Assembly: GCA_947561395.2 (NCBI GenBank) | Contig: OX387184.1 | Location: 24,108,766-24,172,765 of the forward strand | DNA: 64,000 nt | DNA from: Buxus sempervirens | Taxonomy: Eukaryota > Streptophyta > Magnoliopsida > Buxales > Buxaceae | Reading direction: 5' to 3' | In this document: positions 1 through 64,000 of the stretch, in pieces | Position numbering within the stretch: position 1 is the first letter of the stretch | Layout: each line of letters opens with the position of its first letter | Notes under the pieces: generated by a model | What the model saw: the letters and a program-made list of their open reading frames with translations, nothing else | Told to the model about the DNA's origin: nothing | The model's database searches: none | Translations under genes and position numbers: made by a program

Positions 1-45
1 CCATTCACGTTTCAGATATGCAAAGAATTAAAGCATCTTCTTTTC

Positions 46-309
46 TTACCTGGACAGACGAGTGAGACGGTGTTGCGACAAAGAGACTGATAAGAGATTG
101 AAAGAAGCCGACCAGATGGAAGCCGCAACAGCGATATGGCGCGAGAGAGGTTGTGACAGTGCCAAACGTTGAAGGTTTTTGAAAATACTCGCTCTCGCGC
201 TCGTTGGAAGAGGATTTGGGGATTGGTCGGATGAATAGAGAAATTGGATGAACCGGTTGGTGGTTTGGTGGTCTTGGGCCGGTTGGTGGTTTGGGGATTG
301 CTCGACCAA
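46..309 (-). CDS. possible first coding exon of a divergent host gene
   Basis: On the minus strand an open frame runs from an ATG at 309 to about 51, where the sequence CCAG|GTAAGA is a near-consensus plant splice donor. The predicted peptide (about 86 aa) is rich in Ser, Gln, Arg and Leu and low in acidic residues, as many plastid or mitochondrial transit peptides are. I do not recognise the protein, and its remaining exons would lie left of the window. Its start is about 400 bp from the O-methyltransferase start, so the two would share a divergent promoter region. It could equally be a chance open frame; the donor is the main support. Confidence 0.25.
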   Translation of the reverse strand: MVEQSPNHQPAQDHQTTNRFIQFLYSSDQSPNPLPTSARASIFKNLQRLALSQPLSRHIAVAASIWSASFNLLSVSLSQHRLTRLSR

Positions 310-324
310 TAGACCAGTGAAAAA

Positions 325-365
325 GGATAAGAAGGTCTCGTGCGCCTCACGAGACCTTCTTATCC
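325..365. repeat. perfect 18-bp inverted repeat (hairpin)
   Basis: Arms at 325-342 and 348-365 are exact reverse complements around a 5-nt loop (CGCCT). The hairpin lies just upstream of the possible minus-strand start at 309 and about 350 bp upstream of the O-methyltransferase start. It could be the scar of an inverted duplication or a fragment of a small foldback element. Confidence 0.85.
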
Positions 366-619
366 ACGCGTCCTAACGGGATTGAGGCCGTAAAACGGCC
401 GTAGAGAACGTGCCGTAGAGGAAATGGGTGCCTACACCAAGGGTTCTTTTTCATTTTCTCTCCTTAAAATAAAATATGTGGCCGCAGAAAGACGACGTTG
501 AGGCCCCAACGAAAATGCATTTTATGCATGTGCAAGTTGAAGGATTGCACGATAAGATCTCCTCAACATTACCAAAAAAAAAAATAAGATCTCCTCAACA
601 GGCGCTCGCTGAGAGTTTC

Positions 620-627
620 TATAAATA
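620..627 (+). promoter_or_regulatory. TATA box of the O-methyltransferase gene
   Basis: TATAAATA lies 97 bp upstream of the ATG at 717. It is followed by a C/T-rich stretch (cattgctctcctctt) typical of a plant transcription start, leaving a short 5' UTR of about 60 nt. Upstream, 366-600 holds no gene; it contains only AT-rich sequence and a short A-run. Confidence 0.6.
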
Positions 628-716
628 AGGGATAAGGTTTCCACCATTTTTTCATTGCTCTCCTCTTAATAAACCTCTTGCCTCATCGATCTACACCACC
701 CCATTAGATTTCGTTC

Positions 717-2279
717 ATGGCTTCAATCCATATTGAAGGCAATGAAGAGGAAAGCTACGCATCAGCCATGGTTCTTTCAGGGGCTTCGGTCCTGCCCATG
801 GTGTTGAGAGCATCAATGGAGCTCAATTTGCTGGAGATCATAGCCAGAGCAGGACCAAATGCTTTGCTCTCCCCCTCCGAAATCGCTTCTCAGCTGGGCA
901 CACACAACCCAGATGCTCCAAGAGTCCTTGATCGCCTTCTCCGTTTCCTTACTTGCTACTCCGTTCTCAGATGCGTTGCCGACGACGCTCAAGGCCAGAG
1001 GCGCTATGGCTTGGGTCCTGTCTGCAGGTTCCTCACTCCAAACCAGGATGGTGCGTCTCTTGCACATATTCTGCTATTTGTTCAAGACAAGGTCATGATG
1101 GACAGCTGGTACTGTATACTGTTTCGTTTTCATTCTTTACGAGAGTACTCGTGTTCAAAATATCAAACAGTTTTTAGTTCTTTTATATATGAATGGATCT
1201 AGCATAATATTATTGTAAATTCTAAACGGGCTCATGGGACGACACCATTTGAATACTCAGGGCAAGATGCTAGGCTCAACAGTGTTCTCAACCAGGCTAT
1301 GGCAAACGACACCAGCATGACCATCAAAAAGATGCTTGAGACGTACAAGGGATTTGAAGGGATTAAAGAGGTGGTAGATGTGGGTGGTGGGATTGGAATG
1401 GCGCTTCATATGATAACTTCCAAGTACCCGTATATCAAGGGTATTAATTTTGATTTGCCTCATGTGGTAGCCGATGCACCATCTTATCCTGGTACGAATC
1501 GATTTTCCCATTTTAGGCTCAATAATAGTCCTAAACCCAATTGTAATGCAGATGTTCAAGTCTGCCGCTTAAGGTGATGAAATCTTCTGCAATGCTTTGC
1601 TGTATTGCTTTCCCCTGAGGCGGTGAAATGCTGCATCTCAAGTTGAGTGTTCTTTCAAGTGGGCCAAACATTAATGCCATATTAAGGCATTTGTAATAGC
1701 ACTTTTTTATTAAGTGCCGTTGTATTATACATCACCTTTGTTTTGTAGTGTATATTAAATACAGTCATGATTATATGGTTTAATTATGGTGTAGGTGTGC
1801 AGCATGTTGGGGGAGATATGTTTGTAAGCATACCGAGAGCTGAAGCCGTCTTTATGAAGGTGGTTTGTTATATCCCTTTTGAGCTTTTTTTTTTCCTACT
1901 TCAAAAGAAATATTTTCATCTCCCAGTCATTTGTTATAAATTTAGTTGATTGTTACTTTTTTTTTTTTGAAATATATAGTGGACAATTCATGATTGGAAT
2001 GATGATGATTGTGTAAAACTCTTGAAGAAGTGTTTTGAAGCCTTACCTGCCTGTGGAAAGGTGATCGTCATTGAATCAATTGTGCCAGAGGACATGGAGG
2101 ACCATTCTGTGTCTGCCAAGAGTGTGTTTTGGCTTGATATATTCATTCTATGTCAATTTTATGAAGGAAAGGAGAGAACTATAAAGGAGTTTCAAGCAAT
2201 GGCAAAGGCTGCTGGATTTGTTACATGTGAGGTTATATGCCCTGTCTACAATAAATGGGTGCTGGAGTTCCGTAAATGA
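717..2279 (+). pseudogene. class II SAM-dependent O-methyltransferase (COMT-like), probably damaged
   Basis: Four coding blocks match the caffeic acid/flavonoid O-methyltransferase family, which methylates phenolic hydroxyls in the cytosol using S-adenosylmethionine. Block 1, 717-1109: N-terminal dimerisation and substrate region ([15 protein letters not shown], ending QDKVMMDSW). Block 2, about 1227-1491: [17 protein letters not shown], the SAM-binding VVDVGGGIG and the FDLPHV motif, with donor G|GTACGA. Block 3, 1795-1859: VQHVGGDMF. Block 4, 1980-2279: catalytic His in IHDWNDDD, the supporting Glu in IESIVP and in GKERT, and the usual C-terminal VLEFRK. Junctions 2/3 and 3/4 splice cleanly in frame. 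Between blocks 1 and 2 the roughly 17 residues that normally follow the SW motif (HLKDAVL..GG.PF.KA type) are absent, and no donor/acceptor pair I tried keeps the frame. The gene therefore looks like a recent pseudogene or a locus with an altered junction. The exact subfamily cannot be told by eye. Confidence 0.8.
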
Positions 2280-2580
2280 TAAGCTATGTAGTAGCTTTAT
2301 TATTTGCTTGTGGCTTTAAAATGTCAATTCTTGAGCTAGTTGGGATAAGGCATGTAATTATTAGTATTGTTCGTGTAATATTTTGTAGCTTTAGTGTTCT
2401 CTTGTGGTTCTAAAAGTATTAACTCCCGGGTATTACGAGTTGGGATAAGGATTAAGAAATTTGGTTCGTATCAATATATAATCTTTTATCATTAGGTAAG
2501 ATGTTTTAATATTATTATGATATTTATGAAAAATTGACTCTAAGTATACTTAATTCCTTTTATTTTTTTTGGTAGGAAAC

Positions 2581-2583
<3 letters not shown>
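2280..2583. other. 3' flank of the O-methyltransferase gene
   Basis: AT-rich sequence following the stop codon, without an open frame I can support. It presumably contains the 3' UTR and poly(A) site; no single signal is convincing. Confidence 0.5.

Positions 2584-2655
<72 letters not shown>
2584..2655. repeat. (TA)n microsatellite
   Basis: About 36 uninterrupted TA units. It sits at the 3' edge of the LINE-type RNase H fragment and is translated as an Ile/Tyr run in the reverse frame, which is not real coding sequence. Confidence 0.97.
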
Positions 2656-2658
<3 letters not shown>

Positions 2659-2659
2659 G

Positions 2660-3102
2660 AAATCGAACAAACAAAATTCCTTCCTCTGGCATCGTCTGGA
2701 AGAGAGTTACAATAACAAAAGGTGGTTGTTTCACCCACAACCAAGCAAATTTATCTAAAGCATGGTTTGACAAAGCATCCACCACATTATTTGCTTCCCT
2801 ATAAATGTGAAGGCATTGAACCACTGAAAAAGTTGATCTAAGGCACTTAAGCTCCATTACTTGACCACGAATGCTCAACAGAATTTCTGCAAGATCATTA
2901 TTTAGGAAAGAGATAACAGGCTGAGTGTCTCCTTCAATGACAATATGAGACAGATTTAAATATCTTGCCAACTTTAGGCTTTCATGACAAGCCCAAGCTT
3001 CCGCCTGAATGGTTGTTTTCTCCCTGATTTCAACTGCAAAACCAACCACAAATCATCCCCAGTGATCCCGATAAACGCCTCCAATCACAGCTCTTTTGTT
3101 AT
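2660..3102 (-). mobile_element. LINE-type RNase H domain, 3' portion
   Basis: The reverse strand encodes a plant RNase H-like domain (RVT_3 type) found at the C-terminus of plant non-LTR retrotransposons and in domesticated copies. Recognisable pieces are GGVYRDHWG, then QAEAWACHESLKLAR, the IEGDTQPVISFLNN strand with the catalytic-type Asp, and HIYREANNVVDALSNHAL near the end. The frame carries a stop after HWG, so this is a relic. The upstream half (KINFDGAV) lies 20.7 kb away at 23858-24003 because element E1 inserted here; the duplicated target is GTTAT (3098-3102) and GTTAC (23858-23862). Confidence 0.75.
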
Positions 3103-4739
3103 TGTTGCTCCAAAAATGGGCCGGTGTGGACACGTGTCGAAGGTGGTGATGTGTCTCTACGCGGGCGTGCCAGTATCGTTTGATACAATGATTTTCGAGT
3201 CGATTCCTGACCCCGGGCACCTGTTCCGAATCTGAACCGGGATCGGTTCAGTCGTACTGCAAGTCACCTGTAATAAAATCGGTCAGGCGATGGTATGAAG
3301 ACTAGGGGTTCGGTCTTCGTTTTGGGTTCTTGTAAGTGTTCGAAAGCGAAAGCAACTAATGGCACACAAATCCTTTATTATTAAATCGGCCGAATAGCCG
3401 AAAGCGACAACAGATAATCCTCAAAAGGGAAACAAAAGTAAAAAAGAAAACTGACAGGGCTCGCAGGACCACCTTGTCCTGGTCTTATAGCCGTAATCGG
3501 GTATAAGCGCAGGAGGAAGGGGGCGGCTGCTAACAAAGCCAATTTAGGGGGTTCACCTTGGATTGCTGCTTATCCGAAAATACACAAGTCACCTGGCGTG
3601 AACAGACCGGCTGCTCGGGATTCTGTAAAGACAGAACTGTGAGTCAGGGGCGGCCTCAACTTACTCTCCGGTGGTAGGTGTGCGCGCGTGGGAAACGCGG
3701 CACGGGGTGAATTCGGAGTCGCCACCGCCTGATGGGGTGCAGGCGGACACCTGGGTGCCTAATCTTGTTTATTAAGGCTCTTGGGTCTGCGGCTTGAGAT
3801 TCTAAGGTTGGTTCTCGGTTGCGGGCTGGGGAAGTCCGTAGACACCCCAATCCGCCCCGTCGGATGACGGGTCCCGTGGGTTCCCTAATTTGAGTCAGCT
3901 TTCTCTACTTTTGGCTCTCACCCGATTTCTAATCCCGCATGCATCTTGGTTAGGTCTTGGTGGGACCACCTGAGTGGTGTGGGTCCCTTTAGTTGATTTT
4001 ATCTTGTTCTGCTTAATTTAATTGATCTGGGTCTGTTTGGGTGGGCCCCGTTGGAAGGCCCAACCGGTGTCCTAGACGGGCTTGAGTTGGCCCGTGTGCC
4101 CTGGGTGGGCCTCTGTCTAACCCTAGGAGGCCCTGTGGACTTGGGCTTAATGAGTTAATTTTTATTAAGGTTTAAGTTGAAGCTTAGGTGTTTTGCATGC
4201 AAATGGTGGGCCGGATCGGTTGGTGGGCCCCTTAGGTGGGCCCACATGGTGACCAAGTAAGCTTAATTTATCTTTATTCAGTTTTTGCCAAAGTGGGCTT
4301 GGTCATTGGGCTTGGGGCCCATGATCCAGGCTTTGGGCTTTGAAAGCCCAGTTCCTCGGAGTTCAGGGCTTGCACCCTAACTTGGCTTGATTAGCGGGCT
4401 TTTGGTGGGCCCGACAGGCCCTAGCCCGTGGTCTCGGCCAAACCACACAGTTTATGCATTCATTCATATGGCAAGGCTCGGGTGGGCCGCATTGGGTTTG
4501 GCCCGCCCGATTTAACTGGTTCATTTTTGCTTAGGTTAATTAATTAGCATGCTTGGGTGTTCATTGGGCTTGGTGGGCCCCGTTGGAAGGCCCACTAGCG
4601 TGCCAAGCTGGACCGGTCGGTCCAAGTCCCATCTTGGGTTTCCGGGTGGCCCGGAAACCCTACTGGTTCAATGATTTTGACACAAATTATCTCAAAATTC
4701 GGCAAGGGAACAGAATATGCAAAAATCAGGCTTCTGCGT

Positions 4740-4842
4740 GTATTCGGCAACTCAGGTCGGATACACTTGGTCTGCAGGTGATCCGGCCTTGATGGCTGGG
4801 TATGCTAAGGCCCTAGGTGATTCGGCCTGAGTTGCCGGATCA
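4740..4842. promoter_or_regulatory. 39-bp-phased dyad cluster in LTR B (three copies)
   Basis: Three dyads of 9+7+9 nt with centres at 4752, 4791 and 4830. The first is GTATTCGGC-(7)-GTCGGATAC; the third is TGATTCGGC-(7)-GCCGGATCA. The centres are exactly 39 bp apart. LTRs G and D have the same three-copy cluster at the equivalent place. Confidence 0.85.
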
Positions 4843-5743
4843 CCCTGGAATGGCCTTTTTGGGTTTTGGCCTTTCAGGATTGGTTCCAGGGGCTCCAAGG
4901 ATGGTTCTGAAGGTTTCATGGGCCCCTGTGAAGGCCCACGTAGGTTCAGACTTGGGAGAAGAAGCCTTCCTTGGCTTCTTTCATGACTTCCAGCAAGAGG
5001 GAAGGGGAATGGGGAGCATGCTTGGGTCCAAGGCTACTACTTTCATGCAAAGAAAACAGAAACCTATACTAACACATGATGCATGGAATTCACAGCAAAA
5101 CCTCACAGGCTATACATATGCATTTTATCTTGAAGAAATAAAGAAAGGAAGAGAGGGGGTTTATCATGGGGTACATCAGATTACATACCAAGGAGGAACA
5201 CGCTCCTCCAGAAAAATACCTTAAGTTGGATCTCCAAACAGAAGATACGGCATACTAGAAAGCATATAAGACTGGACTTTTGTGCCTCTTAAGCTATCCC
5301 TACGTGGGTATCATGCATGTGGTAGCTCCATGCCATGAAAGGAACGCCATATGCATGCATGGATCATGCTAAAACAGGGCCATGCAGAACAAGAAAACAA
5401 ATGGAAGCATATATCTTCAGAAAAATCTAGATTTAATATATGTTGAATATAATGTGTTAGGGAACACTACCTGAGGGTTCTTGGTCTCTTGAGCAAAGTG
5501 GAGACACCTCCTTTGGCTTGAACAGCAGCTGGAGCTCCTCCTTTGGCCACCACAGCAGTAGCTTCCTCTTGCTTCAACCGAGAAAGGGAAAGGGGAAGAA
5601 GGAGTCCAAGACTTGGAGGGGTATAGGTAGGTGATGGAAGCCAAGAGGGGTGGGAAGAGGTGGTATTCGAAGGGGGTAGGTGAGAGAAGAGAGCAGGGAA
5701 AAAGGAAAAACAAAAGCCAACCCCGGACTGAGCTGCTGTTTTG

Positions 5744-5752
5744 CTATTTATA
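5744..5752 (-). promoter_or_regulatory. LTR B TATA box (sense strand minus)
   Basis: The reverse strand reads TATAAATAG. The dyad cluster beginning at 5764 lies 12 bp upstream in the transcription direction. LTR D has the same arrangement. Confidence 0.6.
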
Positions 5753-5763
5753 GGCAATTTAAT

Positions 5764-5998
5764 GTATCCGGCAACTCAGGCCGGATACACTAAGACCTCT
5801 TCGTATCCGGACTTCAAGTCCGGATACACTGGCTTCCCTTTGTATCCGGTAACTCAGGGCGGATACATGACTTATTCATTTTGAAATTTAATGCCGCCGC
5901 GAATCTGTCAGCCAAGTGGCGCGAATATCTTTATGTATCCGGTCTTCAAGTCCGGCCATGAAGGATAGGCAGGGTATCCGGTACATGTAACCGGATAC
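5764..5998. promoter_or_regulatory. 39-bp-phased dyad clusters upstream of the LTR B TATA box (3 + 2 copies)
   Basis: Dyads centred at 5776, 5815 and 5854, then 5947 and 5986; every step within a group is 39 bp. Arms: GTATCCGGC/GCCGGATAC, GTATCCGGA/TCCGGATAC, GTATCCGGT/GGCGGATAC and GTATCCGGT/ACCGGATAC. The last base pair of the arm changes C-G, A-T, T-A with its partner. Spacers are always 7 nt (aactcag, cttcaag, acatgta). Confidence 0.9.
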
Positions 5999-7202
5999 AA
6001 ATCGAAAAATTACGGATTTGCCCTTCGACTTGACCGATTCGATCAATTTGACCCTTTTTGATATCTACGGATCGCCTGTACGAAATTTTTATATTTAAGA
6101 TTTAGTCTCTGAGATATTTTGCTGCGTTGGCTACCACGTGTGCAGCTTTTGCGCCACGTGTGCAGTTTCCGGCTTTTGCTATCCGGAAACTTCGACAGAT
6201 CATATCTCCTTCATCCGAACTCCGATTTGAGCAAACTCAATTGTGTTAAACTCGTATCGGAGCCCTCTATTTAATGACATGGGGCCAAGCACTTGACACA
6301 GATTCTGAGAAAAAGTCAACTTTTGGCCTTCCCTTAAGTTTGACTGCCCTCAGAACCTTCATCCGGACTCCGATTCCTGCAAACCCGATTGCGCTGGAAC
6401 CGTGTCGGGATTCTCTATCCATTGGGCTAAAGTAAGGTATTTGGCACGGAAATCAAGGAAAAGTCAACTCTTGGCTTTTCCTTAAGTTTGACCGCCCGCA
6501 GAACCTTTATCCGGACTCCGATTCCTGCAAACCCAGTTGCGCTGGAACCGTGTCGGGATTCTTTATCCAACAGGATAGATCAAGGTTAACCAAATTTTAT
6601 CTGATTTAAAGGTCAACTTTTCACCCCTTAGGGTTTGACTTCTTGGCCGGGTTTTTACATTTTCTGGCTTTTTGGGAGTGCAAAAATGAGGTGATTCTGG
6701 TGTTAGTCGGAGTAAAGAGGGGTCGAAGATGTCACTGCGACTGGAAGCAGTGAGAGAAGTCCTAGTTTATCCGTCTGTATTAGAGGGGATAAAGGATCAC
6801 GGATGATCAAAATAATGTAATAACCGGTTGCGGTTGTGTGGATTGTGTCCTTGAGCTCTTCAAATTGATGCCTTTTATAGCCGATCCTTGACGGTTGCTC
6901 AACGTCCTACTCTTGCACGATCTTCATGGCGGTTGGTCATCTTCAGTTCTCTGTTTCAGAATGATAACCGCCCGGCCATGATCTTAAAATAATTTTATTC
7001 TGGAACGGCCGATGGCACGATCTTCTGATATTTGTGGTTTTGTCGTATTGGCTTGCGTGGCTCGAACCGCATTCTTCTGTATGCGTGCTGACGTGGCCTG
7101 CTCAACCATTCAAAGCCTACGTGCCTTGATGTCGTGGCCTACCTAAGCCACCTAGGCTCCACGTGTCCTTCTCTTATTCGTCGGTTATATAGGGTGTAAA
7201 CA

Positions 7203-7213
7203 TTGCCCCCCTA
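7203..7213 (-). promoter_or_regulatory. E1 polypurine tract
   Basis: The reverse strand reads AGGGGGGCAA immediately before the LTR start TGTTTACA, as expected for the plus-strand primer of a minus-oriented element. Confidence 0.8.
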
Positions 7214-7358
7214 CTTACTTGTGACGCCGTCATCGGCCGGTGTGATGAGTAAGTATTTCGGGTTTTTCAAAATTTGTCCGTCGTTTGATGTGAAAAGATC
7301 ACGCCGTTTCCCCACGATCGTAATGATGAAACTTTTCGGATTTCATCTTCTATCTTGC

Positions 7359-7366
7359 TTATAAAG
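7359..7366 (+). promoter_or_regulatory. possible promoter of E1 antisense gene set 1
   Basis: TTATAAAG lies 69 bp before the ATG at 7435, just inside the 3' LTR junction, followed by a pyrimidine-rich leader. It would drive transcription opposite to gag-pol. Confidence 0.4.
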
Positions 7367-7434
7367 TACCACAGCCGAGATTTTACTTTACTCTTTCCTT
7401 TTGGCTGTTTGTCTTTTCTTCTTCTTTGTCTTCA

Positions 7435-10400
7435 ATGGCGGGCACTCTCATATACTATACTTCTACAGTCGAAGTTTTCGACGGCTCGATATCTGTAGGC
7501 CCCTTCATTTGTGCCAGTAATGCTCCTTTGGAGGCCCCGACTGAGAAAGTGAGGGGCCCTTTACTCTTCACTGACGAAAAGAATCTCAATCTACCTCTTC
7601 GCTTCCGAAATTGGCCGATTGCTTACCCTGAATGGAAAGCCTGGGTTGACCGTATGAAGGATCGTTTTGCCGTTATTTGGCGTAAGACAGGTATTTATGA
7701 CATGATTATCTTTTCCTATCACTCTATTCCCTGCAATCGCGATCTTCTCTGTGCCATGAGTTCATTCTGGAATGCTCAGACTAATACCTTCAATTTCCCT
7801 TGCGGAATGATGACTCCTACTGTCATGGATGTCTACTTTATTACTGGTTTCTTCGCGACTGGTCATGAGATCCAGGTTGGTATGGCGGATCTTAAGGATT
7901 ACCAGCATTTACCTCCGATGGAAGTGGGTGACAAAGGGAAAGAGGTAGAAAAGAAAAGAAAGCAACCCCCAACGAAGAATAACAGGGCTTCCAAGAAGGT
8001 GCGATCTTCTCGGCAAAAAGGTATTGTTTTGTCCGAGAACGAACCTCCACCGTCAGAGAGTGAATCTCCACCAACTTCAATTCATTCTTCTTATCGGTCC
8101 TATATCAAGGACTGTGCCAAATTCCGGCCTCCAGCTTATGAAGACGAGGTGGAACACTTCTACTTCCTCCTTTATTTTTTCTGCAACTTTGTATTCTGTT
8201 CCAAGGCTCAAGCAGTTACCAAAGAGTATTACTCATTGGTTAAGTTAATTCTGGGTGAGTATGAAGTTGCCCTCGCTCTTTACTTTTTATCGGTTTTGTA
8301 CCGTTCACTTCAAGAGTTTGTTCATGGCACCCTTCAAAATCCTGGGGGGCCATTGTGGTTCCTCCAATTTTGGCCTTATCACTATTTTCCATCCCAGTTT
8401 TATGCTCAAGTGCCGATTCCTCCCAATATGCCTTCTGAGTTTGGTGGCTACGCCTGTTTGGTTGCCACTCCTGCTATTCTATCTTTCTCTGAATGTTTCC
8501 GTTTCTTTTTTAATCTTCATCATTTTCCTACTCCTCCTTTTGAAGTCTCTGCAAATTCTCCCGGTTTCCTCTCAATGGTTGATGACATAACTGACGAGCA
8601 GCATCTTATCTTGGCCAGTTTTCTGATGGCTCGAAATTTAAATTATGCTGTGAAGTCGATTAACAAGAAACCGGGGTTTGAGGTATACTTGCCAAATTGT
8701 GTTGGCCGGCAATTTCAATGTGAACAGAGGATCCCCTTATTTGATGTGGATGGTTTGTTCACAATTAATGCCAATCTGTTGATCGGCCGTCTGTCACTGT
8801 AGCCGAAGCTGCCCAAATGGAAGATGCTTATAGAGTTGCTGCCGTTGAATTTCAACTTCCCTTTCTTCCTCGTCGTCACAAATGTCGTTGTGATTTCCAT
8901 GTTTGGTGGAAATCCTTGTGTGACAACATTTGCTGCCATTCGGCCGATTATTATCTCGAAAGACTGGGTCTGTTTGAGCCTTTGGCTGCACCTATCCAAG
9001 AAGGTATATTCTTATCTTTCTTGTTTCTGATCCACTTGATATTCACTCAGTTGTTCTGTCATTAGGTGAAGTACCACCTCTAGCTTTGGAGGCTGGTCCA
9101 CTTGAACTTTTGCCTGAACCGATCCAAGAAGATATCAATTCAGCTAGTCGGTCACCCAGCGAAATGCCGTTTCTCGCCTTGGAGGCTCATGCTTCCCCTT
9201 CCGGGGAATTGGCCGAGGATGATGCTTTGTCACCAGAATGCCCTCTTTCGATTGTTCCGTATGAAGATGATGAGGATCCCGATGATGTCCCACTACGACG
9301 GTGTCCTCGGAAGGTACTGAATCTTCATTTACCATTCTTCTTTTTATTCTCCTTTTGACACTCCATTCTTCTAGGTTTCGAGTTCTTCGGGCCTACTCGC
9401 TCTTTTTTCCCATGTCATGGAATCTTCCTCGGATCCAGCTGTTGATCCGACGTCTATTTTTGATCCGGCCGATTTCGTCGGTCCTGCCGAAACACTAGAT
9501 TCTCTTTGCAGTGTTATTGGAGAAGCTCCTGTAGCGCTCCCTGAAGGTCAGGAGCACTTATCTGTTCGAGAAGCTTCCTCAGAAAGAAGTCCTTCTCCCG
9601 AACTACCTCCTGGTTATGAATAGAGTGCCGCCCCTGTAGTGGTTGAGGCTACAACGTCTACTGCTTCTATCGGGACCAACATTCCTCCGGGTCCTTTTGT
9701 CTTGACCGATATTCCCCCAAGTTCTTCTGCTATAGTAGCGGAAGGTGATGTTGATCGGCCGAAGTCAGCGCTTGTTGAATTAGGGAGCGCCAGTTCATCC
9801 TTCGTCCCGAGCCCTTCTCTTGCCAGGGGATTATTTTCCGATGATGGTTGATTGGATGTTATGTTGAATGATGTCTATTCCAATCTTCCGTCGGACAGCT
9901 CATCGGACCCCTTATCTCCATCTCCAACAAGTATCCGATCAGAGATTGTCCACCTTCTTACTCCGGGCATAGTTGGCGTTTCAGAAGAAACTCTTACCCG
10001 TGTGGTGGCACTGGCAGCAAAGCTTCGGGCTCTCTCTTCGGTACCTCCCGACGTAAAATCGGTGCTCTCCCAACTCAACCTCCTTTACTCCTATAAATTT
10101 GTTTTTGACCATCTTTCGGCCAAGCTCCATGAAATGAGTAATACGGCCGATTCTGTTAATGGCCGATACCAACTTTTACAACAGTTGAGAAACGAGCGCG
10201 AGATTTGTCATAATCAGCATATTGAAACGGTCCAACGTATGAACGTCATAGACGATACTATTACGGAGGTTGACCGTCAGATTGCAGAGTTACAGTCGAA
10301 GAGATCTGATCTTGCAAATCAACGAGAGGAACTCCTTCGTACTGATAAAGCTGTTGATGATGATTTGAAGGAAAAGACCCGTCAGTGCGTCGCAATTTCT

Positions 10401-10532
10401 CATGAGTTGAAATTGGAGATAGAATCGGCTCGAGGTTCTTTTTTGCTTTGGTTTACTCTGGTTGAAGAGAAACGGTCTGCCCAGGAGTCTTTTGACCGTA
10501 TATATTCTGCAATTTTAAATACTTCTCTGTAA
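7435..10532 (+). CDS. E1 antisense gene set 1: plant mobile domain protein plus coiled-coil tail (fossil)
   Basis: Antisense to gag-pol, in the interval between pol and the 3' LTR where Tat elements are known to carry extra genes. The first frame starts at ATG 7435 (MAGTLIYYTSTVE). It contains a plant mobile domain: around residues 110-145 the run SFWNAQTNTFNFP and MMTPTVMDVYFITGF fits the family's '..FWN..T.TF..P.G.MTPTl.DV..ItG' pattern. A Lys/Arg-rich stretch around residues 175-200 (KKRKQPPTK, KKVRSSRQKG) could be a nuclear localisation signal. Downstream pieces are acidic and Ser/Pro-rich; the last (9852-10532) is a long heptad-type coiled coil. GT-AG junctions are plausible near 9004/9066 and 9313/9375. 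The set is broken in places. Host PMD proteins act in transposon silencing; the role of the element-borne version is unknown. Confidence 0.6.
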
Positions 10533-10872
10533 AGCATTTAATGAATTAAATTCTTTTTGGAATCCATTTTGCCAACTGTCCTGGCCGTCAGAATCGGCCC
10601 CTTTTTCGACAAAGTTCATCTTTTCAATTTGATTCGCCCGTATGATCTTTACCCTTAAAAACGCTTTATTCGAGAAGATATTCAGCCGCCGTTTCGATTT
10701 CTTCGGGAAGGTGATCGTACTATCAACACCTTTTTCGGGAAGACAACAGTCTTATCAATGCCCTTCTCGATATTTTGAATCATTACGAGCTTTCCTTCCT
10801 GCACACGTTTCCTTGCTTTGTTTCGTCTTCTTCTCTCTGCGAGCTTTCCTTGTCTGGTTTCTGATATTGATC

Positions 10873-13626
10873 ATGGCGGACGATAACCCTAATGACTTGA
10901 ATCTGTTCGTCGACGGTGAAGATGGTCCTGTTCTCGGTCCATGCACAGATGAAGATACGGAAGAGGCCCCAAAGGTCCTGCACTCTTCTTACCACTTGAT
11001 CGGCGCCTCTGATCCTGTGAGGTGGGGTAATCTGATTACTCTTCCTCGTTCCTGGCCTAAGTGTTCCCTTGAGTGGAACAAATGGGTTGAACGGTTACGG
11101 CCTTATCATATGGAGACCTGGGTTAGGCTCGGGTTGGCGGAGATAATCTTCTATTCCACCTTCTATATTCCCTTCAACCCTATTTTACTTGGGGTGGCCT
11201 CGTTTTCTGGTGTCGGGGTTCCAATACCTTCTCTTTCTGTCACGGTCCCATGACTCCCACACTCTTAGACGTTTGCTGTATCACTGGCCTTTCCGTTCTC
11301 GGGGAAGAGATAGATTCTAGTTTATCTCTTTTCCCGTCTTCTGTTTTCAGCACTGCTCATGCTTCTTCTGCTTTCGACACCTTCGTTCGTGCTGAGCGAG
11401 TTTCAAATACTGATAGTCCTCCCTCCTTTCAAGAACATTGTTCTTTCTTGCTGTTTCTCCTTTGCCATTTTTTCTGCTGTGGCCCATCTGCTCAGATGGT
11501 AAAGGAGTTTGCCGATATTGCGGTAGCCCTTGCCCATGGTCGCCGTCTGGCTTTAGCCCCTTTCTTTCTCAGCCAGGTCTATCGTGGTTTACATAGTCTG
11601 TCCTCCGGCCGATTAGGGGTTGCCAGTGGCCCTCTTTGGTTCTTACAATTCTGGTTTTACGAATACTTCCCCGGCTTTTTCTGTGCAGCCGTAGATAACC
11701 CTTTCCCTGATTATTACTATGCCGGCCGTCGCTGGCTTACCGCGACGCCTATGCAATTGTCTTTTAGGGCTGTTCTTGATTTCTTCCTGGTGGGTATACA
11801 GGAAGATGATCCTCCTTTATTTCATCGCTTTTCCTTAGAACAATTTCATGGGTCTCCTCTTTATGCCGCCATCAATTCTTCTCCAGAGGCTCGCCGACGT
11901 GCTACGGCTAGTTTTCTTATTTCCCGGGAGCTTCCTTTTGGCTTGCATAACCGAGATGCTCCTGCCACTTCTAGAAGAGAAGGAGTAGAAATATATCTGC
12001 CGCATTTCGTCAGTCGGCAGCTTGGTTATGGCCAAGGCATTCCTCTTGTGGTGTTTCCATCTACCAATGGTGGCTGTCGATCAGTCTTGAGCCCTAGTTA
12101 TCTGTCATTAGCAACTTGCCGGTTTCGCGATCTTTCTGATCGTTTCCGCAACTATCCTCTTCCCCGGGAATCCTTAGTCGAACCTTCCTTTCGTAGATGG
12201 TGGGCTCAGCTTTACTCTGACTTTGTCCGGCTTGATGCAGAGTCATATACTGCGCTTTTTCGACCGAATGCGGCCGATATAGCGAGTATAGGCAAACTCC
12301 GTGGGTATTATGAGGCCCGTTACCCAGGTAACTTTCTTTTATGTTCTTGTAAATTGATTCTCTCTATTTGGTCGCGTCTGACTTTCTTTTTCTCTATTAG
12401 ATGATCATCGATCCTCCAACGTGAAGGGTAAGAAAAAGAAAGCTGAGACGACGGTCACCTTCAGCTGGAGGCGACCTTCCAAGGCTTCTGCCAGTCGGAG
12501 CAACCCTTCCTCCAAACAGTCGCCACTAAAAAAACGGAAGATTGGTGAGGTATCGGATGGTCGTACTTACGTCACTCGCTCTAGCTTGCGACTTCGGGTT
12601 CAGCATCCGGATGAACATGTCGTCGTGGCTGATGATTCTTCGGACGAGGAAGAAGATATTGATTTATCTCGTCCTCAGCATGGGCCTCCCGTTCATTCTG
12701 GAAGCAGTGGTAGATCATCTCCCATGCCGATTCCTCCCCGTGCATTTCATTATGTTAGTCCCTCATCTCGTCTTCCAACGAATTCTGTTTCTTCCATGGC
12801 CGACCCATCGCCTAGCGCGTGTAGGCAGATTCCTCCCATTCCTTCTCCTGGTCTTGATGAAGCTGGCACGTCTCCTTCCTCTGGTAATGTTTTATCGGAT
12901 TCCTCCTCCGATGAATTACCTGATGATCAAAAAGTCTCGGTGGCCAATGATGATAACTTTAGACCTCTTCCCGGCACTTGCTTTGGATTTGTCAGATCAT
13001 GTTTCATGGAGATAGATCTTTGTCTCACCTCTCCAGAATTTCATGACCTTCGTCCAGCTTTTCTTTCAGGATTCGACAGTCGTGACGAACTCCGCTCTTT
13101 AGTTCTTCGTCGACCTGAAGATCTCTCTGATGATGAGCTGTCTGCGCTCCGATTGCTAATATGTCGTGCGACGGTAACTAATCCTCATGGGGATCCTACG
13201 ACTGAAAGTCGACTAATGTCCATGCCCGGGTTCTACAACACCGTACCGCGACTCCGAGAAGCTATGGATTATCTTCGTTCTATCAATATCCGATGTTCCG
13301 ACTTTCGCTAAGAAATCCATGAGGTGTTCGGTTATCATCGTCAGCTGGAAGCTTTGCGGTGGACTCTCGGTGTCAACCTTCTCAATCAGGTTTCTGTTGC
13401 TGATAGTCCATCGGCCGCTAATTTGACCGAATTATCTCGACTCCAATCTGAGGAGCAATGTCTTAAAGAATCTATCAAGGCTCAGTGGATGCTGGTCGAG
13501 TCAAGCCGTCATCGCTTGGAGGAGCATATGCAAGATGAAAGAGAAATGGAGGTACGCCGGGCCGAGATGCAATTCTTGTTGGAGCGGGCCAAGTATGATC
13601 ATGCCCGATTTAAAACTTGGTTTTGA
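10873..13626 (+). CDS. E1 antisense gene set 2: second plant mobile domain protein plus coiled-coil tail (fossil)
   Basis: A second antisense set directly follows the first, with the same plan but clearly diverged sequence. It starts at ATG 10873 (MADDNPNDLNLF), continues through the PMD-type motif MTPTLLDVCCITGLSVLGEE, the FLSQVYRGLH and GPLWFLQFW blocks shared with set 1, a basic and Ser-rich linker (KGKKKKAETT at about 12424, KKRKIGE at about 12530), and a C-terminal coiled coil (13324-13626). Set 1 has GPLWFLQFWPYHYFP at the equivalent position against GPLWFLQFWFYEYFP here, so the two are anciently duplicated paralogues. The set is broken in places. Function unknown. Confidence 0.6.
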
Positions 13627-14455
13627 GGGGTAAGATCTTTTTAAACAATTATACCGTTTGTTCGGTATTCACTTTTTGATGATAATGCCATATGGTTGGC
13701 ATTTTAAACTTCATTCAGCTGATTTCTCGGCCTTTTATTTAAACGGTAGTTTTTTGCATGTTTTTGGATGCGTAACATACTCGTTTTATTTCATATCTAC
13801 TGCTCGTTATGGAAAGACTAAAACTTGAAATAAGAACAAACAAAATGTATTTATTTCAACATTGATCTTTCATACAATCAAAGCCGAGCTCTTCCGGCTC
13901 TTTCATATAACTAAGGCCAGATGTTTCAGCCGGGGCCTGATAATACAGCCGGGGCCGGTATGCCCCTGAAATTGCTCCGCACGCCAATCATGGATGGTGT
14001 TAGCGAGGGGCAATTTAATCAAAGGGGCCAGAGGAAAGAGGGAGGGATGGCGACTACTCCGACCGGCGTAAATGTTGGTCGGAGGAGAGAACTCTCGTCT
14101 CTACCCAGAACTCGGTGGGAGAAGACCTACCGTGATGGGGTCAGCGAGAGTGGAGCCGCCTTTTCCGATCCCGCCCATTCTCATGAAGTCATCGGCCTTG
14201 TTGACTTCTTCTTCTCCGATCGTCTCCGTCGTCGGTCCTTGATCTTTCGCCATTTCTTCTCTGCTTCCCTTTCTTGAAAGAATGGCGAGCATTGCCTTAG
14301 TATTTATAGACTGATCGTTAGAAAGAAGATCAATGGGTTTGAGCGGATCTCGAAGAGATTTCCTATTGTAGTCTAATCCGCACCGTATGTCGGCGCTTTG
14401 ATTTGACAATGCCATTTATTTGGCGTTGCAGGTACCGAGCAGTAGATATTTTATT
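13627..14455. other. E1 spacer between antisense genes and pol
   Basis: AT-rich at 13627-13870, which could hold the 3' end of the antisense transcript, then a GC-richer block with several short unsupported frames on both strands. No recognisable protein. Confidence 0.5.
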
Positions 14456-17400
14456 TTATTCCTGATTTTCCTCAGGTTGGTTATTGATTTCGCGGCTTTC
14501 CCATAGAGTGGGAAAATACCGTTTCAAAAACTGGCCGTTGATAATCTTCTTTTCTTGGCCATCTAATGACTGTATATGGTATGCCCCCCGGGCAATACCT
14601 TGCTGACTTGTAATGGTCCTTCCCATATGGGGGACCATTTTCCATATAAGGAATCTTTTTTCCCTATTGGCAGAAGGGTTTTCCACACCAAATCTCCTTG
14701 AGCGAATGATTTGTGTTTTACTCGGCGGTTATAGGATCTTGCAATCCTTTGCTTGAGGGCTTTCTGCCGATCTAGGGCTAGCCTCCTCATCTCTCCCAAG
14801 TCTTCTAATTCAACTAACATTGCTTCCTTGTAATCCTTGGGAGTGAAATTATTCTGAATAGCCACCCTCAACGATTTGACCGTGATCTCGGCTGGAATAA
14901 CTGCCTCATGACCGAAGGTTAAAGCAAAAGGGGTAGTTCCAATAGACGTCTTGTAAGACATTCGATACGCCCACAATGCTTCAGATAGGAGTTTATGCCA
15001 ACTTCTTGGCTTATCTTCAATCATCTTTCTCAGAATATTTTTCAACACTTTGTTCGTTGCTTCAGCTTGTCCATTTGCCTGTGCGTAATAAGGTGTAGAT
15101 TGAATCATTCTGATGCAATATGTTTTGGCAAATTCAGTCACTTCTTGTCCTACAAAAACGGTGCCTGAATCGGTCGTGATGGTTTCGGGGATACCGTATC
15201 TGTGAATTATCTGCTCCCTGATAAACTCAATCACATCCGATTGTTCCACTTTTTTCAAAGGTTTGGCTTCCACCCATTTGGTGAAGTAATCGGTGGCTAC
15301 TATGATGAAGTTGTGTAGACCAGTCGAAGGAGGATACACTTTTCCAATTAAATCCATTGCCCAACCTCTGAAGGGCCATGGCTTGACTATTGTTTGCAAT
15401 TCGAATGCCGGTACCCTTTGAACTGGTCCATGTTTCTGACATTCCTGACATCCTACAGCGAACATCTGACAATCTTTCAAGATTGACGGCCAGTAATAAC
15501 CATGCCGACGTAATAACCATCGCATCTTGATTCCTGCTTGGTGTGCGCTACAGATCCCTTCGTGCACTTCGGCCATTATTAACATGGCTTCTGTTGGGTT
15601 GACACATCTAAGTGGGATGTCCTCAATACTCTTTTTGTATAACTCATCACCCAGAATGAAATAGTTGGCAGCTTTCCTTTTGGTCGATCTGCTAGTCTTT
15701 ATAGTAGGATCTTTAAGATATCCCCAGATCTCACCTCTCCAATCCTGTCGTATTGTCTGGTTGCAACATGCCAGTGAATCCACCAGAAATGGTCTTTTCT
15801 CGGAGTTGGGGAGAGATTGTATGGTCACCGTTCTGACTGAATCGCGCAGCCTGAGTTCGGATGCCAACTGGGCCAGTTCATTAGCTTGGTAGTTTTCCTT
15901 CCTTGGCCGATGTTCGAATTCAATTCTATTGAACTGCTGGGCCAAGAATCTCGCCCTTCGCAGCAACAGTACTAATGACTCGCTATTGCAGTTATATATG
16001 CCCTCCATTTGCTTCAAGACGAGTTGGGAATCCCCAACAATATTGACCGCTCGAGCACCCATTTCCCATATAATTTCCAACCCTATAATTGTAGCTTCAA
16101 ACTCTGCTTGATTATTTGTGGACAATTCTTCAAGTTGAAATGCATGTTCGTGCTTATCGCCGGTTGGTGAGGTTATTACTACTCCGATCCTAGAAGCAAA
16201 ATCTGTTTTTGAGCCATCAAATTCCAGCGTCCAAGGTTGGAATTCGGCATAGCAAAAACTGGCATGAAATACTGGGATATCCAATTCTTTTTCTTGTACA
16301 CTAGATGGATGATCGGCCAAAAAATCGGCCAATGCTTGCCCTTTTACCGCTTTTTGCGGTACATATTTGAAGTCGAACTCCATCAGAGTCAGGGTCCATT
16401 TTCCGAGTCTACCACTCACCATGGGCTGAGTGAGCATGTACTTGACCACATCAGTGGCTGCTATTACAAAAATTTCTTTGGCCGACAGGAGATAATGTCG
16501 TAATTTGGTAGCTGCATAATAGAGTGTGAGACACAACTTCTCTAGATTAGTGTACCTTTCTTCCACTGGAGTCAGGAATCTGCTAAGGTAATAAATGGCC
16601 TGCTCATATCCTTGATCATTCTCTTGGGCCAACAAGACTCCAACTGATTCGCTCGCAGCTGCTATATAAAGCTTTAGCGGCCGTTCTTTTGAAGGTGGCA
16701 CCAAGACCGGTGGTGTTGCCAAATACTGTTTAATGCCTTCAAAAGCGGCTTGATGGTCCTCATTCCAAATAAACTCTTCAGTATTCTTGATCTTCAATAA
16801 TGGGGATAGGACCCTGATCCTTCCGGCCAGGTTTGAAATGAATCTTCTCAAGAAATTCACCTGGCCGATCAACCTTTGTAGCTGTTTCTTATTGGCTGGT
16901 GGCTTGGCTTCTATGACCGACTTTGCCTTATTTTTGTCGACCTCAATTCCTCTTTGATGCACGAGAAAGCCTAGGAAATTTCCGGCCGATACACCAAAAG
17001 CACACTTTAACGGATTCATTTTCAAGCTGTACTTACGAAGTCGCTCAAAAACCCGCTTCAAATGCTGCAAGTGGTCTGTTTCGGTCTGAGATTTTATCAC
17101 CACATCGTCAATATACACCTCAAGTATTTGACCGATCATATCATGGAAGATAAGATTCATTGCCCTTTGATAGGTTGCGCCAGTATTTTTCAATCTGAAG
17201 GGCATAACTACCCAACAATAAGTTCCTAATGCTCTAGGGCACCGAAACGCCGTTTTAGCTACATCATCTTCGGCAATAAAGATTTGATTATATCCGGAGT
17301 GGCCGTCCATAAATGACAAAAATTTATGCCGTAATGCATTATCAACTAAGAGATCTGCGATCGGCATTGGATATTCGTCCTTGGGCGTTGCAGAATTCAG

Positions 17401-18030
17401 ATTGCGGAAATCAATACATACCCTGATTTGACCATTCTTTTTGATTACAAGTACAACGTTTGAAAGCCACTCGGCGTATCGTATTGGCCTAATGAACCCG
17501 GCTGATAAAAGTCGTTCTATTTCAACCTTTACTTTACATACCACGTCGTCACCCATCCTCCTTGAAGGTTGTCTGAATGGTTTAAATTCTGGCTTGATAG
17601 GGAGCCTGTGTTCTACCATTTTTCGGTCCAATCCTGGCATTTCTTGGTAAGTCCAGGCGAAACAGTCCGAATATTCGGCCAACAATTGTCTCATTTCTTG
17701 TCTGACCGAAGGTGGTAGTAACTTACTTATGAAAACAGGCTTTTGTTCCGCCTCTGTCCCCAGGTTGATTTCTTCTAATGGATCTTGGGTATCTACCTTC
17801 AGGTCTTCTAATTTGGCTGGTGCTGCTTGTAGGTCGGCGAGAGTAATCTCATCCCGGTCTTGTACCCTTTCATCTTCTTGTTCATTAATGAATTCGGCCG
17901 AGTTTATCATTATCTCGCCGTTTTCCAGCCATTCCTGTTCCTGCTGCAATTTCCCTATCTTTTCTTCCTGCATGTAAGCCGTCATCTTTCTTAAAACGGC
18001 TTCTGCGACTTCTGATGGTTTAACCATCAT
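14456..18030 (-). CDS. E1 pol region: RT, RNase H, second RNase H, integrase (fossil)
   Basis: A long reverse-strand coding region. Domains in order: reverse transcriptase with VCIDFRNLN, FLSFMDGHSGYNQI and the active-site YIDDVVIKS; gypsy RNase H; a connecting region; a second, archaeal-type RNase H beginning WTLEFDGSKTD with STNNQAEFEA and VGDSQLV; then integrase with an HHCC-type zinc finger (HQAGIKMR.., CQECQKHG), a DDE core (AMDLIG, TTDSGTVF, NGQAEATNKV) and the C-terminal SLYGKWSPIWEGP block. The tandem RNase H arrangement is diagnostic of the Tat lineage. Largely open, with about one or two breaks. Confidence 0.92.
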
Positions 18031-20122
18031 TTGGTAGTTCTTTGAGTTCGGCGATTGCGGCTACCTCTGTAATCTGTAGTTGCGCCGTTTGTAGTATAGC
18101 CGAACTTGAAGTGATCGGCTGCCCATTCTTGTCATATCCACTAAATGAAATTGGTTTTACCCCTTCGTTATAAAGGGATGCATGTGCGGCGTTGGAATCT
18201 ACGGCAAATGGCCGCTGGTCGGCTTTTACTTCTTCGGTCTTGCCATCCTTCCAAAACAGCAACGATTGGTGCAAAGAAGATGGTACGCATTTGTTCGAAT
18301 GGATCCAATCTCTTCCCAGCAATGCGTTGTATCCGGCGGATGATTCAATTACGAAGAATGCCGTAAGAGATTGCCGTGTCCCAACCGTTAGTTCGATTGG
18401 GAGGATTCCTCTAGTTCTTGTAATACCTCCTGCAAAGTTAGTGACCGTGATCTTGGAAGAAATTAAATCCGAATAAGACTTACCTAATTTCTTCAATGTG
18501 GAGATTGGGATGAAATTTATTGCTGCCCCATTATCAATTAAAACTCTATTGATAGGGATCCCTTTCATGTGCGCCTTTATAAATAAAGGTTTCAGATGTT
18601 GAGTGATGGTTAAGGATGGTTCAACGAAACATACCTCTCCCACCAGACCGATTTTGTCACCATCGGCCGGTTTCTGGTCTTTTTTCTCTTCTTCGAGATG
18701 TTCCGGATCAATCACATACAAAGCTACTGGGTCTTCCTCCTCCTGGATCTCCTCTAACCGTGGTAACTCCATGCTGGCCCCAAAAGTCATAGGTAAAGTG
18801 AGGACCATGTGGCAGTCAAGTGGTATTGGGGGCATTCGGCCGAAACAAATTTCAGCTATTGATGCATCTGCACTCAGAGGAGGTTGACTCAGTGACTCAC
18901 TGATCTCGTCTTTCGGAGTTTTGAGCGTCAATTCCTCCGTTATTTCTACCGTAGAAGGAGTTGAGATCCTGCTATATTCTGTTAACAATTGTTCAACTAA
19001 AAATTGTTCTCCTTCTCCTCCGGCGAAATTGTCCGTCAATTTCTCGTCCGAAACCAGCCTTTCGGTCACTGCATTGGAATTGTGTTCGGGCGTAGTATTT
19101 GGAGCGATTGGTGAATCGGGTGGGCTCTTTTTGAGCCTTTGTGGTTTCGGAATGCGCCTTTTGGCAACAAACCTAGACGACCAATATGGCTCGGATGATC
19201 CAGTACTCTGTTCCTGGTATCGTCTCTTAGCTTGCTGTCGCTGCCAGCGTCGCTTCTGCGTTCTGGTCAGTTCTGCGATACTTGCCTGCGCATGGAAAGG
19301 AAATTTAGGATGAGTCAATCTTTTCCAGTGACCATCCTGAATAATAGGTGGTTTTACCATCCTGGGTTTGACCCTGTTTACCATCCTATATTGTTCGTGA
19401 GTCATGTAGCCGCTATCCCTAGCGGAGCTATAGGTGGCTGCCGTCCTTGTCGGCGAGCCTACTTGTCTTCCAGAAGTTAAGTACAAGGGTCTCTTGCCCC
19501 CCTGAGTGTGGCGTGCATCTTCATACTTGACGGATTTCCCTTTGTACTGGGAATACCGGTATTCTGCTATCACGTTTTGCTTGCAGTCTTGGCAAAGGAG
19601 GCCTGGTGACATTTCTATTTTCTCCGGAATCTTGCATGATGTATCTTTATTAACGGAAGAATCCTCTGAGGATTTAGCAACCGTTTCCGGTCGCTTTTTG
19701 GTTGTAGCTTGATTGGAAGACAATTCAGAAGGAACCGAAGCCAATTTCTTTGTTGTTTTTTCATCGAGGTCTTGCTTCCTGTCTTCTTCGATCATGGGTT
19801 CGCGTCTGGACTTATGCCACCATTCACCCCAGATTTCACCTCTCCTTTCTTGACGCCATGACCGTCCTTGTGTAGGTGGATACCACCAATGGTTTCTTGG
19901 CCGTAAATTCACCTGGTTTTGTACTGGTTGTGCTGTTTTCCCCCATTTCCCTGATGAGGATCCATCCAGGTCGATTTTAACTGCTGGAGTGCGTTTTGGC
20001 AAACCAATGGTAACCATATTCACCGACACCTCTTTAGGGAATGGTTGTGTGTCAACCTGCATCTTCTCTTTGTCGGTTTCTGCAAACTTCAGGAGCCCTT
20101 TATCAATATTCTCCTGTATCAC
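18020..20122 (-). CDS. E1 gag C-terminal part and protease (fossil)
   Basis: Reverse-strand frame of about 700 residues with no ATG of its own. It begins directly at the end of an LTR copy (20123) and therefore represents only the later part of gag. The aspartic protease follows near residues 530-640, with the motif VLIDNGAAINFIP and the later LLGRDWIH block. The long Ser/Pro/Lys-rich middle is typical of the Tat gag-protease linker. It overlaps the pol frame slightly, consistent with the readthrough or frameshift expression used by such families. Confidence 0.85.
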   Translation of the reverse strand: MIQENIDKGLLKFAETDKEKMQVDTQPFPKEVSVNMVTIGLPKRTPAVKIDLDGSSSGKWGKTAQPVQNQVNLRPRNHWWYPPTQGRSWRQERRGEIWGEWWHKSRREPMIEEDRKQDLDEKTTKKLASVPSELSSNQATTKKRPETVAKSSEDSSVNKDTSCKIPEKIEMSPGLLCQDCKQNVIAEYRYSQYKGKSVKYEDARHTQGGKRPLYLTSGRQVGSPTRTAATYSSARDSGYMTHEQYRMVNRVKPRMVKPPIIQDGHWKRLTHPKFPFHAQASIAELTRTQKRRWQRQQAKRRYQEQSTGSSEPYWSSRFVAKRRIPKPQRLKKSPPDSPIAPNTTPEHNSNAVTERLVSDEKLTDNFAGGEGEQFLVEQLLTEYSRISTPSTVEITEELTLKTPKDEISESLSQPPLSADASIAEICFGRMPPIPLDCHMVLTLPMTFGASMELPRLEEIQEEEDPVALYVIDPEHLEEEKKDQKPADGDKIGLVGEVCFVEPSLTITQHLKPLFIKAHMKGIPINRVLIDNGAAINFIPISTLKKLGKSYSDLISSKITVTNFAGGITRTRGILPIELTVGTRQSLTAFFVIESSAGYNALLGRDWIHSNKCVPSSLHQSLLFWKDGKTEEVKADQRPFAVDSNAAHASLYNEGVKPISFSGYDKNGQPITSSSAILQTAQLQITEVAAIAELKELPNDG

Positions 20123-21220
20123 TGTTTACACCCTATATAACCGACGGATAAAAGAAGGACACGTGGAGCCTAGGTGGCTTAGGTAGGCCATGACATCAAG
20201 GCACGTAGGCTTTGAATGGTTGAGCAGGCCACGTCAGCACGCATACAGAAGAATGCGGTTCGAGCCACGCAAGCCAATACGACAAAACCACAAATATCAG
20301 AAGATCGTGCCATCGGCCGTTCCAGAATAAAACTATTTTAAGATCATGGCCGGGCGGTTATCATTCTGAAACAGAGAACTGAAGATGACCAACCGCCATG
20401 AAGATCGTGCAAGAGTAGGACGTTGAGCAACCGTCAAGGATCGGCTATAAAAGGCATCAATTCGAAGAGCTCAAGGACACAATCCACACAACCGCAACCA
20501 GTTATTATATTATTTTGATCATCCGTGATCCTTTATCCCCTCTAATACAGAAGGATAAACTAGGACTTCTGTCACTGCTTCCAGTCGCAGTGACATCTTC
20601 GACCCCTCTTTACTCCGACTAACGCCAGAATCCTGCCACCGGAGAGTAAGTTGAGGCCGCCTCTGACTCGCAGTTCTGTCCTTACAGAATCCCGAGCAGC
20701 CGGTCCCGAGACTCGCTCTGTTCACGCCAGGTGACTCATGTATTTTCGGGTAAGCAGCAATCCAAGGTGAACCCCCTGAACTGGCTTTGTTAGCAGCCGC
20801 CCCCTTCCTCCTGCCCTTATACCCGATTACGGCTATAAGACCAGGACAGGCCGGTCCTGCGAGCCCTGTCAGTTTTCTTTTTTACTTTTGTTTCCCTTTT
20901 GAGGATTATCTGTTGTCGCTTTCGGCTATTCGGCCGATTTAATAATAAAGGATTTGTGTACCATTAGTTGCTTTCGCTTTCGAACACTTACAAGAACCCA
21001 AAACGAAGACCGAACCCCTAGTCTTCATACCATCGCCTGACCGATTTTATTACAGGTGACTTGCAGTACGACTGAACCGATCCTGGTTCAGATTCGGAAC
21101 AGGTGCCCGGGGTCAGGAATCGACTCGAAAATCATTGTATCAAACGATACTGGCACGCCCGCGTAGAGACACATCACCACCTTCGACATGTGTCCACACC
21201 GGCCCATTTTTGGAGCAACA
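20123..21220 (+). repeat. extra E1 LTR copy inside the gag region, opposite orientation
   Basis: Full-length 1098-bp LTR (TGTTTACACC...GGAGCAACA) in plus orientation, opposite to the two terminal LTRs. It contains a TATA box (TATAAAAG at about 20446). The 5-mer GTGAT adjoins its left edge (as ATCAC, 20118-20122) and also adjoins the neighbouring LTR at 22755-22759, marking the target duplication of a nested LTR insertion. Confidence 0.9.
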
Positions 21221-21228
21221 TCCCTTTT

Positions 21229-21247
21229 TGGCATGCCCGGTGGGACC
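21229..21247 (+). promoter_or_regulatory. probable primer-binding region of E1
   Basis: TGGCATGCCCGGTGGGACC follows the LTR end by 8 nt, in the position and with the TGG start expected of a tRNA primer site. I cannot assign the tRNA by eye. Confidence 0.5.
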
Positions 21248-21269
21248 ATTAGTGTTTGAAAGAGCACTA

Positions 21270-22754
21270 ATGGCGGCAAGAAGAAGTACTCGGCATGCTG
21301 AAAATGCAGTGCCAGAGGAACCTGCCGAATCTCAGGTAAATCCTCTTTATGCTTCAGAAGTCCCGGAAGAAGGACCTTCGAGTTCTCAGCCGGACCTTAA
21401 TGAGCGACTTATTCAGGCCATACAAGGTCTCAGCCAACAAATGGCAGGCTTTGGCCAGGGTATTAACAAAATCTCTTCTGATAATGGTAGAATCCTAGCG
21501 GTTTTACAGGAAGGTTTCTCTACAATGGCAAGACCGGTCATGATGGCCGAACGAGCCGAAACATCGGCTGCCGGATCAAATGCTCACGAAAGGATAAATA
21601 TCCCGGAGTAGCCACCGATCATAAACCTAGGTGTAAATGGCCGAAATGAACAGGCCAACACCACCGCTTTTAGGGGAGAAATACCTCCTGGTGTCCCAGT
21701 TCATCCTAATGTGCCTCCGATCGAGGTGCGGCTCATGGGACAGACGGAAGCGCAGGAGAACCATAGAGAAGATATTGGGGTAAGAAATATGGCCGTAAAC
21801 CGTAATTACATCCAAAATGTAATTCAAGAAATAATCGGAGATCAATATCACCAACGAATGACTAGGTGAGTTTATAGAAAACCTTACCCGGGTTGGATTG
21901 ACCAACAATTTGAATTCCCTAGGGGATACAAGATTCCCGAATTCACTTTGTTTTCAGGAGAAGGTCAACAATCTACCATTGAACACATTGGCCGATTTAC
22001 GGTTCAATGTGGAGAGGCGTCCGGTAATGATTTCCTTAGACTTAGACTATTTGGAAACTCATTGACCGGACAGGCCTTTACATGGTATATTACCTTACCG
22101 GCCAATTCAGTTACAAATTGGGGAATGATGGAAGAGAAATTCCACTCCCAATTTTATCGCACGGAGCCCGAAGTGACCATGGTTGATCTTGCTCGGTTAA
22201 GACAACAACCGGGGGAATCGGCCGATAAATATATTGCTCGCTTTAAATATATGAAAAACAAATGCCGAATTCTTTTACCAGAATCGGAATTTGCAAATTT
22301 GGCTTTAAACGGACTACACTTTGAACTTCGGAAGAAATTCGAAGGTGAACAGTTCGAAGACTTATTTGAGTTGTCGGCCAGAGCCACCAAATATGAATGG
22401 CTTTTGCAGGAAGACAACGAAAAGAAAGTCTCGTCTTACGGGTCTTATTACAAGGACCCGAACTTTGAATACGGAGTTGTAGAGGTCGTGGGAAAACAAT
22501 CAATTACCTGTCCGATTCTTATCCTAAAAACCAAGGATACAGAAGCAACAAAGGAGACAAGTACTTTTAGCCGAAATTATTCCTTTGACATAAATAAGAC
22601 GGCTGAAGTATTTGAATACCTTCTAAAACAAGGATTCTTCAGACTGACCAAAGACTATCCTTTTATCCCAGCCAATGTGGCGGCCAAGGGTAAAACTTGT
22701 AAATGGCACGGGGTGAAAACCCACGAAACTAATGAATGTACTGTGCTTCGCAAT
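21270..22754 (+). CDS. E1 gag N-terminal part, lying in reverse to the rest of the element (fossil)
   Basis: Starts at ATG 21270 (MAARRSTRHAENAVPEEP) after the primer region. The main block at 21948-22754 is a retrotransposon gag capsid-type domain: FTVQCGEASGNDFLRLRLF, then GQAFTWYITLPANSV, the MEEKFHSQFYRTEPEVTMVDL segment and QQPGESADKYIARFKYM. It runs on the plus strand, while the later gag, protease and pol lie on the minus strand. It lies between two LTR copies of opposite orientation, so the whole 1.5-kb segment is inverted relative to its element. Broken. Confidence 0.85.
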
Positions 22755-22759
22755 GTGAT

Positions 22760-23857
22760 TGTTGCTCCAAAAATGGGCCGGTGTGGACACGTGTCGAAGG
22801 TGGTGATGTGTCTCTACGCGGGCGTGCCAGTATCGTTTGATACAATGATTTTTGAGTCGATTCCTGACCCCGGGCACCTGTTCCGAATCTGAACCGGGAT
22901 CGGTTCAGTCGTACTGCAAGTCACCTGTAATAAAATCGGTCAGGCGATGGTATGAAGACTAGGGGTTCGGTCTTCGTTTTGGGTTCTTGTAAGTGTTCGA
23001 AAGCGAAAGCAACTAATGGCACACAAATCCTTTATTATTAAATCGGCCGAATAGCCGAAAGCGACAACAGATAATCCTCAAAAGGGAAACAAAAGTAAAA
23101 AAGAAAACTGACAGGGCTCGCAGGACCGGCCTGTCCTGGTCTTATAGCCGTAATCGAGTATAAGGGCAGGAGGAAGGGGGCGGCTGCTAACAAAGCCAGT
23201 TCAGGGGGTTCACCTTGGATTGCTGCTTACCCGAAAATACACGAGTCACCTGGCGTGAACAGAGCGAGTCTCGGGACCGGCTGCTCGGGATTCTGTAAAG
23301 ACAGAACTGCGAGTCAGGGGCGGCCTCAACTTACTCTCCGGTGGCAGGATTCTGGTGTTAGTTGGAGTAAAGAGGGGTCGAATATGTCACTGCGACTGGA
23401 AGCAGTGAGAGAAGTCCTAGTTTATCCGTCTGTATTAGAGGGGATAAAGGATCACGGATGATCAAAATAATATAATAACCGGTTGCGGTTGTGTGGATTG
23501 TGTCCTTGAGCTCTTCGAATTGATGCCTTTTATAGCCGATCCTTGACGGTTGCTCAACGTCCTACTCTTGCACGATCTTCATGGCGGTTGGTCATCTTCA
23601 GTTCTCTGTTTCAGAATGATAACCGCCCGGCCATGATCTTAAAATAATTTTATTCTGGAACGGCCGATGGCATGATCTTCTGATATTTGTGGTTTTGTCG
23701 TATTGGCTTGCGTGGCTCGAACCGCATTCTTCTGTATGCGTGCTGACGTGGCTTGCTCAACCATTCAAAGCCTACGTGCCTTGATGTCGTGGCCTACCTA
23801 AGCCACCTAGGCTCCACGTGTCCTTCTCTTATTCGTCGGTTATATAGGGTTTAAACA
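22760..23857 (-). repeat. E1 5' LTR
   Basis: 1098 bp, sense on the minus strand (TGTTTAAACC start at 23857). The outer flank GTTAC (23858-23862) matches GTTAT at 3098-3102. Sense TATA box TATAAAAGG at about 23525-23535. Confidence 0.9.
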
Positions 23858-24003
23858 GTTACCTACCTGACAGCCCCATCAAAATTAATCTTGAGGAAAG
23901 GAGGACTTTGTATTTCCCAGCCTGTGTGAATATGTCTCCAGGTGATGTCAACTTTCATAGTGTTACACTTCAAAATGGTAGTATTGTGTAAGATGTACGA
24001 GAG
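23858..24003 (-). mobile_element. LINE-type RNase H domain, 5' portion
   Basis: The reverse strand reads HTGWEIQSPPFLKINFDGAV, the typical first strand of the plant LINE RNase H domain (K.N.DGAV). It is the other half of the sequence at 2660-3102, separated by E1. At 24004 it is cut by LTR G. Confidence 0.7.
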
Positions 24004-25259
24004 TGTGTGCCTCATTTAGGGACATTGATTCCTGGCGTGATATCTGGCGAATGCATGAAAGATGGGATGCATTCTAGATCGGAAAAGGAAATGGGGGGAT
24101 GGGAGTCACCACTGCCTGATGGGGTATAGGTAGACACCTAAGTGCTTAATGTTTGTCTATTAAGCGGTCTGCAGTTTGAGATTCCAGTTAAGTTCTCGAT
24201 TACAGTCCAGGAAGTCCGTAGATACTTTGGTCCACCTCGTTAGGTGACGGGTCCCATGGTTCATCCTGGTTATGAGTCAACTTAATTTACCTCACCCATC
24301 TTAAACAAATATGCACTCATTTAATTAGGTCTATATGGGGACCACTTATGTGGTGTAGGTCCCCTTATCTTTTTTTTTATCTTCTTTATTAAGTGATCTT
24401 AGTATGAATGTGTGGGCTCTATTGGAAGACCTGTACTATCCAAGGTTGGCTAAGGGACAGCCCACATGTCCCTTTTTGGGCTTAATTTAAGCCTAGAAGC
24501 CCTTTAGGGTTTGGTTAAGTTTGATTAATTATTTGTTATTAGGTTTGAATTTAAAAGAGATTAAATTTAAGATTTCATGCTCTTGGTGGGTATGGATGAC
24601 TTGTGGGCCCTCTTGTAGCTTCCTTTAATTTTGTTATCTTTATGTCAATTTGATTCCAATTTGGACTAGGGATCCTAAGGCTTTGAAGGTTATGGGATGT
24701 GTATCCCTTCCATCTTGGTTAAATAAGCAGGTTCTCTTTGAATGATGAGATGGGGTTCGACAGGTTCACACCCTAAGCCATGGCCAATCCATCTATCCTT
24801 ACCCAAGCATATCTCAAATTGGGCCTTGGAGGGTATGACCCTTTATTAAGTTTCATCTACTTATTTTAATCAAGTGAGTTAGTTGGAATAAGTGGGTCTC
24901 GTCGAAAGGCCCACCGGTATCAAATTTGGACCCAAGTTCCAAATTAGGTTAAGGGAGAGCTCATAACCCTGTTGGTTTTAATTGGTTTGATTAAAAGGGG
25001 ATTAAAATGCTAAAGAGGGTCAAAAAGGGCATTTCTGGGTTTTCTCTGAATTTGACCAAAATGATAGATTGGCCAAACCCTTATTTATTCATGACCGAAA
25101 TTAAATTTTAGTCAGACAACAAAACATGTATATCCGAAATTTAATTTTGGCTATGAATAAATTTGTGCTCGACCGAACCGTGTTTTCTGTCAAGCACAGA
25201 AAGCCCTAAATTGGCTTTTCTGATCTAGGGTTGGGCTCCACTGGTTCTTGGAGGGAACC
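24004..25259 (-). repeat. G: partial LTR of the B/D family
   Basis: Starts TGTGTGCCTC at 24004. After about 110 bp it shows the family-typical CCTGATGGGGT, GTAGACACC and ACGGGTCCC blocks found in B (3679 on) and D (34047 on). It stops at 25259, where element F begins; any remainder would lie beyond the window. It carries three dyads at the same relative place as B and D. Confidence 0.65.
25091..25193. promoter_or_regulatory. 39-bp-phased dyad cluster in LTR G (three copies)
   Basis: Centres at 25103, 25142 and 25181. Arms ATGACCGAA/TTTAGTCAG, ATATCCGAA/TTTGGCTAT and TCGACCGAA/TTCTGTCAA, each with a 7-nt spacer and about two mismatches. Decayed, but the spacing is still exactly 39 bp. Confidence 0.6.
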
Positions 25260-25331
25260 TATAGACACCCCAAATTGCACTATGAAAAGATGAATAATTG
25301 GCCAAAATCATTAAAAAAGCTTTTTTCTTTT

Positions 25332-25474
25332 GTATCCGATGTAAAAATTTCGGATAAAGGCATTATCTTGTGTATCGGACATTAATTGTCGGATAAAAAT
25401 TGATTTGTTTGTATCCGACAGATAATGTTGGATACAAAGAGGGTTATTAGTATCCGACCTGAGTTGCCGGATAC
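25332..25474. promoter_or_regulatory. dyad cluster in F LTR (four copies, 39-40 bp pitch)
   Basis: Centres at 25344, 25384, 25423 and 25462. Arms GTATCCGAT/TTTCGGATA, GTATCGGAC/GTCGGATAA, GTATCCGAC/GTTGGATAC and GTATCCGAC/GCCGGATAC, each with a 7-nt spacer. Confidence 0.88.
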
Positions 25475-25642
25475 TAGTGTTTTGCTGCAGAAATTGGAAA
25501 ATTCTGAAAGTTTGCACTTTTTACTGTCTTATCCCTATTCTAAGAGTGAGAATTCTCAAAAATAGCCTTAGGGTTTAAGTTGGTGGATTCTAGACATAAT
25601 TTTGTGTCTACCATTAGGGCACCCCTTACCCTAGCCTTTGCC

Positions 25643-25650
25643 TATAAATA
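25643..25650 (+). promoter_or_regulatory. F LTR TATA box
   Basis: TATAAATA followed by GGAGGCCTCTCC; the same CTATAAATAG context occurs in the C and B LTRs. Likely start of F genomic RNA. Confidence 0.65.
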
Positions 25651-27990
25651 GGAGGCCTCTCCTCAAGCAAATGGCCATAAGATTGGAGATTGAAGAGATC
25701 CAAGTGAAGAAGGGAACCGTTGCCGCATTGCTCCCAGGAATCCAGGTAAGCATGGAACCCTTTTTATTTTTTGGTTTTTAAATTCTAGGGTTAGTTTCCT
25801 CTTCTCCCTTTCTTTAGAGTAAGGCCTGATTGTGATTAAAACTCCATTCCCTACTCAAAGTACTTCAAGACTATCTCTAGCCGTAAAACGTGAAGAGAAA
25901 GCTAGGGGAAACGAGAATGGGAATGGAACCCTAGTGATAGAACCCTCATTTGATTGATGTATATTTGAATGCTATATGTTGTAATGTGTTGATTAATCTT
26001 ATGATTTTGATTTCATTTTTTGGAGAGAATACCAAGATCCATGCTCTTTATAGCATTGGATCTCAATTCCCTCCGAAAAAGGGATGTTTTTATTTTTACA
26101 CATGCACACATCTCACTTGTTTTTGATGGAATAGGCTTGTATTTTGGATCTATCATATTCATTAGGATAGATCTGAGATAGGTGGCCTTAGATCAAGTTT
26201 TTTATGATCCTTGAATGGATTTCATGTAACCTTACCTTTGAGAGGAGGCTTTCCTAGCCTAACCTCTCAAGTTGGGATTTTTCTCTCAAAGTGGGTACGT
26301 TTGATTCATATTCTTCAATCTATAAGATTTATGAGTCGGATCTTTACCCTAGATATTTCTTGAGCATTTTGCTACTGTTTTAGATGATTTTCAAGTGATC
26401 CCAACTTTAAGAGAAGGCTTTCATAGTCCCACCTCTCAAGTTGGGGTTTTTGTCTCATTACAAACACATTTGGTTCATTATCTTAATCAATGAGATTGAT
26501 GAGCTGATTCTTTGTCCTAAATTGTTCTTGGACATTTCTTAATGTTTTCCATAGAATGCAAGCAAGTTCAGTTTGTGTAAAGAAGACCTCATGGTCTAGT
26601 CTCTTTGTTATGGGCATTTTTGCCTTGTTTTTGGGATTTTGGCATTGTCTTTCAAATCAATGAGAGTTTGAAGCCAAATTCGTCTCTTACATCTTTCTGG
26701 GGGTTTTACCATTCCTTTCAAATGATTTTGATTTGGATTGCACAGATTGCACACACTTGCACACTGTTTTAGATTAATGTTTACCTAAAGTTTTCAAGAC
26801 GGGACAACACCTGTACCCTATCTTGGAACACTCATAACTTTGTCCTCCAAATGAATTTTGGAGTGATTCTAAATACATGTGATAGGTGGAACTGTCTAGT
26901 TTGAGTCTGTAAAATTTCATCAATTTCTATGAAATGGATTTTTGATACCACTTGATCAAAGTCGACAGGTCAGTTCAGGCCAGATTGCTGAACCTTTCAC
27001 TTTGACTGAGTACCATTTGCTCGTTTTAAGTCTGATTTGAGAGATTTTGATTTCTATGTTTTCCTTTATGAGTTGACTTTCAAATCAAATTGGTTTCAAG
27101 ACTTTTCGATTTCATTTGTGTCTTGTGTGTTTGATTGACTTAGAATTGCTCAATAGCAGAATTCTGGGTTAATCTGTGATCCTCTAAGCATGTTCGGGAG
27201 GTCGCACAAGTCACATCCGAATGGAGTTTTGTATGAGGCCTATTTCATATGAAATATGGCACCTCTTACTTCATTCATGAAAATTTTCAAAGATTTATAT
27301 GGAGCCAATCTTCACAAATAGGTTTTCAAAGTTGCCCACTTACTACTTTTATCAACTTATAACAGTGAATTTCAAACAAGCATAACTCTTAGGATTTTAA
27401 TCGGATTTACTTGAAACTTTTCCTGAGTCTTCTATTTATCATGATCTTTCAAATGGTTTTGGTCTCATTCAATTTGAATTTGATTTGAATGATTTATGGT
27501 CAAATGGCTTCATCTTTTACCGAATGCTCCAGATTTGCCTCAACTTGCTTGTATTCAAATTTTATTTTGATTTGCAATTAATGGTGATGTCCTAGAAGTG
27601 ATACTTCCATAAAGAGGGTTTAAAATTCATTGGACTTCTCATGTGGAGGGATTGGAGGGATCATACATGTGTTTAATTCTTTTCAAGTTTTTTTGATTAT
27701 TTTAATTAGCAAGCTTTCTTTATTTTGAGCATGAACAATACTTGGCAACCACCTTGTGTGGATGAATAGGGGTGTCTAACACCTTCCCTTATTCATAATC
27801 TAATCCCCTTACCCATCTCTGGTTTCTTTTATTTTTTATTGTTATTTTACTTTAATTTTTGTCTTTGCATTGCATTTTCATTATTTTGGTGTCCATTCAC
27901 ACCTAAAAGGAATGGTGGCAACTCCTCCCTTTTTCTTGAGCCTGTGTGATGACAGGAAGTCTTTAGGTTGATTTTTACCTGTTTCACAAC

Positions 27991-28008
27991 TGGCGACTCC
28001 ACTGGGGA
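27991..28008 (+). promoter_or_regulatory. F primer-binding site (tRNA-Arg type)
   Basis: TGGCGACTCCACTGGGGA, 2 nt after the LTR end. This is the primer-site type known for Ogre elements; C has TGGCGACTCTGCTGGGGA in the same place. Confidence 0.85.
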
Positions 28009-28227
28009 CTTGTGGATTTAAGCCATGTTTTGTATTTATTCATGTTTGATTTTTACTCTTGAATGCTTGCTGTTTTGGTTATTTTATTTGGGCTTGTTTG
28101 ATGTATCTTAGATTTATTTTTTATGATTAGAGGATTCATAAAGATAGGCATGTATGTGTTGTTTGATTGTGTCTAGAAATTTTGTTTAGGGAGAGCCTAT
28201 CTTGTAACATGATTTTGATGCATTTTG

Positions 28228-28693
28228 TGATAACATGCTCTAATTTGGTTTTTTTTTAATGCCATGAGTTGAACATAGAAATTAAGAGCATGAAATCTAG
28301 TAGTTTAGTGGGTATTTTTGGGGCTTTCAAGCATGTTTTCCATGAGCAATTCTTTCTTGTACAATATGATTTATTGCTGGGTATTGTTGATAACATGCTC
28401 CAATTTGGGGGTTTAATGCCATGTTTTGAACATAAAGATCATGAACATGAAATCTGGAAATTTAGGGGATATTTTTTTGGGTTTTCAAGCATGTTTTACA
28501 TGATTAGTTGTTACTTGTACAAAGCGATTACTTGCTGTTTTTTTTATGGCATGCTTTGAATTGGGCAAAGATGATATGTTTCAATCATGAAAATAATGAG
28601 CAGAAAATCTGAAGTGTTTGTTGGATGTTTTTGGGTTTTAAGCATATTTTACATGATTAATTGTTTGTGTAAAATATGATAACATGCTTGGGT
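28228..28693 (+). repeat. imperfect tandem repeat (about 155 bp x 3) in F leader
   Basis: Three diverged copies starting near 28228, 28382 and 28538, each containing ACATGCTC-like, GAACATAAA-like and TTTTCAAGCATGTTTT-like blocks. No convincing coding content. Confidence 0.6.
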
Positions 28694-28879
28694 GATTTTT
28701 TTGTGTGTGTATATGATAGTCATGAGCATGTTTAGGTTTTATTATCTTGCTTGTATTGTTACCGTCAATATAATGTTGTATTATGCCTTGGCTTGAAATT
28801 GTATGCATGGTTGCGAAAAGGAGTGGCAAGGGGCTGGGACGTTGTGAATGTTTTCCTTAAATTTCAAATGCACTTGAGC

Positions 28880-29110
28880 ACTTTAAATCTTTTGCACAGC
28901 TTACCCATTACCTATAGGAAGTTGAACCCGAATGTGTGTAGTTTGGTGCAACAAGGTCGATACTTCGGAAAGCGAAAGTGAAAACATTCACCTTAGAATT
29001 TTGAGTCAATGATGTGATGACAATGTGGATCTGTGATTCGATCCTGGTCATCACTAAACTTGAGATCTAAGTTGCCAATAAACCAAAACTCAAAAACCAT
29101 ACGCTTGAAG
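28880..29110 (+). other. leader block conserved between F and C
   Basis: Matches the reverse strand of 54330-54120 in element C at roughly 85 percent or more by eye, although the LTRs have diverged much further. It contains GAAGTTGAACCCGAATGTG. A short shared frame ends RKLNPNVCSL..GRYF.KRK, but the differences are mostly amino-acid changing, so a structured RNA or packaging/splicing signal is likelier than a peptide. Confidence 0.55.
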
Positions 29111-29620
29111 GTGGAGAAACAATGTTTCAGCTAAAGTAAACAATTACGTTTGGGGAATTGGGTGTAATTGAGGGAATGCCATTTGCATGTTTCATAGGCC
29201 AAGGTCTAATATGAATACCATATTGAAGATAACATGAGGTGGCAAGGTAAAATCATTTTTTAATTATCTTCATGTCATGTAAATTAAAAGCCATGGTGTC
29301 CTTATGCTTGGGATGAAATTTTTCCCAAAAGTGTTTTTAGCCTAAGGTTGGTGTAACCTATAGGAAGAGTCCTTAACTCTACTTAGAAGTCGTCCTACTC
29401 AAAGTCCATGTAGGAAGCAACCAAAAGAACAAAGTTCATGAGTATGGTGTCCAATGTTTGAGGGAGCATGTACCCTCATGAATATTCAAGCATTTTTGCA
29501 AGTATGGTGTCAAAGTCCAATTGGAGATAGTGTTTAGAGGCCAAGTCAAGGTGAACATTAAGTGGGAATAAAGATAACATAATCTAGTGAAAAAATGAGT
29601 CAAAAAGGGCTAATTCGGCA

Positions 29621-29762
29621 TTAACCGACAATTCAGATCGGTTAAACAATATAAACTGCTTATCAGACATTTATCATCGGTTAAATGGCTTTATGTCTGT
29701 ATCCGATTATTTATATCGGATATAATAAAACATAGCCTTAACCGACCTGATATGTCGGATAC
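29621..29762. promoter_or_regulatory. 39-bp-phased dyad cluster in F leader (four copies)
   Basis: Centres at 29633, 29672, 29711 and 29750, all steps 39 bp. Arms TTAACCGAC/ATCGGTTAA, TTATCAGAC/ATCGGTTAA, GTATCCGAT/ATCGGATAT and TTAACCGAC/GTCGGATAC, all with 7-nt spacers. TATAAAT follows at 29775-29781, so this could be a second, internal promoter upstream of gag. Confidence 0.88.
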
Positions 29763-30039
29763 AGCCCGGAAATGTATAAATTGATTATTTATCCTAATCT
29801 TTTTGAGAATAAAATGCTTAAAACACTAAATAATCTATGAGCACCTCAATGGGAATATAAAAGAAAATTTTAAGTGTCCAAATGATTCATCAAATGATTT
29901 AACTTAATATCAGAACTCAAATCCATCTTTTCCCTCAAGATACACTAAAGGGGAACCAAGGTGACATAATTCTTGATACCAATTCACCTCAAACAAGTTT
30001 CGATCAAACTTTTGAACTTGAAAACAGAAGAAACTTTGC

Positions 30040-30870
30040 CAATCAAATCAAACCTTTGTGGGACTTTAGGAAGCCCTAAAATATTCCAAAAAAAAAAAAA
30101 AACCTTTGGTTGGTCTTTTTCGTACCAATCAATTGAATTTCTGTGGGACACTTGGAAGCCCTAAAATATTCCAAAAAACCTTTGGTTGGTCTTTTTCGTA
30201 CCAATCAATTGAATTTCTGTGGGACTTTTGGAAGCCCTAAAATATTCCAAAAATCTTTGGTTGGTCTTTTTCGTACCAATCAAATCAAACCTTTGTGGGA
30301 CTTTTGGAAGCCCTAAAATATTCCAAAAAAAAAAAACCTTTGGTTGGTCTTTTTCGTACCAATCAATTGAATTTTTGTGGGACACTTGGAAGCCCTAAAA
30401 TATTCCAAAAAACCTTTGATTGGTCTTTTTCGTACCAATCAATTGAATTTCTGTGGGACACTTGGAAGCCCTAAAATATTCCAAAAAACCTCTGGTTAGT
30501 CTTTTTCGTACCAATCAATTGAATTTCTGTGGGACACTTGGAAGTCCTAAAATATTCCAAAAAACCTTTGATTGGTCTTTTTTGTACCAATCAATTGAAT
30601 TTATGTGGGACACTTGGAAGCCCTAAAATATTCCAAAAAACCTTTGGTTGGTCTTTTTCGTACCAATCAATTGAATTTATGAGGGACACTTGGAAGCCCT
30701 AAAATATTCCAAAAAACCTTTGGTTGGTCTTTTTCATACCAATCAATTGAATTTCTGTGGGACACTTGGAAGTCCTAAAATATTCCAAAAAAACATTTGG
30801 TTGGTCTTTTTCGTATCAATCAATTCAAATCCTTGTGGGACCTTTGGAAGCCCTAAAATATTCCAACAAT
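30040..30870 (+). repeat. minisatellite in F leader (about 11 copies of a 75-80 bp unit)
   Basis: The unit contains GTGGGACACTTGGAAGCCC, TAAAATATTCCAAAAAACC and TTTGGTTGGTCTTTTTCGTACC. Copies are nearly identical, so the amplification is recent. Position: between 5' LTR and gag. Confidence 0.93.
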
Positions 30871-31071
30871 TCTAAAAAAAAAATGACCAAAAATATAAAT
30901 AAAAAAAGGAAAAAATGAATCCGGACTTGTGTTCACCTATCTCACGTATCTACATTTATGGGTGTGTGACTAGGATTAAATGGGAACTGACATATTTCTT
31001 TGTTTTTTCTTCTCCAGGTATAAAATACTTGCAACCATTGCTCCCGTAACCAGATCAAAAGCCCGCACCAT

Positions 31072-33340
31072 GAATCCTGAAGAGAATCAAGCCACCGTTC
31101 CTGTTCAGGACTTCATGCAACTATAAGAGCAAGTGGCAGGACTGGCCAAGATGCTAGGAGACTTACTGGCGGCCCAACAAGCCCAAGCCCAAAACCAAGC
31201 TTCCACTTCCCACCAAGCACCGTAGCCTCAAACAAACATACCACCTCCAGCTCAACCCATACCTGAACTTGTCCCTGAACCTATCTTGATCAGGGAAAAT
31301 ACTGCGGAATCGGAGAAAGAGATGGAGAAAGAAAAATTAAGGGAGGAAATGGAAAGAAAATTTCTGCACAAGCTAGAAAGCATCCAGGAGGAACTGAGGG
31401 AGGTAAAAGGGGTGAATAACTTCGGAGGCACTAATTTTGAAGACTTGTGCATGTACCCCGATGTCTGCCTACAGGAGAAATTCAAATGCCTAGACTTTGA
31501 CAAGTACGATGGTACTGGTTGTCCCATGAGCCATCTGAAGCTCTATTATGGGGCCCTATGCCAGTTTGGCTGGGATGATGGCATTCTGATCCAGCTGTTC
31601 CAAAGAAGTTTGACAGGAGCGGCTCTGAGGTGGTTCGCCACCATGGACCATGGAAGAATCAGAAGGTGGAAGGACTTGGCCAACACTTCTTTGGCCCAAT
31701 ATAAATTTAACTCGGAGATCGTGCCAGACTGGTACGACATGATGAGAATGAGCAAGGGCAAGGAGGAATCTGTAAGGCAGTACACCAAGAGGTGGAGAGA
31801 GACTACCTCCCAAGTCAGGCCGCCTATGTTGGAGCCAGAGATGATCTCAACATTCATAAGTACGCTGGGACAGCCATTCTACAACCACTTGGTGGGTTAG
31901 ACTACTACCAACTTTGCAGCCTTGGTGCAAGTGGCCGACTGGATCGAGGATGGGGTCAGTTTAGGAAAGATTATTGACTAATTTGCCACGGCCGGACAAT
32001 CGGATTCCTCCACTTCCTTCGCACAGAAGAAGGGGAATGGGTTCAAGAAGAATGGTGTGAGGAAAGAAGGAGAAGTTAACTTGGTACAGGCTCCTTCTCC
32101 CAAGAAACCACTCCTAATCAATGTTTCTGCACCCCAATAGGCCCAGCAGACCAACTACCAAACGCTGCTTAACATCAATTTTTCCCCCTCCGTGCCTGCA
32201 AACCAGAAGAGGGCCTTCACTAAGGAAGAAAGGGATGCCTGGATGGCAGCCAGGACGAATCGGGTTTTCACTCCCATTCCCGTGTCTCTTTCCCAGCTGT
32301 TGCCAACTTTACTGAAAGGGGGATATGTGACCCTGAAAGAGCCCAACCCAAATGCATCGAAGGGGAGGAATTATGATCCTGTAGTCACTTGTGAATTTCA
32401 CATGGGTGTACCTGGGCACTCTACGGACAGCTGTTGGGTGTTGAAGCATGCGGTTCAAGATCTATTGGACCAGAAAGCCTTGTCCTTCAATACTGCCAGG
32501 CCTACCCAGCCGGAGAATGATATTGGACAAAACCCCCTGCCTTATCACAATGGGGCAGGCCCGTCCAACTCAGTTGCAGCCATCTCCTCCACGAAAAGAA
32601 CCTTTGACCCCTCTCAATTGATAGCTCCTGTGGGGATCTCGGTCAAGGTTCATTTCTTCCAAGAGAAAGAGGAGGATGAAGTCAATGTCATCTCTAGGAA
32701 GAATGATTGTGCTGCTGAGGACATTAGCTCCTCTCTGAACCGGGTCTCCTCCCTCATGGCCCAGATAAACACTGCAAGGCCACCGTTGGTCATTAATTGC
32801 AACTCACCCACCTTTTCTCCATCCCAATCATCAAGAAATCCATTGGTCATCAACTATGACCCCACCACTGCCTCCATTACTTCATCTGTTCCAACAACTC
32901 CCAAGTAGCTTCCCCCACTGATTGTAAATGTTCCTCCAACCTACAATGTTCATAAATCGGTCCCTACATCCCGGTCCAAACTCCAGCCATTGGTGATCAA
33001 TGTCCCTAAACTTGCCTATTTTGAGTCAGCTGTATCATGGAATTATAGCGAGGGGGTCATGGCTACGGTTCCAATGGTCAGGAACCAGAACCAGGAGGAG
33101 GTAAACCTCATGACAAGGTCAGGGAGATGTGTAGGAGGAGAAAAAAAAGAAAAATAATCGGAAGTGGAGAAGGAAAGAAAAGAAACAGAAGAAAAAAAAT
33201 GAAAGAAAAAACTAAAATAGGAGAAGACACCCCCCAGGATGTAGAAAATGAGGCAGCAGACCTCGTCAAAATAATAAAAAAGAGTGAATTTAATATTGTT
33301 GAACAGCTGAATAAGGTCCCAACCTAGATTTCAATACTGG
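31072..33340 (+). CDS. F gag (fossil)
   Basis: Starts ATGAATCCTGAAGAG, equivalent to the C gag start, and is preceded by a pyrimidine tract and AG that could be a splice acceptor (about 31017). Contains the Tat/Ogre gag core: ALCQFGWDDGILIQLFQRSL, AALRWFATMDHGRIRRWKDL, QYTKRWRETTSQVRPPMLE and FISTLGQPFYNHLVG, then a Cys/His segment (CEFHMGVPGHSTDSC) and a Lys/Glu-rich linker. It aligns along its length with the C gag. Broken in many places. Confidence 0.85.
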
Positions 33341-33345
33341 GGCTT

Positions 33346-34046
33346 TTGCTGAATTCAGAAAAGCACAGGGACGCATTGTTAAGGGTACTTCAGAGTGCAT
33401 ACGTACCCAAGGCTATTGATCCAGACCAACTAGGCAAAATGGTTGTTCAAATCTTGTCACACAATGTGATAAGTTTTTCTGAAAGTGAAATAAGCCTCGG
33501 TGGGTGTTACCATGTTGACCATTTGCACATCACTGTGCTTTGTAAGGGCAGTATGGTGGCACGCGTTTTAATTGACAATGGGTCAGCTTTAAATGTCTGC
33601 CTATTAATCACTTTTGCCAAACTTGGTCTGGATCAATCAAAGATCAAGCAAAATGGAAGGATTGTGAGGGCTTTTGATAGCTCTAAGACACACTCCCTAG
33701 GGGAGATTGAACTGCCGGTCACCATTGGGCCGAATATCTTCAACATCACATTTGAAGTGATAGATATCCCAGAAGCCTTTAATCTGCTCCTAGGGAGGCC
33801 GTGGATACACTTGGCTAGGGCAATACCATCCACTCTTCACCAAAGGGTGAAGTATATAAGAGGACAAAGGGTGATAACCGTCTTAGCTGAGAATTTAATA
33901 CCTCCCATAGTGTCACCTGACATACCATTTATTAATGTGGACTTAACTGTTGACAAAATTGCATTCCACTCGTTTCAGTTCGAAACGGTCAATTTCATAC
34001 CTAGGGGGTGTGAGAAAAAAGAAGAGAAAATGACTACTGCAGAGAG
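33346..34046 (+). CDS. F aspartic protease region (fossil)
   Basis: Retropepsin-type protease with VARVLIDNGSALNVC at the active site and FNLLLGRPWIH further on, flanked by segments aligning with the C counterpart (48989-50134). The region is cut at 34046 by LTR D. Confidence 0.85.
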
Positions 34047-35129
34047 TGTGCGCACCCGATTTCGGTCGCACAATAAGGCGCACGCAAAATGATGCGTGCC
34101 TCGGGATTTGTTTGGAGTCGCCACTGCCTGATGGGGTGCAGGCAGACACCTGGCTGCCTAAGTTCTTCTATTAAGGCTTGATCTACGGCTTGAGATTCTA
34201 AGTAGGTTCTCGGTTGCGGTCTGGGGAAGTCCGTAGACACCCCAGTCCACCCTGTCAAGTGACGAGTCCCATAGGTTTCCCTGGTTTGAGTCAATTCTGG
34301 TCTCTCACTCACCCGATTCCTAATCCAGCATTCAAATTTGGTTAAGTCTGGCGGGACCGCCAAAATGGTGTGGGTCCCTTTACTTGATTTAATCTTTCTT
34401 AGTTTAAAGTGATGTGAGTCGGATTAGGCAGGCCCCGTTGGAAGGCCTGCGGATTCATTGGTGGGCCAAGTGCGGTCCACATGTTCCTTGGTGGGCCCAG
34501 TGTGGCCCTTTGGATTTTGCTTCAATTTGGCTTGATTTTATTTGGATTTCAAGTTTGATTATTTAAGGGGATTTCCATGCCAAAGTGGGCCGGGATTGCT
34601 TGGTGGGCCCCACGATGGCTACCAAGTAGTTTTGATTATCTTTCTTAATCTGTGCCAAAGCGGGCCAGGATTTGGGCTTGGGGCCCTTTACCTGGGCTTG
34701 GGCTTGAAAGCCCAATTCTTCATGAGTTAGGGTTTGGAAACCCTAAAATTGGTTCGATTTAATGGGCTTCAGCGGGCCCGATCGACCCTGCCCGTGTTCT
34801 CGGCCACACCATGCCTAAGTCTAAGCTAGCAAGCTTCCCAAATGGGATTTGGTGGGCCTCCAATGGTCCGGCCCACTCAATTAATTTGATTGTCTTCATT
34901 TAGCAAAAATGGGTTTGTCGGGCTTGGTGGGCCCCGTTGGAAGGCCCACCGGAAATCAATTTGGACCGGGTCGGTTCAACGCCCATCTTGGGTTTCCGGG
35001 TGACCTAGAAACCCTTCCGGTTCATCTGGAATGATCAAATAAACCAAAGAAATCAGCACAATATCACAAAATAGCAAAAAAGGTATTCTGGCAGTGTAGC
35101 CGGCTTGAGATGCCGGCTACGCACACAGG
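34047..35129 (-). repeat. D: LTR of the 3-kb TGTGCG family, first part (rest at 56646-58557)
   Basis: Begins TGTGCGCACC and is interrupted after 35129 by element C. The two parts total about 2995 bp, matching B. The end at 58557 adjoins a polypurine tract, so this is the 3' LTR of a minus-strand element whose body is mostly missing. Dyad centred at 35108 (GTAGCCGGC/GCCGGCTAC). Confidence 0.8.
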
Positions 35130-36932
35130 TGTGAGACATGGGAAAAGATCAGAATAATGACTTCCTCTAATCATCACGCGGGATTAAATAAAACAAAGAG
35201 TCGCCACCATTCAATTTAGGTGTGAATGGACACCAAAATATTAAATAAGCACAAAAGGCAATTTTAGGGTAAAAATAACCCTCCTAAAAAAACAACCAGA
35301 GATGGGTAAGGGGATTAGGTTATGAACAAGGGAAGGTGTTAGGCACCCCTATTCATCCACACAAGGTGGTTACCAGGTATTGTTCATGTTTTTCAAAGAA
35401 AAAAGGGTTTGCTATAAAATTCATGAAAATCACAAAAAGACAAAAATATATGGTTTTTTCATATGAATAGTCTGATTGATCCAGAACTCTCAAATATGAT
35501 CATACCATTCCTAGGGTTTCATGATCAAAATAAAATTGAGATAAAATCAAATAAAATCAATTTAAAGTGAAAAATCCAAAAATCTGGCTTCAAGTCAAAT
35601 TCTAGAAATCTAGAAAAATATGATTTTTATAAAATACTTCAAAATTGAACTTGAATAGTCCAGGACATAGATAGAGCCCAAATTTCACATTAAATCTGAA
35701 AATAAAAACCAAAAATACCCACGTTGATGAGGAACATCAAAAGGGGAGAATTTAGACCGTAGGGTCTTCTCTCAATAATGAAAAACGATTTAAAAACCAC
35801 ATCATGAAACCCTAGAATTTATTTTCAGGCCTCTGGATCCAGATCTATCATATTGATCATGATAAATCCAAGATCCTAGCCTAAAACCACAAAAATCACG
35901 AAAACAGTGCTGTAGGTGCAAATATGTGGAAAATCCAAATTTTATAAAAAAGTGGGGATCTCATGCTATAAACATCATGGATATCATGGATTCATTCAGA
36001 TTCATCATAAAAAGCATTAAAACATGATCAGGATATTCAAAGCAGGACACATCTCAAAGATTTGAGCACATGGGGTCTACCCTACGGATCCACCTGTTCT
36101 CTTTTCCCCTAGCTCTCTCTTCACGTTTTACGGCGAGAGAGGATTCTTGAGGTACTTGGAGATAGGTTTGGTTATACAAACACAATCAAAGGCTTTATTC
36201 TAGAAAAAAAGAAAAACAGATATGGGGTTCTATTCTAGGGATCCACCTGTTCTCTTTTCCCCTAGCTCTCTCTTCACGTTTTATGGCTAGAGAGACTCTT
36301 GAGGTACTTGGAGACAAGTTTAGGAATACAAGACAAAATATGGCCTTATTCTACAGCAATAGAGATGATCCTATTACTTCTAGAATTGAAGACAGAAAAT
36401 AAAAGGGAAAAGGGACTTACTTGGATTGAGCAAGCAAGGCAGCAGGGGTTCCTCTTCTTCTCTTGGAGCTTCTTAGACTTCAAAATTTCGTGGCCTTTTG
36501 CTTGAGGAAAGGTCCTCTATTTATAGGCAAACACAGGGGTATGGTTGGTCCAAGGTTTGGCAAGATAGAGTTTCAGTTTGAGTTAAACACAAGATCATGC
36601 CCATCCATAGCCAACCAAGGTGGCTTCAGCGAATAAAAGACGTAATTCGCTCATTTAAAGATATATTGGAATAAAGATAAAGCTCGGAAATCGAGAGAAG
36701 GACATAACTCGCACGAGTCTTTAGTGACCATAAATGAATTGCGGTCCAACGGTGACCGTATTGTTACTACAGGCGCACCTGACCGTAGAGCGATCTCGGG
36801 CCCGACCGGCCCGTGAATGAAATACGGGCATAGCCTGTTTAGTCAATTTTTATGCATTTTTGACCTGTTTTAAGCTCTAATTACATGTTTTTATTACTTT
36901 CTCATTCTGTAGTGCAATTTGGGGTGTCTACA
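35130..36932 (-). repeat. C 3' LTR
   Basis: TGTGAGACATGG...GGTGTCTACA on the plus strand; sense start TGTAGACACCCC at 36932. Sense TATA box (TATAAATAG) at 36517-36525. Half-site cluster at 36756-36837. Confidence 0.93.
36756..36837. promoter_or_regulatory. TACGGGC/GCCCGTA half-site cluster in C 3' LTR
   Basis: Half-sites of 5-7 bp spaced by 7 nt in most steps, 230-320 bp upstream of the LTR TATA box. The copy in the 5' LTR at 56464-56545 is cleaner: TACGGGC-7-ACTGTAG-7-TCGGGC, then GCCCGTG-7-TACGGGC. Confidence 0.7.
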
Positions 36933-36951
36933 GCTGCCCCCTCTTTGCTGG
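36933..36951 (-). promoter_or_regulatory. C polypurine tract
   Basis: The reverse strand reads GCAAAGAGGGGGCAGC directly before the LTR start TGTAGACACC. LTR D has the related GCAAAGAGGGACTGC. Confidence 0.8.
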
Positions 36952-37283
36952 TAATTGGAACCAATTACAAGCAAAGAGCAAAAAGACCCACCAATTTCAC
37001 TTTCTAAGATTTTTGTCTAATCAATTGCATTTTGCAAGGATTAAATGGATGATTTTTGGAAAAAAGAATTGATTGTGGAAGATTTGCTAAGAAGTCCCTC
37101 AGCTTAAGGGCCAAATCCTCCTCTCTCCTCTCACTGAGCTCTCGTGGCTATGAAGTGAGATTGGAGACAAAATTTTTAAACAAAAGTGGGTAAGATGGCA
37201 ATCCTTGCAACTTACAACTAATATGGACATTAATCTCCTGAAACAAGTGGAGAAAATAATAAAATATGCAATTTTTGGCTTCT

Positions 37284-37385
37284 CCCGTATTTTTCTTACG
37301 GACAGATGCTACCCGTAAATGTTCTACGGGCGAAAGGGACCGAATTACCTCTACGGGCGTCTGCTGCCCGTACTGATTTTACGGA
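37284..37385. promoter_or_regulatory. half-site cluster upstream of C antisense gene set 1
   Basis: CCCGTA-7-TACGGA, CCCGTA-7-TACGGG, TACGGGC-7-GCCCGTA, then GCCCGTA-7-TACGG; centres 37293, 37321, 37362 and 37376. It precedes the presumed 5' UTR of the antisense gene. Confidence 0.85.
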
Positions 37386-37782
37386 TTTTAGGGTTCCTTT
37401 TAATATCGCGACCGCGACCTTTCTTCTTCTGCTCGCACTTTGCCCTATTTTCTCCACGCCCGTATCTTCTTCTCCGGTCCTCATCTTCTTCAACAGTGCC
37501 CGACTTCTTCCTCCGGCGATTACTGTTCTTATTCGGCCATCATTGTTCTCCGGCGACTACTCCCATTTTCCGGCGATTCTTGTTCTCCTCCGGCAAGTCC
37601 TCTTCTCTTTGAGCCACTACCGAAACTTGCTTTGACCATCTTTGAGTCAAGCTTCCTCATTTCTAGACCAGTGCTCCTTCTCGTCACTTGGGATTTCGTT
37701 CAAAGCATCCCCAAACATCAACTATCATCCGTGAGTGAGCTTAGCATTTCAATCCTTTCTTTGCTCATTTCCACATAAACAG

Positions 37783-38734
37783 GTATGCCGAAAATTCATT
37801 TTTCCTTGACTGAATGCTTTGCAATGCATTTTGAATGCATGATTTTCTGCTTTTGAATGATGAGAATTCCTCCAATTTGTATGCTTTGCAATTTCTGTCG
37901 TTGAATGAGCAACTGCATTTCTGCTTATTTGCTGTATTGAAATCTTGATTCCCTTTGGTCATTCGGCCATTTATGAGCACAAATACTGATATCCTCCATA
38001 TGGCTTCTATTGTTGATGATGATTTTATTGCTTTAGCCTTCTGCAATCTATATTTGAACGGACTTTGCTTCTTCCAGAACTGCTGTGTAAAATGCATGGT
38101 CTTGTTATTCTTGCTTGAGTTAACTTCTGCTGTGTAATCCTACCAACTTGAATGTTGTACAATTTCTATCTTCATATTCACTATATCCAAGCATGCCTAT
38201 CTGCTCTCCAAGTCTTTGATTTGTATCTTGATAAACTCATGTTTTAACCAATGGCTGATTTCCTTTAATTGAGAGACTGGGATTCTTGACCTTGAGTGGC
38301 TAGCTTCCAATTATTGAAGTCCCTTCTCTTGAGATGAGTAATGGCTTTCTGGTTCTGTAATTCCAGCATCCAGGCAAATAGACTTAAACTTCTATCCTGA
38401 AACCAAATAAAGTTGAACAGTTAAATCTTTATAGAAAATCCCAAAAGAGAAAATTAAGATCAATATACATATATATTTTTTTCTCTTCTTTTCTCTTTTT
38501 TTTTCATATATAGGAAACTTGAACTTCCTATACATTAAAGCAAAGATCAATAAAATTTCTCAACAAAATAAAACTCCTTAGTTGATTTCTGATTTTGATC
38601 GGGAGTTTTTGAATCACTTTCTTTTATTCCCCAATTTTCCTTTTTCTGCAAATCAATTAAACTTGGTTAGAATAAAGATCAAGCAATAAAATTTTAACAA
38701 GAATAATTAAACATCTCCCTGATTTGAATCGTAG
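37783..38734 (+). other. probable 5' UTR intron of C antisense gene set 1
   Basis: AACAG|GTATGC donor at 37783 and CGTAG|ATG acceptor at 38734, immediately before the start codon. The 0.95-kb stretch is T-rich, as plant introns are, and has no supported frame. Confidence 0.5.
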
Positions 38735-41603
38735 ATGGCCCGTCTTCGATCAGCTTCCCGGGATCCTGCAGATGAGCCTTCCTCTTCGAGGGTTAGGCGG
38801 GATCATGCTGATGTGGCCTCGTCTTCGAGAGCCGAGAGAGATTCGGATTCTGATGTCCCTGATCTCCCTTCTGGGGATTCGCGTGAGGCAACCCTAGAGG
38901 TATATTCTAACCTGTCTGAATTCAATATTTTCACCAAATATCTCCTCTTGATCCTTTCCTTCTTTCAATTATTTTCTTTTAGCCGGCTGTTGAGGCTTCG
39001 GGCAAAGATAGGAGCCGTAGCAGGCGTCGAGCTGGAGGCAGAGATGGAGGCCATGATGAGGCCCGTAGAGGAGGCCGCAGAGGGGGCCGTGGCAGAGATG
39101 AGGCCAGGACCAGGGTTGAGATCCCTGAGGAGGTGGCTGCCCAGATTAGGGATACCGATCTTTTGCATGGCTTGAGGACTCATCCCTCAGCGTGTATTAG
39201 GGCGGATATCCCTTTGGAGTATCTTATGTCCCACTATAGAGGGAGCTGGGCTAGTTTTATTAGATTCTTGGGAGCCTGCAGTTCAGCCTACCGCCGGGAG
39301 CTAGGCTTATATGGCTTCGGCCTGTTTATCACCATTCCGGACGTGCGCATGGATCGAGCCCTCATTGCTGCACTGCTTGAGAGATTCTTCCCGGAGACAT
39401 TGAGCTTCCACTTCCCAGATATTGAGATTGGGATCCGGCCTTCTGACTTCACCCTTATCACCGGGATTAGGATGATTGGTGATATCATTCCTGAGATGGC
39501 GATGCCAGAGACTGATGAGGTTGCCGCTTATCTTGGATATATCGTGCTGCCTCCTGAGGCATGGGATAGAGGGAGAGCGAGATTGTCTCTGACATGGTTG
39601 AGAGAGACCTTCAGGGTGAGGCAGTTTGGCCAGCTTGCCTCTGGTGATCATGTTTTCCCGTATGCCTTTCAATTCCTTTTTCTGTACATGATGGGATCTT
39701 GCTTCTTCCCAGAGGACACGACTTCGGTTAGTCCTTATTTTCTGAGCTTACTGGGGGATCTGCATCGAGCGAGGAGGTACGCCTGGGGCCCGCTCATTTT
39801 TGGCACTATTTTGGCCGGCCTTCGCCGATCAGTGAGCGGCCTCTCTACTTCTAGAGGGGCTGGAGTTGGGGGCTGATTCTTCTGGCCCTTTCTGCAGGTG
39901 AAATATCTATTTCCTTTTCTCTTTCTTTCTCTCTTTCTATATCTCTTTTTCTATTCCTTTGACTCTCTTTTTTTTTGTCTGCAGTTCTTTGCTAGGGTTT
40001 ATATACCCTATTTCCGCCCTACCTCTACGATGTCTGAGGAGACGTATCCCATGGCACGTAGATGGTGTCATGTAGAGCAAGACTCTGAAAAGAGTCGTCC
40101 TAGGTCCGCCCGGGCCCACTTGGACAGGCTGTACCGGTCTGAGGTAATTTTCTTTAATTCCTCTACTTTCTTCTTTTCTTTTCTTCCTGAATCACATATC
40201 TGATGTCCTGTTCTGTTTTTCAGCTATTTGTCCCCAGGATGGAGGACATTCATGAGGTGCTGGCCCTGCATGCAGCCAGAGATGATGCATTTGTCCCTGA
40301 ATAGAGATGACAGAGATACCAGTTCTTTATTGGTCAGATGGGCAGCATTTGGTACTGCGGCGAGCGCTTCTTTTTTCAGCATGTAGGAGAGCCGCGGATT
40401 CTTGCCATTCCTCCAGATACTACCCCTTCCTACCCTCCTATGCCTGTTGATCCTGCCCAGTTCCTAGATTGGACTGAGGCAGAGACATTATTGGAGGAGG
40501 GTGACTATGATGCCTGGTTCAGGCGGGCTTTAGTTGGGTGCCTCATGCCACCTATGCTTGTCCGTGGCGGAGTCACTGAGATTGGAGGGGTAGTGATTAG
40601 GGCTTATGACACTACGGTATGCCTTCTTCCTTTTCACTTTTCTATTTTCATTTGATCTTGACATTTTCTGACCCTTTCTTTTCTATTTCAGGAGGCTCAG
40701 TTGGCAGAGATCCGGTCTCGATATGCTGATCTAGAGCGCCAGCGAGATGCTGGGATTGCTGAGAGGGACGCCCTCTATATCAAGATCTCAGACCTCCGGG
40801 TACAGCTAGCCAGAGCACAGGGCCAGGAGGGTCCATCTGATGCACAGGACCAGGCGGGTCCATCTCATACTCAGGTTAATTTCTTCTTTTATTTCCATTC
40901 CTGCTCTTGCATTAGTTTGTCTTGTTCTGACTGAAATTTCTTCTCTTAGTTTCAGGAGGACATGGCCGGCCCTTCTTCACCTGCTTCACCCGTGCCCATG
41001 CATCTTCGTGGTGAGGTATTTTCTGTGGCACGGGTGGAGTTCGTGACGTCTCCCAGTCCGGTGGAGGCACCTGTAGCAGAGCCTGAGATCGAGGCTGATA
41101 TTGTACCTGCTGCTGAGGATGTGCCAAAGTCTGCCCCAGTTCCCGAGACTGCTCCTGTGGCATCCGCGGATGTAGATATGGAGTCGGCTAGGGATGCCAC
41201 TGTGGTAGAGCCTACCGTGGAGGCCGTGGTGATGGAGGAGGCTACAGTTGATCCTGTGCCTGAGGTGGATGCTGATATACCTGGGACATCTACTCCTGCT
41301 GGTCATGCCATGGAGGCTATAGAGGAGACGCCTGCTGCTACTGATCCTTCTGCGGATTCTTCCCGTACTGATTCTGATCCCGAGTCTACGGGATATGTAG
41401 ATACTTCAGGGTACGTCCCTCCTGATCATCCCACTGCTGGCCTTGTGCCTTTATATATGTGGTATGATATTCAGTCTGTTTTGAGCAGGATGACTCGTAG
41501 CACTGCCCGCAATATTGTGCGGCATGTCTTTGAGCGCAGGCGATCTTCAGGCCGTGGTCGGGGCAGAGGACGAGGCCGTGGCCATAGGGGCGGACCTGCA
41601 TAG
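38735..41603 (+). CDS. C antisense gene set 1: plant mobile domain (MAIN/PP7-long-form type) protein (fossil)
   Basis: Multi-exon antisense gene. Exon 1 (38735-38899) begins MARLRSASRDPADEPSSS and ends at a GT donor in phase 0. The next block (from 38983) starts with an Arg/Gly-rich tract and then a plant mobile domain: HYRGSWASFIRFLGACSSAY, LLERFFPETLSFHFP and the DFTLITGIRMIGD block, equivalent to the family's RW.PET.tFh and L.D...LtGL motifs. Later pieces (40020-40200, 40338-40620, 40693-40875) are separated by T-rich introns. The last block (40962-41603) is acidic, Pro/Ala/Glu-rich and ends in an RG repeat (GRGRGRGRGHRGG), a nucleic-acid-binding tail. Broken in places. Host PMD proteins take part in transposon silencing; the function of the element copy is unknown. 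Confidence 0.65.
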
Positions 41604-41842
41604 ACAGTAGATTAGGATTTTTGATATACATGTATTTTGACAAAAGTGTTGTGCATATTCATATATATAAAAGAAATTTGATTTTCATTCATTTGTGCTC
41701 TTTTCTTCTCTGTTTTCAGTTATTATTACATCATGAATGTTAAAGCAGGGACAGGTGAAGCTTAGGGAAACAAGGAAATTAAGAATTCCCATTTTTTTGC
41801 ATTTTTTCGAAGGAACCATACTTAATCTACGAGTAAGCCGTG

Positions 41843-41943
41843 CCCGTAAAGTTACTACGGGTGCACTCTGCCCGTGAAGTTTTCACAGTCCAGGGTGTCC
41901 GTAGTTCCTATACGGGCGTGCTTTGCCCGTAGTATAATTACGG
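41843..41943. promoter_or_regulatory. half-site cluster directly upstream of C antisense gene set 2
   Basis: CCCGTA-7-TACGGG-7-GCCCGTG, then CCGTA-7-TACGGGC-7-GCCCGTA-7-TACGG; centres 41852, 41866, 41907, 41921 and 41935. Every spacer is 7 nt. The TATA box starts 25 bp downstream. Confidence 0.9.
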
Positions 41944-41967
41944 AATTTACTGCCTTACGATTTTTTC

Positions 41968-41975
41968 TATATAAA
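41968..41975 (+). promoter_or_regulatory. TATA box of C antisense gene set 2
   Basis: TATATAAA about 60 bp before the first ATG (42028), just downstream of the half-site cluster. Confidence 0.6.
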
Positions 41976-42027
41976 CTCATAGGGAACGTCATTGTGACAC
42001 TTTTAATAGTTGGAAAACTCCCTGAGC

Positions 42028-43820
42028 ATGTATTTTCTCACTTCCCTTGGTTTCTTTGGCGCTTCCATGGCTTCCCCTGCACCATTCTCTTCTGTCGTTG
42101 AATCTCCTCCTGTAAGACAACATGTTAGATCCAAATCTCCTAATCTCACTAGGTATAATGTGGTAGATTCTTTCTATGACAGATGGGTTAACTCCATGAC
42201 CCTTGATGAGGAGATTCGTTGGGATTCCATCCACTTAGGGCATATCCTACACATCCCTAAAATTCCCTTTAAGTGGGAAATCATTGAAGCCTTGATTGGA
42301 CACGGGTTCCCGAACTGAATCTCTTCCGCTTTGATGATAAAGAGATGACTCCTACCATAGAAGAAATTGAAACCATCCCTGGCTTAAAATTTTCTGAAAA
42401 AGTTGTGAACCCGCCCCTAAAGCCTAGTTACAAAAAGGAGGCTTCCACTTTCTTGGGTATAGGGAAAAAAGACTTAGGAAATTCTGATACCCTATTGACC
42501 TTGTCCAAGACCTTTTTGACTGAAAAACTTCTAAGGAGTGGGGACAAGGATGCCAGGTTTAATGCTTTGACTTTGGTAGTGGTCAACCAGCTGCTTTTTC
42601 CACGGGGTGATGACCAGGTTGACTTGGCTCTCATTTCAGTTATTTGCCAGGTTAGGGAACGTGAGAGGTTGGCCCCTATGATCTTAGCAGAGATATACCA
42701 GGCCCTTACTGACTGTTATTTTAGAAAGAAGAAGCGCTTCCTTGCCTGCGCCCCTATCCTACAGGTAAAAAATATACATATATTTTTTTCTTTTCTTCTT
42801 CTTCTTCTCTTTTTCTTTTCCTTCTTTTTTTTTTTCTTCTTCTTTTTTTTTTCTTTTTTTTTTCCTTTTTTTCTTTTTCTTTTTTTTTCTTTTTGGAAAT
42901 AAATTGAAATACTCCCCTTTTCTGCAGCTTTGGTTGCTTAACCACCTTAGCCAGGTTGAAGAAATAACTCGCCGCTTCTTTCCAAGATTGAAAGTTCCTG
43001 TTTTTATGAGCAATAGGGGGTGTCCTAACATCCGGGGCGGCAAGCAAGGCTAGTTCACTTTCTTGGGTACTCTCCAGGATGATCAAGTGAGATGGCCTGG
43101 CACTTATCAACCCAATCCAGAGACAGTAATCAGCTTTAGAGATAGGAAATTTCTGGTCCTGGCAGGCTTGAAATCTGCTGTTCTCTATCTTCCTTTGAGG
43201 GTTCTTCGGCAGTTTGGAGCGACCCAGGGAATTATGATCCCAACTGGCTATGAGAGCCTTGTAGGGCCACTTAAATCAGCCACCATGGGGCTAAATGCTC
43301 AATTAATGAATGAGTGGTCCTATGTTCAATTTCTGCGGGGTTCTGTCTTTTCTGAGTCCCATGTGAAGACTATCACTTTTGGATCAAAGAGCAGGTGCAG
43401 AGTCATGCCCCAGTACCAGAGGATCCTCTTGCAGTTCTTCCTCCTACCTATGAGGACATTCTGGAGTCTGAAAGGGCAACCCATAAGCGGCTTCAACAAA
43501 TATGGGTACGAGAAGCTCAAGAACTTAGGATAAAAGTCATTGATCTGGAGAGGAAACTTGAAGAGCAGAAGTCTGGCCGTATTGCCATGGAGAAGAAGCT
43601 TGAAGAACAAAGACAGGCTCGTCGCTTTGAAGTCCGAGTGATGCGGAAGAAATATCAGGATTCCTTGGCCGACCTTAGGGTGTTGAAGATCAAGCATTCT
43701 TTTTCAAATGAAGTCATCTCCTTTTTGAGCGATCCTGATGCAGAAGGAGCTTTTGGAATCATTGCAACTCAGACAGCTAGGATTAGGGAGCTTGAGGAAC
43801 AGTTAGGGAGTAGGGATTAG
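42028..43820 (+). CDS. C antisense gene set 2: PMD-like (DUF7745-type) protein with coiled coil (fossil)
   Basis: Starts at ATG 42028, or alternatively 42067 (MASPAPFSSVVE). The pattern of a WDSIHLGHILHIPKIPFKW helix, then MTPTIEEIETIPGLKF, LVVVNQLLFPRGDDQVD and AEIYQALTDCYFRKKKRFLAC resembles the plant-specific DUF7745 family, often found beside PMD sequences. A pyrimidine-rich intron spans about 42764-42927. The final part (about 43410-43820) is a strong coiled coil (KLEEQKSGRIAMEKKLEEQ). Domain plus coiled coil mirrors the E1 antisense sets. Broken in places; function unknown. Confidence 0.55.
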
Positions 43821-44786
43821 ATTCTTTTATCTCCTTTTTTTTTCATCTTCTTCTCTTTTTTTTTTTATACTTTTATACAAAAGCAAACTCCATTAGTGGA
43901 AAGATAATAGATTTAATTCAAAAATAGGTTTTATATTATTGGCCTCAGAATTCTCAGATGCTTGTAAAAACAGAAGTTTTATGAAAAAGTATTTGATTTC
44001 TCATCACTGGCCAAAGTATAGTTTTTTTTTTTTTTGAAAGCTGATCCAAAACACTTAATCACATATAATTAAAGGAATTAAAATCAGGTTGAATAATGAA
44101 AAGGGTGGTCCAAGCAATAGGGAGAGACCAAATCTGTCTACCCCGTGACCTTTAGAATCATCCCCTAATGGTTCTACCTTCATGATTGACCCTGCTAATC
44201 TGCTCAGTTTCTAGTGCTCATGCTGATTAAATTTAGACCACATGATCAACTCAACCTTTGATTTTTTTTTCTTTTCTCTCTTTTTTTTTCTTTCTTCTTT
44301 TTTTTTTCTTTTTGCCCTTCTTGCCCCTAGTGCCAATTACGGTTTTCACTAGGGTTGGCTTTTGCATTCCGTCATCACCAATCTTACTCTGAAAGTTGAA
44401 TGAATATACTAAAATCACCGAGGGCTTAATAATAAGACGAAACAAAGGTTAAGCTCGGTTTATGAAAGAAAAGGTATTAAAGGCTCAAAATTTTCTAAGT
44501 GTGAAAAATAGGTCAACCGGACTTATAGTCATGGTGAATTCAATCCCATTCCCCTTCTTTTGTATTTGGCTTTCATTTGCCCCTATTTTTTCTCTTCTTT
44601 TTTTTTTTCATTTTTTCCTTTTTGCCCCTATTGGTTTTGCCCTTATTGGCCTTGCCCCAGTATAAGACTGTAAGTCCAGTTTAGGTTTAACAAAAAAGAC
44701 GAACAGGCTCAAATTGGCTTGACTAGGGATGCAAATTTTGGGATATAAGGAAAAATGGCCTCAGATCCTTGCCTAGTAATATTCAT
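43821..44786. other. spacer between C antisense genes and integrase end
   Basis: T-rich and low-complexity (several T/C runs near 43850, 44020, 44265-44310 and 44590), with no supportable frame. Probably 3' ends of converging transcripts. Confidence 0.55.
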
Positions 44787-46148
44787 TCATGGAAAATATC
44801 TCTTTACTGCATCAGAGTTTATTGGCTCAGGAAAATCCTTCCCATCCATTTCTGTTAAGATGAGAGCACCCCCTGATAGGACCTTCTTGACAACGTAAGG
44901 TCCTTCCCAATTTGGTTTGAATTTTCCACGAGGATCTTCCAAAAAGGGTAAAATTTTCTTCAATACTAAATTTCTTTCTTGGAAAGTTCTGGGCTTCATC
45001 TTCTTATTGTAAGCCGTGGCCATCCTCTTTTGATACAATTGGCCATGACAAAGCGCCTTTAATCGCTTTTCCTTTATTAGATTGAGTTGATCATGTCTTG
45101 ATTGTATCCATTCAGCTTCTTCTAATTCAGCTTCCATTAGCACTCTTAGTGAAGGTATTTCCACTTCCACTAGTAAAACTGTTTCCATTCCATATACTAA
45201 AGAGTACGGGGTTGCCCCTGTAGAAGTTCGAATTGAGGTTCTGTAAGCATGCAGAGCAAGTGGCAGCATTTCATGCCAATCTTTAAAACTCACTACCATC
45301 TTCTGAATGATCTTCTTTATATTCTTATTTGCTGCTTCCACTGCCCCATTCATCTTTGGTCTATATGGAGCTGACTTGTGGTGGGTAATCTGAAACTGTT
45401 CACACATCTTTCTCATGTCCTTGTTCTTAAGGTTTGAAGCATTGTCTGATACTATGGCACTTGGCAAACCGTAGCGACAAATGATATTGTGCTTCAAGAA
45501 TTTCAAAACGTGGCTACTTGTAATGTTTGCATATGAAGCTGCCTCTACCCACTTGGTGAAGTAATCAATTGCTACAAGTATAAACCTATGTCCATTTGAT
45601 GCCTTTGGAGAGATCATTCCAATGACGTCTATACCCCACATGGAGAAGGGCCACGGAGATGTCATGTTGTGTAATTCACTTGGGGGTGCATTCTTGTTAT
45701 CCGCGTACACTTGGCATAAATGACACCTTTTGACATGTATATAGCAATCGTGCTCCATAGTCGACCAGTAATATCCCAATCGCAGAATCTTCTTGGCAAG
45801 CATGTGCCCATTCATATGGGGTCCACACACTCCATGTATCGTTTCAACTAACCTTTCTGACTCGGTCTTTGCAACACATCTAAGTAGTATATCATTGTGT
45901 GATCTTTTGTATAACTGACCACCACTTAGTAAGAACTGTCCTGCCAACCTCTGTATTGTTCTTTTCTCTGTAGAAGTGATATTTTCTGGCAAACTCCGAT
46001 CATTTAGGAAGTTCTTAATATCTTGAAACCACGGTACTTCTTCTTCTGGGGTTTCTTCTAGAACAAGGCAATAAGCTGGTTCATCTCTGACTTCAATTTC
46101 CAGTGGTCTAATATCAACACCTTCTGGTATAATAACCATTGAAGCCAA
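44787..46148 (-). CDS. C integrase (fossil)
   Basis: HHCC zinc-finger region (HMNGHMLAKKILRLGYYW, CHLCQVYAD), then the DDE core: WGIDVIGMISPKASNGH, the IVSDNASNLKNKDM segment with the second Asp, and MNGAVEAANKNIKKI with the Glu. The C-terminal block KFKPNWEGPYVVKKVLSGGA follows. It continues from the RT/RNase H frame after a short gap. Ends near 44787. Confidence 0.93.
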   Translation of the reverse strand: MASMVIIPEGVDIRPLEIEVRDEPAYCLVLEETPEEEVPWFQDIKNFLNDRSLPENITSTEKRTIQRLAGQFLLSGGQLYKRSHNDILLRCVAKTESERLVETIHGVCGPHMNGHMLAKKILRLGYYWSTMEHDCYIHVKRCHLCQVYADNKNAPPSELHNMTSPWPFSMWGIDVIGMISPKASNGHRFILVAIDYFTKWVEAASYANITSSHVLKFLKHNIICRYGLPSAIVSDNASNLKNKDMRKMCEQFQITHHKSAPYRPKMNGAVEAANKNIKKIIQKMVVSFKDWHEMLPLALHAYRTSIRTSTGATPYSLVYGMETVLLVEVEIPSLRVLMEAELEEAEWIQSRHDQLNLIKEKRLKALCHGQLYQKRMATAYNKKMKPRTFQERNLVLKKILPFLEDPRGKFKPNWEGPYVVKKVLSGGALILTEMDGKDFPEPINSDAVKRYFP

Positions 46149-46169
46149 TGTTGCTAAAGCATCCGCAAA

Positions 46170-47972
46170 CTAATTTTTGGCCCTTGGCATATAATTGAAG
46201 GAAATTCGAGTAAATTTAGTGCTTATTTCTTCCAAATATTGGTGATAGGGGATCAATTTGTGATCCTTGGTTTTCCATTCACTAGTTGTTTGGAAGATGA
46301 TAAGACTCGAATCCCCATATACGTCAAGTTCCTCTACTTCATGGTCTAAGGCAGCTTGCAACCCAATTATGCATGCTTCATACTCTGCTATATTGTTTGT
46401 GCATTGGAACCTTAACTTCACTACGATCGGGATATGTGCCCCATCTGGCTTGATCAAAACAGCCCCTATTCCATTTCCATTCATATTGGCGGCCCCATCA
46501 AAGAACATTTGCCATGAGCTTTCATCTTCTTCTTCCTCAGTAAACAGGATTGCCTCATCAGGGAAATTAGTCTTCAAAGGTTGGTATTCTGGTAAAGGGT
46601 GTGCGGCTAAGTGATCAGCAATGGCTTGACCCTTAATAGCTTTCTGTGTGATATAGGTGAGGTCAAATTCAGAGAGTAACAACTGCCACTTTGCTGTTCT
46701 GCCAGTTAAAGCCGGTTTCTCAAATAAATACTTTAAAGGGTCCATTCGGGATATCAATAAGGTGGAATGACTAAGGAAATAATGCCTCAGCCTCTGAGTT
46801 GCCCATACTAATGCACAACAAGTCTTTTCCAAAGGGGAATACTTTGCTTCATATTCCGTGAACTTTTTACTTAGATAGTAAATGGCCCTTTCCTTTCTGC
46901 CTGTATCATCATGCTGTCCCAAGACACACCCCATTGACGTCTCCAAAACTGACAAGTATAAAATCAATGGTCTTCCTGGAGTTGGTGGTACTAGCACAGG
47001 TGGGTTCAATAAATACTCCTTTATTGTGTCAAAGGCTTCTTGGCAATCGTCATTCCAGATTGTCGGGTTATTCTTTCTTAGAAGCTTGAAAATTGGTTCA
47101 CAGATAGCGGTGAGCTGTGCTATGAACCGGCTTATGTACTGAATCCTTCCAAGAAAACCACGAACTTCCTTCTCCGTTCTAGGTGATGGCATTTCAATGA
47201 TTGCTCTGGCTTTAGCTGGGTCAATCTCAGTTCCTTTCCTACTTACTATGAAGCCCAATAATTTTCCTGATGTAGCCCCAAAGACACATTTTGCAGGGTT
47301 AAGCCTTAGACTGTATTTCCTAAGTCGGTCAAACACCTTCTTTAAGTTGATCAAATGGTCCTCTTCTTTACATGATTTGGCTATCATATCATCCACATAG
47401 ACCTCCATCTCCTTATGGATCATATCATGGAATAAGGCTGTCATGGCCCGCTGGTAGGTTGCCCCTGCATTCTTAAGCCCAAATGGCATGACAGTGTAGT
47501 GGAAGGTACCCCAAGGTGTAATGAAGGCCGTTTTCTCTTGATCCTCCTTTGCCATCTTAATTTGATTGTACCCAGAAAACCCGTCCATGAAGGAGAACAG
47601 ACTATGTACAACAGTGTTATCCACCAAGATGTCTATGTGTGGAAGTGGAAAATCATCCTTTGGACTTGCCTTATTCAAGTCTCTGTAATCTACACACATT
47701 CTGACCTTTCTATCTTTCTTTGGTACTGGCACTATATTTGCAAGCCATTCAGGGTATGTAGAGATTGCTAAGAACCCAGCTTGGAATTGCTTAACCACTT
47801 CATCTTTGACCTTCAATGTCCATTCAGGTTTTAACCTTCTCAGTTTCTGCTTAACTGGCTTAACATCTGGTAGAATGGGTAGCCTATGCACAACCATGTC
47901 TGTGTCTAATCCAGGCATATCTCGATACGACCAGGCAAATACATCTTCATAATTAGCCAAGAACCGTATCAT
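46170..47972 (-). CDS. C reverse transcriptase and two RNase H domains (fossil)
   Basis: Reverse transcriptase with RMCVDYRDLNKASPKDDFPLP, FSFMDGFSGYNQIKM and YVDDMIAKS, then gypsy RNase H (LVWATQRLRHYFLSHST), then an archaeal-type RNase H beginning WQMFFDGAANMNGNGIGAV with NIAEYEACIIGLQAAL and VYGDSSLII. The two RNase H domains mark it as Tat/Ogre. About 600 residues open. Confidence 0.95.
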   Translation of the reverse strand: MIRFLANYEDVFAWSYRDMPGLDTDMVVHRLPILPDVKPVKQKLRRLKPEWTLKVKDEVVKQFQAGFLAISTYPEWLANIVPVPKKDRKVRMCVDYRDLNKASPKDDFPLPHIDILVDNTVVHSLFSFMDGFSGYNQIKMAKEDQEKTAFITPWGTFHYTVMPFGLKNAGATYQRAMTALFHDMIHKEMEVYVDDMIAKSCKEEDHLINLKKVFDRLRKYSLRLNPAKCVFGATSGKLLGFIVSRKGTEIDPAKARAIIEMPSPRTEKEVRGFLGRIQYISRFIAQLTAICEPIFKLLRKNNPTIWNDDCQEAFDTIKEYLLNPPVLVPPTPGRPLILYLSVLETSMGCVLGQHDDTGRKERAIYYLSKKFTEYEAKYSPLEKTCCALVWATQRLRHYFLSHSTLLISRMDPLKYLFEKPALTGRTAKWQLLLSEFDLTYITQKAIKGQAIADHLAAHPLPEYQPLKTNFPDEAILFTEEEEDESSWQMFFDGAANMNGNGIGAVLIKPDGAHIPIVVKLRFQCTNNIAEYEACIIGLQAALDHEVEELDVYGDSSLIIFQTTSEWKTKDHKLIPYHQYLEEISTKFTRISFNYMPRAKN

Positions 47973-48043
47973 TTCATCCCGCTGTACCTCAGATAAGCAT
48001 ACCCCAATCTTTACTATCTTTGGGTCATCTTCGATCCCTAGGT

Positions 48044-48926
48044 TTATTGATATGGTCTCTTCAATATTGGGTTGACCCCCTTTTCATGACGCTCCAATTG
48101 ATATGTGATTTCTTTTGGAGGGTCGTCTTCTTCGTCCTCGGTCTCTTCTTCAACCCCCATTAGGTCAAAGTCGAGCTCAAGGTCGAAGTCATACTCATCG
48201 TGATCCAATTCTGTTTGCTTATATGGTTCATAAGTGGTTTGGACCTTTTTGAAAATTTTATCTTTTCTATAAAAAATTGAAAAATCTTTTTGTGTTTTTT
48301 GAGAGCCTTCTACAAAATCTTTCCCTGAAGACGAAGGCTCATTAAAACCTTCAGGAAAAGGGCATTCCACTAATAGAGTTTTTTTTGGGAGCCATGTCTG
48401 TTTGCCAAACAAACGCGGCTTCAAAAGTAAGGGGAGTTTCCTTCCAATTATTCAGAATAAAAGAATCTGGGGCAGGGATACAAGCCTGCTCCTCAAGCTC
48501 AGGGTCTGCATCTGAAATCACCAATACTGGGTGAGTTGCGTCACCTGCTTCTTCTGCAGGGCTTGTTCCAGATGGAACTTCTATTGCAGCTCAATCAATA
48601 AAAGGTAGCTCCTCTGCTACTTCTTCTTGGTTGCCTTCTGTCATGGCAAAGAATGCTCACACGTCCTCAGAAAAGTCCTGCTCCTGTTCTGTATGTAGCC
48701 CAGGCCCACCCAATGCTTGTGGAGGTGGAGGTGGAACATATGGTTGCACGGTTGAGGACTTGGGTTTCTGAAATGGATTGATGTTATAGTATGGGGGTTT
48801 GGACTGATCCTTAGGAGGAGACAGCTGAATCATGTAAGAAAGCTTAGGGAAAGTTTCCCTGATGTGCGGGAATTTTATGTCTTCTCTTTCCTTCTGACTT
48901 CTCCATTTCCTTGGCTTGGACCCCAA
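48044..48926 (-). other. C protease-RT connecting region
   Basis: Acidic frames (LDHDEYDFDLELDFDLMGVEEE, then EEDDPPKEITYQLERHEKGV) and a Pro-rich frame (KDQSKPPYYNINPFQKPKSS). In Ogre elements an intron lies between protease and RT and the polyprotein is made by partial splicing, so the interruptions here may be partly intronic. F has the same region at 61413-62350. Confidence 0.55.
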
Positions 48927-48988
48927 TCCTGCTCAATGAACCATCTTCCTAACCTTTATCGGTTCTATCCTTCCTTGCAGGTTAACCC

Positions 48989-50134
48989 TCAGACCTTTTC
49001 GAGGTGAAAGTTGTACTTTTCCAGCACATTCTTGACCATTTTCTCAGCACAGGTCAATTTTCCTTCTTTTTCCTGATACCCCCTAGGTATGAAATTAACA
49101 GTTTCAAATTGGAAAGAGTGAAATGCCATCTTATCAGCAGTCATTTCCATGTTTATACAGGGTACATCAGGGGACCACATGGGAGGCACCAAATTTTCGG
49201 CTAGGACAGTAATCACCTTTTGCCCTCTGATATATTTGACTCTTTGGTGGAGGGTAGATGGTATAGCCCTAGCCGTATGAATCCACGGCCTTTCTAGGAG
49301 TAGGTTGAAGGCTGCAGGTATATCCATCACTTCAAATGTGATGTTGAAAATGTACGGTCCAATTGTGACCGGCAGTTCAACCTCCCCTAGGGAGTGCGTT
49401 TTAGAGCTGTCAAATACTCTTATGATTCTTCCGCTCTGTTTTATTTTGTTATGCTCCGGACCGAGCTTAACAAAGGTTATTAATGGGCAGACATTGAGAG
49501 CCGACCCATTATCAATCAAGACCCGGGCTATCATGCAGCCCTTACTGAGTACAGCTATGTGCAATGGGTCTACATGATGGTACCCTGCTGGGCTGATCTC
49601 GGTCTCTGAAAAAGTTATGACATTGTGAGATAATATTTGCCCAACCATCCGGCCTAGTTGGTCTGGTTCAATGTTTTTAGGCACATGTGCCCCCTGAAGT
49701 ATCCTTAACAAGGAGTCCCTATGTTTTTCAGAATTTAACAATAGGCCCAATATTGAGATCTGGGCAGGGACTTTGTTCAACTGTTCGACAACATTGAACT
49801 CACTCTTTTTTATTACCTTAATGAGGTCAGCTGCTTCACTATTAGTTACCTGAGGGGCATCATCCCCTATCTTGGCCTTTCCTTTATTTTTTTCTTCTTG
49901 CTTCTCCTTCTCTGTTTCCTTTTGTTTTTCTTCCACCCCTACACATTTTCCTGACCTCATCATGAGGTTCACTTCTTCCTTGCTTTCAGCTGCAGGGCAT
50001 GTAGTGGTAAAAGCTTCACTGTAGTTCCATGGTACAGCCGATTCAGAGTAGGAAGGCTTGGGGACATTTATCACCAAGGGAGGAAGTTTAGACTTGGATG
50101 ATGAAATTTGAGTCAGAGGGATATCAACAACCAA
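48989..50134 (-). CDS. C aspartic protease region (fossil)
   Basis: About 380 residues. Contains IARVLIDNGSALNVCPLITF, a retropepsin active site, and PAAFNLLLERPWIHTARAIP. Preceded by a Lys/Glu-rich linker (KQKETEKEKQEEKNKGK). Aligns with F 33200-34046. Confidence 0.9.
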   Translation of the reverse strand: MVVDIPLTQISSSKSKLPPLVINVPKPSYSESAVPWNYSEAFTTTCPAAESKEEVNLMMRSGKCVGVEEKQKETEKEKQEEKNKGKAKIGDDAPQVTNSEAADLIKVIKKSEFNVVEQLNKVPAQISILGLLLNSEKHRDSLLRILQGAHVPKNIEPDQLGRMVGQILSHNVITFSETEISPAGYHHVDPLHIAVLSKGCMIARVLIDNGSALNVCPLITFVKLGPEHNKIKQSGRIIRVFDSSKTHSLGEVELPVTIGPYIFNITFEVMDIPAAFNLLLERPWIHTARAIPSTLHQRVKYIRGQKVITVLAENLVPPMWSPDVPCINMEMTADKMAFHSFQFETVNFIPRGYQEKEGKLTCAEKMVKNVLEKYNFHLEKV

Positions 50135-50146
50135 TAGTGGAAGTTG

Positions 50147-52000
50147 TTATGGTTGAGGGGTTACAGAAGTGACGGATGCACTAAGAGGGTCACAGTTTAT
50201 GACCAATGGTGGTTTTGACTGAATGGGTGAAGTAAAGGTGGATGGACTGCAATTGATGACATATGGTGGTTTTGCAATGTTCATTTGGGCCATGAGGGAT
50301 GAGACCCGGTCCAGAGATGAGCTAATGTTCTTTGCAGCACTATCATTCCCCTTTGAAATTACATTTATTTCTTTTTCTTTGTTTATTCTGTTAAAATAAA
50401 CCTTGACCGTTGTCCCTATTGGAGCAATTAACTGGGATGGATCAAAGGTTATTTTATCAGAAGAGACGACACCTATAACATTGGATGGACCTGCCCCATG
50501 ATGCTGGGGCAGAGGGTTCTGTCCAATATCTGTTCTAGGAGGATTGGGAGCTCCTGTATTGAAAGACAGGGTATTTTGGTCCAGTAAATCCTGAATGGCA
50601 TGTTTTAAAGGCCAGCACTTGTCAGTAGGGTGCCCAGGTGCACCCATGTGGTAATCACAAGTGGTGGAGGGGTCAAAATTTCTCCCCTTAGGTGCATTCG
50701 GATTGGGTTCTCTTAAGGTGATATACCCTGCTTGCAATAAAGTGGGCAGCAACTGAGAAGGAGTTATTGGAATAGGGGTGAAAACCCTATTTCTCCTGGT
50801 TGCAAAATAAGCATCCTTTTCCTCCTTAGTAAAAACCCTTTTTTGGTCTGAAGGTGCTGCTGGAACATTAACCCTTATAGGGGCCTGGGTAGGTGGAGAT
50901 GGAGTAGGAAAATGAGCAGGTATGTTGATTTGTATGGGCTTGTTAGGGCCTGATGGTGGCTGCACCATGTTTTCCTCCCTTTCTTTCTTGTTTCCATTCT
51001 TCTTCATCCCGTTTCCTTTCTTCACATTGGGGTCTTGCTGACTAACCATAGCAGAGTGGTCAATTATCTTACCTGACCTGATCCCGTCTTCTATTCGGTC
51101 AGCCACTTGGACTAAGGCAGCGAAATTAGTGGTGGTCTGACCCACCAAATGGCTGTAGAATGGTTGACCCAATGTGCTGATGAAGGTGGAAATCATTTCC
51201 TGCTCTAGCATGGGTGGCCTGACTTGAGAGGCTGTCTCCCTCCACCTCTTGGCGTACTGCCTTACAGTCTCATCCCTTCCTTTGCTCATTCTCATTACGT
51301 CGTACCTGTCTGGCATGATCTCTGAATTGAACCGGTATTGAGCCAGGAAGGCATCTGCTAGGTCCTTCCATCTTCTAATCTTCCCATGGTCTAGAGTAGC
51401 GAACCACCTCAATGCGGTTCCAGTTAAGCTCCTTTGGAAGAGCTGAATCAGAACACCTTCATCCTGCCCAAACTGGCATAGGGCGCCACAGTATAACTTC
51501 AGGTGGGTCATGGGGCAGCCTGTGCCATCATACTTGTCTAGATCTGGGCACTTAAACTTAGCCGGCAGGTTAACATTGGGGTACAGGCATAAGTCTTCAA
51601 AGTTGGTGCCCCCGAAGTTGCTCACCCCTTTTACTTCTCTAAGTTCATCTTGGATCATTTCCAGTTTGTGCAGGAACTTTCTTTCAACCTCTTCCCTTAT
51701 CCTTTCCTTTTCCTTAGCCTTGTTTGACTCAGATGTCTCATCCCTGATCAGTGTAGGTTCAGGGGTGGGTTCATAGACGGGTTCAAGAATTGGTTGTACT
51801 AGTGGTGGAATATTGATTTGGGGTGGAGGTGTAGGGTTGGAAGTGGATGCTTGGTTCTGGGCCTGCATTTGTTGGGCCTGCACTTGTTGGGCCTGTACGG
51901 ACAATACGTTCTCTAGCATTTGGGCTAGTCCTGCTACTTGTTCTTGGAGTAGGACAACATCTGGATGAGGAGCATCAGCTTCGTCTTCAATGGGATTCAT
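50147..52000 (-). CDS. C gag (fossil, largely open)
   Basis: The ATG at 52000 (MNPIEDEADAPHPD) matches the F gag start; the frame is open further upstream without ATG, and the match with F supports 52000. Coiled coil near the start (LLQEQVAGLAQMLENVL), a Gln-rich stretch, the Tat/Ogre gag core (FGGTNFEDLCLYPNV, GVLIQLFQRSLTGTALRWF, VRQYAKRWRETASQVRPPML) and a Cys/His segment (CDYHMGAPGHPTDKC). About 618 residues. Confidence 0.92.
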   Translation of the reverse strand: MNPIEDEADAPHPDVVLLQEQVAGLAQMLENVLSVQAQQVQAQQMQAQNQASTSNPTPPPQINIPPLVQPILEPVYEPTPEPTLIRDETSESNKAKEKERIREEVERKFLHKLEMIQDELREVKGVSNFGGTNFEDLCLYPNVNLPAKFKCPDLDKYDGTGCPMTHLKLYCGALCQFGQDEGVLIQLFQRSLTGTALRWFATLDHGKIRRWKDLADAFLAQYRFNSEIMPDRYDVMRMSKGRDETVRQYAKRWRETASQVRPPMLEQEMISTFISTLGQPFYSHLVGQTTTNFAALVQVADRIEDGIRSGKIIDHSAMVSQQDPNVKKGNGMKKNGNKKEREENMVQPPSGPNKPIQINIPAHFPTPSPPTQAPIRVNVPAAPSDQKRVFTKEEKDAYFATRRNRVFTPIPITPSQLLPTLLQAGYITLREPNPNAPKGRNFDPSTTCDYHMGAPGHPTDKCWPLKHAIQDLLDQNTLSFNTGAPNPPRTDIGQNPLPQHHGAGPSNVIGVVSSDKITFDPSQLIAPIGTTVKVYFNRINKEKEINVISKGNDSAAKNISSSLDRVSSLMAQMNIAKPPYVINCSPSTFTSPIQSKPPLVINCDPLSASVTSVTPQP

Positions 52001-52201
52001 GGCGCGAGCTCTTGATCTGGTTACAGGAGCTATAGTTGCAAGTGTATTAGTACCTGGACACAAAATAAAAGAAAAAATATCAGTGCCCAATTAATCTCAT
52101 TCACATGCCTAGGAATGCCTATGTGCAAGCTGGGTGAACACGAGTTTGGATTTTTTCTTTATTTGCTTCTTTTTTTTTGTTTTTTTGTTTTTGAATTGAA
52201 T

Positions 52202-52236
52202 TGTTGGAATATTCTAGGGCTTCCAACAGGTCCCAA
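52202..52236 (-). repeat. single copy of the F minisatellite unit in C leader
   Basis: TTGGAATATTCTAGGGCTTC and the following CAACAGGTCCCA match the reverse complement of the F unit (30040-30870) with few differences. Only one partial copy, immediately beside the unrelated C minisatellite. Confidence 0.65.
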
Positions 52237-52239
52237 AAA

Positions 52240-53345
52240 AAAGAGAGAAAGATCTGAAATTCGAAGGCTTTCAGAGGCTCGCGGGGGGGGGGGGGGGGGG
52301 GGTTTGAAAAAGGTCTGAAATTCAAAGGCTTTCAGAGGCCCAGGGATATTTTGAGAAAAAGTCTGAAATTCAAAGGCTTTCAGAGGCCCAGGGATATTTT
52401 GAGAAAAAGTCTGAAATTCAAAGGCTTTCAGAGGCCCAGGGATATTTTGAGAAAAAGCCTGAAATTCAAAGGCTTTCAGAGGCCCGAGGTTTTTTGATAG
52501 AAGTTTGAAATTCAAAGGCATTTAGAGGCCCAAAGAGTTTTTGAGAAAAAAGTCTGAAATTCAAAGGCTTTAAGAGGCCCAAAGATCCGAAATTCAAAGG
52601 CTTTCAGAGGCCAAAAAGAAAAAGGTCTGAAATTCAAAGGCTTTCAGAGGCCCAAAAGATCTGAAATTCAAAGGCTTTCAGAGGCCCAAAAGAAAAAGGT
52701 CTGAAATTCAAAGGCTTTCAGAGGCCCAAAGATCTGAAATTCAAAGGCTTTCAGAGGCCCAAAAGATCTGAAATTCAAAGGCTTTCAGAGGCCCAAAAGA
52801 AAAAGGTCTGAAATTCGAAGGCTTTCAGAGGCCCAAAGATCTGAAATTCAAAGGCTTTCAGAGGCCCAAGGAGTTTGTGAGAAAAAGTCTGAAATTCAAA
52901 GGCTTTCAGAGGCTGAAGGATTTTTGAAAAGTCTGAAATTCAAAGGCTTTCAGAGGCCCAGGAGTTTTGAAAAAGTCTGAAATTCAAAGGCTTTCAAAGG
53001 CCCAAAAGAAAAAGGCCTGAAATTCAAAGGCTTTCAGAGGCCCAAAAGATCTGAAATTCAAAGGCTTTCAGAGGCCCAAAAGAAAAAGGTCTGAAATTCA
53101 AAGGCTTTCAGAGGCCCAAAGATCTGAAATTCAAAGGCTTTCAGAGGCCCAAGGACATTTTTGAGAAAAGATCTGAAATTCAAAGGCTTTCAGAGGCCCA
53201 AGGAGTTTTTGAGAAAAAGTCTGAAATTCAAAGGCTTTCAGAGGCCGAAGGATTTTTGAAAAGTCTGAAATTCCAAAGGCTTTCAGAGGCCCAGGAGTTT
53301 TGACAAAGTCTGAAATTCAAAGGCTTTCAGAAGCCCAAGGAACCT
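52240..53345 (-). repeat. minisatellite in C leader (about 28 copies of a 33-50 bp unit)
   Basis: Core TCTGAAATTCAAAGGC followed by TTTCAGAGGCCC, with variable tails (AAAAGA, AAGGAGTTTTTGAG, AGGGATATTTTGAG). Includes a run of about 20 G near 52281-52301. Short frames across it are repeat artefacts. Confidence 0.95.
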
Positions 53346-54815
53346 TTCTCTCACATTTTTTTTATTCAATTATTTATTTTTTTTTGAAGCATTTTATTCA
53401 AACTTGTTTCCCTTTATTATTATTTAAGGGTTAAAGGAAGATTTTAGTGGGAAAAGCTGATTAAAGTTGAATCCTTCGAGAAAACCGTATATTCACCACG
53501 GTCCGGCCTTGCCCGTGTTCATATTACGAGCAGGCCGTGACCATATGACCAACACGGGCGAGCTCAGCCCGTATAACCAATACGGGCGAGCCCAGCCTGT
53601 GTACTAAATGCGGTTTTACGGAGCTCTTTTATGTTTTTTCAATTTTTACGTGGTTTGATCACTTTGATTGCTCGTCCAAACATACGGTTCACCCATTGCA
53701 GAGCTTCTAAACTGTCCCAAAGTGGACTTTGACCTTTTTGCTAAAACACATGTTTAGGAAGGCACATGTACCCTCCAAATTGACACCATACTCAAGAATT
53801 TGGTACCTTTTTGTTGCCTCTTGTATGAACATAGGGTAGGATTGATTCTAAACAAAGTTAGAAACTCTTCCTATGGGCTGCACCAATTTTAAAAACATGC
53901 ATATTTTGGGACCAATTTTATCCCGAACCAATGGGCACCATGACACCCCTATGACATGATAATAAATCAAAGCAATAGGATTACCTTGTTACCTTGTTTA
54001 CCTTCAATATGGCATCCGCATTATGCCCTAGTTTGTAAGCCATGCAAACGGCCTTCCCACAATTACAAACCCATATTCCCACGTAATTGTGTATTTTAGC
54101 CAAAAACGTGTAACTCCACCTTCAAGCGTAGGGGTTTTGGGTTTTGGCTTAATGGCAACTTAGCACTCAAACCTAGTGATGACCAGAATCCCAGATCCAC
54201 GTTATCATCACATCATTAGCTCAAAGTTCTAAGGTGAATGTTTTCACTTTCGCTTTCTGAAGTATCGACCTCGTTGCGCCAAGCTACACACATTCGGGTT
54301 CAACTTCCTATGGGTTAAGGGTAGGCTGTGTAAAAAAAATAAAAGGTGCACAGTGCATTGTAAAAATAGGGTGCATTCACAGCGTCCCAAACCCTTGCCA
54401 CTCTTTTCGCAGCCATGCATAAACAAACCAAGGCATAATAGGAAAGCATATTTAAAGTAAACAAATACACAAACCATCCTATAGCACCTAAAACATGCTC
54501 ATAAAAAATCATCTAATCATGCAAACATATGATCATGTTATACACCCAAAATCATCATGGAGATTATGCTGAAAATTAAAACATGCTATCATAAAAATAT
54601 AGCAAGAAATAAGCATGGTTCAGCAAAACGAACCTCCCCTACGCATGTTTGTAGAAACAATCCTATAAATCAAAATTAAGCATGTTTCTACCCCCATGAA
54701 TTCTTAAGCAATAATTCAGATTTAAAACATATCCCATATGCTTAAGAACACCAAACAGCAAGCAAATCAAAAAATCAAAAACATGAACAAACACCAAAAG
54801 GCTGAAATCCTCAAG
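53346..54815 (-). other. C leader between minisatellite and primer site
   Basis: Non-coding leader. It contains the half-site cluster at 53485-53621 and the block conserved with F (about 54120-54330). Frames here are short and unsupported. Confidence 0.6.
53485..53621. promoter_or_regulatory. half-site cluster in C leader
   Basis: CCGTA-7-CACGG, CACGGTC-7-GCCCGTG-7-TACGAG, then ACGGGC-7-GCCCGTA-7-TACGGGC-7-GCCTGTG. It occupies the same place, between 5' LTR and gag, as the F cluster at 29621-29762. Confidence 0.82.
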
Positions 54816-54833
54816 TCCCCAGCAGAGTCGCCA
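54816..54833 (-). promoter_or_regulatory. C primer-binding site (tRNA-Arg type)
   Basis: The reverse strand reads TGGCGACTCTGCTGGGGA, 2 nt after the 5' LTR end. Confidence 0.87.
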
Positions 54834-54835
54834 GT

Positions 54836-56640
54836 TGTGAGACATGGGAAAAGATCAGAATAATGACTTCCTCTAATCATCACGCGGGATTAAATAGAAC
54901 AAAGAGTCGCCACCATTCAATTTAGGTGTGAATGGACACCAAAATATTAAATAAGCACAAAAGGCAATTTTAGGGTAAAAATAACCCTCCTTAAAAAACA
55001 ACCAGAGATGGGTAAGGGGATTAGGTTATGAACAGGGGAAGGTGTTAGGCACCCCTATTCATCTACACAAGGTGGTTGCCAGGTATTGTTCATGTTTTTC
55101 AAAGAAAAAAGGGCTTGCTATAAAATTCATGAAAATCACAAAAAGACAAAAATATATGGTTTTTTCATATGAATAGTCTGATTGATCCAGAACTCTCAAA
55201 TATGATCATACCATTCCTAGGGTTTCATGATCAAAATAAAATTGAGATAAAATCAAATAAAATCAATTTAAAGTGAAAAATCCAAAAATCTGGCTTCAAG
55301 TCAAATTCTAGAAATCTAGAAAAATATGATTTTTATAAAATACTTCAAAATTGAACTTGAATAGTCCAGGACATAGATAGAGCCCAAATTTCACATTAAA
55401 TCTGAAAATAAAAACCAAAAATACCCACGTTGATGAGGAACATCAAAAGGGGAGAATTTAGACCGTAGGGTCTTCTCTCAATAATGAAAAACGATTTAAA
55501 AACCACATCATGAAACCCTAGAATTTATTTTCAGGCCTTTGGATCCAGATCTATCATATTGATCATGATAAATCTAAGATCCTAGCCTAAAACTAAAAAA
55601 ATCACGAAAACAGTGCTGTAGGTGCAAATATGTGGAAAATCCAAATTTTATAAAAAAGTGGGGATCTCATGCTATAAATATCATGGATATCATGGATTCA
55701 TTCAGATTCATCATAGAAAGCATTAAAACATGATCAGGATATTCAAAGCAGCCACATCTCACAGATTTGAGCACATGGGGGTCTACCCTACGGATCCACC
55801 TGTTCTCTTTTCCCATAGCTCTCTCTTCACGTTTTACGGCTAGAGAAGATTCTTGAGGTACTTGGAGATAGGTTTGGTTATACAAACACAATCAAAGGCT
55901 TTATTCTAGAAAAAAAAAGAAAAACAGATATGGGGTTCTATTCTAGGGATCCACCTGTTCTCTTTTCCCCTAGCTCTCTCTTCACGTTTTACGGCTAGAG
56001 AGACTCTTGAGGTACTTGGAGACAAGTTTAGGAATATAAGACAAAATATGGCCTTATTCTACAGCAATAGAGATGATCCTATTACTTCTTGAATTGAAGA
56101 CAGAAAATAAAAGGGAAAAGGGACTTACCTGGATTGAGCAAGCAAGGCAGCAGGGGTTCCTCTTCTTCTCTTGGAGCTTCTTAGACTTCAAAATTTCGTG
56201 GCCTTTTGCTTGAGGAAAGGCCCTCTATTTATAGGCAAACACAGGGGTATGGTTGGTCCAAGGTTTGGCAAGATAGAGTTTCAGTTTGAGTTAAACACAA
56301 GATCATGCCCATCCATAGCCAACCAAGGTGGCTTCAGCGAATAAAAGACGTAATTCGCTCATTTAAAGATATATTGGACTAAAGATAAAGCTCGGAAATC
56401 GAGAGAAGGACAGAACTCGCACGAGTCTTTAGTGACCGTAAATGAATTGCGGTCCAACGGTGACCTTATTGTTACTACGGGCGCGCTTGACTGTAGAGCG
56501 ATCTCGGGCGCGACCGGCCCGTGAATGAAATACGGGCAAAGCCTGTTTAGTCAATTTTTATGCATTTTTGACCTGTTTTAAGCTCTAATTACATGTTTTT
56601 ATTACTTTCTCATTCTGTAGTGCAATTTGGGGTGTCTACA
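54836..56640 (-). repeat. C 5' LTR
   Basis: About 1805 bp, near-identical to 35130-36932. Sense TATA box at 56225-56233; half-site cluster at 56464-56545. Short frames within it match nothing. Confidence 0.93.
56464..56545. promoter_or_regulatory. TACGGGC/GCCCGTA half-site cluster in C 5' LTR
   Basis: TACGGGC-7-ACTGTAG-7-TCGGGC, then GCCCGTG-7-TACGGGC, 230-320 bp upstream of the sense TATA box at 56225-56233. Confidence 0.75.
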
Positions 56641-56650
56641 ACAGGACAGT

Positions 56651-56714
56651 GTATCCGGCATTCTTCGCCGGTTACAAGCAGATCTCTGTTGATCCAACCT
56701 GAGTTGCCGGATCA
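56651..56714. promoter_or_regulatory. dyads 2 and 3 of the proximal cluster of LTR D
   Basis: GTATCCGGC/GCCGGTTAC (centre 56663) and TGATCCAAC/GCCGGATCA (centre 56702). Ignoring element C and one ACAGG, the step from dyad 1 (35108) to dyad 2 is also exactly 39 bp. Confidence 0.88.
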
Positions 56715-57740
56715 ACATACAGAATCTATTTTTTTGGATTTTTCCAATGGGGTTGGTTTCTTGGGTCTCCTAGGATGTTCTGATAATCGTGTGGGCCCCC
56801 GGGAAGGCCCACACAGGTACTGGAGATGAGGAATCACCTCATCTCTTGGTCTTTCTTGAAGGTCTTCCCCTTTCCTTATGACCAAGGAAGTTGCCTCCCC
56901 CTCTTGGGGCTGCTAATGGCAATTAACAGGGACCAAGAGGTCCCTGTCTTGGCTCTCCCACTCACACAACAGCGGGTGGTACAAGGGCTAGGCAAAAATT
57001 AGACAAAAACACACACCAAGAACATGTTTCCTAATCTCTACCCATGCCAACACGCATAAGCATGCACTTTACCACTAATCATGCTCAAAACAGGCACTTA
57101 ATTTAGCAAGAGCAAACCAAACAAGAAGGGATGAGAAAGGGGGTCACTTAGGGATACACTAGATGAAATATGAGGAACATGCATCCTCTTAATAACAGCT
57201 CCAATAAGACCAAAACAGTAGCTTGAGATGGCCCAAACTGTGAGGGGCCATCTCTCATTCTCCCATAGAACCAAACGTGGAGTCTCTCTTACCCTTAGAG
57301 ATCTCCACCTTACCAAAAGAGAGAAGAAAACATACACAAATGGACACTGAGACTAGATTTATGCTTGGGAAGAAGGCAAGATTAGAAAATCTCTTTAGAA
57401 AGTTCTGATTTTAATATATATGCAACATAAGATGGTGAGGAACCTCACCTGGTGGTTCTTGAACCCTTGAGCAGTGTAAAGACACTCCCTTGAAGCACGA
57501 GAAGCTGCTGGAGCAGCACCTCCAAGCACCAACAGCAAACTCACCTTCTTCCTTTGAGATTTGAAGTGGAGAAGATGAAGGATGGAAGAAAAAGAATGGT
57601 CTTTAAGGTTTGGGTGGGCAAGGAGGGGTTAAAGTGGGAGGTTTCGGACCAGGTGTAGTGGGGGAGAAGGGATGGAAACAACCTAAAAGAAGCCAACCCC
57701 GGAAATGGGGCTGCTGTTGCCTTTTTATAGAAAACTTAAT

Positions 57741-57986
57741 GTATCCGGCATTCAATGTCAGATACACTACACTTCCTTTGTATCCGGCATATTATGTCGG
57801 ATACACTGCACTTCCTTTGTATCCGGCATATTATATCGGATACAAAACATAATAATTTCAAAAATTAAATGCCGCCGCGAATTTGTTGGCGAATCGGCGC
57901 GAATCTCGCCAAGCAAATCTTTGTATCCGGCATTTGATGTCGGTTATACAGAAACCCATGTGTATCCGATATATTTGACCGGATAC
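57741..57986. promoter_or_regulatory. 39-bp-phased dyad clusters upstream of LTR D TATA box (3 + 2 copies)
   Basis: Centres at 57753, 57792 and 57831, then 57935 and 57974. Arms GTATCCGGC/GTCAGATAC, GTATCCGGC/GTCGGATAC, GTATCCGGC/ATCGGATAC, GTATCCGGC/GTCGGTTAT and GTATCCGAT/ACCGGATAC; 7-nt spacers throughout. The linkers in the first group are 14 nt (ACTACACTTCCTTT, ACTGCACTTCCTTT). Confidence 0.9.
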
Positions 57987-58557
57987 AAATCAAAAAATTA
58001 CGCATTTGCCCCTCGACTTGACCGATTTGACTGATTTGACCGATTTGACACTTTTGGATATCTATGGATTGCCCCATGCGAAATTTTGGTTTAGTCCCTG
58101 AGATTTTTAGCAACTTTTGGATATTTAAGATTTAGTCCCTCAGATATTTTGCTGCTTTGGTGCCACGTGTGCAGTTCTTGCGCCATGTGTGCAGTTTTTG
58201 GTTTTGCTGCTCGGGAACTTCGACAGCTCATATCTCCTTCATCCGAACTCTGATTTGAGCAAACTCAATTGCGTTAGACTCGTATTGGAGCCCTCTATCA
58301 AATGACGTAGGGCTAAGCACTTGGCACGGGGTTCGAGAAAAAGTCAACTTTAGGCCCCCTTTAAGTTTGATCGGACTCCGATTCCAGCAAACTCAGTTGC
58401 GTTGAAACCGTGTCGAGATTCTCTATCCATTGAGGTAAAGCAAGGTGACCAATCATCACTTGATCAAAAGGTCAAATTTGGACCCCTCAGGGTTTGACTT
58501 TTTAGCCGGGTTTTGCATTTTCAGCACTACTAGGGATGCAAAAATAAGGTGTTTACA

Positions 58558-59649
58558 GCAGTCCCTCTTTGCCGGAGTCACCTTGGGGATGAACGGCAAA
58601 GAAAAAAGAAGAACCTTGTTTTTGCGCCCAGAATTTCTGTCGACGTGATTGATGAGCTTAAGTCCTCTTGGTTTTCATAAAAGGGGGTGGAGACGACAAG
58701 CATTGATCTCCAAAGTAGCGAAAACACCAACTGGTTTCCATTAAGATTTCGAAGTTTGCTCACCCACTTCGGGCTCCTGGGAGCAACTTCTAATTTTGAT
58801 TCAGATTAAAAAGGATAGGGTTGGACTTAAGCTCATCAACCCGTTTCGACGTTGATACAAGGCACTCAACAGTTTTCTCTTTCTCTTGTTTGTTCCATTA
58901 AAGCTTTTAGGTGTTTTCAGATTTCAATTTTGGGATTTGATTTTAGATTTCAGATTTTTGACTTGGTTTTTTTTTAATATTTTTGTAGGGGTTTGGATTA
59001 GGGATTAGAAGGAACAAAGAAGGAGGAGATAATCTTGGCGAGGAGGTGCTCTTGGCGCTTCTCGGTGCCTCAAGAGAGCTCACACACCTGTCCTACTTTA
59101 TTTACAAAATTGGGAAATGAAAAATTTACAAATGGGGCCATCCTGCCCGAAGATTTCTTCTTTTTGTCTTCTTCTTCCTGAGAGGTTCTTTGTCTCTTTC
59201 TGCTTTTCCAGAGGAGAGGGTGCTTCTGCCAGTCCCCGTTTTAATGAGGTAGGGGCTTCCCAGTTCGAAGGGGATTGGCGGGAGTCCCTGCCCTTTCATT
59301 TTCTTGCACAGTTCAGTCCCTTCTTGTTGGGTGTGAGTTGATCAGCCTTCTTGCTCTTGTCTTTCTAGGAGAGGGCCCTCCCTGTGCTGGGGAGGAGATC
59401 ATCATTTTAGCAAGTATTGGGACTACTTCACTGGGGATTCGTGGAAGCCTTCTTGTCCCGATCCTTCGTTTGCAAAACCGGCCTCTTCAGACTGGGCACG
59501 GTCTTGACATGCTATTCCAAGTTCGAAAATTCTACTAGGGAAAGGAAGGTAAGTCCTTGCCATTATTGGCTTTTCTTTGTTTTGCCTTCTTTTTGCCCTT
59601 GGCTTCAGGGCATTTCTTGACTCCTTCTGGTTCTTTTGCCTTGCCTGGG
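58558..59649 (-). mobile_element. remnant of the internal 3' end of element D
   Basis: Starts with a polypurine tract on the reverse strand (GGCAAAGAGGGACTGC) next to the D LTR. The rest has only short unsupported frames; T-rich stretches and a possible 3'-UTR-like segment around 59100 suggest remnants of the pol-to-LTR interval. No protein recognised. Confidence 0.5.
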
Positions 59650-61412
59650 CCTACAAACAATCACATCCAACCAATATACCAATTACATGCAACCAATAAT
59701 CCATACATTACTAGAATGCACTAAACAGTCACATCCAACCAATATACCAATTACATGCCTCCAGCATGTATGCAACAGTAACAACATGTGTTTATGATTT
59801 TAGTGTCATTGTAGGACTCACAAAGATAGATAAACCTTTTGAGATGACTCTCGACCAAATGCTATACCACCGTGCGGTTTAGGAGCAGTGCTACTAATGA
59901 TACTCAAGCCCCATGCAGTGCAGCTTAGACAAGAGCCGTAGTCACTGACTTATTGCACACGTACTCATCAGAGTTGGCATGTACCACCAGCATGTAGCAC
60001 CAGAATCAATACATGGAGATGGTCGCTTATCCACATGTACAGGGAATTACCAGCGGCTCACCGGAGTGTCCCTCCAGACATAGGACCTTCCCAAACAAAC
60101 CAACTTGCAAAGGAAGCGCGTTCGCATAAGGGAGAAACTCAACCCAAATGAAATATCCCTTAGCTATCTAGCCACAACTATGGATCCATAACTAGCTATG
60201 CCCACTAGACTCCAAAAATCCCTAAAGTCTAATAATTCTATAAGGGTTGGTGCCTAGCGGCATGTAAGAGTAAATCTGACATTTTCTTCAATATTCAGGT
60301 TAACTGAGTTGAACTTATGATCTGAAATCTCTTTATGTAATTATCTAGTTTATCGTATAATTTAGAGATGTTTTGGTAATCAAATAATAGGTCAAATCTT
60401 CCGAGGACTAAATTTCATAGTTTCATATAAAGTTTGGCAACTAGTGTCCTAAATATCTCCATAATTTATTTTTTTGTAAAACAGGAAATTTGATAAATTA
60501 TATTGGTCTTAAAACATCTTAATTAATGATTAAAATTGACTAAAAATAGTTTGGAATTGAATTTGGGTTTGAAATTATGAATTTCTGCATTTTCTGTACA
60601 GAGCGCCAATGATCGCCTAGGATCGCTCAGGCGGTTTAAGGTGGGCAGTAGTTCATTTTAGGTCGCCGACGATAAGTCGTCAAGCTGTCCTGGGCGGTCT
60701 CAAATTTTGTACTAGCACCTAAGAGCGCTGAGGATCGCCGAGTGCAGTAAGGTCGGCGGTCTCTAAAAAACGAATTGAAAGTGTTTGAAAATGTGATTTT
60801 TCCTATTCTAAGCATTCCAACAATACATATAATGATTATATCATGCTTTGTATATATATCTACATCACAAAAACATGCTTTGGAGATTAAACACACGTAA
60901 ATCCAAAAACGAACGATAAAACTGTGTCAACTACCTCTGTTTACGTTGTTTCTCCTTCTCTTCTTGAACAACGACGACTACTATCACCCAGCAATGTTTA
61001 GAAGATCAAAATCAACTTACTTTCTCCCTTTTCCTTCTTCTTCTTCTCTTTTTCTTCTTCTTCTAGTCGCCAGTGGTCGCTCACGGTCGTTTTGTGTCTT
61101 GCAGCTGCTGAATATGAAGAGAATACAATAGGTATTCCAAGCGTATAAAATTAGGGTATTAAACAAGTACTTATACCCCCTAATCCCACGTAGCTCACTC
61201 GCTATCGTTCTATGCACACTGCCCAATCGGAACACGAAATATGAATCATACCTTGATAACTCATGATCGGACGGTCGGATCTGCGTCCAACACTAGATCT
61301 CCACTGATATCACGCTCACCTACGCCAATAAATTATTTCCATCAATTATAATTCCCAAAGATATTATTTATTAATTTATTATATTATTTAAGGAAAATTC
61401 GGGGTCTTACAG
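59650..61412 (-). mobile_element. chromovirus-like LTR segment (Tekay/Del type)
   Basis: The reverse strand begins TGTAAGACCCCGAATTTTCC at 61412, a start typical of plant Tekay/Del LTRs. The segment contains CGATCGCC-rich blocks (60610-60770) and a short direct repeat (ACATCCAACCAATATACC at about 59667 and 59732). The left end is not resolved and no coding region is present, so it could be a solo or partial LTR. Confidence 0.45.
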
Positions 61413-64000
61413 TTGGAGTTGATAAGGGCAAAGAAGCTAGTCTCTAAGGCAAGACTGGGAATGAAACTGGGAAAGTGGAGAAGGCAGAAGCAGACAGAAG
61501 AAGGAAAAGTTGAAAGAAAATTCCCTCATTTAAGGGAAACTTTTCCGAAACCCTCTTGCACAATCCAACTGTCTCCTCCCATGGATCAGTCCAAACCTCC
61601 GTACCGAAACATCAATCACTTCCAAAAGCCATATGTTCCAACCTTGCAACTATACAACCCACCTTCCGCACCCATGACAGTGGGCGGGCCTGGGCCACAG
61701 CCAGAACTGCAGATGGACTTCTCAAAAAATGTTGGGGCTTTCTTCGCCATGACTGAAGGCGATAAGACGGATGATGGTAAGGAGCTGCCCTTCATTGACT
61801 AGACTGCAGTAAAAATTCCAGATGAGGTCATATCTGGATTGAGCCCCGTGGTAGAAAAGGGCAGTACAACTCACCCGGTGATGATGCCATCGGATTCAGA
61901 GCTTGAGGAGCAGGCTTGCACCATTTCCCTTGCTCCTGAAAAATTTGTTTTGAACAATTGGGAGGAAACTCCCCTTACCTTTGAAGCAGCGTTTGATTGG
62001 CAAATAGACGCTGCTTCCAAAAAAAAAAAAAAACTCCTTTAGTGGAATGCCCTTTCCCTGAAGGTCATAATGAGCCTTCGTCTTCAGGGAAAGTTTTTTT
62101 AGAAGGCTCACAAAAAACCCAAAAAGATTTTCTATTTTTTCTAGAAAATTTAATTTTTTCAAAAAGGTCCAAACCATTTATGAACCATACAAGCAAACAG
62201 AGTTAGATCAGGTTGAGTATGCCTTCAACCTTGAGCTCGACTTTGACCTAATGGGGATCGAAGAAGAGACCGAGGTCGAAGAAGAAGACCCTTCAAAGGA
62301 AATTGAATATCAGTTGGAGCGTCATGAAAGGGGTGTGCAACCCAATATTGAGGAGACCATATCAATGAATCTAGGTACCGAAGATGACCCAAAAATAGTG
62401 ACAATTGGGGCATGCCTGTCTAATGAGCAACGTAGTGAAATGTCACGATTCTTGGCAGATTATAAAGATGTATTTGCATGGTCGTATCGGGATATGCTAG
62501 GGTTAGATACTGACATGGTTGTGCATAAGCTACCAATTTTACCAGGGGTTAAGCTAATTAAGCAAAAGCTGAGAAGGTTGAAACTAGAGTGGACACTAAA
62601 GGTCAAGGACGAAGTGGTCAAGCAGTTCCAAGCGGGATTTTTGGCAGTCTCCACGTACCCCGAGTGGCTCGTAAATATAGTGCCAGTATCAAAGAAGGAT
62701 GGAAAAGTCAAGATGTGCGTAGACTACAGAGATTTGAACAAGGCAAGCCCAAAGGATGATTTTCCGCTTCCACACATCGATATCTTGGTGGACAACACTG
62801 CTGTACATAGCATGTTCTCATTTATGGACGGCTTCTCTGGGTACAATCAGATCAAGATGGCTAAGGAAGATCAGGAGAAGACGGCTTTCATCACACCTTG
62901 GGGCACCTTCCATTATATTGTCATGCCATTTGGGCTCAAGAATGCTGGGGCAACATACCAGCGGGCCATGACAGCACTATTTCATGACATGATCCATAAG
63001 GAGATGGAGGTCTATGTGGATGATATGATTACCAAATCATGCAAGGAAGAGGACCACTTGGTGAATTTGAAGAAGGTGTTTGATCGACTCAGGAAGTACA
63101 GCCTACGGCTTAACCTGGCTAAATGTGTCTTTGGGGCTACATCAGGGAAATTGCTGGGATTTATAGTGAGCTGAAGAGGAATTAAGATCGACCTAGCTAA
63201 AGCCAAGGCCATAATTGAAATGCCATCATCCAAAACAGAGAAGGAGGTTCGTGGTTTTCTTGGAAGGATTCAATATATAAGCCGGTTCATAGCACAGCTC
63301 ACAGCTATCTGTGAACCGATTTTCAAGCTTCTAAGAAAAAACAACCCAACGGTCTGGAATGATGTTTGCCAACAAGCCTTTGATACAATAAAGGAGTATT
63401 TGTTGAATCCACCTGTGCTAGTGCCACCAACTCTAGGAAGACCACTGATTCTGTACTTGTCGGTTTTGGAGACGTCGATGGGGTGTGTCTTGGGACAGCA
63501 TGATGAGACGGGCAGAAAGGAAAGGGCCATTTATTATCTAAGTAAGAAGTTCACAGAGTATGAGGCCAAGTACTCCCCTTTGGAAAAGACCTGCTGCGCT
63601 TTAGTGTGGGCTACTCAGAGACTGAGGCATTACTTCCTCAGTCACTCTACATTATTGAAATCCCGAATGGACCCTCTGAAATACCTGTTTGAGAAACTGG
63701 CTCTAACTGGCAGAACGGCGAGTATGAGGCCAAGTACTCCCCTTTGGAAAAGACCTACTGCGCTTTAGTGTGGGCTACTCAGAGACTGAGGCATTACTTC
63801 CTAAGTCACTCCACATTATTGATATCCCGAATGGACCTTTGAAATACCTGTTTGAGAAACCGGCTCTAACTGGCAGAACGGCGAAGTGGCAGTTGTTGCT
63901 TTTTGAATTTGACCTCACATACATCACACAAAAGGCGATTAAAGGTCAAGCAATTGCCGATCACCTGTCTGCACATCCTTTGCCAGAATACCAACCTTTG
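61413..64000 (+). mobile_element. F element, right part: protease-RT linker, RT and RNase H (fossil)
   Basis: Resumes the F coding region. The linker (KPPYRNINHFQKP, about 61590) and acidic segment (about 62225-62300) match C 48926-48060. Reverse transcriptase follows: MCVDYRDLNKASPKDDFPLP, FMDGFSGYNQIKM, YVDDMITKSC. RNase H begins around 63500 (LVWATQRLRHYFLSHST). It runs off the window, so integrase and 3' LTR are not seen. Several breaks. Confidence 0.88.

Follow-up and report, generated by a model that had tools for sequence, protein, structure and literature searches.

Arrays of CCG-N11-CGG dyads near promoters of Tat-like LTR retrotransposons in Buxus sempervirens: candidate binding sites for a dimeric factor

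The stretch of Buxus sempervirens DNA analysed here (64,000 nucleotides, hereafter the window) contains LTR retrotransposon sequences in which a short dyad, formed by two complementary 9-nt arms around a 7-nt spacer, recurs at a step of 39 bp. This raises the question of whether such regularity is real and, if so, what it serves. All dyad centres listed in the original prediction are present in the sequence, and the dyads and their 39-bp pitch are real. A scan for 9-7-9 dyads with at least 7 of 9 arm positions paired (two long tandem arrays masked) found 183 dyads, which give nine pairs 39 bp apart and seven pairs 78 bp apart. The pitch is far above that of shuffled sequence: in 100 dinucleotide shuffles the 39-bp pairs averaged 0.18 with a maximum of 2, and no single distance up to 120 bp gave more than four pairs. 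The two-dyad pattern CCG-N11-CGG-N22-CCG-N11-CGG with up to two mismatches is matched 16 times (shuffle mean 0.29, largest 3, n = 100), and 15 of these matches fall inside the named arrays. The predicted constancy of the 7-nt spacer holds for 23 of the 24 dyads outside G; the exception is F LTR dyad 25344, whose best centre is 25344.5, and its even spacer accounts for the single 40-bp step noted earlier. The three dyads of G are weak, with Watson-Crick pairs in 20 of 27 arm cells.

The arrays and the elements that carry them are listed in Table 1. According to self-BLAST, B, B2 and G are paralogous and belong to one LTR family, so the four LTR copies and one leader first counted reduce to three independent cases: a single LTR family of B type, and in F the LTR and the leader. 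The array formerly ascribed to D actually lies in a B-homologous LTR (B2), which is split by the nested element D. The insertion is flanked by a 5-bp target duplication, ACAGG (35125–35129 and 56641–56645), and the two LTR copies of D are 97.96% identical. Grouping of dyad 35108 with D was rejected, as this dyad belongs to the left piece of B2; discounting D and one ACAGG copy, its distance to dyad 56663 is by arithmetic 21 + 18 = 39 bp.

Table 1. Elements, dyad arrays, TATA boxes and antisense reading frames in the window.
Feature	Position	Strand	Details	Basis
B	3680–6695	-	~3.0-kb LTR-like insertion in unrelated 1.1-kb LTR; ends approximate	self-BLAST; ends read from sequence
B array 1	4740–4842	-	dyads 4752, 4791, 4830; 39-bp pitch; strict TATA absent immediately downstream	
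B TATA box	5744–5753	-	CTATAAATAG; 24 bp from dyad centre 5776	
B array 2a	5764–5866	-	dyads 5776, 5815, 5854	
B array 2b	5935–5998	-	dyads 5947, 5986	
G array	25091–25193	-	weak dyads 25103, 25142, 25181; place of B array 1 in B-like LTR (24102 on)	
F LTR array	25332–25474	+	dyads 25344(.5), 25384, 25423, 25462; LTR start near 25260	
F TATA box	25642–25651	+	CTATAAATAG; 181–299 bp downstream of F LTR dyads	
F leader array	29621–29762	+	dyads 29633, 29672, 29711, 29750	
F leader looser TATA	29775	+	TATAAAT; 25 bp from last dyad centre	
B2 LTR, left piece	34111–35129	-	B homology from 34111; bears dyad 35108	self-BLAST
D, nested element	35130–56640	-	TG...CA ends	self-BLAST; ends read from sequence
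D 3' LTR array	36742–36827	-	CGG/CCG at N11; TATA box 36517–36526 (-)	
D internal array	37285–37384	.	8 alternating CCG/CGG half-sites, 13–14 bp apart	
D plant mobile domain frame	38983–39873	+	PF10536; antisense in D	
D array upstream of antisense gene	41838–41943	+	TATA 41967–41974, ATG 42067	
D DUF7745 / plant mobile domain-like frame	42288–42899	+	antisense in D; plant mobile domain score below Pfam cut-off	
D leader array	53485–53585	-		
D 5' LTR array	56436–56535	-	copy of D LTR array; TATA box 56225–56234 (-)	
B2 LTR, right piece	56641–58557	-		self-BLAST
B2 array 1, continued	56651–56714	-	dyads 56663, 56702	
B2 TATA box	57723–57730	-	CTATAAAA; 24 bp from dyad centre 57753	
B2 array 2a	57741–57843	-	dyads 57753, 57792, 57831	
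B2 array 2b	57923–57986	-	dyads 57935, 57974	

The arms were originally described as differing widely inside clusters while the geometry is kept. Comparison of eight arrays and sub-arrays contradicts this: arm identity within an array is 61–93%, that of spacers is 0–71%, and the arms exceed the spacers in all eight. Linker identity (31–93% in the five arrays where it could be compared) is below that of the arms in four and equal to it (93%) in B2 57753–57831. Rather than varying freely, the arms carry a common half-site, TGYCGGATACA (read outward from the dyad centre), which is arranged as CCG-N11-CGG and is transferable between families. This arrangement has the top z score (11.3) among the 64 trinucleotides at spacings of 0–40; it occurs 31 times in the window versus 3.4 in shuffles (maximum 8). 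The named arrays account for 15 of these occurrences and those of D for 13, which leaves 3 elsewhere. A half-site profile built from the 16 B/B2 dyads ranks five of seven F dyads above every non-array position, and the reciprocal profile from those seven does so for 13 of the 16 B/B2 dyads. F dyad 25462 shares 24 of 25 bases, spacer included, with B dyads 4752 and 5776 in the sense reading. The two-dyad pattern has no match in the prokaryote genomes searched; three viral contigs with a three-half-site pattern at a pitch of 38 or 40 were taken for chance matches (~210 bases inspected in each). For the reverse transcriptase at 62074–63171, tblastn found no relative, and a pattern search matched viral contigs 157 times.

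Between B and B2 the arms are identical at 76 of 90 positions, the spacers at 14 of 35 and the linkers at 21 of 42; the arms (84%) are thus better conserved than their own spacers and linkers only, and no better than the remaining aligned LTR (82%). None of 11 gap events falls inside the arrays, and since the chance of this is ~6–8% by our own arithmetic, a constraint on the pitch is only suggested by gap placement.

A second version of the array, overlooked in the original prediction, is found in D. It has other flanking bases and a step of 14/28 bp, while CCG-N11-CGG is kept; 39 bp is therefore rejected as an invariant. The alternating half-site pattern of D gives three matches against 0.31 expected, a number reached by one of 100 shuffles, which is weaker than the half-site chain test. 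Alignment of the F and D LTRs covers their start and the core promoter but not the arrays in between, where each LTR has its own motif.

In the LTRs of B, B2, F and D, arrays are located upstream of the TATA box; another precedes D's antisense plant-mobile-domain-like gene, in which the frame 42288–42899 is not the same frame as ATG 42067. Of the 25 strict TATA sites, seven are preceded by a dyad at no more than 350 bp, compared with a circular-shift mean of 2.11 (p 0.005), although these counts are not independent because B and B2 are homologous and the D LTR is counted twice; one of the counted sites, 35413, is probably fortuitous. No strict TATA is present within 350 bp downstream of array 1 of B, B2 and G, of the D internal array at 37285 or of the D leader array, and for the F leader array there is a looser one only.

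Of the two functions offered originally, binding of a dimeric protein is a better reading than RNA hairpins. The arrays are probably cis-regulatory, namely promoter arrays for a putative dimeric DNA-binding factor. Each dyad, with its two opposed half-sites, would fit one dimer, and the pitch would align several dimers at 39 bp (14/28 bp in D). The LTR arrays would drive transcription of the element, and in D a similar array also precedes the antisense gene. Such arrays would expand as their unit is duplicated in tandem; spacers and linkers would then diverge and half-sites persist, and related families would replace motif and pitch at one promoter position. The geometry, the half-site, its sharing between families, the position and the turnover are observed directly; from them we infer that a protein binds and activates, and that selection is the cause.

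The arms within dyads covary: 18 of 207 cells are changed on both sides versus 7.9 in shuffles (none of 500 reaches 18; within-group permutation p 0.0014, or 0.015 with another grouping). A hairpin would explain this too, which counts against the binding reading. By analogy with Sirevirus palindromes, for which a small-RNA role has been cited (PMC10760457, drawn on in part), transcribed arrays could form stem-loops used by the element in packaging or translation, or cut by the host into small RNAs. Eight of nine array stretches are indeed predicted to fold with z of -4.9 to -7.8 (G, z -2.3), but the predicted folds pair mostly arms from different dyads, and the window has no Rfam match at gathering score. 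Among the non-Watson-Crick cells (n = 216 cells in all) there are 10 sense G-U, 15 antisense-only G-U and 18 others, hence no bias to sense-strand wobble. Moreover, arrays 2a/2b precede the TATA box of their LTR and would be found only in the 3' end of the transcript, and the families have specific bases in common beyond complementarity; we regard hairpins as unlikely. Correction templated by a hairpin could also yield the covariation if the arrays arose by mutation only, slippage having made the pitch and palindrome correction keeping the arms complementary without any function. Tandem duplication, set against a selected dyad in the original prediction, did clearly contribute, as the linkers of 57753-57792-57831 in B2 are 93% identical owing to recent duplication; the geometry is nevertheless non-random. 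In the F leader the 39-bp step is kept three times although linker identity is only 31%, the half-site and N11 are common to the F and B families with the N11 core also in D, and the arrays hold their position near the promoter. An origin by mutation only is accordingly quite unlikely.

As to the binding factor itself, the antisense plant mobile domain protein of the element might bind the dyads and counter silencing or activate the LTR, by analogy with VANC of VANDAL elements. In D an array and a TATA box directly precede the antisense gene, and there are also LTR and leader arrays; the motif at one promoter position varies from family to family, which is also true of VANC targets (PMC5735166, in part), and transcriptional roles have been proposed for antisense proteins of Retand elements (PMC11963269, in part). 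On the other hand, the predicted fold of the plant mobile domain has a mean pLDDT of 35.9 with no solved relative at E 0.1, the antisense genes of F and B, whose regions from pol to the 3' LTR are outside the window as far as resolved, are not seen, and element A has two antisense plant mobile domain frames but no comparable array in one of its three LTR copies, of which 391 bp were examined. NCBIfam gave weak coiled-coil-type matches only, in one of six frames. Such a self-encoded loop is very unlikely. A broader circuit, in which a single dimeric factor specific to the family (perhaps the antisense protein) would read the CCG-N11-CGG dyads of LTR, leader and antisense promoter while motif and pitch co-evolve with it, is distinctly doubtful; if true, retrotransposons would have an equivalent of VANC or of the trans-activators of retroviruses.

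The class of the elements was assessed on A and D, B, B2 and G being LTRs only. The domain order RT-RNaseH-integrase, found in both, is that of Ty3/gypsy and not of Ty1/copia, to which the Sirevirus hosts belong. In A, RVT_3 follows RNase H and precedes H2C2/rve; in D it ends the frame 46173–48083 and rve is in the next frame. PF10536 is found in antisense frames of both. This agrees with the Tat lineage, where Ogre and Retand have an additional RNase H-like domain that follows RNase H and precedes integrase, and an extra ORF with a plant mobile domain occurs in 57% of Ogre (PMC6317226; this and the papers below are drawn on in part). Descriptions of Ogre and Retand share the element class, the antisense gene and the additional RNase H with our elements and report tandem repeats, but the parts at hand mention no arrays of dyads, either in the LTR or ahead of the antisense gene (PMC6317226, PMC11963269).

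The original statement that no such motif is named in the family stands for Tat among the matches listed, and the papers listed for the motif letters are unrelated ones, but a close counterpart is published for Sirevirus LTRs. Of the published systems this Sirevirus repeat, which is palindromic and has a CGG-CCG core, comes nearest (PMC2829016). As here, its copies are numerous and lie before the TATA box of the LTR as well as in a second non-coding region, and its outer bases are family-specific, the Citrus consensus AATCCGGCTWRCCGGATT resembling our arms. It differs in its Ty1/copia host, the order here being RT-RNaseH-RVT_3-integrase (Ty3/gypsy, Tat-like), and in a core spacing of 5 or 6 in the consensuses counted versus N11; a fixed 39-bp pitch is not mentioned in the parts of that paper at hand, which calls the repeat Sirevirus-specific. 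The VANC-recognised motifs of Arabidopsis VANDAL elements are likewise short, dense in non-coding regions, spread by tandem repetition and different between families (PMC5735166, PMC10398659), and the arrays described here are also tandem, non-coding and subject to turnover between relatives. VANDAL, however, is a DNA transposon with motifs in one orientation and a known binder, in contrast to retrotransposon dyads with a putative one.

In a maize survey, as far as its parts at hand go, Ty3 LTRs lack a structure peak of this kind (PMC10760457). Palindromic CGG-CCG arrays were previously described as a trait of Sirevirus (Ty1/copia), and CCG-N11-CGG arrays are now found in Tat LTRs. This suggests that two superfamilies use a similar promoter device, and possibly one type of plant protein reads the arrays of both. 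With such an array also placed ahead of D's antisense plant-mobile-domain-like gene, the role of these widespread extra genes can be tested directly.

The original prediction listed dyads (a 9-nt arm, a 7-nt spacer and a complementary 9-nt arm, named here by centre position) at a 39-bp pitch. All these centres were present when re-examined, and the pitch held against shuffled sequence: nine dyad pairs are 39 bp apart, with a maximum of two in 100 shuffles, and seven more are 78 bp apart. The two-dyad pattern has 16 matches in the window vs 0.29 expected, 15 of them in the predicted (named) arrays. Dyads 35108 and 56663 are kept apart by insertion of the Tat-like element D into B2, one of the related LTRs B, B2 and G. 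With D and one duplication discounted, their distance is 21+18 = 39 bp, hence this array of B2 corresponds to B 4752/4791/4830 and G 25103/25142/25181 (array 1). B-type LTRs also carry a second 9-7-9 dyad, TGGGCCC-CGTTGGA-AGGCCCA, at 4043, 4575 and 34929 (variants at 4225, 34439 and 24903), whose pitch is not 39 bp.

The half-site consensus, from the centre outward, is TGYCGGATACA (48 half-sites of 24 dyads). Its CGG positions are conserved in 44/48, 44/48 and 46/48 half-sites, so that the dyad core is CCG-N11-CGG. This core occurs 31 times in the window vs 3.4 in shuffles (maximum 8), namely 15 times in the named arrays, 13 in D and three in other places; the opposite order, CGG-N11-CCG, occurs 14 times vs 3.6 (maximum 9). 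In cross-validation (dyad 25344 excluded from both rounds) the profile from 16 B/B2 dyads ranks 5 of the 7 dyads of LTR element F and its leader above all non-array positions, the leader dyads 29672 and 29633 scoring just under position 9473. The profile from these seven ranks 13 of 16 B/B2 dyads likewise and misses 5947, 4791 and 4830. F dyad 25462 is identical to B 4752 and 5776 (sense) at 24 of 25 bases. Position 9473, the top non-array match of both profiles, is a lone CCG-N11-CGG dyad (TGATCCGGC...GTCGGTCCT) in the antisense region of A, a further LTR element; 391 bp examined of one LTR copy of family A harbor no array.

Identity within arrays is 61–93% for arms, 0–71% for spacers and 31–93% for linkers. 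B and B2 are identical at 76/90 arm, 14/35 spacer, 21/42 linker and 459/561 remaining positions. Half-sites thus persist although the spacers and linkers belonging to them diverge, but between B and B2 the conservation of the arms does not exceed that of the remaining aligned LTR. None of the 11 gap events between them falls inside arrays, which is only suggestive of constraint. In B2 the array unit was recently duplicated, and the units of the F leader are old or independent. The arrays of D consist of half-sites around TACGGGC with alternating orientations and a step of 13–14 bp. Eight of them form the longest chain (37285–37382); the shuffle maximum of 4 was reached once in 60 shuffles. They are located in both LTR copies, adjoining the 3' LTR, upstream of the antisense gene and in the leader. 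Between the LTRs of D and F, the first 20-odd bases and the surroundings of TTTGCCTATAAATAG can be aligned, the intervening arrays cannot. The D and F arrays share position and N11 core and differ in motif and pitch.

In B and B2 the dyads precede the TATA box by 24–102 and 195–245 bp; the distance is 181–299 bp in the F LTR, 211–294 bp in the D LTRs and 33–116 bp for dyads ahead of the TATA box of the D antisense gene. A dyad lies within 350 bp upstream in 7 of 25 strict TATA sites (circular-shift mean 2.11, p 0.005), these seven cases being partly homologous and 35413 looking fortuitous. In the F leader, the last dyad centre of the array is followed at 25 bp by TATAAAT, a looser match; no strict TATA was found near array 1, the D 37285 array or the D leader array. 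On the antisense side of D, ATG 42067 starts 83 codons; since the DUF7745/plant mobile domain match occupies a different frame, we only infer that both belong to one gene.

Self-comparison and junction reading revealed plant-like DNA dense with nested LTR elements (see the table). B2 is about 73% identical to B in the longest matched stretch, and the LTR copies of D share 97.96% identity over 1810 columns. The minus strand is the reading strand of B, B2 and G: the TATA boxes of B and B2 lie on it, and for B2 this is also indicated by a purine tract adjoining at 58558, which from the junction sequence appears to be of the kind typical just before a 3' LTR. The 1.1-kb LTR is present in three copies (3103–7205, 20121–21220, which is inverted, and 22760–23859) with minus-strand gag/pol between them, either by inversion or as two overlapping elements. 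D (35130) is inserted inside array 1 of a B-type LTR and F (about 25260) about 80 bp beside array 1 of another; two cases do not prove targeting. Long tandem arrays occupy the leaders of F (30021–30866, 76-bp unit) and D (52303–53341, about 48/74-bp unit), and a 164-bp tandem duplication (63556–63884, 95% matches) lies within an RNase H coding stretch.

Elements of the window related to the dyad arrays
Element	Position	Strand	Description
B	about 3680–6695	minus	3.0-kb LTR-like insertion in unrelated 1.1-kb LTR
G	from 24102	minus	start of B-like LTR
F	LTR start near 25260	plus	LTR, then leader, gag
B2	about 34111 to 58557	minus	LTR interrupted by element D
D	35130–56640		TG...CA ends and 5-bp duplication ACAGG

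Palindromic repeats with a CGG-CCG signature, 8–32 copies upstream of the TATA box, are described in PMC2829016 for Sirevirus LTRs, as Sirevirus-specific. In a maize survey (PMC10760457), Copia LTRs showed hairpin peaks, which Ty3 generally lacked. The literature search gave no published dyad arrays in Tat elements among the matches listed. Motif turnover has a model in VANC targets (PMC5735166), and PMC11963269 proposes a regulator role for Retand antisense proteins.

Arms covary within dyads (18 cells vs 7.9 in shuffles, 0 of 500 as high; p 0.0014 and 0.015 in two groupings), which fits symmetric dimer sites, hairpins or palindrome correction. It is unlikely that the arrays act as RNA hairpins: arm mismatches show no bias to sense-strand G-U (10 sense vs 15 antisense), and the strong RNA folds, found in 8 of 9 stretches and on both strands wherever both were tried, are such as every palindrome array would yield. 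Arrays without function, their covariation coming from palindrome correction, are a still less likely explanation, and it is improbable that the element itself encodes the dyad binder. The dyads are probably sites for a DNA-binding dimer, a reading favoured by their base-specific, shared half-site and by their position ahead of TATA.
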